The notes beneath the pieces were generated by a model. It worked only from the letters and a program-made list of their open reading frames with translations, ran no database searches and was not told the DNA's origin. Source: Ulota crispa (taxonomy: Eukaryota > Streptophyta > Bryopsida > Orthotrichales > Orthotrichaceae). From it: DNA of 64,000 bases. Every line of letters starts with the position of its first letter. Within the stretch, counting starts at the first letter, position 1. Shown here piece after piece: positions 1-64,000 of the stretch. The stretch is taken from contig OY987246.1 in assembly GCA_963920765.1 (NCBI GenBank), forward strand, positions 7,814,501 to 7,878,500. The letters run 5' to 3'. The translations under genes and the position numbers were made by a program.

Positions 1-2506
1 GATCCAACCTCAGCAGCTTCCATGTCACCCTCCCATTCCCGCATTTTGCGACGCTCATCTTCCTCAGCCTGCTCAATTTTCAACCGATCTTCATAGTCCT
101 GTTTCCTCTTCTTCACCCCAACAACAACTGTCTGGTAAAATAACCAGAAAAAGAAGACACCCATCAAGAAGCGGAAGCCTTCATTTCTCGATGCACTATA
201 GAAGAAATTACTCCAATCAGCACTGTCCTGAGCTTGCTGTTCCATTCGAAGCTCCCGTTTCTCTGCCTCACGCGCCCACTTTTCCTCCCTTTTCCGCAAC
301 CTTTCCTCCTGCTCCCTTTCAGCCTGTGCTAAGGCCCTGGCTTCCTTCATTTCCCTGACTCTTTGCGCCTCCAGTTGCCTTCCCTCAGCTTCTTGCTCCT
401 TGCGTTCCCGTCCCATCTCTCTGCGTGTCCTGGCTAGCTCTTCTAATCTTGAACTAGCGGAAGACTTCTCTCTTCCTGTACTAGCAGTAGTCTTTGGTTT
501 ACTGAACCACTCCTGAATTTTCAAAAGAAAAGTTAGAGAAGGTCCCCTGGCAGCCCAGCCTTCAACCTTAGGAACAGGAATCGGGGGCGAAAATGCGTCG
601 ATAAGAAGACTGTTAAGTTCCATGTTTTCCCAGCTCGACCAAAATTGTTCATCTCTATCAGGTGGTGGTAGCACACAGCGTACAACTCGGTCGTCATTCA
701 AGACAACAAAAACTCTTTCTGGCCTCTCCTTTAGCTTGGAATTGGGATGCTTGATAATGTGCTTCACTCTATCTGATTCTCGAAGTTCTAGCACCTCTGT
801 ATAAGGTATCGTCTCCTGCACTCTCGGGAGATCTTTCACCCATTCCTTCCTTTCCTCCAACTGCATGATCGGAACTGCCTTGGGCACTTTCGCTTTCTTC
901 TTGGATTTTTCAGCTACTTTAGCTGAAGCCTGCGCAGTAATAATCGCTGGAAGAACCAGAGCTAAAGCCGTAAGGACAGCTAATTTGGACACGGATAGAG
1001 TGCTTGAAGTCGTAAAAACTCTCTCTACGATCTCAGAGCTATCCTCGCTTAATGATGAATCCAAAGACTCAGATAAATGAGCACCAGATCTAACCAGCAG
1101 TCTCCCATGCTGCCCTATCTGACCTGCCACATGACTGCGCATATGTCTGGAAAACAACGCGCATCGCGGCAAATATGTACCATTTCTTCTACTGCTCTTC
1201 ACCTGCATCCCAGATCGTAACAAAACAACCAAAACTGTCAGGAAAAGAAGGCCATTAGTGCTAGCTAACATCTGTATCCATTATTCCAAATCATTATACA
1301 AGGGCAGAGCAACTCGACTGGTGAATTCTGCATTTCTCCTCATGTCCATTTATAAAAGGAATAAATCACCTAAACCCTTGCCTTAAAAAGAATTTCTTAC
1401 TACAAATGCTAATTCTCTTCACTGTCTAATGTGGAAAACTAATCGAATAAGTCTACAAGGAAAAAATCCACGAGGGAGCCTAATGTGCTATCTCAACTCC
1501 CCAATACCATTGCACTAACAATTACAGATTGTGTAATCTCAAGTAAAATCTTGAACTCCCAAATCAAGCTGCGAGTGTAAAACTTATCTCTGATCACAAT
1601 GTAAGGCATAGTCTGCGAGCTCTGATCCATGTTTCCTATGTACCAGTATACAGACATCGGCTGCTGAGTACGGTAATCACGTACTCGGCATTTTTATATC
1701 TGAATACGACGAATATCACTTAATATTAACAATCACTAAGAGAGAAAGATCGAGAAATATCTAATACCTCTCCAAGTCTTTTGGGGACGAATGCAAGCAG
1801 GGCCTCCACGCCTACCACCAAAGCTTCAGGCGCACCTACTCCTCGCATTGATGCGTGAGCTCCTGTCTTACAAGCCTCCCGCGCTTTACCTATTCCACAA
1901 TCATAACAGTTCCAATTCTTCATAATAGAATTTTATTTGTTTGAATTGCATATAACAAGAATTTACGATTACTATCCAAGTCCTCCCAGGGAAACCCTAA
2001 AAATGACATTTATGTAGCGAAAATCACCGAGAACGCATGTTTTCCAGAATTCACTCTACATACCCGTAATCAATCTCGTCGAGCTAGATTCCGTTCACGA
2101 GCATCTCATTATCGACATTTCGAGCAGACGACATGCAAATGATGGAGTTAATTAGGTCAAAGAAAGAATTCGAATACGAACTTTCAGATTACGAATTTTC
2201 AAAAGACGATGCACAAGGCGAATGAATGCCAAAGTGAGAATTTCCATTTCAGACATCGATCCTTTTTGGAGCTAGAAAGTGCACACCTCTTGGACACGCA
2301 AGAATCAAGCAGACACAGCCTTGAAACGACGACGATGTCGAGCTCAATGCGCCAGAATTCCGGACACGACCAAGGCCAAGTTGCGACCGAGAAGATTGAT
2401 GCCTCAAACTTAGACTTGAATTCGTACTCCGGGAATCCTCGGGGTTGCGTGAGACAGCGGCGGGCAGCAAAGACGCCGTGGAGCAGGCAGCTCGAGCCAT
2501 CGCCAT
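1..2506 (-). CDS. FTSHI2: Chloroplast FtsH-like protein FTSHI2 (N-terminal part)
   Basis: Presumably inactive FtsH-type AAA+ protein of the plastid envelope; the Arabidopsis counterpart (EMB2083) is essential for plastid development. The main exon runs from 1234 down to base 1 and leaves the window before the ATPase domain. In order it encodes a hydrophobic segment ending in AQASA, the family block ERKEWVKDLPRVQETIPYTE, the block ERVFVVLNDDRVVRCVLP, a long Glu/Arg-rich coiled coil, a membrane segment (FLMGVFFFWLFYQ) and the signature KQDYEDRLKIEQAEEDERRK, nearly identical to Arabidopsis FTSHI2. I infer a first exon 2506-2287 encoding a Ser/Arg/Ala-rich transit peptide (MAMARAACSTASLLP). Its donor (AGAG|GT, phase 1) fits an acceptor after TTCTTTTCCTGACAG at 1235, leaving a 1052-bp intron. 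An alternative start is the ATG at 1271, in frame with the main exon. Family certain; first exon moderately so. Confidence 0.88.
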
Positions 2507-3264
2507 GAGGACGCACGCACAAAACTCACTGCGAATTCAATCCTCGTTCAAGTTAACGCACGAAAAGGCAGGAAGTAATGGCGGTGAAGCCAGAGATGCT
2601 GATGGTGTCAGTGCAATTGGACGGCGAAGAGGATCCTCGCGTCATGGAGAAATAAGTTTACGAGGGCCATTGCTCCGGCAGAGGGAGCTCGCGCACCAGC
2701 AGCAACGAGCCATGCTTCTTTATCTTCTTCCTCTTCGGAGTTCTTAAACCCTGGCTGACCGGCCTTCGCGATGTCCCGATCAGGCGATATTGAAATCCGG
2801 TTTCTATTGATGCCCCTCTTCGGGAGGTAATTTTTCTAGGGTATGTCGAACGGGTTCTAGTTATCTCGGACTTGGTATGAATCTGTGCGATACCCAGCCA
2901 GTAGGATACCCATCCCTATTCGGAAGAGCTCTTCTGTATGCTTGTGTGGAGTAACGTAGGAGCACGCATAAGCGTCAATCTAAGGGTTTTGAACATGACA
3001 ATTATTAATAAACAACTAGTAAATTATAGGATCCTATTAGGAACAGAAAAATAATAAGTTTGCAGTTTTGAATGTATTATTTGGATACTATGAGAATAAG
3101 TTGTGAATTTTTAAAAAGCAAACTGCCATTGTACTCATAACCATTTTTAAGATTTCATGTTCACATGTTGTACATTCTTGTCATTACATCTATTTATTTT
3201 CAAATATTTTTGAAGATTTCAGGGTTGACAATTATGGGGACAGCATTGCTTATGGGTGCTCCTA
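2507..3264. other. Upstream region of FTSHI2, no other gene seen
   Basis: GC-rich until about 2760, probably 5' UTR and promoter of the minus-strand FTSHI2 gene, then AT-rich. Short open frames on the plus strand (2209-2508, 2445-2747) have no recognisable domain and are probably incidental to the higher GC. Confidence 0.5.
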
Positions 3265-3652
3265 AGGTAGGAACACCCATCGGCGTTACCGCTCCCATAA
3301 GCGTTACCTACGCCTTTGATAGGCTGACAACAAGTTATAAATATTAAAAAAAATGGTTGAGGGTACTTAAGTGATGGGTTTGGGTGACAAAGTGATGGTT
3401 GTAAGTGACTTGCATGACAGTTTTGAGAACCCCATCACATTGTTTTTAGCATCTTCTACTCATAGCCATGGATTTTCAGTGATTTTGGACTTTGAAAAAT
3501 CTTTGTGAAGTAATGCTTACAAGTGAAACTTTGAAATTGATGCCCATATTTTTCATTCCTTCTTGCTAATCTAGCAATATTATTTTCAAGCTTGTTTGAT
3601 TGGGGTATACACCCTATAATGCTTAAACTCACGCTTATGGGTGTTCCTACCT
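3265..3652. mobile_element. 388-bp TA-flanked MITE, AGGTAG family
   Basis: Starts AGGTAGGAACACCCAT and ends ATGGGTGTTCCTACCT, with TA on both sides (3263-3264, 3653-3654). No coding capacity. The right subterminal part (reverse strand AAGCTTGAAA and following) resembles the right end of the 4.2-kb pogo-type element at 54126-58331, so this is probably an internal-deletion derivative of that family. The same family is at 29192-29578 (387 bp). Confidence 0.8.
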
Positions 3653-3654
3653 TA

Positions 3655-4252
3655 CCTTAAATCCTATTAACCCCTCATCACCAAAGTGAACAAAATATGC
3701 CTTCTTTTTAGTGGAGTTTTAGATACTCGAGGCAATGAGGAGTTAACCTTCAATGCAGCAAGGGACAAAATTTGGCTATCAAATTTTTTTTTGAAATACA
3801 CAAAGCGCCTATTTATAAATTTAGAGATTGGCAACCATTCTAAGAAACCCTCTTGTGCTAATTTAACAAATTTTCAAAATTTGAACTATAGAAGCACCTC
3901 TTTGTCTTACTATATCATGGTTTCTTCTCGACATGTTGATGAGTAGGGTAAGGGCCTTATGCTAAGGTATTCTCATGTTTAAGTCATTGGGCACAAGGGC
4001 AAAGGCTAAGTAACCAATGGTTCTAGTTTGAGATTGCTTATGCACGAGGCCCATAGCATGCTTAAATGTTGCTTGAACAAAATATTTCTACATGTTTTTT
4101 TGTTGACAAGAGTGATTTTATATAGAGTGACACCACTCCACAATTTTTGTTCTTACTTTCACAAATTTAAGGGCAACCAAAAACATAAAGGATTTTGTTC
4201 AAACAATGTTTACATATATAATCTGATTGATTTAGCTTGTGTATTGAAATGA
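3655..4252. other. AT-rich spacer, nothing recognised
   Basis: No coding region, RNA gene or paired repeat recognised. Open frames at 3686-3946 and 4028-4252 are low-complexity and match nothing I know. Confidence 0.4.
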
Positions 4253-4971
4253 GGGAAATTTTGATGGACACCTCTAAAGTTTGCCATATTTATATAGATA
4301 CTCCTAGTTTTCAAAAATTGCACAAATACCCTTGGAACCATAATTTTCAAGCCTTTGTTTTGTTATGCATGTCATTTCTTTCTCCCTTGTGTGCATGCTG
4401 CTTCTTTTCTATCTTATTGCATTCCTTACTTAAACATTGGTTGTGAAGGAAGTAGCATGCATAACAAAACAAACACTCAAAAATTAACCCAAGGGTATTT
4501 GTGCAATTTCTGCAAAACTAGGTGTATCTATACAAATACGGCAAATATCGGGAGTATCCACAAAAATTTGGAAATGACTAGGGAGGCAACCCCAATTGCT
4601 ACGTGGACACCCCTATAGCCCAACCTATTAAATTTGAGATCATTATTATGTGAACACCCCTTATAGGCCAACTTATTAAATTCAAAAAGAAATAAAATCA
4701 AAAGAATATTTTAGCGCACATTTACATTTATAAATGATACAAACATACAACAAATGTGTCTTATTTGTGACATGATTAAGAGTTAAACTTATAATTGAAA
4801 AGAATGGCTAATTTAACTTTTGACCATGTCACAAATAAAACATATTTGTTATGTATTGCAATATTGTTTTAATTTTACTATAACGTAATAATAATCTCAA
4901 ATTTAGTTGGGCTATAGAGGTGTCCACGTACCAACTGTGGGTGCCTCCGTAGTCATTCCCAAAAATTTCCC
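4253..4971. mobile_element. Mutator-like foldback MITE, family B, composite copy
   Basis: Begins GGGAAATTTTGATGGACACC and ends AAATTTCCC, with long inverted arms (each carries a cATTTGTATAGAT-type block and the GTCCA/TGGAC block). Flanking 9-mers are TTGAAATGA (4244-4252) and TTGCAACAA (4972-4980), 6 of 9 identical, a plausible decayed 9-bp duplication. It is longer than the 310-bp copy at 35534-35843 because extra sequence (about 4620-4900), itself an inverted repeat, lies inside. Confidence 0.6.
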
Positions 4972-5424
4972 TTGCAACAAAAGGGACGGAGATTGAGCCG
5001 ATTACCTGCAGTCCAGGCGCGGTCACCGATGCCCGCGCGATGTCTGTTCCCCGCGGAATCTGTCATCCTCTTGAAAGCAGAAGAGCACAAGCCTCACCAC
5101 CTTCACACTCCCACTCTCCCCAGAGCTGCCTGCGCTTTTCTTCACAATTCCCATCGACGATCTCCACAGCAGCGATTGCCACAGCTTAACTTACATCGGA
5201 GTTAGTGATTTTTCTTAACACTTCTTGAGAAATGTCGCCTTCGCAGTTGATTTAAAGGATTCTCGGATTCATACGGTTGTCGTTTCATTCCCTTCCGTGA
5301 GAATTTTGAAACAGGGATTAAACAAGGCTCTTAATTTGATCTAGTGTGCTTTGAAAATTGCAGAGAGAGCCGCCTTGATTGCGTGCGTGGTTATCTGTGA
5401 GTTGCAGGCTTGCAGCGGATTGCG
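4972..5424 (+). promoter_or_regulatory. GSNOR promoter and 5' UTR region
   Basis: GC-richer DNA directly before the GSNOR start. It includes a CCACCTTCACACTCCCACTC pyrimidine-rich stretch around 5097-5118, typical of plant transcription start regions. No TATA box can be fixed with confidence, and the left border is the end of the family B element. Confidence 0.4.
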
Positions 5425-8714
<3,290 letters not shown>

Positions 8715-9028
8715 AGACGTGCTATCTGGAGCTTTCTGAAATAGTCCCTAGGGGGCAAAAAAGAGGAGCTAAGAGTTTTTTGGGCGGTACACTGCATGTA
8801 GGATTCCCAGTGTAGGAAGTTCGTATTTTCATCCTGCTTCAAACATTTCTCGTGTCCGTCATGCGAGGGCCTTTAATTCACGCGCAAACGCATTTGTCTC
8901 ATGTATGCTCGTTGTCGGTAATACTGTACCATTGGATTAATTGCTTTCAGGTGAAGTTGACAGAAATTACCGATTTTTAATTAAAAAATATTAATATTCC
9001 ATCGTAGAATAACTTTTACAGACGTCGG
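8715..9028 (+). other. GSNOR 3' UTR and spacer to tRNA-Trp
   Basis: Trailer of the GSNOR gene, moderately GC-rich until about 8930, then AT-rich (ATTAAAAAATATTAAT) before the tRNA. No other gene is seen. Confidence 0.5.
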
Positions 9029-9100
9029 GGATCCGTGGCGCAATGGTAGCGCGTCTGACTCCAGATCAGAAGGTTGCGTGTTCGATTCACGTCGGGTTCA
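9029..9100 (+). tRNA. tRNA-Trp (anticodon CCA)
   Basis: A full cloverleaf can be folded. Acceptor stem GGATCCG pairs with CGGGTTC plus discriminator A. The D-arm contains GTGGCGCAATGGTAGCGC, the anticodon stem is TCTGA/TCAGA with loop CTCCAGA (anticodon 9061-9063), and the T-arm contains GTTCGATTC. No intron and no encoded CCA, as expected for a plant nuclear tRNA-Trp. A run of T follows near 9129, a possible Pol III stop. Confidence 0.97.
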
Positions 9101-9126
9101 ATGCCCCGAATCACACCCCAAAGTAA

Positions 9127-9258
9127 ACTTTTTCATTATAGACTTTTGTCCTTGTAACATTTGACTTACTTTTATTGGAAATTTTTCTTTATACTTTTTC
9201 ATTATGGACGTTCTTGTAACATCGACTTACTTTTATTGGAACTTTTTCTTTATACACA
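9127..9258. repeat. 66-bp tandem duplication
   Basis: Two head-to-tail copies of a 66-bp AT-rich unit starting ACTTTTTCATTAT at 9127 and 9193, differing by a few substitutions and a small deletion. Just downstream of tRNA-Trp. Confidence 0.85.
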
Positions 9259-9915
9259 AGTGTAGGTACCCGTTGTACCAACGCAGGCAACAGAAATGTC
9301 CTTGTAATAAGCAAATTATGGGCTAGCAATCTTATTACAAAATGTTGTCAATTTAAAAATGTAAACCACAAGTGATGAGTTAATTCACAAATGCCACTAA
9401 CTTGAGAGTTTTTAAGTGATTTAGAGTGAATTTTATGATGATTTCTTCAAGACCTTACATCAATGATGAAACACCTTGAAGGAATTATCAAGAAACTCAC
9501 TTTGAATCACCAAAGTATTCTCTCAAATGCAAAATTCAGTATCCCAAAATCTGTTTTGGGAAAATATTTCTCCCAAATTAATGAATATTGTGTTTTGATC
9601 TATAATTGTCATGATTGGTATATATGTTAATGAAGTTTGGTTTTTCTGGTTATATTCAAAAAAATCCTTTCTAAGCTTATACGAATTCCAAGTATGACAC
9701 TTGAATGTTATATGCAAAAGTTCTAGGAGATCAAAGTTAATTTGTAGATTTCTTATATGGATGCCTTATTTCAATGTCCCAAAGTTGGATATTCTCTGTA
9801 AATATATATTTTTCATTTAGGTTCATTATGGCATCTTTTTCAAGAAGTTCTTCCTCTTGTTATTCTACTTTGCATGGTTCAAAAAATGTTAAAGATGCTT
9901 AGTTTATGAATTTCA
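9259..9915. other. AT-rich spacer, nothing recognised
   Basis: No gene, RNA or paired repeat recognised. The small minus-strand frame 9523-9717 has no domain. Confidence 0.4.
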
Positions 9916-9917
9916 TA

Positions 9918-10045
9918 TACCAAAATACACAAGGACAAAATACATGAGAACAAAATACTCAAGAACAAAACACACAAGGAAAAAATAGATGAGGACAATA
10001 TGCACAAGAATAGAATACATGAGAACAAAATACATGGGAAGCAGC
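9918..10045. repeat. 15-bp degenerate minisatellite
   Basis: About eight copies of a unit near GAACAAAATACATGA (variants ACAAGGACAAAATACA, GAGGACAATATGCACA). Since 15 is a multiple of three it creates an open frame, which I do not treat as a gene. From 10046 to 10589 I see nothing but the downstream flank of the next gene. Confidence 0.75.
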
Positions 10046-10589
10046 AATGTAATCCATTTCAATTACCACTCCAAACTGAAGTCAGAGGCCCTCAGACCTA
10101 TCTAAAGCAAAACATCCGTATCACTAGTGTCTACAACACCACTAGATTTGAGCACCAAAATGGTGCGCTTTCCTTCTTGTTTCCATTGAAGTCATGGCTC
10201 TTGTTGTACTCTCTCAACCTCATCATCTCAAGATGGCAATTCTACATGTGTACATAGATCCATGGTGTACAAGAAGCAAAAGCAATCTCTAGGTAAGAAA
10301 TTGTACACCTTAAACCCTACTTCCACAAACACCAAGAATGGTCATGTTCTTTATGATGATTTCAAGCAATTAACACTTTTCCAAACATTTGTTTGGAACC
10401 TCAAATCTATACAAATCCTAGTTTTAGTTTTTAGAGCTATGCATACTTGAATGTCACAATTTTGACACTTCGAAACACACCATTGTAATGAATGTGACCC
10501 TTGACAGGAAGAATGATTATACACATTGAACGCATTGCATCACTCAAACGTGACAAAGAAAGTATAAAACTTTATTGTTACTGCTAATC

Positions 10590-13545
10590 CTAATTTTCTT
10601 CGTCTTGTTCTTCAGATTGACAAACAGGAAGAAAGTAAGTATCAAGCTGCCAATACTTGTGGAACACACCACGCCATGTCTCTTCATCTAAGCAATCCTT
10701 CACTGGCAAAGGAATGAACTGGGTGGTCAACCCCAGGCGGGCAAGTTCCAAAGCCACAAGCTGGCAATACACCACGTGAAAAAATGCATTTGTGGCACAC
10801 AGGCCATTGAAGTACGAGTACACCCCACCCTTCTTCAAAAGCTTTGGTAGGTGCTCATGAAACTCCTTCAAGTCATCGTAAAACTCCCCATAAGTGTCGA
10901 AGAATATACCTGTATAATCATGATTTGCTTAAATAACAATTAAAACGCCAAACACCAACTTAACACAATCTAGTACAAAGCATGACACATTGGAATGGAA
11001 TGAAGGTAAGAAGTGCCCAATCTACTTCAAAGAGGTCACAGTGAATTGTAGCACACCACACAAGGGGCATGTAAACACAACCTCTTCCCAATACTTGAAC
11101 TAAAAAAAGTCAAAAATGGAAAAGGACAACAAAGAAAAAAGGTGATTCTTACACCAATCAAGGTGTGAGATCTTTTCTTAAATATCTCAAGCTTGAGTGA
11201 CGCTAGTCATTGTAAGTAAAATATCCTTGAACTGATACCCAAGATGAGACTAATTTTTTGACATTTCACACTGTATATTTTTACCAAGAGTACAATAACT
11301 TTTGTCAATAATTATTGTGGTAAATAATGGTGGAAGCGAGCAAAGGTTGGGCGTAGCAATAAGCGCCAAAGCTAGGAAGGCTTAGGAACAGGTGAGAAGT
11401 AATTTGACAAGTTGAAACACAAAAAAACGACCACTTGTACACATAGCAGCTCATATATTTATGCACTTGGTTGGAATTATTATCGAGTGATGTAAGTTGT
11501 CTATAGCCAGAGGTTTACAAACCACCACGTTGAAAGTGCATAGGAAATTCATACATAGTGATCAAAATTTGATCATAACAGATTTTTTTAGTTCTTGTAC
11601 CTGAAGTGATCTCTCTGATGCTTTGTACATCTCTCAAGTATCACATTCCTACACATCTATATTATTAAGTGGGAGGATTTCTGACTCTGTGCCCTTTTTC
11701 AAAACCTCCTCCAAAACTTCTTTGAACTTTCTAGAACACCAAGCACCCTCCAACCATGTCATCTTCCAAAATCTTCTCAATTTTTTTGGTGGACGTTGAA
11801 GCAATAAAGGATGCCCCAAATACAGAAGCCAGAAAACCAACCAACAACATGCCAAGCACCCCAACAAACTACTAAAGAGTATCACTGTGATGAAAGCAAT
11901 TACAATTCTTAGTTTCAAAAGAGGACCCAAATGATGGTGCATTAAGGTTAGATTGTAGACTAGTTGTGAGATTGATTTTCTATAGCAAAGCGTGTGCCCA
12001 GTTACTAATGTTCAAAATGTTTCAAGTGACAAAAATAGTGTGCCTTGCAGTAAGGTAGGAGGCTCTAATTCAGAGCAGGCTCTAAAATGGAGCATTTCCT
12101 CAAATGTACTCTGTTTTTACATGTTGTTTTTCATAGACCTTCAACAATGTACATGCGATGTGCATTTGAGGAGGTGCTCCATTTTAGAGCCCTATGGCCT
12201 TTCCACTTCAAAATTTCATAATTAATTCCACAAAGTTCCAGAAAACATGAAACAACTTGGGGTAGATGCCAATTCTTCTTGTCTTTCAAGGAAACTTTAC
12301 TGAAAAATAGTTCAAGAAGTTTCACCTCCCCAAAATTCAGTTTCAGCCCTTAGATGGACGGTTTATGAGCACACTACCTTAGTGTTCAAAATGTTTCAAA
12401 GTGACGAAAACAGTGTACCTTGCCAGATATGGAACATTACTGTTGCAAAGAAACATACCATCGTAAGAGTGTAAGTGGGGAAGAACGTCTTGCCAACGAC
12501 CGAACAAGAGACGAACGTTAGGCTTGTCGCCCCACCCGGTTTCCAGCATGCGCTTGTACACGTCAGGGTGCGCCTCGATGATGGTGTGCGACGCGGGATG
12601 GTGGCCCTGAATGGCGGAGTCCACCAAGCCCATGCCAAAGCCCACGTTCAAAACGTCCCCGCCCGTGGCGCAGATGGCTTTGGCATGCGCGGCCATGAGC
12701 GGATTCTCCCACGCCATCATCACGCCCTTGTTCTCCTCGTCCAGCAACTTGCCCTCGCTGTACTCCACTCGCTGCTGCAAGTATGGCTTCTCCCCTGCCC
12801 CTTCCTCCGCCGTCCTCTCTTGTCTCGCTACCACGCCCAGAATCAGCTCCGCTTGCATGCCTGCAACAATCCCCTCTCTCACATACACACACACACACAG
12901 CCATTGAGCTTTTGCTTGAATGTCTCATGAAACGACATTTTGCCAAAACGGCGAATATCCTGCACAACTTGCCACTTTATCCTTGCTAAAAAGGTTTGAG
13001 GGTACACGCACGTGAAGCCATAGATTGAGAGAGTGTGCAGAAACTTGGATATTTCTGTTACGACCTTTTGCCAAAATGGCGAATATCCTGCACAACTTGC
13101 CACTCTATCCTTGCTAAAAAAGGTTCGAGACGCACATGGAGCCAGGGACCGAGAGAGTGTGCAGAAACTTGGATATTTCAACCGGGTTTTCTGCACTGGA
13201 TTCTTCTTCTGGTGATGTTCAGATAATTGCAAGATATGAATGGAGCATGGGCTTACCGGCGTCAAGCAGCACATCGAAAGCTTCCTGGTGACCGGCTTCC
13301 ATAGCGAAGTCACCAGCGCACTGGCCTGAGACGTTCAACGCATTCCAAGGAGCGCCAGCTTGAAGCAAAGCGCGCACTACCTCAGCGTGGCCGTTCTGCG
13401 CTGCCAGCATCAATGGCGTCATGCCATCGTCGTTTCCCTCGCAAGCGTCTGCGCTTCTGGCTAAGTAAAGCTGCACGCGCTCCAGATCTCCTTCCGCCGC
13501 TGCTTTCTGCAGATCGGCTGTTGCTCCTCCTCCAACTCCCTCCAT
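10590..13545 (-). CDS. Ankyrin-repeat arginine N-methyltransferase, Rmt2-like
   Basis: S-adenosylmethionine-dependent methyltransferase of the Rmt2 type. Yeast Rmt2 methylates the delta nitrogen of an arginine in ribosomal protein L12; plant members have the same ankyrin-plus-methyltransferase layout. Exons: 13545-13257, 12860-12459, 10909-10590; introns GT-AG with matching phases; total 1011 nt, 336 residues. Residues about 10-97 form ankyrin repeats (GMTPLMLAAQNGHAEVVRAL, then the conserved GAPWNALN and AGDFAMEAGHQEAF). The methyltransferase part shows motif I VLNVGFGMGLVD, the acidic EAHPDVYKRM, GRWQDVL, FFDTYGEFYDD, and HEHLPKLLKKGGVYSYFNGL, ending in a conserved KYWQLDTYFLPVCQ tail. The ATG at 13545 is the first in frame and lies downstream of telo-boxes. 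Intron 2 (1.55 kb) holds a MITE and other repeats. Appears intact; the substrate in this plant is unproven. Confidence 0.93.
11255..11395. repeat. Dispersed repeat shared with 37485-37615
   Basis: Inside intron 2 of the Rmt2-like gene. The stretch beginning TTGACATTTCACACTGTATA and running through CAATAATTATTGTGGTAAA to CAATAAGCGCCAAAGCTAGG is repeated, diverged but collinear and in the same orientation, at about 37485-37615. No termini were found, so the parent element is unknown. Confidence 0.7.
12009..12425. repeat. Direct repeat of about 43 bp, copies 373 bp apart
   Basis: TGTTCAAAATGTTTCAAGTG and the following bases to CCTTGCAG occur at about 12008-12050 and again at about 12381-12424, 35 bp from the exon 2 splice donor of the Rmt2-like gene. 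The AGGTAG-type MITE lies between them. Confidence 0.7.
12053..12200. mobile_element. 148-bp AGGTAG-type MITE in Rmt2-like intron 2
   Basis: Starts AGGTAGGAGGCTCT after TA (12051-12052) and ends GAGCCCTATGGCCT. Inverted arms contain CTCTAAAATGGAGCA / TGCTCCATTTTAGAG-like blocks. The right flank is TT where TA is expected, so the copy is somewhat decayed. Clearly related to the cleaner 136-bp copy at 43972-44107. Confidence 0.7.
12886..12899 (-). repeat. (TG)n tract beside the exon 2 acceptor of the Rmt2-like gene
   Basis: On the coding strand a run of TG repeats then TATGTGAGAGAGGGGATTGT precedes the acceptor TTGCAG at 12861. The usual pyrimidine tract is therefore replaced by alternating purine/pyrimidine sequence. 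UG tracts are known splicing-factor binding sites in other systems; an effect here is only a possibility. Confidence 0.6.
12937..13190. repeat. 128-bp tandem duplication in intron 1 of the Rmt2-like gene
   Basis: TTTTGCCAAAACGGCGAATA and the following DNA recur with a period of 128 bp (C at 12952 and 13080). The block GAGAGAGTGTGCAGAAACTT appears near 13027 and 13154. The copies are about 90% alike by eye. Both lie fully inside the 396-bp intron 1. Confidence 0.85.
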
Positions 13546-13715
13546 CTCTCAGAACTTCCACTCTCTCGTCTTTGTAATCTCTTGCTAAATCCAGTAGTAC
13601 TTCGCCTTCGACGTCCTTGTCACCCAAGGATAGGTTCAAAAATTCCCCGAAAAACTAATCGTCTGTGTCTCGAATTCGACGTCAATGAAGCACTATAAAC
13701 ACGAGGTTGTAACGC

Positions 13716-14075
13716 TAAAACCCTAAACCCTAAACCCTAAACCCTAGACCCTGGAGGAGCTCTGATTCCCGGAGCTTATTAAAAGAGTATGTGATCAGTC
13801 ATTCGTTCGAAACATTTGCATTGAAAGAAGCAGTTGGTGCTGCCACAATTGCAAACAAAAGGGTGGCATTAGAACGATAGAACTAGTACCCATGGCATTG
13901 GTTTCTTAAACCCTAAACCCTACATGAGCTCGGATTGCAAAAGATTGGTTTTGTAGTCTTTTGGTAATGGTTCATTCGAACATTCAAACACAACAAAAAA
14001 GCATTCAGTACTGTCGAGTTCTGAACATAAAGTAGACATTGGGACCCTAAACCTGTTTCTTAAACCCTAAACCCC
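13716..14075. promoter_or_regulatory. Telo-box cluster upstream of the Rmt2-like gene
   Basis: Three perfect CCCTAAA units plus a degenerate one stand at 13721-13747, 170-200 bp above the start codon. Further AAACCCTAAACCC boxes are at 13907-13920 and 14062-14075 and a shorter one near 14238, two of them inside a repeated TTTCTTAAACCCTAAACC context. Telo-boxes are common in promoters of plant ribosomal-protein and translation genes, which suits a gene expected to modify a ribosomal protein. Too short and too close to a gene to be a telomere. Confidence 0.75.
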
Positions 14076-15046
14076 GACCTGCACCGATTCCACAGCAACC
14101 AGTGAGAACGGAGGCATGCTAAAATTGACCGCCGTGAAGAATTTATATATGCTGGACTATTATTTCCGTTTCAGAGATCAGAAAGCGATTGCTTGAAGAT
14201 ACGTTAAATTGGAATCTCATTGATGATGCGCCATTGTAAACCCTAAATCTTGAATTTCTTCATTATAATCTAACCTACAATTTTAGATTCCTTGGTTGAG
14301 AATGAAGTTCAGAGTAGGTAGACATACGACCAGTTTCTTTTGCGCCCCGTGAACAGTTTTAACTCAAACTCTTGTAATCTTTCGTAAACCGGCGTCAATT
14401 CCTGCCTCATGCTCTGCATATTCGTTTGATCCGATGGCTCCAGAATTCAAGCAAATGCTAAGAACGATACCTCTGTCAAGAGATTCTTTGACAATGCAGG
14501 GACTTGACTTTGAGCATGGATTAGACGATGTATTCAAAGCAAGTGCAGAATCAAAAACAAATAAAAAATAAAATAAAATAAAACACTTTAAAACCAACCC
14601 ATTAAGGAAATTGTCAGCGGGAAGTAATCAATCCGTGCCAGTGACGACCAAAAAAACGCTTCCGAGCTCCACCCACTCCACTGCATGACACAGCGAACAA
14701 AATCCCAGGAAGTCAGTCACTCGTCTCGGGGGAGAGAATTTGAAAAGAAAGCGAGAAACGACGCGCAAAAAGACAGACGTCAGTTACCCATCAAAAAACC
14801 CCTCTGCGAATCTGGGCATCTCTACAACGACTACAAGCCAAGAGCTAATGATTCATCCTCCATATCTCCTTAATTCCTGCGCCCTCCCCTTGCCTCAAAG
14901 CAAGTGCGAATATCTGCACATGTACGCTACATACTGTACGTACATGCACCCCAGCGGTGCACAGTTGCACACAGTCAAGCACATCATGCACTCACTCTAG
15001 ACTAAGAGCAGTGCTGAGCACTGTGGGGATGATAACACTGTCGGCT
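14076..15046. other. Spacer, no gene recognised
   Basis: GC content is higher than in the repeat region. Open frames (14364-14597 minus, 14685-14873 plus, 14740-15000 plus) have no recognisable domain. Untranslated exons of a neighbouring gene are possible, but nothing supports one. Confidence 0.35.
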
Positions 15047-15182
15047 TCAAGCTACAACACACGAGGAATCCTGTTGAGCAAGCATTTGCAAAAAGTCCCG
15101 GAGGGTGAGAAACCGAGGGTCGTCCCATAGGACTGCCCAAAACAGATGGAAAACTTTGAAAGAGCCCGGACCGGTGGAGATA
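15047..15182 (-). CDS. Candidate C-terminal exon of an unknown gene
   Basis: On the minus strand an acceptor-like TTGTGGCCTTCCAG ends at 15183. It is followed by an open stretch reading STGPGSFKVFHLFWAVLWDD, then PRFLTLRDFLQMLAQQDSSC, then VVA and a stop. It has normal amino-acid composition, hydrophobic periodicity and about 50% GC in an AT-rich setting. I do not recognise the family and no upstream exon could be fixed; the minus-strand frame 15469-15684 might belong to the same gene or be chance. Low confidence. Confidence 0.3.
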
Positions 15183-15989
15183 CTGGAAGGCCACAAAAGA
15201 GAACTGGCTCTAGTTATGCTCATATAATAATGAGCACTTGGGACCATAGTAGGAAATACTTAGGCTGAAAATTTGATTGAAATGGCTTCAAGATCACATG
15301 ACCTTGACTCCGAGTGTAAGGCAGTCCCAAGTAGCTTTGTCATTCTAGCAAACATGTGCAATTGTGCACTGCCTAAAACATAAAACAAGCGTAAGAAAGA
15401 AGAATAAAAAAAACGCTGCTTACGAGGTACAGTTCAAGCAGCAACCAATCGTAGCAGCGTTGACGTTGTCAGACACTCAAAGAATGTTCCCTTAAAACCC
15501 CCTGTACAAGACTATGCTTCCATTTTGATATAAAAATTGTTTGCGCCGGCTCTGCTACCGAATCGTGAAGATTCTGGCTCACGTACAAGTACTTGGCCGG
15601 AGTTTCCGACGCGGGCCCTGGTCTTGGCAAAGGCAGCAAGCAAAACCCCCCACCCAATGTACCTTTTAAAAACTTGACCCCCATGTGCTAATGCGGGGAA
15701 TCTACGACAGAAGGAGATTTGGAGATCCCTTGTTCAGAATACAATAAATGACAAACGTACCGTGGTTTCTTATTGCGAAACACGGACATCAAAAGGAGCT
15801 AGAGCCTTGAGGTACTCTGAAATTCGGAATATTCAAAACTGTGGAGACGTGTTTATGAAAATGCAATCAAGAATAATAGTACAAGTGAAGACTTTCAAAC
15901 AAAGTTTGTAAAGTATGGTTCAGTCAGTGATTGTATCCATGCAATTAAATTTTACCATTGCACAGGGCTAGAATGGCTGGGGTTAGATA

Positions 15990-16209
15990 CAGTAGAACTC
16001 CTGTAAGCTAATATGCTTTGTAAACTAATGTATAACACAAATCTCAATGTCAAACCATATGTCAGTCATAAACCAAAGCAGTTAATTCAATAATAGTAAT
16101 ATTCCTTGGTGGTATCCCGGCACTAACTTCAAAGTAATTAACTAATAACTTATTTAAACTAATTTAATTCTTGGGATCCCAACCATATTAGTTTAAAGGA
16201 GTTCTATTG
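15990..16209. mobile_element. 220-bp Emigrant/pogo-like MITE
   Basis: Flanked by TA (15988-15989, 16210-16211). Left end CAGTAGAACTCCTGTAAGCT, right end in reverse CAATAGAACTCCTTTAAACT. This closely resembles plant Emigrant/Lemi elements, whose ends read CAGTAAAACC followed by a T/A-rich stretch, known to belong to the pogo group. No coding capacity. Confidence 0.85.
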
Positions 16210-16626
16210 TAGCATGCCGTTTTGTGGGGACAGAGTGGAAAATTCACCTTTGTGTAAAAATGATAATTTGTTTCTTCTGTTGAAATTAGTCAGTTTTTTT
16301 TCTGTGGTTCTAGATTAAATTAGGGTCTGTAAATCCTATATGATTTCATTTTTTTCAAATTCATCTCTTGATAGTAAACATCTATCCTCTTAAATTTTAT
16401 TGAAACGTGAGAAAATTGAGATTTCCCACCCGGACGAGACAAAAAGGCATGTCATCTAACCTTAGCAGGCAACAAGTATTTACAAAACGCAACGGAATTA
16501 AATATGTTTGTGGATTGATAGCAAATTTGATAGGGTTAAATTGACCGATTGTGTAATTTTAGTAACACAATTTTCATGAAAAAAGGAGAGAAATTGGGTG
16601 GAAAAAATATCAAGTTTTCCTATCAA
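16210..16626. other. AT-rich spacer
   Basis: No gene seen. A short GTGGAAAATTCACC segment near 16230 resembles the ends of the family C repeats but no partner was found. Confidence 0.35.
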
Positions 16627-17545
16627 CCCCTAAAGGACCAAGTTGCCTGTTTTTTTGGCAACATAGCAGTTTTGGGCAAGTACTTATGATTGGAGATTTC
16701 CATATTTTAGGCTAAAATTCTTATAGAAAGTGGGGGCAAGAAATGTATTTCATATACATTAAATTTCATGACATTGAAATTATGAGTTAAAAGTCATGGC
16801 CTAATATGTTGTTTTTCTCACTTGGTAGGTAGTTTGGGCAGCTTTTAAAAATCTTTTTTTAAGAGATAAAATTTGAAATTGGTTCAAGAAATTAATGTGT
16901 ATGTTGAAAGCTTTGAATCATTCCATTTTGATCAATGAGATCAAAGTTATGAGGAGTTTTTGTTTGCAAGCAATTATGGATTCTCTACTCTAAAACAAAC
17001 TTTGAAGCCCTCTATTTTACTCAATTTATCAGTATTTAGGAAAAATGTACCAAAGGATGCTAATTGTTTATTATAGCATTACAACCATTGGGATTGGCAT
17101 TTTTCATTTACATAATTAAGTTCCTAACAATTTAGTGTTTTGGATCATTCTCTACTTCTTTTTGCTTACTTTTTTTTTCCCATGTGTTGTACAATTCCAA
17201 ATGATCTAAAACTTTTTGACATGTACCCTACTTAGGTGGAATAAGGAATCTAGAGAAGCACCGCCCAAATGACCTTTTTTCCTTAGGAATTTCTCCTTTT
17301 GAAGAGTAGCCACCCAATTTATCACATAACCCAAAAGAGCATTTCTAAATACTTAAATTTTTCTTTCTTCCAATCCATGTGGTGGAATATTCTAAGATAT
17401 TTTCTACGTCTTCTAAATCTATTCTACTACAAGATCCTACAATCACATATGCATAAATATGTTTTTGTTTCCAAATTTGGATGATGATCTAAAAAAGGCA
17501 ATTCTAGCAAATTATTGGTGAAAACGTAGCTTGGTCCTTTAGGGG
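16627..17545. mobile_element. TTAA-flanked MITE P1 (919 bp)
   Basis: Perfect 16-bp terminal inverted repeat CCCCTAAAGGACCAAG / CTTGGTCCTTTAGGGG. Right flank TTAA, left flank TCAA (one change). The right half carries the family blocks (CAATTTAGTG, TGTGTTGTACAATTCC). Non-coding. Confidence 0.85.
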
Positions 17546-17604
17546 TTAAATTAGACCATAGCAATAAAGTAAAAATAAAATCCTCAAAAAAATTGTGGTT
17601 TGGG

Positions 17605-17830
17605 TAATAAGATAGGTTTATCCAATCCCAACCATGTACCTAATGTTGTCATTGTGTACCCACATTGACCATTGTAGAATTGAAATCTATATACTTCATA
17701 GATAGCTTATCATATGTGTTGGTGTCACAAATAAGTACCTAGATTTCAATTCTAAAATGATCATTGTGGGTACACAATGCCGCATTAGGTACATGGCTGA
17801 GATTAGGTAAACCTACCTTTGTGATTATTA
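17605..17830. mobile_element. Foldback MITE of about 226 bp
   Basis: Arms of about 100 bp: left has AGGTTTATCCAATCCCAACC and ATGTACCTAATGTTGTCATT, right mirrors them through GTACATGGCTGAGATTAGGT. Ends lie near TAATAA / TTATTA; a TA duplication is likely but the border is not exact. Confidence 0.7.
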
Positions 17831-19094
17831 CAAGAACCTCCTTGGTGAGAGTATTTCAAGACATTTTCTAACTATGGTGCTTTGTTTGGAGTTGTTGTGT
17901 TGTATGGTTGCTGAAGTTGTTTTTGCAAGGTTGTTTTTTGAACTAAGAAGTTGAGTTTTTAAGATGAAGTGTGCTTGTGCTTTTATTATAATAAATCCTT
18001 TATGATAATTGTTTTTATTTTTATTGTATAAGTGTGAGGGAAGTAACACAAGAATTATAGAAAAAATGAATGAATGAGATTAGATGTGGTACTAAATGGC
18101 TACGTGTTAAGTGGTGTGTCTATGGATGAAGATGATAAAAAGTAAGCCAATAGGACATTCTGGGATCAAAACCTACTTGTCTTTTGCCTTTGCCATCTAT
18201 GAGTGTGTATAAGTTTTTTGAGGTTTCTAGTCCAAATACACAAAGACTTCCAAATGTAATATCGTCCAAAATGGTATTTAAGCATGGCACACAAAAACTA
18301 TAAGGAATCAAAGTCAACCGTAGATTTTTCAAACCCATGTTCTCATTTCAAAGACTAAATGGTGAGCATTCTTAAAACAATTATTGAACACCACCTAATA
18401 AGAATAAATGCTATTGTGTGGATTCATTAAAGCTAGTTTAAAAATAGTGTCATCTTCACCAATTGATGTGTAATCTTTTTTCAAAGTTTCTATATATTAT
18501 TTTGCTTTTTTTTGGTACAAAATAGCATTATCTTCAATGTCATCAACTTGGTTACAAAGCAAGGTTGTTCTATAAAGATCCAATCATGGATGATTTTTTT
18601 TGGATAAAGCATTATCTCAAAGCATGCAATCCATTGTTTGAAACACATCATTTAGAACACGTGGTATTGTAATAAAATACCAATTCAAATTTATAAACTA
18701 AGCATAAAGAACAAAACTAGAGTACCTTGTACAAATGATTTTTCTTTTCACCATAATATATATGTCCGATTGGTTTGAATTTTTATATGTCCTTCCAAGT
18801 CCAAACACACAATTATGCAACTTAATCTCAAGGGTCATAAGTCATAAGAGCACATGATTTGGATTTAAGAACTTCTAAAACAACTTGTCTTCTTTGGACA
18901 ACCAAAAATTATAAATTTCTTTCTTTAAATAATATGGTCTTGTTAACTGTTTGGAAAAAAAATACAAAAATACAAAATCAAGTTGATATTAATATCAAGA
19001 AGTTAAATTCACAAATCATATCTTCAATAATCACTATTAAGTTCCATTTTGAATGGACATCTACTTTGCAATTTGGTCATAGAACTAATTAGGA
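17831..19094. other. AT-rich spacer, nothing recognised
   Basis: Several short open frames (17828-18049, 18120-18338, 18859-19092) have no domains and AT-rich codon content. Probably old repeat sequence. Confidence 0.35.
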
Positions 19095-19395
19095 TTTAGG
19101 ACCTTAGAACACCATATTTGTTATAATGAGAGTTTTCCACTAAAATGAGCAAAAATTTAAAGGAAATATAACCTAAATATTAAAAAAATAGGTGAATTTA
19201 GCTTGATTTGAGCTAAATTAACTTTAAATCTTTAATATTTGACTTGAAGTTGAAAGGTTTTATGTCAATTCAGCTCAATTCAAGCTGAAAACTCTCATTT
19301 TAATGAAAATTGGTGATTTTGGTCAAGATCAACATGTTTATTTTGAGAGGTCCCCATTCTCTCATTATAACATATATGGTGTTTTAGGGACCAAA
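19095..19395. mobile_element. Foldback MITE of about 300 bp
   Basis: Left terminus TTTAGGACCTTAGAACACCA and onwards to TTATAATGAGA; right terminus in reverse TTTGGTCCCTAAAACACCAT then TGTTATAATGAGA. The inner part is also palindromic (AGCTTGATTTGAGCTAAATT / TTGAGCTGAA-like). Target duplication not determined. A partial relative (AACACCATATTTGTTA) is near 32722. Confidence 0.65.
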
Positions 19396-21412
19396 CTACT
19401 ATAACCCGTATTAGCAATGTTGGATTCAATGGAGCCCTACACAATACTAGTGTCAATCATGCTAGTAAATTATGATTATAGAAATTTCTATTATGCCCAA
19501 AAAAATGATGCAACTCCATTCTTTTTGCTAAAATAATTGTGTAACATGCAAATGTTGTCAAGGAAAATTTGTTGCTTATCAAGTGCTAAAATAGTTTGAT
19601 GACTTGATCTCAAAAACTTAAATATTTTATCCAATTTTCCTACATATTTTGTGTGAAGGAAATTTTTAGCCAAAATTTTCCTTGCGACAAGTAAAATCAT
19701 TGAGAGTGAGGAATCCTAAACACGTTTCATTATGATTACACATTATTGCTCCAACATCCCACACATTAACTCTACTATGAAATTTTACTTCCACAATCAA
19801 AACTTGTTTCAGCGTGACAAAACTTGTGCCAAATCATGCATGTCTTTAGTGACAAGAATTTGAAGTTTTTTGGTAAATATCCTTATATTTTGCAATGATT
19901 TGATGGACGCCCTTGGTTTGTTGAAAACTATGGAGATACCCTTCTTATATTCCTATTTGCTACAAAACAAACAACATGCATATATGCAAGTCATGGCGCG
20001 GTGTAGTCTCAAGAGTTACTTAGCTTCCCTGTTTGTTACAAAACAAGTAGAACTTAAGGCCACCTACTCAAAGAATGCATGTTTGACGTTGTGATAAGCT
20101 CTTGCCAACCCCATGTGACTCCAAATCCCAAACAAAAAGAATTTGGCAATACCATGGCAGCTAATGTGATTGCCAAACCTGCAAGCATGTCATTCCTTAG
20201 CTTTCCTCTTCATAACTTTCATATTGTTTAGAATATCTCCATAATTTTCAAAAAATCAAAAATATCTTTTGAGAGTATCTGCACCCTTACATGCAAAATT
20301 TAACTTCACAAGTGTTTGAATTTATTTTTGAAAAGGCCTCAAAACTCTTATCCCCCACTCTTGCTCTTCAAATTTGCTCCACAATTAATCGACCAACCAT
20401 CAAGTTCACTAATCTTAAGATGAATATTGATTTTAAGGGCCATGATTGCTTGACGATGTCAATTTGAGTGTCACAAAAGTCATTTTAAGGGGCCTTACGC
20501 ACTCACCATCCAAGTATTGCATGCTCGATTGCATGTGTTAGACTTATTGCGTGTAATGATACGAATGCTCTAAAATATTGCAAAATACAAGGACATCTAT
20601 CAAATTTTCTCTATCTATCGAAATTCTCTAAACAACACTCAATTTTGAATCCCCTGGTATTACCAAGTCGAATACCAAGTCTCGAGCCAAATCTTGCAAA
20701 CAGAAGAAAACAATTTCCGCACCACTTTCCAAACATCTTACAAGGAGCATTTTGCTGCCATCACCATACAGTGCTCTAGATTGATTATTCTGTTTTGTTT
20801 TCAAAATACTATCTCATGTACCTTTGTTGGTATTAGCATCTATAGTACTGTTACTACTGTATGTGCAAATGAGAACTTTCTTGTTACTTTAAATATATTT
20901 AATGTTTTTTTATGAGTTTCCTCTTGTTGGTTTTAGGATCCTCAAAAAGCGTGTAATACGAATCTTCTTGCAACAAAAATATCCCCATTTAGTGGATGTG
21001 AATAGGAAGCGCCATATTTCATGATTTACATCATTGAGAATTTGTAATTGATTCATCCTTGATACTAAAAATTAACCAATGTTTTAACTTATATTGAGTA
21101 CCATTTTGTCTTACCTCACATTATAAAAAGAAAGTAAAATACGATTTCTTTTGCCCTTGTTTAGATGGTTAAAGAGTAACTACAATAGTCTCAATAAAGT
21201 CCTAACAGAAAATTTAAGTTATTCTTTTAGTATTTATTAACGGTGTTAAAAATTAAATAGTTTTACAGTATTTTTTTCTGACTTGTTCAATTCTAATTAT
21301 TATGATTTTTTGATTTCTTCTTGTGGTGGTTTTTAAAGTTCAAATTGTGGTAACTATGAAGACTTGGTCCAGAAGGCTACCCTATAGAAGCAATCCAGAA
21401 ATATATGTTTAA
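19396..21412. other. AT-rich spacer, nothing recognised
   Basis: 2 kb without recognisable genes or paired repeats. Small frames (19491-19700, 19870-20094, 20694-20915) show no domain. Confidence 0.35.
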
Positions 21413-22116
<704 letters not shown>

Positions 22117-22153
22117 TTAAGGTAAACACAAGGCCAATTCCATCTTTCCTTAA

Positions 22154-23082
22154 CCCCTAAAGGCCCATTGTCCCCTCGAGGGACAAATGGGATTTTGGGC
22201 AGGTACCTATGGCTAAACTACTTTGCATGATTTTCTAAAACTCTTATTGAAGGTGGGGAATTATAAGATTTGCGTGGGAATTTAATTTTTCCTTCATTAT
22301 TGAAGAAGTTATGCATGAATAATTGAAAAACATGGGAGAATTGGGTAGCAAAAAAAATTGCCACTTTTTTAAATAAAATTTTGAAATTGGTTCTTTAAAT
22401 TTTTATGTATTTTGAAAGCTTTGAATCATTCAATTCTGATAGATGAGATGAAAGTTATGAGAAGTTTTAGTTTGAGGGTAGGTAGGGGACTCCCAAACTT
22501 CCATTCCTTTTCCCCATTGTAAAACTTGTTGCTTTACTTTTTTGAGCTCTTTGCGTATTTGTTTTTTGACTTTTTTTTTTGCAAGTTGTAGTAGACTAAG
22601 ATTCATTGGTTTTCGCCATTTAGATCAAAGTAATTTGGGTTTTTGAATTTTACATAAATCCTCCAATTTTGCCTAGTGTATTTGCAAATTTCATGACCTT
22701 ACGGCATTGCAAGATTTTACAAAGTATGATCCACACCTCCGTTTCATTTGAAAATTCTCCCACATTTACCTAACTTGGTCTTCTACATGGGAAAAATAAA
22801 CCTCAACTTTGCATAGAGCAAGTTTTTTGATATAGGAGCCGTGAAAGGCTTCTGAAATTTTTGGGCAATAGGGAAAAAAACATTTGATGTCACTTCAGAT
22901 GTCAATATCTCACTCATCTACAACTAGAATGAGCTGACTTTTTTCCCACAAGTACCTCCCATAGTCTAGGGCAAGATCTTTTGGTTGGATTTCCCAAAAA
23001 AAAATTGTATTTCTCCTCACTCATCCAAAAGTGACAGTTTTGAGTGATTTTCACACAAAAAAAGGGCTTGGGTTTTTAGGGG
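22154..23082. mobile_element. TTAA-flanked MITE P3 (929 bp)
   Basis: Left end CCCCTAAAGGCCCATTGTCC after TTAA. Right end TTGGGTTTTTAGGGG before TTAA (23083-23086), which is also the left TTAA of P4. Contains the subfamily blocks GGGACAAATGGGATTTTGGG and GGGGAATTATAAGATTTG. Non-coding. Confidence 0.9.
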
Positions 23083-23086
23083 TTAA

Positions 23087-23310
23087 CCCCTAAAGAGCCC
23101 TTGGGCTTTGGAGATATGGTACCAAATACAGTCGCAACCAATATTCAAAAGTTTGAATTAGTTGGAAATTAAGTGTTACAACCATACATATTGAAAGGTT
23201 GTATGATGGTGGGTGCATAATTTTTTTTGAAAAACCCTCAAAGCAGCTCAAATATGTCTGTACATACGACCGTATACACGGCCACAAAGGGCTTTTGGCC
23301 CGTTCAAGGG
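23087..23310. mobile_element. TTAA-flanked short element P4 (224 bp)
   Basis: Begins CCCCTAAAGAGCCCTTGGGC directly after the TTAA shared with P3 and ends GGGCTTTTGGCCCGTTCAAGGG before TTAA at 23311-23314. The interior is unlike P3. Confidence 0.7.
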
Positions 23311-23510
23311 TTAAAGCCCTCTTTTCCATTACATAAAATGTAGGGCACAAAAAGCTCCATTTTTATACTAACAAGAAAATCAAAAAAATCTGCCCCTATT
23401 GTATAGTTGCTCATTTTTGCCTAATTTAATCATGGTAAATTAATTGAGGACCTTTGAATCCAACCATGAATCCAAAATCTCCAAATTTGAGTTGTGTGAT
23501 AAATCTTTAA

Positions 23511-24984
23511 CCCCTAAAGGCCCAGCTGTCCCCCAGGGGACAAATGGATTTCAAGCATGTACCTATAGCTAATCTAGTTTTTGTGATTTTTCAAAACTTT
23601 TATTGAAGGTGGGGAATTCCAAGACCTACACGGGCATCTAATTTATTTTGTCATTTTGGCATTTGACGAAGAGGATATGCAAGAATTTTTGCTGCCCGAG
23701 GAGGGTGGGCAATCTAGGCAGCCCAAAAACTTCTTAAAATTTTGTATTTCCTAAAAATAGAAATCTGAAATTGGTTCTTTAGATTTTTTTTCATATGTGG
23801 GAAGCTTTGAATCATTCAAGTTCAATTGATGAGATGAAAGTTATAAGATGTTTTAGTTTGTGGGCAATTATGAATTCTCTACTCTAAAACAAACATTGAA
23901 GTCCTTTACTTTCCACAATTTTCAATATTTTGGAAAAAAAACTAAACCCAAGGAAGTAGATTGTTTAGAGATGGGGACACAAAGATCCACTCCTCACTCA
24001 AACCCTTCCCATGTAATCAATTCTTCACCAAATCTAAAACCAATTAAATATTTTAAAAGCTTATAAAGGGGGAAAATAAGTATTAAAATTTGAAAAGTAA
24101 ACTATTCCAACTCCATGTTTTACACCCATGCCAAGTGTAATTTTGCACTATCAAATATGCCATGTTCATCAACTTTTAGTCTTCCACCAACAATTTTTTA
24201 ATCTTTTAACCACTTTTTAGAGCTTGAAATTGCCTCAACTCAAGATGGAAAGAGGGACACAATGCACTAAAATTTGACATGAATCAAATTAGGAGAAGAG
24301 TTAGTTAAAAATCATTTAGAAAAAACATCAAATTATGCTTAAAATGCTTTTAAAATCACTACAAGTCCACCATCAGTCTAAAACCAATACATTCTCACCC
24401 CTAATAAGAGCTTTCAACATATATAATTTTAAATTTTAGATTTAGTGAAGTGTTGATTGCGTGGGAGAGATGTGATTGAGGAGTGGATCTTTGTGTCCCC
24501 ATCTCTATAACAACATTATATCCATCTGGATTTGCATTCTTCATTTTAATAATTAAATTCTTAACAATTTAGTGATTTGACTCATTCTCTATTCCTTTTT
24601 ACTTACTATTTTCCCCCATATGTTGTATAGTTCCAATTGATTTGAAAATTCTCCCACACATACCTAACTTGGTCTTCTACATGAAAAAAATAAACCTCAA
24701 CTTTGTGTAGAGTAATTTTTTTCATGTAAGAGTGGTCAAAGGCTTCTGAAATTTCCTAGCAGTAAGAAAAAAAACCTTTTCCCTTCACCTCACATGTAAA
24801 TATCTTCTTCCTTTCCATCTAGAATGACCTGATTTTTTCCCACATGTACCTCTTCTAGTCTAAGGCAAGATCCTACAGTTGGATTTGCAAAACAAACTTT
24901 TTTTCCTACTTTTCTTACTCATTCCTCCCAAAGTGCCAATTAACAATGACTTTCACTAAAAAAAAGGGCTTGGGCCTGTAGGGG
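23511..24984. mobile_element. TTAA-flanked MITE P5 carrying a nested MITE
   Basis: Flanked by TTAA (23507-23510, 24985-24988), ends CCCCTAAAGGCCCAGCTGTC and GGCTTGGGCCTGTAGGGG. Without the nested 538-bp element plus TA it would be 934 bp, matching P3, P6, P12 and P14 (921-935 bp). Confidence 0.9.
23968..24505. mobile_element. TA-flanked MITE nested in P5 (538 bp)
   Basis: Inverted termini GAGATGGGGACACAAAGATC / GATCTTTGTGTCCCCATCTC, flanked by TA on both sides (23966-23967, 24506-24507). P12 (reverse) and P6 have the uninterrupted sequence GATTGTTTATCACAAC or similar, which gives the empty site. Tc1/mariner-type target; family not recognised. Confidence 0.88.
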
Positions 24985-25579
24985 TTAAATCCCAACCATT
25001 TTTCATAAATAAAAAATGTGAAAAGTTTCACCTCAAGGTTCACTTGAAGAAAGTGAAATGAGTATAGAAAAACGGAGAAAGCTTCCATTTACTAAAGAAA
25101 ACTCACCTTCGTATTGCTTCTAGAGTGCGGCTTCCAGAAAGAGTTAAACTAAAAAGTAGTATGAGTTTTATCGCTTCAGAGGTGGGTTTTGTGCACGTTT
25201 GTCAATGCCATGAGTTGAAGCCTGCAAGCCGAGTGTCCAGCGTTTCTCTCACTGGTGAAGTGTGCAGCCTTGGGAATCACAATTGTTTTGAAAATAGGGA
25301 ATTGCTAAATCCACCACAGTTTTTTTTGCTAGATACACCACATGGCCCACCTGACACAGGCCCCATCAGAGACACCACATTTAGGCCCCATTCTAGACCC
25401 CACCTCATTCATTTCCTTCCAGCTTTTTAATCCAAGCACTAGAAATTCAAAAATTAAATTGGTTTTTAATCAATTGAGTTCAGTTTCACTCAACTTTTTT
25501 TACATTTTATTTGGCTAACTTTTAATTGCTTCTCGGCCCTCCTTGTACATTATTTAAAAGTTCTTTAAAGAAAATAAAA

Positions 25580-25989
25580 GGGAATTGATATATGCACACC
25601 TTGGGTTTGATATGTGCACACCCCTTGGGGTAAATTTTAGATTTTTATCATTAAAAAGTTGAATTTGAAGTCTTTGAATTTAGATTTAGACTTAGAGACC
25701 TTGGTTTACTCTAGAGCCATAAAGGAGGTTACAATTGAATAACAACCAATGTAAAAGCTTAGCTATGCGGAAAAGTATTACTTTTACTTTTGTCTGTTTA
25801 AAATAACTAAGTTTTTACATCGGTTTTTATTAAATTGTAACCTCATTTATGGCTCTATACTAAATCAAGGTCTCTAAGTCCAAATCTGAATTCATAATTT
25901 TCAAATTCAACTTTTTCATGATAAAGATCTAAAATTTACCCCAAGGGGTGTGCATATATCAAATCCCGTGTGTGCCCATATTAATTCCC
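25580..25989. mobile_element. Family A foldback MITE (410 bp)
   Basis: Begins GGGAATTGATATATGCACAC and ends ATATTAATTCCC. Terminal units TTGATATRTGCACACC occur twice at each end, and the inner arms ATTTTTATCATTAAAAAG / CTTTTTCATGATAAAGAT mirror each other. It sits in the loop of family D. No clear target duplication. Confidence 0.8.
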
Positions 25990-26013
25990 TTTTTTTCTCT
26001 AAAGAAATTTTAA

Positions 26014-26936
26014 CCCCTAAAGGACTGTTGTCCCTGTGGGGGACAAATGGGATTTTGGGCATGTACCTATGGCTAAACTACTTTGTGTAATTTTTTGAAA
26101 CTTTTATGGGAGATGGGGAATTCAAAAATCTACGTGGGCATCTAATTTTTCCTTGTTTTGACATTCGATGAAGAAGTTATGCAAGAATTTTTGCAACCCA
26201 AGAGAGGGTGGGCAATCCAAATAGCCAAAATACTTCTTTAAAATTTACATTTAATAATAATATAAAAATCTAAAATTGGTTCTTTAGATTTTTTTGTATG
26301 TGGAAAGCTTTGAATCATTCAATTTCAATCAATGAGATGTTTTAGTTTGTAGGTAGTTACGGATCCTCTACTCTAAAACAAACTTTGAAGTCCTTTATTT
26401 TCTACAATTTTCAATATTTTGGAATAAAAACTAAACCTAAGGAAGCATATTGTTTACTACAAAATTATAACTATTGGGATTTGCATTTTTCAATTCTATA
26501 ATAAAATCCTCAACAATTTAGTGATTTGACTCATTCTCTTCCTCATTTCACTTACTACTTTTTCCCCATGTGTTGTATAGTTCCAATTGATTTGAATATT
26601 CTCCCGCACATGCCTAACTTGGGCTTCTACATGGAAAAAATAAACCTCAACTTTGTGTAGAGCACTTTTTTTCATGTAAGAGTGGTCAAAGGCTTTTGAA
26701 TTTTTTGGATAGCATAGAAAAAAACCATTTTTTTCACTTTGTATGAAAATATTTTCCTCCCCTCCATCTAGAATGACTTAAATTTTTTTCCCACAAGTAC
26801 CTCTTCTAGTCTAAGGCAAGATCCTACAATTGGATTTAAAAATTAAAAAAAAAAAAAAACTACCTTCTTACTCATCCCATAGAAGTGGCATTTTTTAGTG
26901 ATTTTGTCAAAAAAAAGAGGCTTGGTCCTTTAGGGG
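26014..26936. mobile_element. TTAA-flanked MITE P6 (923 bp)
   Basis: TTAA at 26010-26013 and 26937-26940. Ends CCCCTAAAGGACTGTTGTCC and GGCTTGGTCCTTTAGGGG. Same subfamily as P3, with the block CTATGGCTAAACTACTTTGT. Inserted in the family D foldback. Confidence 0.9.
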
Positions 26937-27205
26937 TTAAATAATGTATGGGAAGAGCAAAGAAGCAATAAAAAGTTAGCCAAATAAAATGTAAAAAAAG
27001 TTGAGTGAAACTGAAATCAATTGATTAAAAACCAATTTAATTTTTGAATTTCTAGTGCTTGGATTAAAAAGCCGGATGAAAATGAGTGGGGTGGGGGTCT
27101 AGAATGGAGCCTACGGTGTGCTGTCTCTAGTGGGGCCTGTGTTAGGTGGGCCATGTGGTGTACCTAGCAAAAATTGTGGTGGATTTAGCAATTCCCTTGA
27201 AATAA

Positions 27206-27634
27206 AGTAACCTTTTGCAAAACTGATCCTTACACCCGATATTCTCCCCAAAACGTCCATGAGAACATTTTTTGTTCTTTGGCCCTGAAAAAGCATTTTG
27301 TACAACAAAAAAAAAGAGTTTTTCATCTTTTTTTTTTTCAAAGTGACTGTAAACATACGATCCATCATAATAGAAGGCAAATAACAATCTTATCATATAT
27401 ACTCATACTTTTAGGTAACCCAATTTGTGAGAAAACTCAAAATCACGGTGTTAAGTCCCAAGCTGCCCTTATTGCAATTTTCATGAGGTTGGCATACACT
27501 ATCAACTTTTGAAACTTTTAGAAGCAATATTATTGGTGCCCATCAATCAAAACATTGCTAAAGCTACAATACAAACAATGTTGAAGCTACAGTATGGGCA
27601 AGCCACGACCACCCACTGGACATTTAAGGGTTAA
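27206..27634. other. Spacer between repeats
   Basis: No gene recognised; short frames at 27279-27512 have no domain. An AAGGGTTAA motif immediately left of P7 (27627-27634) resembles the decayed right end of another TTAA element abutting P7. Confidence 0.35.
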
Positions 27635-28133
27635 CCCCTAAAGACCCAAGCCATTTTTCTAAAAATCATCAAAAAATTGTCACGTTTAGGGGAATGAGTA
27701 GAAAGGTAGGAAAATAAGTTTAGTTGGAAATCTAACTTTAGGATCTTGCCAGACTATGGGAGGTATTTGTGCAAAACAAGACTTAGCTCATTTGAGATGT
27801 AGAGTGATATATTGACATTTGAAGTGTAGAAAAAAAAAATCTTCTTGCCTGCAAATTTTAGAAGCCTTTGACCACTCTTATAAAAAAAAAAGCCACTCTA
27901 CAAAAAATTGAGGTTTAATTGCTCCATGTAAAATACTAAGTTAGGTATGTAAAGGAGAATTTTCAAATCAATTGGAGGTGTACAACACACTTCAAAAAAT
28001 CTTTGAATGCTGGACAGTCATGAAGTTTGCAAATACACTAGGCAAAACTGGAGGTTTTTTGTAGAATTCAAAAATTCAAATCACATTGATTGAAATGGTA
28101 AAAATCATGGAATTTTAGCCCACTACAACTTGG

Positions 28134-28180
<47 letters not shown>

Positions 28181-28773
28181 CCTCTCAAAGGATGAAAATA
28201 CCAAATTTTACAAGGGGCAAAAGGAATGGAGGGTTAGGAGTCCCCCAAGACAGGCTCGGCTTCCACTCCACTCCACTTTACCTATTGTAAGTGTTAACAC
28301 CTTGTGCCAGTAAGAGTTGACACTGTTTAGAATCAACACCCACTTATAAAAAAGAGGCCCTCCTTGAATTGCTCCTTCTCCTGTACTTTTGGAAATCTAT
28401 GTCTGTTAAAGAATCCCAAGACCCCAGTTTGGATGAAAAGTGGAGAGTTTGAGTGCAACTATGAGTTGCATTCCATGTATGTAAGTTGCGCCTTTTACAT
28501 TTTTTTTATTTAACAAGTTGCACCTTTTATGTATTCTATTGTTGCACCTTTTACATTTTCTGTTTAGTGCCTCCGTTGGTACAATGGGTACATAAACTAG
28601 TTCTTTCATAATTTTTTCATCAAATGTTGGGATAAAGAAAAAAAAAGATGCTATTGTAGGTCTTTGAAATCCTCAATTCCACACCATCTATAAAAGCCAC
28701 AAAAAATCACACAAACTAGTTTAGTTGCACATACGTGCCCGGTCCCTTGAAGGGACACTTGGGGCTTTAGGGG
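27635..28773. mobile_element. TTAA-flanked MITE P7 (1139 bp)
   Basis: TTAA at 27631-27634 and 28774-28777. Ends CCCCTAAAGACCCAAGCC and TTGGGGCTTTAGGGG. Reverse orientation relative to P3. Contains a poly(A)-(AC)n tract at 28139-28177 and an extra non-family segment (28240-28600) with repeated TTGCACCTTTTA. Confidence 0.85.
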
Positions 28774-29191
28774 TTAATTGGGTTGCTTTTCAATTTTGGT
28801 TGATTTACACCCACTGAAGTACCTCATTACAAGAGATTTGGACCCCCAAAGAGGTCCCTTCCTCCAAATCCATGGGAACTTTGGTAACACCTTCCACATG
28901 GGCAGTCTACCGCAGTATGACATGGCATTGAGGCAACCACCTCAAAAAGTACTATTTTATTGAAAAAAACCAATAATATAAAAAAAAAATCCTAAAAGTC
29001 CTTTAAAAATTTTACTTTTTTCTAAGACTTTTTTTTTAATTTTTTAATTTGTTTTAATTAATTTTTTCTGACAACCAGCGGGGGCTGGTTCCCATCATCG
29101 GGAACAGCCAAACTCACAGCCCCTTCTTGGGTCCAAATCTCTCCTAATGTGGTAAAAAATGAATTGCTTTTTCCACAAGTTTGAACATGTA
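28774..29191. other. Spacer, nothing recognised
   Basis: No gene or paired repeat was recognised apart from AT-rich tracts (29025-29070) and one GC-rich patch (CAACCAGCGGGGGCTGGTTC) near 29073 that can form a short hairpin. Confidence 0.35.
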
Positions 29192-29578
29192 AGGTAGGCG
29201 CACACATAAGCTTGGAAATAAGGATTTTGGAGTAGGTAAAAAAATTGACTAACTTTGAAAAAAATACTGTAAGTTAGGAAGTGGAATCCAAAAATATTGA
29301 CATCAATTTCAAGGTTCCAACTGCAAGCATTTGTTCACATAGGTTTTTTTAAAGTTCAAAATCATTGAAATTGTAAAAACCATGTGTAAGAGATGCTAAA
29401 AACAAGACTTTTTGGTTCTTAAATAGTGAGATGGATACTCAAAACCGTCATGCCAATCGCACACAACCATCATTTTGTTACCCATAACTATCACTTAAGT
29501 ATCCATAACCATTTACTTTTCTCCTAACATTGGCAGTGACTCTCATGGGGACTGTGACACCCATGGGTGCTCCTACCT
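29192..29578. mobile_element. 387-bp TA-flanked MITE, AGGTAG family
   Basis: TA at 29190-29191 and 29579-29580. Starts AGGTAGGCGCACACATA and ends CATGGGTGCTCCTACCT. It is the inverse of the copy at 3265-3652 and nearly the same length. Its subterminal AAATAAGGATTTTGGAG matches AATAAGGATTTTGAGATG of the 4.2-kb element's right end (reverse strand). Confidence 0.82.
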
Positions 29579-30318
29579 TATGTGGGTTTGTTACAAGAGG
29601 ATATGAAGTTTGGGTTTATGAATTGGGCTGCTTTTAACGATTTCCGGTAATCGAGTTTATAGCAAAAGAAGTGAATAATTTCATGCAGAAGTAGTCTAAA
29701 TGTCAAGCAAATAGGGTGGGGCAACCTAATGAACCTATCTGGTTACAATTCCTTGCCCAATTTTACATTTTTTAACATAATGAATATGCAGTTTATACAT
29801 ATGGTATTGATAAGACTTACATTTTAAGAGAGTGAGGAATTCTCTTTCATTTATATAAAATTTCCAACAAAGTTCAAAACCGTTTAATGATTTGAACCAT
29901 GATCATTTTCTTGTCCAAATATGTTGGCATATGATGTGGAAATAATGTTGGCAAAATGAATCTAGTCCAAAATTGTGTGTAAGGTCCGTGCTAAAACAAT
30001 TTTGAACTCACAGTGAGGTGTATTTACCTTGAATGACTAATAAGAAATTATTAAATTGTCTTTGCATTGTAACTGATTAAAATTTATTATGGTAAGCTGT
30101 ATAGGTGGGATAAACAAGTGATTTATCTCCTAACCCAAACTTTTTGATGTTGATAAATTTTCCTTACAATTATGCATAAAAATGTTTTTGTTTTCAAATT
30201 TGGTTGATGCTCTAAAAATGATAGTTTTGAAGAGGTTTTGGTGAAAACTTTACTTGGTCCTTTAAGGGTTAAGTGTAACACACGTCACTCTTGTAGACTA
30301 TATGGACCAAGACCTTAG
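29579..30318. other. Spacer with a solitary TTAA-element right end
   Basis: Bases 30186-30268 (GGTTGATGCTCTAAAAATG to CTTGGTCCTTTAAGGG, then TTAA at 30269) match the right end of P1, but no left end was found. Probably a truncated ninth copy (P8). The rest is AT-rich and unannotated. Confidence 0.5.
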
Positions 30319-31217
30319 CCCCTAAACTACCAAGGCCATTTTTTGCCAAAAACCACTCAAAATTGTCCCTATTGCTACGTTCATCTTAAATTACAACAAA
30401 ATGTTTTTCTTGAAAACTGAACCATAGGATCTTGTAATGCACTTGTAGAAGAAGAAGCCATAAATTTTTTGTGACATTTGACCATACGGATTGAAATTTA
30501 TGAGCATTTCAAGGAATTTTATTTATTTATTTATTTATTTTTTCATTGAGCCCAATAATTTCAGATGGCTTTGACTGACATTTGCTGATATTTTTTTGAC
30601 TACAGACCTCAAAGTTCTAATTTTATCTTATAGGCAATCCAATTAGACATACGTATACCAATTTTCAAGGCAGTCAAAGACACGGAACACATCCTAAAAA
30701 ATATTGCAATGCCACTATATGACAAGTTTTGCAAATACACTATGACATTTTGAGTGAAGTTTCCCACCACAAGTTTCTAGATATGAAAAATCCAAACAGT
30801 GTATTTGGAGATGAACATACATGTACTTCATATGTCAAAAAAATAAAAAGTTAAATAACTCTAAAACTCTAAAATTTAGAAGCTCCCAAAGCCCAATTTG
30901 ACTTCCTAATTGGAAATGAAAAGGGAATAATGGGGGCCACCAAAGCAACAGGTGGCAACCCCTCCTTGCTCTCCTTGGCCCCTACTCCAAAGTCAATATC
31001 TTCTCCCTTGCCCAAAATACCCCTTGAACTGCTTTTGGCCAAAAAAACTCATAACTTGTGAACCGTGTAACATAATCACATGATTTTTTGCATCCCACAA
31101 ACCTTATAGATTCCTACACACTTGTAAAAAGCTTCAAAAAATCATGTAAAAAATTGAGGTCATACGAGCCTACCCAAAATCCCGAAAGACCCCGCGTGGA
31201 CTTTGGGGCTTTAGGGG
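30319..31217. mobile_element. TTAA-flanked MITE P9 (899 bp)
   Basis: Left end CCCCTAAACTACCAAGGCC after TTAG (one change from TTAA). Right end ACTTTGGGGCTTTAGGGG before TTAA at 31218-31221. The interior differs from the P3 subfamily. Confidence 0.8.
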
Positions 31218-31838
31218 TTAAAACGCAAGTTTATATTTCTTCCCCCGTTTTGCGAACTGAAACTTCATTTGTATGATAAGTTACTGATATTGTACTTCAA
31301 GTATTTTCATCCATTTAAATTTTCTTAATTTAATTTGATTGATTCCTTCGACCATCGATATAATGAATAGATGAGAAATCTCTTAATACTTCTGAGAAAA
31401 GTAGTTATTTCCTAAAATTTCCCCTTTTCTTGACTTGACTAGCTAATGGATAATCAAGTTCTGGAGCCTTACAACTTTGTAACGCGAGATTTTTTGTTGC
31501 CTTTTCCATTGGGTTTATTATCAAAGAATTATGATCTTTCATAGTTGTAGTTTGACAAAATTTGATTCTTCAAGATTTTTCATAGGGCTAGTAAATTGTT
31601 CTCATACAAGTACCAAACGTGTGGTCAATAAATGTGCAACTCGTGGAACTAATTGCTTGAATAACAACTACTTATCAACTTGATAGCTGGGAAACGTATG
31701 TTCTAAGAGATTCCCTCTGTCCCTCTAAAAAGATCCAAATCAGATACATTTCTTGTACCGCTAAAAAGCTCCTTTTTGCTAATTTCAAATGCTGAAAAAG
31801 CATTTGTTACATTGAATGATCTCATGGGGGCAAGTTAA
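31218..31838. other. AT-rich spacer
   Basis: No gene, RNA or paired repeat recognised. Confidence 0.35.
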
Positions 31839-32487
31839 CCCCTCAAGGCCCATGCTCTTTCCGGAATATTTCAGAATCTATTCTTGAACAAACAAAATGT
31901 CAACATTTTGATAGCTTGCATTAGTTTTTTTAAAATTGTAACCATACAAATTCAAACTAGATAAGTTAGAAATCACATAGGAAAAGAAAACACAACAATA
32001 TATCTTATGGATTGAAAGATTATAACATTCGATCAAGAGGGTGTTAAAATTCTGAAAGTGATTTGAGGTTTTTCAATCCTCTTTTCACATCTCAAATTTA
32101 AAATTGAGGATACCAAAAAAATATGAGTATGTAAAGTACAACATGTGTAACCCTAATCAATTTATGGCTTCTTAAAATCTACTCTACAGCTTTTTAAATT
32201 GAGTTTTTAATGTGATTGTTTCTCCAAGTTCTAGTGTACTTTAGGCTCATTTCCAAGAGCTCTCAACACTAAAAAGTGAAGATTTGCAATGGAGACCCTT
32301 GCACAAAATCTTAAATAGAAAAATCATAATTAGTCATTTTCAAAATCAGACTTTTGATACTAAAACAAGACTTCAACAAGAACTTTTAAAAAATTGAAAA
32401 AATCATTATAATTAATCATGAAGTAAATTTAGGCATCCCTTTTACAAACAAGGAAGGACAGTTTTGGTCCCTTTGGGCCTTGAGGGA
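31839..32487. mobile_element. TTAA-flanked MITE P10 (649 bp subfamily)
   Basis: Ends CCCCTCAAGGCCCATG and TTTGGGCCTTGAGGGA, flanked by TTAA (31835-31838, 32488-32491). The interior (GCTCTCAACACTAAAAAGTG and others) is the inverted counterpart of P11 and P16. Confidence 0.85.
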
Positions 32488-32908
32488 TTAAGCAATTAAA
32501 GGGCATTCCTCTCCTGACAAGTTTGGCCTTGCCCATATGAGGTACCATTGTTGCTACTAATGTATAAATCATCAATAATGAGGAGCTGGCAGCATGCAAA
32601 AATATGGTACTTTTTGCATGGCATTTGGGTGCCCAAACGGTAACATGAAAGCTAGAGATTTTGCATACATTTGGTAGATGGTATATTGATTCTAGAATTC
32701 ATAAGTCACTAATACAAAGAACACCATATTTGTTAAATAGGGAAAAAGAGTACATTTTGGGACTTCTAAAGGTTTTAGATGATCACCTAAAACCAAGCTT
32801 GCAGTATTTTTTTGGTACACGTGCCCTCACTTGAGAGGAGGAATTTGCAAGGGAAAAAAAATATCTTAGTGGCTGAGACTAAATCTGATACCTTCAAATC
32901 TAGTTTAA

Positions 32909-33553
32909 CCCCTAAATGCCCAAGGCACCACATTTTGGTGTCAACAATATTTTGAAGTTCTATAAAACCTAGTTAAGTTGCTATTTTTAGGATTTAGTAT
33001 TTTAGAATTATTATTTTTGAAGTCTAGTTTTAGGATCAAAAACCGGATTTTGAAAGTTATAGATTGTGAATTTTCTATTCAAGATTTTGTGCAAGGGTGT
33101 CCATTGCAATCTTGACTTTTTTAGTGTTGAGAGCTCATGAAAATGAGCCTCAAATACACTAGATCTTGGAGAAAAATTCACACTAAAATTTCATTTTAAG
33201 AAATTGTAAAAGAGATTTTGAAAAGCCATAAAAGGATTGGAGTTATGTATGTTATGTCCTTTAACCTCATATTTTTTGGTGATTAACATTTTAGATTTGA
33301 CATGTGAAAAGTGGACTGAAAGACTTGAAGTCATTTTTGCAGTTTTAGCACCCTCTTGATCAAACATTATAATCTTTCAACCCATTAGTGATATTGTTGT
33401 GTTTTCTTTTCCTATGTAATGTCTAACATATCTGGTTTTAATTTGTACGGTTACAGTTTAAAAAAATTAATACAATTTATCAAAATGTTAGTTTTTTGTT
33501 TAGTTTAGAGAAAATTCCTAGAAGCCCAGAAAAGGCCTTAAACATTTAGGGGT
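32909..33553. mobile_element. TTAA-flanked MITE P11 (645 bp subfamily)
   Basis: TTAA at 32905-32908 and 33554-33557. Ends CCCCTAAATGCCCAAGGC and CCTTAAACATTTAGGGGT. Opposite orientation to P10 and the same to P16. Confidence 0.85.
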
Positions 33554-34595
33554 TTAAGGTAACTTTTTGGGTTTAAGGTGGAGTACAAAATGATACCTCC
33601 ATTTTTTCCAATTTAACGAATATGGTGTTAAAGATTAAAAACACAATTACTCCTTTGCAAGGAAGATTCTTGGACGTTTTTACAGGGACAGTGGGACGGT
33701 AGTTACGAAGGTGGACAAGAAGTGAATGCAAAGAATGCAAGAAATGTTCTTATAATATGTATATGTATTCATTTGAATCTCATTTTTATCCTTTTTGTGT
33801 TGTTTTCCAAATCATATATGTACTTGATGCTTACTTGCCTATTATGGCTTTGTACAATTTAAACGCATTTGGGTAGCTTCTCCATAAATTTAGGGAATTC
33901 AGGATACAGTCCCATTAAAAAAAAATGTGTTTATTATTTGAGTAATTTTATTATTTTGGTTTTTCTTTTTCTTTTCTGTTTTGACAAGAAGACTCATAAG
34001 AAGAATCATTGTGTAAAGCTCTTTTCAGCATAAAAGTATATGAGTGATTTATCCTAGTGGTTGTATTGCTAGGAAAACAACTACATTGGTCTCACCTATA
34101 CAAATTTGAGCCACAAAAAGGTACCAAATAATTTAGGGTTGAAGTTATTGGCTAAGAAACAAACAAAAAACAAACATAATAGTACTTACAAAGGCAACTT
34201 CAAGTTAGGAGTTGAGGCCAGTTTGAATTTCCAGCATGTTCCAATCCTTGTCATTTTTGAGCTCAGGTATAAAATCAAATATAAGGCTTTTACACTTGGA
34301 AGCCAACATTTAAAGAATTAATCTAGGTCCAAGGAAAAGATTTCAAAAATCTTGGCCAAGATTTTGAAATTATTTTAATATTCAGAAGACAATATCTGAA
34401 CACTATCCCAAGATCAAGAATTGGGTTCACCAAAATAGAAAATCAATTTGTGATCTTGTGACCATTGCCAAATTTCATTAAACGACAATTGTTTTAATGA
34501 AATTTGGTTTTTTTGGAAAAATCAACAATGATGCATCTAATACAACTGTTGATCTATTTTTGAAATTTCAGTTGCTCTAGTTGGGCTCGGTTTAT
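33554..34595. other. AT-rich spacer
   Basis: No gene recognised. Contains a small palindrome (CCAAATTTCATTAAAACGA-like against TCGTTTTAATGAAATTTGG) near 34468-34508. The frame 34106-34321 has no domain. Confidence 0.35.
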
Positions 34596-34756
34596 TGCAC
34601 AGACGTGTTTGTGGGACTAGGGTGGAAAAGTTCCAATTTTTCACCCAGTAAGAGTTTAGAAATTCACCATCATGGGATTGGATTTGGGAAATTTGAGCTC
34701 ATATTTGGATTTAGGAACCTTAATTTGGTTTGAAACCATAGTTGAGAATAAAACTA

Positions 34757-35479
34757 GGGAATTGATATAGGCACACCCGTTGTTTGTTGAGAAAATTTCA
34801 TGGATACCCCTGAAGTTTGCAGTATTTTCATAGATATCCTTGCTTTTTTAGAAATATCACAAATATCCTTGGACCAAAAAAATTAGCCGTTTGTTTTGTT
34901 ATGCATGTCATTTCTTTCTCCCATAGTGCACATATTACTTCTTTTTTGTTATGCATGCGCACAAAGGAAGAAGGGAAGTGGCATGCACAAAAAACAAATG
35001 CCTAAATGTTTTGGTCCAAGGATATTTGTGATATTTCTGAAAAAGCAAGGATATCTATGAAAATATTGCAAACTTCAGGGATTCCCTTGGTTGTTATGTG
35101 GACAATGGGGGAGGAGGAGGGGGGAGTTTTAAATAATTCCCATTAGAAAGTTGAATTTGAAAAATTTGAATTTGCATTTGGATTTAAAGACCTTGACTTA
35201 GTCTAGAACCACATAGGAGGTTGCATTTGAACAACACTTAGTGGAAAAGCTTAGCTAGGGGTCATATTATTACTTTACCCTTGTTTGTCATAAAAGCTAG
35301 GCTTTTCCATTGGGCTTTATTCAAATGTAATCTCCTTTGTGGTTCTAGACTGTGTCAAGGTCTCTAAGTCCAAATGTGAATTCAAAATTTCCAAATTCAA
35401 CTTGTTGATGATAAATATCTAAAATATACCCCCCTTTGTGTCCATATAACAAACCCTGGATGTGTCCATATCAATTCCC
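34757..35479. mobile_element. Family A MITE nested in C1, containing a family B MITE
   Basis: GGGAATTGATATAGGCACAC to CCATATCAATTCCC. Flanks TAAAACTA (34749-34756) and TAAAACCA (35480-35487) suggest an 8-bp duplication with one change. Without the nested family B insert it is about 417 bp, matching other family A copies (410-414 bp). Confidence 0.8.
34789..35085. mobile_element. Mutator-like MITE, family B, nested in family A
   Basis: Starts GAGAAAATTTCATGGATACC and ends CTTCAGGGATTCCC (slightly shortened end). 9-bp flanks TTGTTTGTT (34780-34788) and TTGGTTGTT (35086-35094), 8 of 9 identical. Confidence 0.8.
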
Positions 35480-35533
35480 TAAAACCAACCATCTCCACAT
35501 GCAAATTTTTATCTTTACCTTTATTTGTAAAAA

Positions 35534-35843
35534 GGGAAAATTTCATGGATACCCCTGAAGTTTGCCATGTTTTCACAAATACCTTGCTTTTTCAAAAATT
35601 TCACATATACCCTTGGACCAAAATTTTCAAGTCTTTGTTTTGTTGTGCATGTCACTTCTTTATCCCTTTGTGCGCACATTACTTCTTTCTTGTTATGCGT
35701 GCACACAAAGGAAGAAGGGAAGTGACATGCACAATAAAACAAACATCTGAAATTTTTGATCCAAGAATACTTGTGAAATTTCTGAAAAAATAGGGGTATC
35801 TATGAAAACATGGCAAACTTCACGGGTATCCATGAAATTTCCC
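35534..35843. mobile_element. Mutator-like MITE, family B, intact (310 bp)
   Basis: Termini GGGAAAATTTCATGGATACC / GGTATCCATGAAATTTCCC with arms of about 140 bp. Perfect 9-bp target duplication TTGTAAAAA (35525-35533, 35844-35852). A 9-bp duplication and GG-initial termini are hallmarks of Mutator-like elements. The arms contain an inverted GTGCGCAC/ GTGCACAC core. The open frames across it are repeat artefacts. Confidence 0.9.
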
Positions 35844-35902
35844 TTGTAAAAAAAAAGGTTGATTTTTGTTTTCCTTGATCGCACAAACATGTATGTGCAG
35901 TA

Positions 35903-36769
35903 CAGTAACAGTTAGTAATGATAGGTAGAACCTGTTTTGGCATTTCAAAGAAGTTTGTATACCAAAAATTGTAAAGGTCATTTTAATCTCATATTTTTGG
36001 TATGTGATTTTCATGCAATTCCAATGGATCATACCAAATCTTGGTTACTAAAAATCAAAATCCTATTTTTGGTAAGTTGTTTTGTGTCAAAATCACTGTT
36101 TTACAAGAAAGTTGATTGAGACACATTGGTGATGAATTTTTGAGATTTGATTGCATGGATATTTAGGAGACATTCATACACACATCTTTCCATTTAGCAA
36201 ACATCTTCAAAAAGTTCAAAATTCCATCAATAGAGGTTTTTATGCTGCAATGATCATGACCAAATTTTGTAAAATAAATATCTCCATTTTTTAATTAGCT
36301 TTTGGCAAAATGAACATATCATCATGTTCAAAGGTATAGAATCAATCATAATATATGAGTCAAACAGCACAATTTAATTACCATAAAGAATTATTTATTT
36401 TATTAAATTTGGTCATGATTACACCAACGTTCAAGTCTCCATTGAAGGAATTTTGAACTTTTTGAAAATGTTTGTTAGAAGGAAAAATGTGTGCATGGAT
36501 GTTTCCTACCCTTGCATAAAATCAAATCTCAAAAATTCATCACCAATATGTATTAATTAACTTTCTTGTAAAACCGTGATTTTGACACAAAACAACTTAC
36601 CAAAAATAAGATTTTGATTTCTTGTAACCAAGATTTGGTGTGGTACATTGAAATTGCATGAAAATCACATACCAAAAATATGAGGTTAAAATGACCTTTA
36701 TATTGTTTGATATACAAACTTCTTTGAAATGCCAAAACAAGTTCTTCCTATCATTACTAACTGTTATTG
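35903..36769. mobile_element. 867-bp foldback element, pogo-type ends
   Basis: TA at 35901-35902 and 36770-36771. Left end CAGTAACAGTTAGTAATGAT, right end in reverse CAATAACAGTTAGTAATGAT. Arms of about 370 bp mirror each other (for example TTTTTGGTATGTGATTTTCA); loop about 130 bp. The short open frames in both arms (35937-36119, 36553-36735) are mirror translations of the same arm. Confidence 0.88.
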
Positions 36770-39038
36770 TACATTGAGCCCCCTAGTTGATCTCCTTCAT
36801 TCCTTCCCTTTCGAAATTGTCAAGGTTTGTAATTACGCCTCATTTTTTTGGCACGAGGCCTAGAGGCTCAGAGACACGAGCAAAGAGCCCCCACCATGCT
36901 CTTATTTTAACGAATGAGGCCGTTGCGGAGGACAAATGTGCTGAAATTTTGGTAGAAATGGCACCAAGTTTTGGTGGCCAAAGATGCATTTCATCATTTG
37001 CGTAGGCTTTTCTGTACAATTGCTGCACTTCCAAGGAAAGAATGTGCGGTGCTCAGATGGGTGTACCCCACCACCATCCCACGTTTCAAGGCAGTTCTTC
37101 TGTCTTTTTGACCAAATTCTGTTCATGAGAAAAAGCTCATTAATTTGGTCACCAAATGAGACAATCCATAACATTGTTAACCTTCACTAGGGTTCCCTTT
37201 TGCTCCCCCAATATGAGGATCCCTTCAGCCAATGTCATTCATGAGCTCTGTGCCATTACCAATGGAAATCTTTAACTAAACTAGAGTCCAGGTATCCAGG
37301 GGCAAATATCCCTCCAGTGGGGGGAGGAATATGATTGGGTAAATAATGATATGTTGAGGCTTGTTATTATTCCTTACTTTGAAGTGTAGCAAATTTTGAT
37401 TTCTTTTGGAAACATTTTTCTATCCCATCAGATTGATCAACCCCTTAATCCCTACAACAAATATTGCGTTTAGGTTGCTCCCATACTAATTTATTGACAT
37501 TTCACACTATTTACATACTTACCAAGACTACAATAACTTTGTTCAATAATTACTGTGATAAACAATGGAGGAAGCAACAAGAGGTTGGATGCGTCAACAA
37601 GCGCTAAAGTTAAGGACCATAGAAGTTGGAATCTTAGACAAAATCAAGAATTACTATAGCATAAAGAGAGTTGCATGCCCCTCTAGGTGGCCAAACGTGA
37701 GTCATGAGGTAACTTTGTCAAGGTAAGGCAACCTAATTTTAAAGCAACCTAAATGCACTATTTGGTGTAAGCGCCCAAGCCATCTTCACCAAAATTAGGG
37801 TTTTGGGAGACCTACAACTTTGGTGCATTATATCTAAATCATGCGGATGATTCAGAAAAAACAACCATTGAAAACAGTGGGACATTTACTTCAAAATTAA
37901 CTTGCAAAATTTGGGAACTATTAACCATGGGAGATGGGAGATTATAACATTTGATCAAACAAAATGAGATGACAAAATCTCATTTTTGACACACACTTGC
38001 TACTTATTGATTTTTACAAAATTCTAAAAGCCCCTTATTCACCTCAAAATTTGTGAGTGGCAAGATTAGATGTGAATGTACCCACATGCAAGTTATTGAA
38101 GACTGTACTTTTACAGATTTTAAGTTTTTAAGGCTTCAAAATGTTGTTATGCAAAAGATGATGATCGGCAAAGTTGATGAGGGTTACCACAATAGAGGTT
38201 TAGAATGTGCCTGAATCCTTGTTGGCCAATCTCTTGCCACCACAAAGTACACACATGGAAGCTTGCAACAAGTATTGACCTTTTGCAACCTGTAAGACGT
38301 TGCTTGCCACCTCGCCTCATGTAGTGTTCCACCAATCAAGACTCTCTGGGTGCTTGTACAATGTTTGCCTTGCCTTGCCATTACTCTACTTGCATGAACC
38401 ACTAATATACATTAATACTTGTAATTTATAAGAAGGTCAAAAATTAGATCTAATGCCTCAAATAGGCCTCTAAAATAATGTGAAGACACTTTTGGTCTTC
38501 TGAGGTGTTTAGAAGTTAACCTCCCATTGCCTAAGTGGATGAAATTGTCCCTATTTCTTGTGTATTCTGAGATCCATTAACAATGAGGGATCTACTCTTG
38601 AGGGCACTTTTGGTTGAGGTACAAACAAGAGCCCGAGCAACGAAGGATCTTGTTACATGTGCAATTGCTCTAGCGGCCTCCCAAAGGAGTTTGCAATATC
38701 CTAATGTTCAACAAGGTTTGGAGTTGCCATGGACCTTAGCAAGTCTGATTGTAGATGGAATGGAAGAATTGCAAAAAAAAACTGTTAATGATTTAGTTGC
38801 ACTTGCCATCCAAATTGATAGCGTTTAGCTACTCAAGTTTTGAAAGTTTCGTTTGAGCGGCCAATTAGGATTTTGTGTTGGGGTCATGCATTGAGCTTCC
38901 CATATGGCTTTGCAAGCAAATTGGAGACAACTTTTTTATTCAAACCTACTTGTACTATACTACTATTGCACCCTCATTGCAACCAGATTGAGAACGACCA
39001 AAGAGTGCAAGGAATGGGCAGCATGTGGCTGGGATTAA
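36770..39038. other. Spacer with unassigned GC-richer patches
   Basis: Bases 36790-37190 and 38150-38830 are GC-richer than the surroundings and hold small open frames. The frame at 38583-38828 reads like protein (RARATKDLVTCAIALAASQR) but matches nothing I recognise. A copy of the dispersed repeat of 11255 is at 37485-37615. Possible relics of older elements. Confidence 0.35.
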
Positions 39039-39973
39039 CCCCTAAAGGCTCAAGTAGTTTTTTTCAATGAAAGTCACTGTAACTGCCACTTGGGGGAAAT
39101 GAGTAGAAAAGTAGGAAATAAAGTTTGTTTTGCAAATCCAACCATAGGATCTTGCCTTAGACTAGAAGAGGTACTTTTGGAAAAAAATCAGGTCATTTAG
39201 ATGGAGAGGAGGGAGATATTTACATCTAAAATGAAAAAAAGGTTTTTTTTGTGTTGTCCAAAAAAAATTTAGAAGCCTTTGTCCACACTTACATGAAAAA
39301 AATTACTCTACACAAAGTTTAGGTTTATTTTTTCCATGTAGCAGACCAAGCTAGGTATGTGTGGGAGAATTTTCAAATCAATTGGAACTATACAACACAT
39401 GGGGGAAAATAGTAAGTAAAAAGAAATAGAGAACGAGTCAAATCACTGAATTGTTAAGAATTTAATTCTTAAAATGAGAAATGAAAATCCCAATGGTTAT
39501 AATGTTGTGATAAACAATCTACTTCCTTAGGTTTAGTTTTTTTCCAAAATATTAAAAATTGTGGAAAATTAAGGACTTCAAAGTTTGTTTTAAAGTAGAG
39601 AATCCATAATTGCCCACAAACTAAAACATCTCATAACTTTCATCTCATCAATTGAAGTTGAATGATTCAAAGTTTCCCACACACGAAAAAATCTAAAGAA
39701 CCAATTTCAGATTTCTATTTTTAGAAAAGAAAATTTATAAGAAGTTTTTGGGCTGCCCAGATTGCCCTTACTCCCCTGGGCAGCAAAAATTCTTGCATGT
39801 CTTCTTTGTCAAATGTCAAAATGACAAAAAAAAAAGAAAAAAAGATTCTTGGGTAGGTTTTGGAATTCCCCACCTTCAATAAAAGTTTGCAAAAAGCACA
39901 AAAACTAGATTGGCTATAAGTACATGCTTGACATCTCAATTGTTCCCCGGGGGGACAACGAGGCCTTTAGGGG
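39039..39973. mobile_element. TTAA-flanked MITE P12 (935 bp)
   Basis: TTAA at 39035-39038 and 39974-39977. Ends CCCCTAAAGGCTCAAGTAG and CGAGGCCTTTAGGGG. Reverse-orientation member of the P3 subfamily, giving the empty site for the nested MITE of P5. Confidence 0.9.
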
Positions 39974-39978
39974 TTAAA

Positions 39979-40262
39979 TGACATGTTGTTTTGTGAGACC
40001 AAGGTGGAAAATTTCAATTTTTTTTTTTTGCTCATAAGAAAATGTAAGAGTTTAGGTATTTGCACAGATATTTGACATTAATAGATTGAATTTGGGAACT
40101 TTGAATTCACATCTAGATTCAAAAACCTTAATTAAGTCTACAACCATGGAGGAGGATAAAATTGACCAACTACAATATAAAGGGAAAATATTATTGTTAC
40201 CCTTGTTATTAGAGAAATGTTGAGATTCTCCATCCAAGGTCCACAAAACAACATGCCATCTA
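39979..40262. mobile_element. Family C foldback MITE (C4), adjoining P12
   Basis: Left end GACATGTTGTTTTGTGAGAC then CAAGGTGGAAAA; right end mirrors it through TCCATCCAAGGTCCACAAAA and CAACATG. Body as in C1 and C3 (TTGACATTAATAGATTGAAT). Begins one base after the TTAA of P12. Confidence 0.7.
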
Positions 40263-41607
40263 ACTCTAGCTAATAGGATGTAGATTTGTAACTTTCATTG
40301 GAAAGTAAATTATGGCCTAGGAAGAGTTCAAAAGCAAGATCTTCATTTCTTGCAAGTTTTTCTTCTTCCACCTCTCATGAATTGATTCACACTCTTTGCA
40401 CAAAAACCATGAAACTTCTACCCATCAAACTAGTCAGACAGTTGAAGAATGGACAAAAGATGCTTTGAATATAAGCATACTTAGATGTGCATCATTTATT
40501 TCAATTAGCTCTTACATAGTAAGCATTTAAAAAATTTGATCATTTACAAATAGAACACTAGCATTCATTGGAATTGCTGGCAGATTTTTGTATGTTAACA
40601 AAGTTGGCTAAAAGTCAAGAGATTTGTTGGAGTTGATAAAAATGTATTTCCAAATTGTCAAAGGAGAGTCTTGTCATTCACTTCTATGTGAGTAGGGAGA
40701 AAGAAATGAAGAAGTGAGATTGCCTCTATTTGTTAAAGAAGTTTGAATTGTATTGATGATCATAATGTGCTGCCATCAATTCAAATGTTGACAAGGTTCC
40801 ACAAATATAGTTTTTACCCAAATTGAATACTTGATATGTTGTTCAAATAGGCTCAACAATGCCTTTCCAATAGTGTACATTGCATCTCCATGGAACTAAA
40901 TTGAAGTTTTTAGTCCTATTTATAGCATTTTGTACACTAACCATGATCTCCACTTGCATTCACATTTAGCTGCTAATTATGACAAGGTTTATTTACTAGA
41001 AAAACTCCTAAAAGCCATCTCTATTCTTGAATTAAGGGTTACACTAAAGTGAAATATTCTTCAATGAAAATGTTCTTTTATTTGTGTTTAATTTGAGGTT
41101 ACCAATTTGTAAATATGATCCATGCATTCATTTGGATTTGTCCCTATCAATTTTTAGGAAATTTTATGACTATTTGGATTTGGGAGTTTTTGCATTATAG
41201 ATTGAAATCTACCAATAGCAAAAAGAGACCTATTGGTGCTTAGAGCCTAGATTCTTATACTTGTGTCTTATATTTTATTTTAAATCAAAAATGCTTGAAA
41301 CATAATAAAAATGAGAAAAATTTGTTTCTACAAATATATGATACTTTTGAGTGCTAAATCATGCAATTATAAGTAGAAGAATGATCCACAAAATCATGAG
41401 CTATTGGAAAGACAATCAATCATATCTATTTACTAAGTTTCACTATATGATAATTGATAAGTTTATCATTAATTTGAATGACAAGAATTATACGTGAGGT
41501 TTCATACTTAAGACTTCCAGGCTATGTTCATGAAGTAGAAAACATTGATAATGCTAAACATTTAGTACAATTTGTGTTCTCCCAACTATGAACTGGAATT
41601 TCTTTAA
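40263..41607. other. AT-rich spacer, nothing recognised
   Basis: No gene, RNA or paired repeat recognised. Confidence 0.35.
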
Positions 41608-42250
41608 CCCAAAACAACATTGAGGACATAATGTGTTCTCAACCAATTTTTGCAGTTGAATCAAACCTTACCCAATTACTGTTTTTAGTAGTTTATTTTT
41701 TTGAAGGTTTCTTTTTGAAATTTAGTTTTAGCTTCAGCAATCTAATTTTACAAATGATTGATTGTGATTTTTCTATTCAAGATTTAGTGCATAGGTGTTC
41801 ATTGCAATCTTGACTTTATGGAGTGTTGAGGGCTCTTGGGAATGAGCCTCAAATACACTAGATCTTTAAGAAAAAATCACATCAGAAATTTATTTAAAAA
41901 AATTATAGAGTAGATTTTGAGAAGTCATAAATTGGTTGGGGTTATGCATGTTAGGCCTTTAACCTCATATTTTTTTGGTGACCAAATTTTTAAATTTGAC
42001 ATGTGAAAAGAAGATTGAAAGACTTCAAATCACTTTCACAATTTTAACACCCTCATGATCAAACATTAGAATCTCTCCATCCATAAGAGATGTTGTTATG
42101 TTTTCTTTTCTAATGAGATCTCTGACATGTCTAGTTTGATTTTATATGGTTACATTTCAAAAAGAATTGATACAACTTATCAAAATGTTGGCTTCTTGTT
42201 CAAATTAGAGCAAATTCCTGAAGCCCTAGAAATGCAATGTCACTATGGGA
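41608..42250. mobile_element. Decayed TTAA-flanked MITE P16 (643 bp)
   Basis: The interior is collinear with P11 (TCTATTCAAGATTTAGTGCA, then CAAATACACTAGATC). Length fits P10 and P11 (649, 645). Ends are eroded (CCCAAAACAACATTG, CACTATGGGA), yet TTAA stands at 41604-41607 and 42251-42254. The frame 41631-41813 is part of this repeat. Confidence 0.75.
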
Positions 42251-42333
42251 TTAAAGGCATTTCAAAGCTACATAGGGATCATAGTCCCAGACTTGTCATA
42301 GTTGGTTTAATTGCAAAACAATCATGAACTGTA

Positions 42334-43267
42334 CAATGGGGGGAAATAAATTTTGTTGCCTTTTGTTTTTTCACTTAAAGGTCATGTCATGTTATGTTTT
42401 GAAATTGAGGCCAATTGGGTTTTTTGATCTTGCATTTTTTATATCTCATTCTTGCCCCCAATCTCAACCAAGCATACCAAAATTCAACCTCAAAAAACTA
42501 AAATCCAAATTTTGACAAATTGCTTTGTGTCACAAATCATGACTTTACACGGTTTTACAAGAAATTTGATTGAAAAACATTGATGATGAATTTTGAGGAT
42601 TTGATTGCATGGATGTATAGGTAACATCCATATGCACATCCATATGCACATCTTCCATGCTAAAAAAACCCCTCAAGGAAAAAAAATTGATCTTCATAAG
42701 GTTTAGTTCAACATGTGATATGTCCAAATCTTGTAAAATAGATATTTTTAAATTTTAGTTAGCTTTTCACCAAATAAACATAGCAACATGTTCAAAATTA
42801 CAAACTTAATCACAAAGTATGAGTAAAATTGCAAAATTTGACTATCATAAGAATTATCTATTTTACAAGATTTGGATTTAGCACATGTTACACTAAACCT
42901 TATGAAGATCATTTTTTTTCTTGAGGGGGGTTCTTTTTAGCATGGAAGATGTGCATATGGATGTGCATATGGATGTTACCTATACATCCATGCAATCAAA
43001 TCCCCAAAATTCATCATCAATGTTATTTAATCAATTTTCTTGTAAAACCGTGTAAAGTCATGATTTGTGACACAAAGCAATTTGTCAAAATTTGGATTTT
43101 AGTCTTTTGAGGTTGAATTTTGGTATGCTTGATTGGGATTGGGGGCAAGAATGAGATATAAAAAATGCAAGATCAAAAAAGCCCAATTGACCTCAATTTC
43201 AAAACTTAACATCACATGACCTGTAAGTGAAAAAACAAAGGGCGACAAACTTTATTCACCCCCATTG
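42334..43267. mobile_element. 934-bp foldback element, TA-flanked
   Basis: TA at 42332-42333 and 43268-43269. Left CAATGGGGGGAAATAAATTT, right in reverse CAATGGGGGTGAATAAAGTT. Arms of about 400 bp. The inner arm (TTTTACAAGAAATTTGATTG, GATGATGAATTTTGAGG) is related to that of the 867-bp element at 35903. It contains a doubled CACATCCATATG motif in each arm. Confidence 0.85.
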
Positions 43268-43378
43268 TACATAGGCATGACAAAACACTAGGTGCTTATC
43301 TCACTAGCACAAAAATGAGGGGGACGTAGCCTTCTAAAAATGGCTTGTTCTATTGCACATATGTTGATGTGGGATTAA

Positions 43379-43781
43379 CCCCTAAACGACCATAGGGAAC
43401 CATAGATTCCTGGCCGTATTGTAATTCTACGGTGACTCAAATCTAGTTCTTATTCCTTTCTTGGCGCGGATTGTGAATCTAAGTGGCTAGACAAGACCAC
43501 TTGCTCCTGGCACTCTGGCACCGTGTGCATTTTGGGGATCCACCACAGGGTTTTGTAAGTCGAAGATACGCTCCAGCTATGTATTCGTAGCCCACCTCCA
43601 GTACAAATGCTTCACAAAGTTGGAAAAACCATCGCAAATACATGCCGAACATTGCAAAAGGTGGAGAAGAACAACAATACACAACCCTAAAAAATCCAAA
43701 CAAAACCCAAAACAATAACACCTCTAAATACAGGAAAAACACTTTATTTTGGCTGCAGCGGCATGCTGTATTGTTTAGGGG
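43379..43781. mobile_element. TTAA-flanked element P13 (403 bp), GC-richer interior
   Basis: TTAA at 43375-43378 and 43782-43785. Ends CCCCTAAACGACCATAGGG and CTGTATTGTTTAGGGG. The interior is unlike the other members and GC-richer. An 87-codon minus-strand frame (43479-43742) has a Cys-rich end (KCTRCQSARSKWSC); this might be a remnant of transposase 3' coding sequence or chance. Confidence 0.82.
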
Positions 43782-43971
43782 TTAAGGTGGAGAAGCTTTG
43801 AATTTTCACCCACCGTGGAAATTTAAAAGCTTAGATTTGTACCATGAGGAGATTGAGTTAAGAAAATTTGAGTTTACGTACCTTAGGATCCAGAGACCCT
43901 GATTTGCTTTAGAACCATAAAGGAGGACACCACTAAACCACGTCAAAATAAGAGATAGTTTATTACTTTTA

Positions 43972-44107
43972 AGGTAGAGGGCTCAAAATGGAGCCAGTTC
44001 TAAAATGGTGCACTTCTAGGAATGGCTAACATGTTCCTCTCACATATTTACTACTATCATTGATGAGTTAGGTGGGACTAGCTGGCTCCATTTTGAGCCC
44101 TCTACCT
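43972..44107. mobile_element. 136-bp TA-flanked MITE, AGGTAG type
   Basis: Inverted termini AGGTAGAGGGCTCAAAATGG / CCATTTTGAGCCCTCTACCT, flanked by TA (43970-43971, 44108-44109). The empty site is seen in the sister family C copy near 46110. Related to 12053-12200. Confidence 0.88.
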
Positions 44108-44169
44108 TACCCTTGTTTATAAAAATGCTGAGCTTTTCCACCAAGGCACCACATTGAGGTATGTGCACT

Positions 44170-44591
44170 AAACCAAGCTCCTAAAGAGCTGATAGGTATT
44201 TTGATTTTTTTATAGAAATGATGCTGGGGCCACACATGCCAAAATAGCTGGTTTGAAACGGATGAAGAAGTAACTTGAATTTCTGAAAAACCAAGAAACA
44301 ATCACTTTTCCAAGGTTTCATCTAATGTTCTACTAAAGATAACCTCTCCACCATTTTAGAGCAAGATGTTTGAGAGGCCGGTTTGTGAACTCTCAAAAAC
44401 ATTGGTTTTGAACATACCAAAAACTGGGCATAAGAAATCAGAGAATCTACATTTATGCAAAGAAGTAAAAGTTGCCACATGTTTTTACAAAACGCTATTT
44501 TAAAAAGCCAGTTTAGTTTGGTGTAGCCCGGCCTTGAGTGGGTTGCCCGCCATGTTGCAATCCTTGCGTGTTGTATCAGCAACCCATACTA
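44170..44591. other. Spacer, nothing recognised
   Basis: No gene recognised; the minus-strand frames 44107-44301 and 44322-44582 have no domain. Confidence 0.3.
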
Positions 44592-45414
44592 GTGGGTGTC
44601 AAACCTAGCTATTTCCCACCCGACAAGTTTGACTAGGTCCACCCCACAACTCAACCACTTTTTGAAATTATAAGGCATGATAACTTCATCACCCACCTCT
44701 AGAGGTGGTTGAAAACTTAAACTAGTTATGGCCTATTTTTATAAAAGTTATCAAGTGATCTTGTAGCTCTCTTCTAGAGGGAGACTGACAGACTGTGATA
44801 CTAAAGAGGGAGATTGTGATACTAAATAGGGAGACTGTGATACTAAATAGGGAGACTATGATACTAAAGAGGGAGGGTGTGACACTAAAGAGGGAGGGTG
44901 TGACACTAAAGAGGGAGGGTGTGATACTAAAGAGGGAGGGTGTGATACTAAAAAGGGAGGGTGTGATACTAAAGAGGGAGGGTGTGACATTAAAGAGGGA
45001 GGGTGTGATACTAAAAAGGGAGGGTGTGATACTAAAGAGGGAGGGTGTGACATTAAAGAGGGAGAGTGTGATACTAAAAAGGGAGGGTGTGATATTAAAG
45101 AGGGAGGATGTGACATTAAAGATGTTAGTGTTGTTAGTTAATCATACTACTAAAATCTAAATTACCTCTGTAATATCACACCCTAACCTCTTTAATATCA
45201 CACCCTCCCTCTTTAGTATCACACATCATTCTTTGTGACATTATCCCATACATAAGTTATGAAGACTTACTCAAACTTTTATCAAATAATTTGTGAAGCT
45301 TTAAAAGGGTGATAACTTTGAAAAATTTGATTCAGCCACCACCCAATAACTTTACAAAAAAAATCCGGACAAAATTGTCCCGAAACCTTCAAATATGCCA
45401 GGTTTGACACCCAC
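44592..45414. mobile_element. TA-flanked element carrying a minisatellite (823 bp)
   Basis: Perfect inverted termini GTGGGTGTCAAACCT / AGGTTTGACACCCAC, bounded by TA (44590-44591, 45415-45416). Inner segments are also partly inverted (GATAACTTCATCACCCACC-like against ACCACCCAATAACTTT-like). The 21-bp array fills the centre. Family not recognised. Confidence 0.75.
44785..45122. repeat. 21-bp minisatellite, about 15-16 copies
   Basis: Unit GATACTAAAGAGGGAGGGTG plus T. Variants alternate GAC/GAT and AAG/AAA. Because 21 is a multiple of three, both strands stay open (ILKREGV and HPPSLVS repeats), which is an artefact. A short inverted part of the array lies at 45172-45226. Confidence 0.95.
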
Positions 45415-45562
45415 TACTGTATGGATAACAAATTCCAAAATGCTTACAAAAAATGTACATATGTAGAGGGTCGACTGGAAAAGCAAGATTGGTTATACTG
45501 CACATTTGTTGGCTTTGTAGCATTTATCTAGTATTGTTATTTTGCTTTGGATTTTTTGACAG

Positions 45563-45681
45563 AACGGAATTGCTTTCTCGCATCAGCGGCACATTCTGGG
45601 GAGTGCCGCCCAAATAAAGGGACTTGTGCCGGAAGTGAAGCAGATGAGAGGCAAAGCCGATCACGTGGAGTACAGTATGCT
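45563..45681 (+). CDS. Candidate exon relic of an unknown gene
   Basis: After a strong acceptor (TTTGGATTTTTTGACAG ending at 45562) the frame reads NGIAFSHQRHILGSAAQIKG then LVPEVKQMRGKADHVEY, followed by a donor-like A|GTATGC; read through, the frame stays open to TGA at 45780-45782. GC is near 50% in an AT-rich area and composition is protein-like. I do not recognise the family, and neighbouring exons are not apparent. A captured or abandoned exon is the likeliest reading. Confidence 0.35.
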
Positions 45682-45917
45682 GAATACGCATTTAGGTTAC
45701 CTTACCCTAGAAAATTATCTCATAACTCAACGTTTGGACATTGGAAGGCATATGAAACTCTCTAGATTTTACAATTTCGCATGATTTATAACAGAAACGC
45801 TGCTAATCTTTTTTTCTTCTGCGTAGCCATGACCTTTGAGAACGTTGTAGTAATTACCAATAGAAATAACTGTAACATGATATGTCAAAAAATTAGTGCA
45901 GGACAACCTAAATGCAA

Positions 45918-46180
45918 TATTTGGTGTAGCAGAAGGGATCAAGGTGAAAAATCTCAGCTTTTTCACATACCAAACAATGTAAGAGGTTAGATATTTACCA
46001 TTGGGAGATTGAATCAAGAACTATTGAATTCACATCTGAAATTTGAGACCCTGAGTTGATTTAGTTTAGAACCATGGAAGAAGATATAATCGAACAATGT
46101 CAAAATAAAGGGCAAATTATTATTTTTACCCTTATTTTCAAAAAAAAGCTAAGATATTCCACCTTGATCCCATATCAGCA
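45918..46180. mobile_element. Family C foldback MITE (C2)
   Basis: Inverted ends around GGGATCAAGGTGAAAAATCT and AGATATTCCACCTTGATCCC, with the family body (TACCATTGGGAGATTGAATC). It has no insertion and supplies empty sites for P13 and for the 136-bp MITE of C3. Confidence 0.65.
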
Positions 46181-46243
46181 AATGTGCAATAAACAGTTCT
46201 AGTGGGGAGAACACTAAAATTTTAAAACCAACACTTGTCTTAA

Positions 46244-47164
46244 CCCCTAAAGGACTAGGCCCTTTTCTCTGTGAATAACACTAAAAATTGCCACTTTTGG
46301 GAGGATGAAAGGAATGGTAAGTTTTTTTGTTTTGTTTCAAAATCTAATCATAAGATCTTGCTCTAGATAGTATGAGGTACTTGGAAAAAAAATGAGCTTA
46401 CTCCAAATGAAAAGGAGTGAGATATTTACATGTGAAGTGAAGAAAAAAGTTTTTTTTCATACTGCCCAAAAATTTCAAAAGCTGTTGAGCACTCCTACAT
46501 CAAAAAATTTGCTCTACGCAAAGTTGACGTTTTTTTTTCTCATGTAGAAGACCAAGTTAGGTATGTGTGGCTAAATTTTCAAATCAATTGGAATTATACA
46601 ACACATGGGAAAAAATAGTAAGTAAAAAGAAGTAGAGAATGAGTCAAAACACTAAATTGTTAAGATTTTAATTATTAAAATAAAAAATGCAAATCCCAAT
46701 AGTCATAATGTTGTGATAAACAATCTACATCCTTTTGTTTTGTTTTTTTTTTCCAAAATAATGGAAAATGAGTAAAATAAAGAACTTCAAAGTTTATTTT
46801 AGAGTAGAGAATCTAGAATTGCTTGCAAACAAAAACTCCTCATAACTTTCATCTCATTTATCAAAATTGAATGATTCAAAGCTCCCCACATCTACGTAAG
46901 TCTAAAGAACCTATATCAGATTTTTATTTGAAAAAAATGAAAATTTTAAAAAAGTTTTTGGTTGCCCGAGGAGCAAAATTTTCTAGTGTTTCATGCACAT
47001 CTTCTTCAATAAATGTTGGAATGAAGAAAAAATTACATTCCCACATAAATCTTTGAATTCCTCACCTTCAATAAAAGTTTCAAAAAATCACACAAAGTAG
47101 TTTAGCCATAGATACATGCCCGAAATCCCATATATCCCCCAAAGAGACAATGACTCTTTAGGGG
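46244..47164. mobile_element. TTAA-flanked MITE P14 (921 bp)
   Basis: TTAA at 46240-46243 and 47165-47168. Ends CCCCTAAAGGACTAGGCCC and CAATGACTCTTTAGGGG. Reverse-orientation P3 subfamily. Confidence 0.9.
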
Positions 47165-49325
47165 TTAAAAATCTGCTCCTATTTTGGAGTTGGTCAGGGT
47201 CCTTGAATCCAAGTATGAATTCAAAATTCCCATATTCAATCTCCCAATGGCAAATTTCTAAACTCTTCCGTTTTTTGGGCATGTCAAAAAGCAAAGCTTT
47301 TTACCTCTTGCCCCACGAAAACGATTTCGAAACAATACGATCTCTAGTAGGATCCGCAGTCAGCATTTCAGGGGGAAAAAATCCGACATTTTCCAATTTC
47401 AACCAATTTTTCACAAATTTGTATTAGGTATTCTCTACATTCACACATGGTATACTAAAATCTGGCTGAGTTTTTAGCCGGTTGTTTCAAGTTTCAACAG
47501 GTTATTTACAATTTCAACCGGCTGTCAATACACTCAGGCCCAATTCAGACTTGAAGTGGACGTCCTAGCAGATGAAATGTTTTGTTCAGTGTTTTGTCCA
47601 CTTTCATTTGGTGGAAATTGTCATGCCATCATTGGTTTTGTTCGTCCAATGTAAGGTTTCACACTAGGAACTAGACATCCGATGAAGTTATAATTTTGTT
47701 CCCACTTGATATGATCTTGTCTTTCCCTCATATGAAGTGAGATTGAGGGAGTTTTTGAGTACAGGTAGTGTATCCTATTATCACTCCGCTCCTATTATCA
47801 CTCTTTCATCTTCAAAAATTCATATCTTTTAGGATTTAGATTCAAATCCAAATTTACAAGTATTGTAAGAAAAGCTTTAGGGTCCTTTACTAATCGTGCA
47901 ATTTTTGTTCCATTTGACCAAAATTTGCAAAAGATATAGCGTATTAGCTATGAAGAGCTTAGTTAGATATACAATTTATTGCCCCCGCACCTTAGCTATA
48001 GCAATGTTAGTTGTAAAATACCAAAAATAATTGAAAACTGTCAACTAAGTTAGCACTCATGGATGACCATAGAGGTCAAGGAAAGGAAGAAGTTCAAAGA
48101 TGAAAATGACAAAATATTATCAAGTACAACAATGAAAACCTCTAAGGAAGTGAAAAAGAAGTGAAAAGGAAGTGATAATAGGGCAATTTCAAATTTGAGC
48201 TAAACCTTGACTTTACCTCATTGAAACTTTGACAACTAACTCATACTTCACTCATTTAGGAATTTGGAACTTGATACAAAACCTTGACTTGATTATCGTT
48301 CAAATGAGACCATAACCATGTCATTTGATATATTATACCTATTTTTTATTGATTTTTTGTGTAAATCCCAATGATAATAGGGTAAACTACCTGTAGTGGA
48401 TAAGATTTGGAGGCACCTTAGGAGGTAACCCCAAATCTTGTCCACTATAAGTGAACTCCTCTTCAATTTAGACGGAAGTGGATGATGGCATGGCGTTTAC
48501 ACCTACTAGACATCTGCTTCACCATGAAAACTTTAGTGAACAAAACTCTCAAACCAAACAATGCGAGAATTCTAATCTTGTCCATTTCCCAGTTTCAACT
48601 AGCCCTCAATGCCGGTTCTCCTCAAGGCCGGGCCACATAGGGCAAAAAACTAGTAGTTCCAGAGGCGGTTTGACTTTTCAAAGAAGGTTCTCAAATTTTA
48701 GAGCCACTTTTCTAGTCCCAACCTCTAGCTCAAACCGGCAGTTCCTAGAGCCTCCAAACCGGCAGTTCCTTCCAAATTTCTTTTTTTATAAAAATTAATC
48801 TTGTGGAAGTGCCAAATGGCACTTTCTCACACATGAGCCCACCATTGCAAAGGTGGGTTCACACTCTTTCTCTAGTTACTCCAGGGACTCATACAAGAGT
48901 CTCTCAAGTATATAAGACACTCCTTAAACTCAACTAAGCATCCTTCAACTCAATTTCAAGTAAGTTTCAATTTTCTTTGATGTTTTTGTTTTTGTTTTTT
49001 TGCATTTGATTTGATTTTTAGAATTTTGTTATTTTCTATTGTTTCAAAATTAATTAGGAATTTGGGATGGGGGATTTTTTAATTTAATACTTAGTTAGAC
49101 TATTTCATTTTTTTAATCATATAAACACAAGTTTTGATTGCAATTTTTTGGAAAAATGAGGATGCAATTGTTTTAATAGATGTAAGTATGACCTTGTGCA
49201 TCTAGATTTGGATGTTTTATTTTATTTTATTATATATATATATATATATATATATAAATATAAAAATAATATTGTTTTGACAATTTATTTGGTAGGTGAA
49301 TGCAGGTTATACATTGATACTCAAG
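47165..49325. other. Spacer with small inverted repeats
   Basis: A short foldback at about 47466-47542 pairs CTGAGTTTTTAGCCGGTTG with CAACCGGCTGTCAATACACT. A second at about 48384-48455 pairs CTACCTGTAGTGGATAAGAT with ATCTTGTCCACTATAAGTG. The frame 48478-48798 contains a doubled AACCGGCAGTTCCT (about 48734 and 48758) but no domain. A (TA)n tract is at 49230-49256. No gene recognised. Confidence 0.5.
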
Positions 49326-50230
49326 ATGGCTCCAAAAAAAGAAACGGTAGATGGGAAGACCATCACGTGACAACAATTTTGGAGATGTATGAAGATCAAT
49401 ACGTCACGCATATCAACCAAGGAAACCTCAAAGCGCATCATTGGCAAGAGATTATGACAACTTTCAATGGGAGATCTCAAAAGACTTTCACAATTGCAAA
49501 TATCCAAACCAAGATCGATTGGTGAAAGAAGGTGTACAAAAAAGAGAGAGCAGAGGTTGTCAAGGTCATTGGAGGGACGCCTTCTTCTTGGCAATGGTAC
49601 TACGCTTGCAATTTTTTATGGGGATCTATACCAAAAACTGCTGGAATGCTTGGTGCAATGGACGTTGGCAATGAGGTACCTTTTACCAATACCGTTGTTA
49701 ATTTGGATGATTACAAGGGCCCAAAATTCATTGATCTCAATTTGGATGTTCCAAGCAATACGATTTAGATAACGCCAAATTTAGATGGTGATTCCGAGGT
49801 TGTTGAAGATACAGTTTGTGAGGTTGGGAATAGCACTCCTTTCACAGAATTGCACAATTCTTTAGACCCGCCACGGGAACATGTTTGCAAATTAGATGGT
49901 GTCGTGGGAAAAGTCAATAGCAAGGGAAAAAAGAGGAAGAAAATAGATGACGCTATTGAAGCTCCAATGGCAAAGGTGTTTGAGAAGTTTGTGGATACTT
50001 ACAGGGCAGTGGAAGAAACAAAAGTCAAACTTGCCAATGATCACATGGCATTTGTTGCAGAAATTCACTGCAATCGGCAAAATTTAGAAGTGTGTCTTCA
50101 CGAGTCTAATGTGCAGATGGAGAAAGAGAAATTGCAGAGGAGTGAAGAATTGAAGATCAAACTTCTTTGCTTGAAACTTAAATTTGGACATGGTGGAGAA
50201 GGAAGTAGCGGTTCCAATGGTTTAAACTGA
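49326..50230 (+). pseudogene. Myb/SANT accessory protein of a PIF/Harbinger transposon, decayed
   Basis: PIF/Harbinger elements encode a Myb/SANT DNA-binding partner of the transposase. The start is MAPKK at 49326; the next part, one frame off, reads NGRWEDHHVTTILEMYEDQY, then GNLKAHHWQEI and TIANIQTKIDW, the trihelix-like SANT domain. One missing A in the A-run at 49333-49339 would explain the shift. The rest stays in one frame to TGA at 50228, interrupted by TGA (49523-49525) and TAG (49766-49768). Later parts show WQWYYACNFLWGSIPKTAGM and a Lys/Glu-rich coiled coil. Both internal stops are one C-to-T change from CGA or CAG. It could instead be a host SANT gene, but no intron structure or intact frame supports that. 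Confidence 0.75.
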
Positions 50231-50670
50231 AAGCCATTGAAGTTTATAGAATTATGAGTATTTATTATATTTATTTGTTTTGTACTTATGTTATTGATGA
50301 CTATATCCATAGTCATTGATTTATAGATTGTTGATGTTGTATTGATTATTATATATTTAAATATTTATATATATTATAGTTTTATTTATTGGTTATTGCA
50401 TCTTAGTTGTGTAATATTCATTGATTATATATATATATGTATATTGTATGAAAATATTTCTTTGAAAATTTGGGTTTAGAATGAATTTAAAGGGATGTAT
50501 CAAAAAAATAAAAAATATAGCATATTAGTTACAACCTTGTTTGCATTCAATGATTTAAATTTTAGCAATTTGTACATTTATTGAATCATATTACCATATT
50601 TTTCAAATAAGTAATAAATGATAATATAATAAAGAAATATCACAAATTCTATAACATTGTTGTAACACTC
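50231..50670. other. AT-rich 3' flank of the Harbinger ORF
   Basis: Very AT-rich, with short (TA)n tracts at about 50350 and 50428. No terminal inverted repeat of the Harbinger element was found. Confidence 0.35.
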
Positions 50671-50674
50671 TTAA

Positions 50675-51528
50675 CCCCTAAAGGACCACTTGTCCCTACG
50701 GGGGACAAATGGGATTTTGGGCATGTACTTATAGCTAAACTACTTTGTGTGATTTTTTGAAACCTTTACGGAAAATGGAGAATTTAAAAATCTATGTGGG
50801 CATCTAATTTTTTCCTCATTTTGACATTTATTGAAAAAGTTAAAAATGAATTTATGATAATTTTTGTTTGGCGGGCAATCCAAAAACTTTTTTAAAAATT
50901 GCATTTTCTTAAAATAAAAAATCAAGGTTAGTTCTTTAGACTTATGTATATGTGGGAAGCTTTGAATCATTCAATTTCAATTGATGAGATGAAAATCATG
51001 AGAAGTCTTAGGTTGCGGGTAGGTGTGGAAAATCTCAAAACTATGCCTACATGCAAACTAAAACTTCTCATAACTTTTATCTCATCAATTGGAATTAAAT
51101 GATTCAAAGCTTCCCAAAAATACATAAATCTAAAAAACTAACTTCAAAAATTTATTTAAAAAAAATGCAATTTTAAAAGAAATTTTTGGGCTCCCTGCTA
51201 AACAAAAATTATCATAAATTCATTTTTAACTTTTTCAATAAATGTCGGAATGAGGAAAAAATTAGATGCCCACACAGATTTTTGAATTCCCCATCTTCCA
51301 TAAAAGTTTCAAAAAATCACACAAAGTAGTTTAGCAATAAGTACATGCCCAAAATCCCATTTGTCCCCCGTAGGGACAAGTGGTCCTTTCATTAGTAGAA
51401 AATTGTGTTGAAGTCAACATAAAGTATTTGATGTTTTCATGCTTCTAACTCAAAAATTTGCTTAAAAGCATGAAAACATCATGTTGTTTATGTTGACTTC
51501 AACATAATTTTCTACTAGTGTTTAGGGG
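50675..51528. mobile_element. TTAA-flanked foldback P15 carrying a CACTA MITE
   Basis: TTAA at 50671-50674 and 51529-51532. Long, nearly perfect arms: CCCCTAAAGGACCACTTGTC through GGGACAAATGGGATTTTGGG, mirrored from 51361 leftwards. Without the nested 131 bp plus its 3-bp duplication it is 720 bp. Confidence 0.9.
51390..51520. mobile_element. 131-bp CACTA-type MITE nested in P15
   Basis: Right end in reverse starts CACTAGTAGAAAATTATGTT; left end CATTAGTAGAAAATTGTGTT. Flanked by a 3-bp duplication TTT (51387-51389, 51521-51523), as expected for CACTA/En-Spm elements. Removing one copy restores GGTCCTTTAGGGG, the normal TTAA-element terminus. Confidence 0.9.
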
Positions 51529-51670
51529 TTAACTTCTACTTTAAATGAAATACAATTGCAAAATGTTAAAAAAATATTTTTATACATATAACTATCAATG
51601 AAATTGTTAATGTTTCTCCCAAAAAGTTGAATTGAACGTCTTTATTTTTATGCAAGGTTGTATTTATTAA

Positions 51671-52223
51671 AAAAATTGATATATGCACACTTGAGGTTTC
51701 ATGTATGCACATTTGGGATTTGATATGTGCATACCTAAAGGTTGATATAGGCACACTTGAGATTCTATATATGCACACATGAAAATTAATATGTGCATAT
51801 CTCAGTGCATACTTGAAGTTTGATATGTGCACACCCGAGGTTGGATATATGTACATGGAGGGAGAATCGTTTTTGATATTTACCATGAACAAGTTAAATT
51901 CAAAATACTTGAACACAAATTTGAATTTATAACTCTTAATTTAATCTAGAGCCACAAAGAAAGTTACAATTGAACAACTCATAGTGAAAAAGTTTAGTTG
52001 TTGTTTTAAACAAGTATTAAAGTAGGAATTTGCTTCCTAGTTAGGGTTTTCCCCTAAGAGTTGTCGAACTGCATCCCTCTTTTTGTGGTTCAAGACTAAA
52101 TCAAGATTTCTAAATCCAAATTTGAATTCAAATATTCTAAATTTCACTTGTTGATGGTAAATATCTGAAATTTATTCCCCTAGGTGCATACATTCAACCC
52201 TAGTGTGCATATATCAATTCCCC
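51671..52223. mobile_element. Family A MITE with amplified terminal units
   Basis: Standard family A arms at about 51870-52223, ending ATATCAATTCCCC. On the left, the terminal unit (TTGATATGTGCACACCYGAG) is repeated about seven times with variation between 51677 and 51860. The left border is eroded. Confidence 0.7.
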
Positions 52224-52329
52224 TTAATTAATCATCTTTTATTTTTATTCAAGTTAAATTAAACACAATATATTTTGATTTCTACAAAATGTAATCTAAA
52301 AATAAATGTCCATTTTTATAACAATTTAT

Positions 52330-52743
52330 GGAAATTAATATGGGCACACCTAATGCTTGGTACATGCAAACTTCCCTTCATTGAGGGTAAACTTTTGATT
52401 TTTGCCATCAAAAAGCTAAATTGAAAATTTTGAATTTGGATTTGAACTTAGAGACCTAGCTTTAGTTTAGAATTATAAAGGAGTTACCATTGACTAGCAC
52501 CCACTAAATAAGCTTGGCAAAAAGGCAAATGTTTACTTTCACTTCTATTTATACAAAAAAATAAGCTTTTTCATTGGGTGATGTTCAATTGTACCTTCCT
52601 TTAAGATTTTAGACTAGATCAAGGTCTCTAAGTCTATGTCTTAATTCAAAAAAATTAAATTCAACTTTTTGATAGTAAAAATCTGAAATGTATACCATGT
52701 GTGTGCATATATCAATTGAAGGGTGTGCTCATATCAATTCTCC
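52330..52743. mobile_element. Family A foldback MITE (414 bp)
   Basis: GGAAATTAATATGGGCACAC to GCTCATATCAATTCTCC, mirrored arms as in other family A copies. Flanks AATTTAT on both sides (52323-52329, 52744-52750), suggesting a 7-8 bp duplication. Confidence 0.75.
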
Positions 52744-53209
52744 AATTTATTTTGTTATTTTCACAATAATTTAACAAAAAATATTGGCACTTGGTGACAA
52801 TTGTTTAATTGAGCAAACATCTACAAAACAACATTGTGTAACAATACATGAATAAGAACTTGTGTAATGAGTGTTGTTAAATTATTAAGTATATTTTATA
52901 CATTATCAAGTAGTTTTGTAATGCATAGTATTAAATAGGAAATTGATTATTATTTATCACATATTAACACCATGTATTGTCAATATACATGCGCATTTAT
53001 CAACTTACATGATTAGAAAAGTAAAATAAAAATATGTAGCATACTACTAAGAGCTATTCTAGGAAATTGTTAATATATAGGAAGTATTGTCATATTCTAC
53101 ATCAACACATAGTGTTTTCAACAAGATGGATTACTTTAATTCTATATAGTATGGAATTGATGTTGAGCCTATTTGACTTAACTATTCTTTATGCCAAAAA
53201 GTTATAGAG

Positions 53210-53277
<68 letters not shown>

Positions 53278-54125
53278 CATATGAGTTGTTTTCAAAATTA
53301 CTTGAATTGTAATCAAATGAGTGGGATGAGTTTGATGAAGATATTGTGAATTTACAAAAAAATCATTTTTTACTACAGTGTTTTCTTCAGTTTGATTTAT
53401 CTTTACTAATTATTTTTTAATTTTTATTCAACACATTAACAAATATGCATAATTTCTACAGTTCCTTTTAAAATTTTAATCTAGTAAATAATGATAAGAC
53501 ATTTAAACATTGTGAATTGTTAATATGTATTCTTAAAATGATGAAGTTATTCATTTTAGAGATGGTTGTATTTTATCAAATATTTAATTCACTACATACA
53601 TGAAGTTATGAGTATCATGAAATTGTTGTAATAGTTTGAATTCATTTTGTGATATCTACGGATGCTTCAATTTTTTAATATTTATTTATAATAAATTCAT
53701 GTATTTGTTACAAAGATGTAATCAGAAGTTTAAAATTTAAACTATTGATCTTTAGTATTCAAAAAAATCCAATTCTAATTGTTATGTTTGGTTTGAAAAA
53801 GAGCTTTTTCATTTTAAAATTTGTTATGAATTGTAATTGTGGTTTGCATATGTAATGTAAATCTCTATAAGCATTACACAATATTAAACATCACATTCTT
53901 TGCAGCAAAATTGAAATCAAAGAGTGTATTCAAAATAATAAATAGAAACAATAAATATATACTCTTTTCATGTTAAAACAATGCATGCACATGTTACTTA
54001 CAAAATCAAATTCACTTGGAAAAACAAAGATTATAATGAGTAAATGGCTATCACCAAAAATTCAAATTATAAGAGATCTAATGAAGAACATGTTATTTTG
54101 CCATATTCAATGTTCTCTATTGAGT
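52744..54125. other. Very AT-rich spacer with (TA)n microsatellite
   Basis: A (TA)n tract of about 28 units at 53216-53273. No gene recognised; possibly internal DNA of the older Harbinger element. Confidence 0.4.
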
Positions 54126-57100
54126 AAGGTAGGAGCACCCATATGTGTGGGGGTCCCCAAGGGTGTCACCTATTTTCAAGCCCATATCCGTTGGCAGTGG
54201 TTCTCTTCACCAAATGTCAGAAAAAATGATGGTTATAGCAGATTGTAGACGTAGAAATAAGTGATTTGTGTAGTGGGAGTAGGGATTGCTTGTGATGGAA
54301 TAAATGATTTTCTCTTAATGTCAAAAAAGTGGGGTGGGTGGTTTAGTGGCGGTTTGAAGTTTTGAAGTCGGCGGTTTTAAGTTCCATTAACACAATTGAA
54401 GTTATAAGCTGCCGTGACTGCACATTTCGTATGCAACAAACTTTGGAATCTGCTGCAGCGCTTGCAGATGAGGTAGATTTCATAATAACTCACCCCACCT
54501 AATGGCATATCTAGTGATTAGTGGCCTGTATAAGATGAGTTTCAAATGGACTAAGAAAACCAGTGGCTTTTTACACGTCATGCTTGAGGATTCAACGTAC
54601 CAAGGAAGAGCTTCTTTGCATTCTCAGTTCTTGAGCAATTGAGGGAAAATATCAACTCCTCTGAGACAGAATTATCAGTTTGAGAGGGAAAACAGAAATG
54701 CAGCATGGATGCCACACTCGCATGGTTACGAATTCCAGACTAGCAGCAACAAGCAGTTGAGAGAACTTACTGAAACTCAAGAGATTGTTCCTACACATTC
54801 GGTCCCCATGCACAGTCAGCAACCAGAGATCCACTTTGGTAGCTTTTGTGGATTTACAGAGGGCCCTCCCTCTTGAAGTTGTGATACCCCTGTTGTTACC
54901 GAAGGTGGAAGGAGATTCAGTCACGGAGAAGGGAGGTACATCAGTTGTAGCGAAGCAAGAGACAATGATCAGTTCGGAGGCCATTACATCAATAGAACTG
55001 AAGGCCGATATGTTAATCATGTTCAAGGTTGATACAACGAGGAGTATTGCAGGCAAAGAGGCATCGAGCGGTTCAAGTGCGGCAACGAGGTCTGAGGTAG
55101 TTACAGGGAGGAGCATCAAAGGGCAGCGGACATCAAATGGAGATGGCACGGCCCGATCACTCATCCAAGCAGTATTCATGATGACGAAATGGGAGGCATT
55201 GATCGACAGCGATCCCAACCCAATGCTGGCCAAATTGACATTGAGGGCAACAACAAGCACAGACAACAAGGGCCGGCCAGAGCTGCATGCTTTGACAACC
55301 AGAACATGGGAGCCAGCCATCATCAGCAAGTCGCACTGGATGGTGAGCAAGCACATAGGCAAAATTGCGGACCAGTTCTTCACACACGGCTCAACGAAGG
55401 AGGGAACATGTTAATTGAGCAGCCAGATCCGATACCAGAAGTCAACGTTGCGTGGGTCCTTGCCCATTGATTCCTTGATCCTGCACCGTTGCCTAGATGC
55501 TCAAGAGATGGACTAGTGCTGGTTAGGGGTTGAATCTTACGGAGACGCACGAGAGGTTGGAGTAATCAGCAACTAGCGGCCGCTATTGCAGTTGTGGACA
55601 GCGGCTGCCCCGTAGCTGCAGCAAGTAGAAATTTTGACATCCTTGCATCGTCACTACGTGACCACATGCATGGAAGGATGTTGCAATGCAAGAAAGGCCA
55701 GCAAGGTATTCCTACCTTGGAAGAGGAATCTTCTCTTGTCACGTGGATGTTGGAGATGCAGGAGTATGCGCATCCCATTTCAATTTTTGAACTCAAGAAG
55801 AAGGTGGCAGAAATCACTCAAGAGCGCTGGACTCGTTCAAGGACGGAATCCCTAGCCGCCGGTGGCTGCGGTGGTTCCAAAATTGGCATCCACAGATCAC
55901 CCTCAGGATTGCTCAAGCCTTGGAAGATGCACGAGCAAAAGGTTTAAATCCAAAGAGCGCACAATCGCTATATGACAACCTATCCGATGCATACTAGCGC
56001 CATGGATATTTGCCTTCTCATATTTGGAATGCAGATGAGAGCGGGGCCCAAGCAAGACGCAGTGGAGGTTTGTCACTTGTTTTTGCAAGGCGTGGTTGTA
56101 AGTCTATACACAAAGCTGTACCCAATAACAACAAGCATTTGTTTGTCCTATTCTGCATTAATGCAGCAGGTGATCACGTACCAAACTTTTACATGTTCAA
56201 GGGAAAGCGTAAACAACAAAATTATATTATAAATTGTGAGCCACAAGCTTGTATGGCCATGCAACCAAATGGTTGGATGACTGCCTATTTGTTCAGTGCT
56301 TGGATCTCCCATTTCGTTTGCATTGTTAGGCACAAATATGGAAGCTCACAAGCAAATCGCCATCTCCTAATCCTAGATGGCCATGGCTCTCACGTCACTC
56401 TAAATGTGGTTCAGAAAGCTAGAGTAGAAGGATTAGACATTATCTCTCTACCAAGCCACACCAACCACAGATTACAACCATTAGACCTCAATATCTTCAA
56501 ACCATTCAAAAAAGAGTTCAAAGAACGTAGGGATAGATGGACTATAGAAAATAAGGGCAAAAGAGGAAGAAAAGAACATTTGGCAGAATGGGTTTCACAT
56601 GGGTTAAGGAAGGCATTTACAGGTCCAAAAATCATGAAGGGATTTAGTACAACTGGCATATGGCCATTGAATTGCTCAGCCACGGACCACTATGTGAAGC
56701 TGAGTGCTTGCTATGTCAAAGACGACACCGATGACAACATTGACGAGCTTCCAGTACCGGTTCCTGGAACAAATGCACCAGCATTGGCTTTTGGGGTGGA
56801 GACTCTGGCAAGTGATCTTCTGGCAGCAGCAATAGCACAAGTTCCCATGACGTTGGTGCTCTCGGCAACAGGCCCCTTCACAGCTGCTCTCGCACCAGCA
56901 GTCTTACTATCAACGTCTGCAACGCCGGCGCTGCCTTCCACTTGCACAGCACCGGCCCCTTCCACAACCTTCACGGCAGCAAGCTCGTCGTTCACCTCTG
57001 CGGCAACCATTGCATCAACAACAATTTCTCTTTCCAACCTCGATGTACAGAATGCAAGCAGTCCTTCAATTTTGGCTGCAGCAACTCAAGAGGCACAAGA

Positions 57101-58331
57101 GTGCATCCCCGAAACTCAGGACATGGAGGTTGAGCCGCAATTCTACGTAGAACTTGAGTCAGATTCTTTTGCAAATGGCATGAGCACTAATTCAGAAGGA
57201 GAGGACGCTGAAGCAAGAACCTATTCTCTCACGAACCTGTTTCCGTTACCTCAAGTGCAACTGCCAACGCGTAGGAGATTAGAGCCGCTTGTAGATTACA
57301 TGAAATCCATCCTCATGACTTTGGATTCTTACATTGCTGGAATGATAGCCAAAGCAGCACGGAAGGAAGAAGTGGCGAAAGAGAGAGAAGATCAAAAACT
57401 CCAAGCGCAGCAGAAAAAAATCCAGAGAGAACAAGAGAGGACACGCAAAGAAGCTAAAAAGCTTGTGCGTCAAATGCAAGCTGACAGGAAAAAAACAGAG
57501 TGGGAGAGAGAGTGACTCTGGAAGGCTAGTAAAAGAGCCAAAAAACGTGCAGAAGTTGAATCTCATTGTCGCCAAAATGTGACGGGCCTAGATATGGATG
57601 GCACTCCGGGCCTTGGCAAGGATCCATAGCTGCTCAAACGGCCAAATTCTCAGGCTTGTGCTAGACTTTGCTGGCAATCCAAGGCTTTTGCTTCAGTCCG
57701 TGGGCAACTTTGCAGGAACATGCATGCAGGCATGCAGCTTACCCATTCCTCTCAAGTCTAAGTTAAACGGATATTTTTTGCTTTCTTGGAGAACTGCTCT
57801 GAAACCTAACACAAAGGTCCTGTTCACGCTGCAAAATCCTCTGAGCAGCTGACAGCGCCCCTAGTTTAGGGTTCTCAAAGTGACGGTGCAAGGTGCACAA
57901 TGCACTTGTGTGGTACCCCACGCACTAGCTTTTCCAGCCCATGTGGTGCCACTAGGGTTCTCTAGGTTATTTTTGTAACAAGGCAAGTCGGTTCTTACAC
58001 AACCCCAAGCTTGGTTCTTTTAATACATCCTAACGGATTTCAGTGCTCAATGTTACTGATTCACAAACTGTCTAAACTGGTATTGGAAGGATGGCGGGTA
58101 GTATGAGGCTCTGTCAACCACTATTTCATTGCACCCTATGAATAGAGATGGGACAAGCTGATTTTCAACTTTGATAAATCAACACAAATATATGGCTGTC
58201 AACATGACATTTTTAATTAACCCAATATTTTTAGTTTCCTCTTTCCAACCCAAATATATCAATTTCAAGCTTATTGCATATATTTCAACATCTCAAAATC
58301 CTTATTCCTTTATTTATGGGTGCTCCTACCT
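54126..58331 (+). mobile_element. 4.2-kb pogo-type (Tc1/mariner) element, AGGTAG family
   Basis: Left AGGTAGGAGCACCCATA after TA (54124-54125); right TATGGGTGCTCCTACCT followed by TG (58332-58333), one change from TA. The 17-bp termini are perfect inverted copies and match those of the 387-388 bp MITEs at 3265 and 29192, with related subterminal DNA. The enclosed transposase (54502-57629) is of the pogo type, which targets TA. This is probably the coding-capable form of the family, now inactive. Confidence 0.8.
54502..57629 (+). pseudogene. Pogo/Tigger-like DDE transposase, decayed
   Basis: Cut-and-paste transposase inserting at TA. From about 55534 one frame reads RRRTRGWSNQQLAAAIAVVD and PVAAASRNFDILASSLRDH (helix-turn-helix), then LEEESSLVTWMLEMQEYAHP. 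Near 55833 a one-base loss shifts the frame to FKDGIPSRRWLRWFQNWHPQ. The catalytic domain follows: IWNADESG (first Asp), LLILDGHGSHV (second), TNHRLQPLDLNIFKPF (third), then an Ala/Thr/Ser-rich linker and a charged coiled coil. Stops inside: TGA at 54640, 54874, 55030, 55093, 55468, 55531 and 57513; TAG at 55995. Beyond 57513 the frame stays open to TAG at 57627. The ~340 codons before the HTH are in the same frame but match no domain I know; other frames are open there too, so that part is uncertain. The family call is firm. Confidence 0.88.
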
Positions 58332-58478
58332 TGTGTCAAATTTTTTGAAATAAATCTATGTATGTCTTTTTCAAAACATTAATAAAAATCCTACTAATAT
58401 CTATAAAATTAAAAAAATAATACACATAAGGGTTGTTGGCCTACAATACTAGAAACTAATATTATAAACTCATAGATT

Positions 58479-58865
58479 CTAATCTTCTATAAGATTATCT
58501 TTCCAATCGTCAAATAAAGTCTTTTGAATATGACTTGCTAATGCTTTAGATGGGCCTTCAGTTTCTAACATTCTTGATGCCACTTCTCTATTAAAATCCT
58601 CACAAGGAAGAGCATGATTGATTAACAACTTTTTTCTATGCAATTTGCAAAAATTGTGAAGTACACAACATGCAAGAGTAACTTGGCCCGCATATGGAAT
58701 GCCAATATTAAGGCATTTCAATATCCTCCACCTATTCTTTAATAAAATAAAAGTATTTTCAATCCTCACTTGGCCCCTTAGTAAAGCTTTGTCATATGCA
58801 TCTTTGTAATGGTCTCCACCTCTGTAAGTACTCATACCTCCTCCTTGAGAAGTAATCGCAAGCAC
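58479..58865 (-). pseudogene. PIF/Harbinger transposase C-terminal fragment
   Basis: The end of a Harbinger-type DDE nuclease (DDE_Tnp_4, HARBI1-like). KALLRGQVRIENTFILLKNR carries the third catalytic acidic residue in its usual RxxIExxFxxLK setting. It is followed by WRILKCLNIGIPYAGQVTLA and CCVLHNFCKLHRKKLL, then a stop at 58479. The first two catalytic Asp and the N-terminus are absent; upstream (above 58865) the frame is not recognisable. It lies 150 bp outside the pogo-type element and on the opposite strand to the SANT ORF at 49.3 kb. Confidence 0.85.
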
Positions 58866-59640
58866 ATCCGGGTTCTAACAAAGACTGGAAAATGAGCTAA
58901 ACGTGAAGAAATAGCAAGAAGGTGGGTTTGGTTGTAGATTTCTAACTAAAGATGCCTTCCAAACAATGGATCTTTTCTAATGAACGTACAACATACAATG
59001 ATGAGCAAAGAAATATAATAATATGTTTAGTATGCCAAATGTGACTACTTGCAATGGAAGCACAAGGAATCATACCTCATCATGGGGTCCGACGTACCCT
59101 GCAGCTGGCCGGTGAACGGCATCCATTTTTCCATGAGCATGAATGTGAGGATGCTGGATCAAACTTACAATGACTCTACTCTAGGGACGAATAGTCACAA
59201 CACTCTAGTGGGTTGGTAAATCAATCCGTCTTAATGTGCCAATTTATGCTATCGCCTTGTGACAATTAATCACAACTTAAATCGGCTCCTATACTCAAGA
59301 ATCAAGGATTATCCTAATCCTTTGATTAATCATGGATGTATTTTGGATACCAAAAAATATCTCCGTATGTGGTCAATAATGGAGATATGACGGGTTATGG
59401 TTTTACATGCTCACTATGACGCAACTCCTAGCCCAATCAAACCAAAAGATTTCCCCATGCTTTGGAACAATTGTTGAATAATTAGTCTAAACCAAGAAGT
59501 GGGTGAGCTCAATTAAAGATTCGAATTTCCCTCCCTTAAGTCAAAAAAATTCTAAAATTTGTAAGGCAGACCTACTGGCTTGGCAGATGGGCAAGGATCC
59601 GAAATTCAAGGTCAAGGAAGGCGGAGGTCCAGTAGGGGCT
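58866..59640. other. Spacer beyond the Harbinger fragment
   Basis: May contain eroded upstream Harbinger sequence; a plausible frame around 59090-59150 on the minus strand (HGKMDAVHRPAAGYVGPHDE) is too short to assign. Confidence 0.3.
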
Positions 59641-60540
59641 AGGTATCGGCAAGGCCGAGTATTGCAAAGCCGGGGTATTGCCGAGTCTGGGTATCAGCCA
59701 GGGGCCGGGTGCAAGGGACTAGCGAATTTGAGCTAGTTGCTACACTTAGCTGCTCAAAGGCTAGTGTAACGACTAGGGGACTCGTCCAGAGGTTGGTGAT
59801 GGGTGAGCTACAGGGGTCACAGAGAAACACCGAGAGGCTAGTGATTGGCGAGCTATGGGGATCTCAAAGAATTGCCGAGAGCTCAGCAAGCTAGCAGATT
59901 TGAGGTGAGCTCAGGGGATTGCCAAGGATGCCGAGAGGCTAGGCAAGCTAGTAGATTTGAGGTGAGCTTGAGGGTTCACCGAGGATGCCGAGAGGCTAGG
60001 CGAGCTGGCAGATTTGAGGTGAGCTCGAGGGTTGTTGAGGATGCCGAGAGGCTAGTGAGCTAGTAGACCAAAGTGAGCTCATGGAATCACAGAGAATGTT
60101 GAGCGACGGGGTGAGCTAGTAGAATGAGTGGAGCTCAAGGGTTGCCAAGGGTGTCGAGAGGCTGGTGAGCTAGCAAACTAGGTGAGCTTGAGGATTTTCC
60201 AAGAGGCTGGGTGAGCTAGCAGATTGGATGAGCTCAAGAATCACGGAGAATGCTGAAGGACTGGGGTGAGCTATGGGAAATTGCCGAGAGGATGGGTGAG
60301 CTAGCAGACTGGGGAGCTCTTAGAAATCACAGAGAATGCTGAGAGACTGGGCGAGCCAGAGAAACTGCCGAGAGGCTAACTACTGGGTGAGCTTGAGGAA
60401 TGTTGAGAGGCTGGGTGAGCTAGCAGACTAGGTGATCTCAAGAAATCACGTAGAATGTTGAGAGACTAGGTGAGCCACGAGAATTGCTGAGAGGCTGGTG
60501 ATTGCTTGAGAGGGGACTGGTGTCTGGTGAGGGCCTTAGA
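59640..60540. repeat. 57-bp degenerate tandem repeat
   Basis: Units contain GGATGCCGAGAGGCTAGGC and GAGCTAGCAGATTTGAGGTG then AGCTCGAGGGTT. Best preserved at 59925-60055 (56-57 bp per unit); increasingly divergent to 60540. GC-rich against AT-rich flanks. The open frame 59845-60063 is produced by the repeat. Confidence 0.85.
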
Positions 60541-63364
60541 AGAAGGATCACTATCACACGCCAAAACAAATTCGAGAGCAAGGGCAAGCCACTTAGCTAA
60601 GGGAGTTTAACTGGCAAGATGACTTCTCAGAGAGTTCAAAAAGAATTGAGAGAGCTGGCCGAAGCTAAGTTCAAAGGATTTTGATATAGCTGCTAGGAGG
60701 GCTTGTTTTGGTAAGGAGGCTTGAGTTTTGATAAGGGACTGGTATAGCAGACTATGCAATGAGGGCTTCCTCCTATTCTAATGAGACTCAAGCACTAATT
60801 AGGACTTCTAAGAAGTGTGGAAAAGCGACATCGTCAGTCGTAATCCAATTTCCTAGGGATTACTAAGACCAACACAATGAATAACCAACTATGGGCTCTC
60901 GCTACTAGCTAAGGGGGTCCAACACTTCTCTAAACTCTAAGACACTATCACCCAAGGTAGGAGGAAGGCCTCGTACTAAGGTGAGATCAAAGAAAGGGGG
61001 AACAACAAGGCTTTACAAAGAAAAGAAGAATACAAGGATGATGACAAGTGATAAGAGATAAAAGAGCTATGATGAAAGTGATGGTGTGGGAGGAGGTGGG
61101 CCTCCCATTATACATTTGGGGGAGGACACCTTGGCCCTCTATTTAGGAGATCCATAGATCCCTTGAAATCTACCTAAATTCTAAGAAAAACTCAAAATGG
61201 ATGAAATCTAGATGAATTTTCCATAACTTTTGGAACATAGCTCCAAATGAAAAATGGATGGTGGCATTGGATTCCTTGGACTAAAAATAGCCGGTTTTGG
61301 TTGTTCACACTTCCAATTCCAAGCTTCAAGGCGTTGGGAATCTTGAATGAAGGGCTAGGGGTAGATGGATGAAAAGTCCAGAATTGGGAATTCATCCAAA
61401 AATGAGGAATTGACTTCTTAAGGTCTTCCAATGTTTTTAGGGGAGCCGGGAAACACTCCTTGCTTCCGTCAATTGGGCTCCAAATGGATGATATCTTGAA
61501 ATTAGATGTTGCGCCCGTTCTTGACATAAGCTAGATGTAATTGTTCAAGGCCTTGCCGCTATTGAAACAACTTGAAACTTGGGGGATTGTCTTAAATCCT
61601 TGAAAAAATCTTCCACAAATTTTGGTGGCATTTTCCTGCCATTTGTCAACTTTTTTTGACCGGGGTCGACTGGTAGCCTAGCGGAGTTGACCACTTGGAA
61701 TCATGTTCTCCGAGGAGCGAAAGGTATTGGGAACCATAGATAGATTTTTATATGCAAGAAAAAATAATAAAATCCATAGTTAAAGTTTGTTCTCAGGGAG
61801 GAAAGATTACTATTGTAATTTCTAGGTTCTTTTGGGAGTCCAAAGGAATGCACATTAGAAAGTTTAAAAAGGATCTAAGTCCTAACCCTTTCAACAGATA
61901 TTATTAATTCTATTATAATTAAGAGGTAGTGGAATTTATAGCAATTGTTTTGTTGTCTTTTTTGGCCTTAGCTTTAGCTTTTCCAATCGATTCTCCATCC
62001 TTAGCTTTGCTCCATTGATGCACTAGCAGAACTCCAATTGATCTTACTTAATTAACTCTTCCTTTTCTCTCTATAGATTCTCAATTACTCATTCTTAAAT
62101 CACTTGAAATTCTATAGATTCAACTCTCAGGTTAATTCATTTGGAATTGCTCTCTCAATAGAAATCAATTTAATTTTCCCATAGAAATCCATATTCAAGC
62201 AATCATGAATTACAACTCAGCCCTATGGCTATAGCTACAGTCACTCATAATTAATCTAGTCATAGCCTTGTCATGTATAGCTATTGCAATTCTTACAAAA
62301 TTCCACTCCAAATTCTATAGAATTAAACTTAACCCTCACAAAATTCTATTGATTTGAAATCTCTCATTTTAAATACTCTTCTCTCATCTCTCATTATAGA
62401 TTACATTCAATTTTTAATCAACTTCCTTATTCTATTGATTTCTACTCTTAATCAGTTCATGAGGCCCTCATTTGAATCACTGCAAATTAGTCAAGATTAC
62501 TCTTAATCTACTATAGATTTATTTCTCTTCATTGAACCAAACTAGATTCAATTCATTTTCTCTCAATATTTTATCTCTCAATCCGGTCTTTATAGATTTG
62601 TATTCTAGTCTCTCAATTGATCTCAATAATCAAACAGTAATGAATCAAACATTCATAGATACAAACATCTAGAAATAATCCCAATCTCTCCATACACATT
62701 CAATCGATCCAACTACCATGGATACACACACGAAACAATTCAATTGACTTTCAACTTACTCTCCATAACTCACAGCATACAACTGTGATAAACACAACAT
62801 TCACACAATCTCAATCATCCGTTCACACACATTCCAACAGTTCCGTTGACACATACAAATCACAATGATCAATCATTACCTATTCAAACCATAACATAAA
62901 TACACCACACAATAGACAATCACACACAAGCAATAGCAAAATTTGAAATTAAAGTTCATTCAACCGCTTCATAGGAATATAGAAAACTCAATTGTTCTCA
63001 CTTTCTCCTCACACACATTGGCAGGAGCTCTCCTCTCCAATTGCAGCTTCAATTGACTTCTAACTTTCCTTTTCTATTTCCCTCTATAGCGGTTAATAAC
63101 CAACTTTTCAGCTGGCTCTAGTTACTATTACTATAGATTTACCATTTAGCCCTTTTGTATCTCCAAAACCCAACAATTGATATACAAACTCCGGTATTAC
63201 TATAAAAAAACAAAAAGTTTACAAAAGTTTAGCATTTTCAGATCTTTTATTATAGACCTATGACTACAGAAAACTTGGGTATAGACGGACCAAATGTTGT
63301 TGTCGTTAGTTTTTGGGTCGTGAGCTAGTGATGTGGCAATTGGCCATGGCGTAACTAATTTACT
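60541..63364. other. AT-rich DNA, no gene recognised
   Basis: No domain-bearing frame. The 111-codon minus-strand frame 61192-61527 is unrecognised. Bases 62000-62950 are rich in short CTATAGATT/AATTCTATAGA motifs. Internal DNA of a degraded retrotransposon is possible but unsupported. Confidence 0.35.
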
Positions 63365-63504
63365 CCTAAACTAACCCTCTCTAATTAGGCTAATGGAGAC
63401 TTTTAGAGGGGATCCCAAACCCCTGGTAGCAAATCCTAAACTAACCCTCTCTAATTAGGTTAGTGGGGACTTTTGGAGGGGATTTGAAGCCTCTAGTGTG
63501 TGTG
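63365..63504. repeat. 70-bp tandem duplication
   Basis: Two copies of a unit starting CCTAAACTAACCCTCTCTAA at 63365 and 63435, with similar ACTTTTRGAGGGGAT segments. The remainder to 64000 shows nothing I can name beyond a TATATATAG element near 63867. Confidence 0.85.
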
Positions 63505-64000
63505 TCGCTCAAACTAACTAAAAACTACTAAATCTTGCGAAATCACTCCTAATGACTCATCAAATGGAGTAGAGTAAATAGTATACCGCTTACCATTTGG
63601 TTTAATTAATCTAAATCAACATAAATGGCTATTCCACTTGTATTGATGTAAATTCAAAGCCCAGCAAAACAAAAAATGAATTTAGGACTTTTGGTGCTAA
63701 ACGTGGGACTCACAATCTCCTTGTTGAGTAAATGTCTTTTGGATATTAATGAGAAAATGATGTTAAAGACATTATTTTGGAACCTTCCGTATTCTTTTAC
63801 TTTCTTTCACTTTTGATTTTAGTATATCTTTTACTTTAGATTTCTTTCACTTTAGATTAGAGTATATATAGATGTCGAGGCTGAAGTGTTATTCAGACTT
63901 GACAATACATCTGTTGGAGCTATCGCTCACCTCCTAATTAACAATCACATAATCATCACACCTCAATTCATCTTGTACCTCCTTGATATCCTTATCTGGT

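Follow-up and report, generated by a model that had tools for sequence, protein, structure and literature searches.

Abundant TTAA-flanked small elements, very probably of the piggyBac superfamily, in a plant genome

The small TTAA-flanked elements of this plant genome very probably belong to the piggyBac superfamily as non-autonomous, MITE-like DNA transposons, which a piggyBac-type DDD transposase of the same genome would have moved. The elements lie between TTAA tetranucleotides, some of their uninterrupted paralogs carry a single TTAA, and the genome contains PF13843 transposase relics with nearly the same right terminus at TTAA; the assignment is based on these features, and the piggyBac reading of the initial annotation, made from the letters alone, is thereby strengthened.

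The window, i.e., the whole analyzed stretch of 64,000 nucleotides, contains 29 ends of the CCCCTAAAGG type by our reading, which belong to 13 two-ended elements and three single ends:

16627-17545, no strand: two-ended TTAA element of 919 bp, flanks TCAA and TTAA
21413-22116, no strand: two-ended element of 704 bp in which an ATAC/AT microsatellite separates two inverted 'left' ends, TTAA on both sides
22154-23082, plus strand: member of the 929-bp family, TTAA on both sides; TTAA 23083-23086 is common with the next element (23087)
23087-23506, plus strand: one end readable, on the left, with no right end found; the second coordinate just marks the base preceding the TTAA of the next element
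23511-24984, plus strand: member of the 929-bp family with a nested insertion of ~0.55 kb, TTAA on both sides
26014-26936, plus strand: member of the 929-bp family, TTAA on both sides; a paralog at 25406-25708 shows the empty site with one TTAA
27246-27630, no strand: element with a right end readable at 27630 (TTAA), left end 27246 doubtful (TTCT); TTAA 27631-27634 is common with the next element (27635)
27635-28773, minus strand: diverged member of the 929-bp family, TTAA on both sides
30268-30268, minus strand: one end readable, on the right (TTAA); its partner was not found
30319-31217, minus strand: diverged member of the 929-bp family, flanks TTAG and TTAA
31839-32487, no strand: element of the ~650-bp size class with the ends CCCCTCAAGGCCCA and TCCCTCAAGGCCCA, TTAA on both sides; L043 and L044 contain paralogs with the empty site
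32909-33552, no strand: element of the ~650-bp size class with the left end CCCCTAAATGCCCAAGG, flanks TTAA and TTAAA; relative at L047:5810-6462
39039-39973, minus strand: member of the 929-bp family, TTAA on both sides
43379-43781, no strand: element of 403 bp, TTAA on both sides
46244-47164, minus strand: member of the 929-bp family, TTAA on both sides
50675-51528, no strand: foldback element, in which 50680-51389 is its own inverted copy (87%), followed by a second palindrome at 51390-51520; TTAA on both sides

Upon recounting, TTAA adjoins 26 of the 29 ends, compared with about 27 in the initial annotation; the remaining three carry TCAA (16627), TTAG (30319), and TAAA (33552). The count leaves out ends that are doubtful or beyond the range, namely 27246 (TTCT), 3671 and 14064 (both TTAA), and also 37441 (TCAA) and 58564 and 63696 (both TTAG). 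The motif including its flank, TTAACCCC, occurs 24 times in the window versus 2.2 expected from shuffles, the largest shuffle reaching 7. Scoring without the flank (CCCCTAAAGGCCCA) yields 20 places with at least 12 of 14 bases, 19 of them at TTAA, and 30 places with at least 11 of 14 bases, 24 of them at TTAA. In a 262-kb sample—the window plus 20 stretches, 10 of which were picked for holding the motif—the same flank-blind scoring places TTAA at 67 of 71 ends (at least 12 of 14 bases) and at 85 of 112 ends (at least 11 of 14), and the reversed motif has 13 chance places. Position −5, just outside the TTAA, is near background (T39, C29, G25, and A19 among the 112 ends). The large family of TTAA-flanked small elements proposed initially is, hence, borne out by the window ends and by the flank-blind ends. 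The accompanying statement that the bases outside TA never vary (T to the left, A to the right) is only partly correct, and a 4-base duplication is not proven by the conservation of these outer bases alone.

The 929-bp consensus features inverted ends CCCCTAAAGGACCA that start with CCC and are identical in 14 of 14 positions at both ends. It is non-coding, with a longest open stretch of 69 codons, and carries no piggyBac signal better than E 2. The left and right subterminal sequences of the elements differ, and some elements have two left ends. Genome-wide, exact TTAACCCCTAAAGG occurs 15,411 times in 275 Mb versus once for the reversed pattern; CCCCTAAAGGACCA occurs 8,876 times (control 0), and TTAACCCCTAAAGGACCA accounts for 7,555 places, i.e., 85% of these 8,876. 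The small elements fall into size classes of about 929, 650, and 235 bp. A 3.35-kb candidate for a long element on contig C1 resolved into separate small elements.

The empty-site comparison proposed together with the initial annotation gives a single TTAA at uninterrupted paralogs of 5 of the 42 elements tested. In the window, the paralog of 26014-26936 matches at 88.8% over 303 bp, and 31839-32487 has two paralogs (89% and 84%); outside the window, empty-site paralogs belong to L036:3580-4512 (89%), L047:5810-6462 (88%), and L031:825-1751 (80%). Paralogs of two further elements show a changed site (L032:7451-8400, with TTGG at 83%, and L035:2615-3537), six tests gave uninformative matches to neighboring elements alone, and in 29 of the 42 a match across the junction was not found. 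In addition, six back-to-back pairs of elements have exactly one TTAA in common.

The same genome holds 120 matches to DDE_Tnp_1_7 (PF13843), the domain that had been proposed as a search target, with a best E of 1.3e-73; 110 of the 120 contain stops, and the copies free of stops include C8:19570986, C1:1180709, and C2:36765124. The search scored 116 of 528 candidates and none in 14 control genomes. Twelve transposase loci were fetched, mostly for few stops or a high score and, hence, not as a random sample. For all 10 frames scanned, from nine of these loci, PF13843 is the sole Pfam family matched. The frame of L053 matches the solved transposases piggyBat (E 2.6e-24) and piggyBac (E 7.6e-20), its domain aligns to piggyBat, and visual inspection shows the three acidic residues retained in TVDE, TDNF, and GVDIVDQ. 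A Cys-rich tail is discernible by eye at L051:1048-1512 and L056:2323-3411, in neither case together with the complete triad in a single protein. Numerous copies are broken, and in L050 the third catalytic position is N. In a tree, nine of the genome's own transposases and four unnamed proteins form one branch with 100/99 support; the sampled insect proteins lie outside it. In the window and in L001 to L048, a local piggyBac profile finds nothing better than E 0.99, yet it recovers all 12 transposase loci; the initial remark that the window lacks a piggyBac transposase therefore stands within the reach of this profile.

Transposase copies and small elements are connected by their right terminus. 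The right end of L054 was predicted by a matrix built from the 112 small-element ends and then confirmed by the limit of homology between copies. When the query was extended by 365 bp beyond the predicted end (query position 936), the other three matches stop at 935, 940, and 941, where they read TTGA|CCCTTTAAGGACCGTGG, TTAA|CCCATTAAGGACCATGG, and TTAA|CCCATTAAGGACCGTGG and score 16.3, 21.0, and 18.4 bits, respectively. The right terminus of this one transposase family is TTAA|CCCATTAAGGACC(A/G)TGG and that of the small elements is TTAA|CCCCTAAAGGACCAAGG. Of 17 positions, 3 or 4 are different between the rare and the abundant terminus; the abundant elements may therefore have been moved by another family than exactly this one. 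The rare terminus CCCWTTAAGGACCRTGG has 51 places genome-wide; at three of them, the end faces outward and lies 1,558 to 1,630 bp downstream of a listed PF13843 domain, whereas under random placement 0.10 outward ends would on average fall within 4 kb. Two of the three had defined the pattern, and the third, C6, is independent and likewise adjoins TTAA; the other 48 are not near any listed PF13843 match. In all, the limits of the shared right terminus were obtained at four places, of which three adjoin a PF13843 domain, with C6 in addition. Among the 12 transposase loci, only L054, L052, and L057 reach 10 bits or more at a right end; L061 also reaches this score, in the wrong orientation, with 1.1 expected by chance on both strands. 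The search for a left terminus of the transposase-bearing elements came up empty: the one candidate, at position 197 of L054, sits in an unrelated high-copy repeat and was discarded, and the 430 bp upstream in the C8 copy held none. Of the longer element with the same ends and a piggyBac transposase that had been suggested as a search target, the right side was found, in nearly the same form at TTAA, and the left side was not.

A transposase of the piggyBac kind, encoded elsewhere in the genome, would recognize the inverted ends of ~14 bp (CCCCTAAAGGACCA), excise the element, and insert it at TTAA with duplication of the tetranucleotide, presumably by the usual hairpin cut-and-paste with seamless excision. 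In this reading, the size classes reached copy numbers of the order of 10,000; like most of the transposase copies, they have since decayed. The mechanism is a known one; it is the host that is unexpected.

Other superfamilies that use TTAA might have moved the elements, with the piggyBac relics being a separate story. Sola3 duplicates TTAA. Kolobok does so as well according to PMC9587614, but its termini are given there as 5'-RR ... YY-3', against 5'-CCCC here, and it was dropped on these grounds; for both superfamilies, the nearly identical terminus that the piggyBac transposase copies of this genome bear at TTAA makes such an origin very unlikely. A Tc1/mariner-type element that duplicates TA alone but always inserts into TTAA (A-CCCC...GGGG-T at T-TA-A) would leave the same filled and empty sites as a TTAA duplication, so that the two are formally ambiguous from sequence alone, and the window does encode a pogo-like DDE_1 protein at 55998-57515. 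This frame, however, lies outside every listed TTAA element, no copy linked to the elements was seen, two extra invariant target bases would be needed, and it is piggyBac transposases that occur with such ends; we consider this parse highly improbable. A longer inverted repeat (TTAACCCC...) that includes the TTAA, in place of a target duplication, predicts the same conserved flank in filled sites, but it is already contradicted by the single TTAA retained in five empty-site paralogs and by the one TTAA, not two, common to six neighboring pairs, and hardly any credence is left for it. PIF/Harbinger elements have a 3-bp TWA duplication and were rejected, as four bases and not three are conserved outside the ends.

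The favored assignment to the piggyBac superfamily (T. ni piggyBac/IFP2, piggyBat, and insect TTAA elements such as tagalong/TFP3) agrees with its members in the TTAA target duplication, the short CCC-initial inverted ends (here 14 bp identical), the differing left and right subterminal sequences, and a DDE_Tnp_1_7 transposase with three conserved acidic residues. The ends of piggyBac likewise begin with CCC. The target site of TFP3 is given as TTAA in PMC8634313. Unlike these, the present system resides in a plant, nine of its transposases and the four unnamed proteins branch apart from the insect proteins sampled, its non-coding copies are very many and long (929 bp), and some have two left ends. 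Native piggyBac elements in land plants are hardly recorded in the portions of the literature consulted. One source describes piggyBac as occasional in plants, e.g., red algae (PMC12732532), another states that plants, besides insects and fungi, have yielded piggyBac (PMC10813416), and the repeat table for a fern has 1,230 'PiggyBac' hits covering 122 kb of the assembly (PMC6890710). The red-algal and fern records are similar to the present case as piggyBac signals in plants in a broad sense; in contrast to it, their relevant parts give an occurrence or a hit total and no ends, target sites, or large family. In the initial wording that piggyBac is 'rarely or never' described in land plants, 'never' is too strong, because PMC10813416 names plants and PMC6890710 lists fern hits.

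With the balance about even, the genome could house a land-plant-resident piggyBac lineage that diversified within this one, probably moss, genome into a number of deep families distinct from those of insects, powered a MITE expansion of very large size, and left behind more than 100 fossil and possibly a few still-open transposase genes; two identical left ends could also serve it as substrate. piggyBac is a main tool of transgenesis, and thousands of TTAA elements together with more than 100 piggyBac transposase matches in a plant genome widen its known host range. Plant repeat libraries would gain a missing class, and it becomes testable when plants acquired piggyBac and whether any copy turned into a host gene.

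The initial annotation had named a plant as the host, in keeping with which the start of contig C2 carries (CCCTAAA)n, the plant-type telomere repeat, and the two species-named relatives of the pogo-like window protein among the 120 matches listed are both from ferns.

The genome of Ulota crispa comprises 274.8 Mb in 157 contigs (eleven large ones, 41.4 to 6.3 Mb, among the 20 looked at) and features plant-type (CCCTAAA)n at the start of contig C2, with 141 units within the first kilobase; the window lies at G000:C5:7814501-7878500. Between window positions 16627 and 51528, 29 CCCCTAAAGG-type termini are readable—13 two-ended elements and three single ends. TTAA adjoins 26 of these termini, as recounted after doubtful or out-of-range ends had been dropped, and TTAACCCC occurs 24 times in the window versus 2.2 times in shuffles, a tenfold enrichment. 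The terminus CCCCTAAAGGCCCA was then scored without its flank across the window and 20 genome stretches (262 kb in total), ten picked for holding the motif (L029–L038) and ten without regard to it (L039–L048). TTAA is present at 67 of 71 ends with at least 12 of 14 bases matching and at 85 of 112 with at least 11; since the reversed control motif yields 13 matches at the latter threshold in the same 262 kb, some of the ends without TTAA are due to chance. The fifth base outward is close to background composition in these stretches. Genome-wide, exact TTAACCCCTAAAGG occurs 15,411 times (control: 1), and exactly TTAA precedes 7,555 of 8,876 CCCCTAAAGGACCA ends. The ten blind stretches (100 kb) hold seven TTAA ends at the 11-base threshold, a small sample that, extrapolated to the whole genome, roughly suggests on the order of 20,000 ends (10,000 elements).

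Within the 262 kb, 42 two-ended elements were paired. The main family is represented by a 929-bp consensus built from 25 copies, with a GC content of 30%, a 14-bp terminus CCCCTAAAGGACCA perfectly inverted between the two ends, a hairpin (TTGTCCC...GGGGACAA) in the left subterminal region, and a T-rich stretch in the right one; no coding capacity was found in it. The copies are old, as judged by a median K2P distance to the consensus of 0.24 (range 0.18 to 0.93). Shorter size classes of about 650 and 235 bp carry related ends. Several left-left palindromes are flanked by TTAA on both sides, including L032:458-1176 and window 21413-22116, and one foldback element was delineated:
window 50675-51528, foldback element, self-inverted portion 50675-51389
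Wherever both ends of such elements are readable, TTAA is found at both outer sides. Either the transposase accepts such pairs of left ends or they originated by rearrangement.

For an empty-site test, the flanks of the 42 elements were joined at one TTAA, and uninterrupted paralogs were sought in the 262 kb. Five elements have a paralog continuous through a single TTAA at 80–89% identity:
window 26014-26936, element with one such paralog
window 31839-32487, element with two such paralogs
L036:3580-4512, element with one such paralog
L047:5810-6462, element with one such paralog
L031:825-1751, element with one such paralog
Two further elements, L032:7451-8400 (TTGG) and L035:2615-3537, have a paralog with an altered site; for six, matches were set aside because a neighboring element sits at the joined flank, and for 29 no match in the 262 kb spans the junction. 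The empty-site check proposed by the initial annotation thus returned single-TTAA sites for five of the 42 elements. In addition, six neighboring element pairs have a single TTAA in common:
window 23082/23087 and 27630/27635, two pairs
L029 8861/8866, one pair
L030 5085/5090 and 9413/9418, two pairs
L032 208/213, one pair
This is as expected if the TTAA adjacent to one element is reused as the next target.

The piggyBac transposase called for by the initial annotation is present in the same genome: a search for its domain (DDE_Tnp_1_7, PF13843), with 116 of 528 candidates scored, gave 120 matches with a best E of 1.3e-73, and none in 14 control genomes. Internal stops occur in 110 of the 120. 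Twelve loci were fetched, mostly picked for high score or few stops; nine of them supplied the ten frames scanned, all of which carry PF13843 without any other Pfam family. The frame of locus L053 matches solved piggyBat (E 2.6e-24) and solved piggyBac (E 7.6e-20) and keeps the three acidic motifs, as judged by eye. Among 5.8 billion proteins searched at word-sharing sensitivity it has 25 matches, none of them plant-named: seven at 46–50% identity (P0241–P0247), two more at 46 and 43%, and the remainder at 26–36%, where the only two species-named ones are from insects. In a tree of 41 sequences, with the root and some long rows unsure, the nine own sequences group with P0241–P0244 on one starred branch (100/99), separate from the sampled insect piggyBacs; within that branch the copies of this genome diverge deeply and do not form a single group. 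The transposase families are not all of equal age, because L058 and L059 share about 90% identity across at least 3.9 kb. Stop-free piggyBac-domain stretches, possibly domesticated genes, are:
G000:C1:1180709-1181995, no listed exact TTAACCCCTAAAGGACCA closer than 10 kb
C8:19570986-19572215
C2:36765124-36766008, inverted copy at 36779670-36780554

A matrix from 112 small-element ends, run over the twelve loci with a cut-off of 10 bits, gave outward-facing ends at L054 (left and right), L052 (right), and L057 (right) and one inward-facing end at L061—five versus 1.1 expected on both strands, a weak excess taken alone. The left-end candidate of L054 proved false, being part of an unrelated high-copy repeat (L054:1-351; 857 candidate places, 40 scored, with several pairs spaced by about 8.4 kb, as long terminal repeats would be). 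For these two reasons, a boundary test was run. The final 300 bp before the right end of L054 match the genome at two other places only, on C8 and C7; at both, a PF13843 copy lies about 1.6 kb upstream. With a longer query, homology ends at positions 935, 940, and 941 (predicted end 936), the third place, C5:22320714, not being beside any listed transposase. The ends read TTGA|CCCTTTAAGGACCGTGG (C8), TTAA|CCCATTAAGGACCATGG (C7), and TTAA|CCCATTAAGGACCGTGG (C5); the small-element consensus reads TTAA|CCCCTAAAGGACCAAGG. At G000:C8:19573829-19573849, a reversed small-element end (CCCCTAAAGGACCAAGG) abuts the transposase-element end with one TTGA between them, a further reused target site. The pattern CCCWTTAAGGACCRTGG occurs at 51 places genome-wide, 48 of them away from any listed PF13843 match and three outward-facing, 1,558, 1,621, and 1,630 bp downstream of the domain, versus 0.10 expected at random within 4 kb. 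Two of these three had defined the pattern; the third, on C6, is independent and also flanked by TTAA. A stretch resembling the N-terminal part of L054, with no PF13843 match listed there, precedes another of the places, C5:1458656, by 2.9 kb. Of the longer element with the same ends that the initial annotation proposed to look for, a right terminus of nearly the same form was found beside PF13843 copies; a left end was found neither at L054 nor in the 430 bp examined upstream in the C8 copy. Candidate ends TTAA|CCCTTCAYYGCC at L052:4484 and L057:4392 resemble the CCCCTCACTGCCCA of the about 650-bp elements. Other transposase families may end in this way and are possible partners of that class; the single relative of the L057 end, at C9:14688688, has no listed transposase close by.

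The small elements are most likely non-autonomous piggyBac elements. We infer their mobilization: piggyBac transposases, now relics across the same genome, would have moved them. Caution is due toward a TA duplication by a TTAA-preferring element ending in A...T, of the Tc1/mariner type, for which filled and empty sites would appear identical to those of a TTAA duplication. The invariant outer bases, earlier taken as proof of the latter, fit this alternative as well; the transposase found speaks against it. For Tc1/mariner and Sola3, no link to the elements was found, the genome-wide transposase search being for PF13843. Kolobok fails as the mover since its termini do not fit.

The mechanism and class of these piggyBac elements are known; the host is unusual. 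In the passages seen, a 2025 beetle study places piggyBac in animals, fungi, and protists, with occasional occurrence in plants such as red algae (PMC12732532), another source reports isolation from insects, fungi, and plants (PMC10813416), a fern assembly repeat table has 1,230 PiggyBac hits over 122 kb (PMC6890710), and a plant transposable element review names the superfamily with no native plant example (PMC10794571). The titles and abstracts surveyed on piggyBac in land plants, bryophyte, mosses, and Physcomitrium patens describe no native land-plant family; subscription literature or Repbase may have an earlier record. The apparent mention in a moss genome paper, in the part seen, is the word "piggybacking."

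The window features further repeats and one unrelated frame:
35900-36772, large palindrome, 83% self-inverted over 0.9 kb
42330-43271, large palindrome, 88% self-inverted over 0.9 kb
44790-45122, tandem array, period about 21 bp, inverted copies at 45024-45224
55998-57515 (+), Pogo/Tigger-like DDE_1 (PF03184) frame, 505 aa, outside the TTAA elements
None of the TTAA/CCCC ends found in the window lies at the borders of the two palindromes. All species-named relatives of the Pogo/Tigger-like frame among the 120 listed come from a fern, Adiantum.
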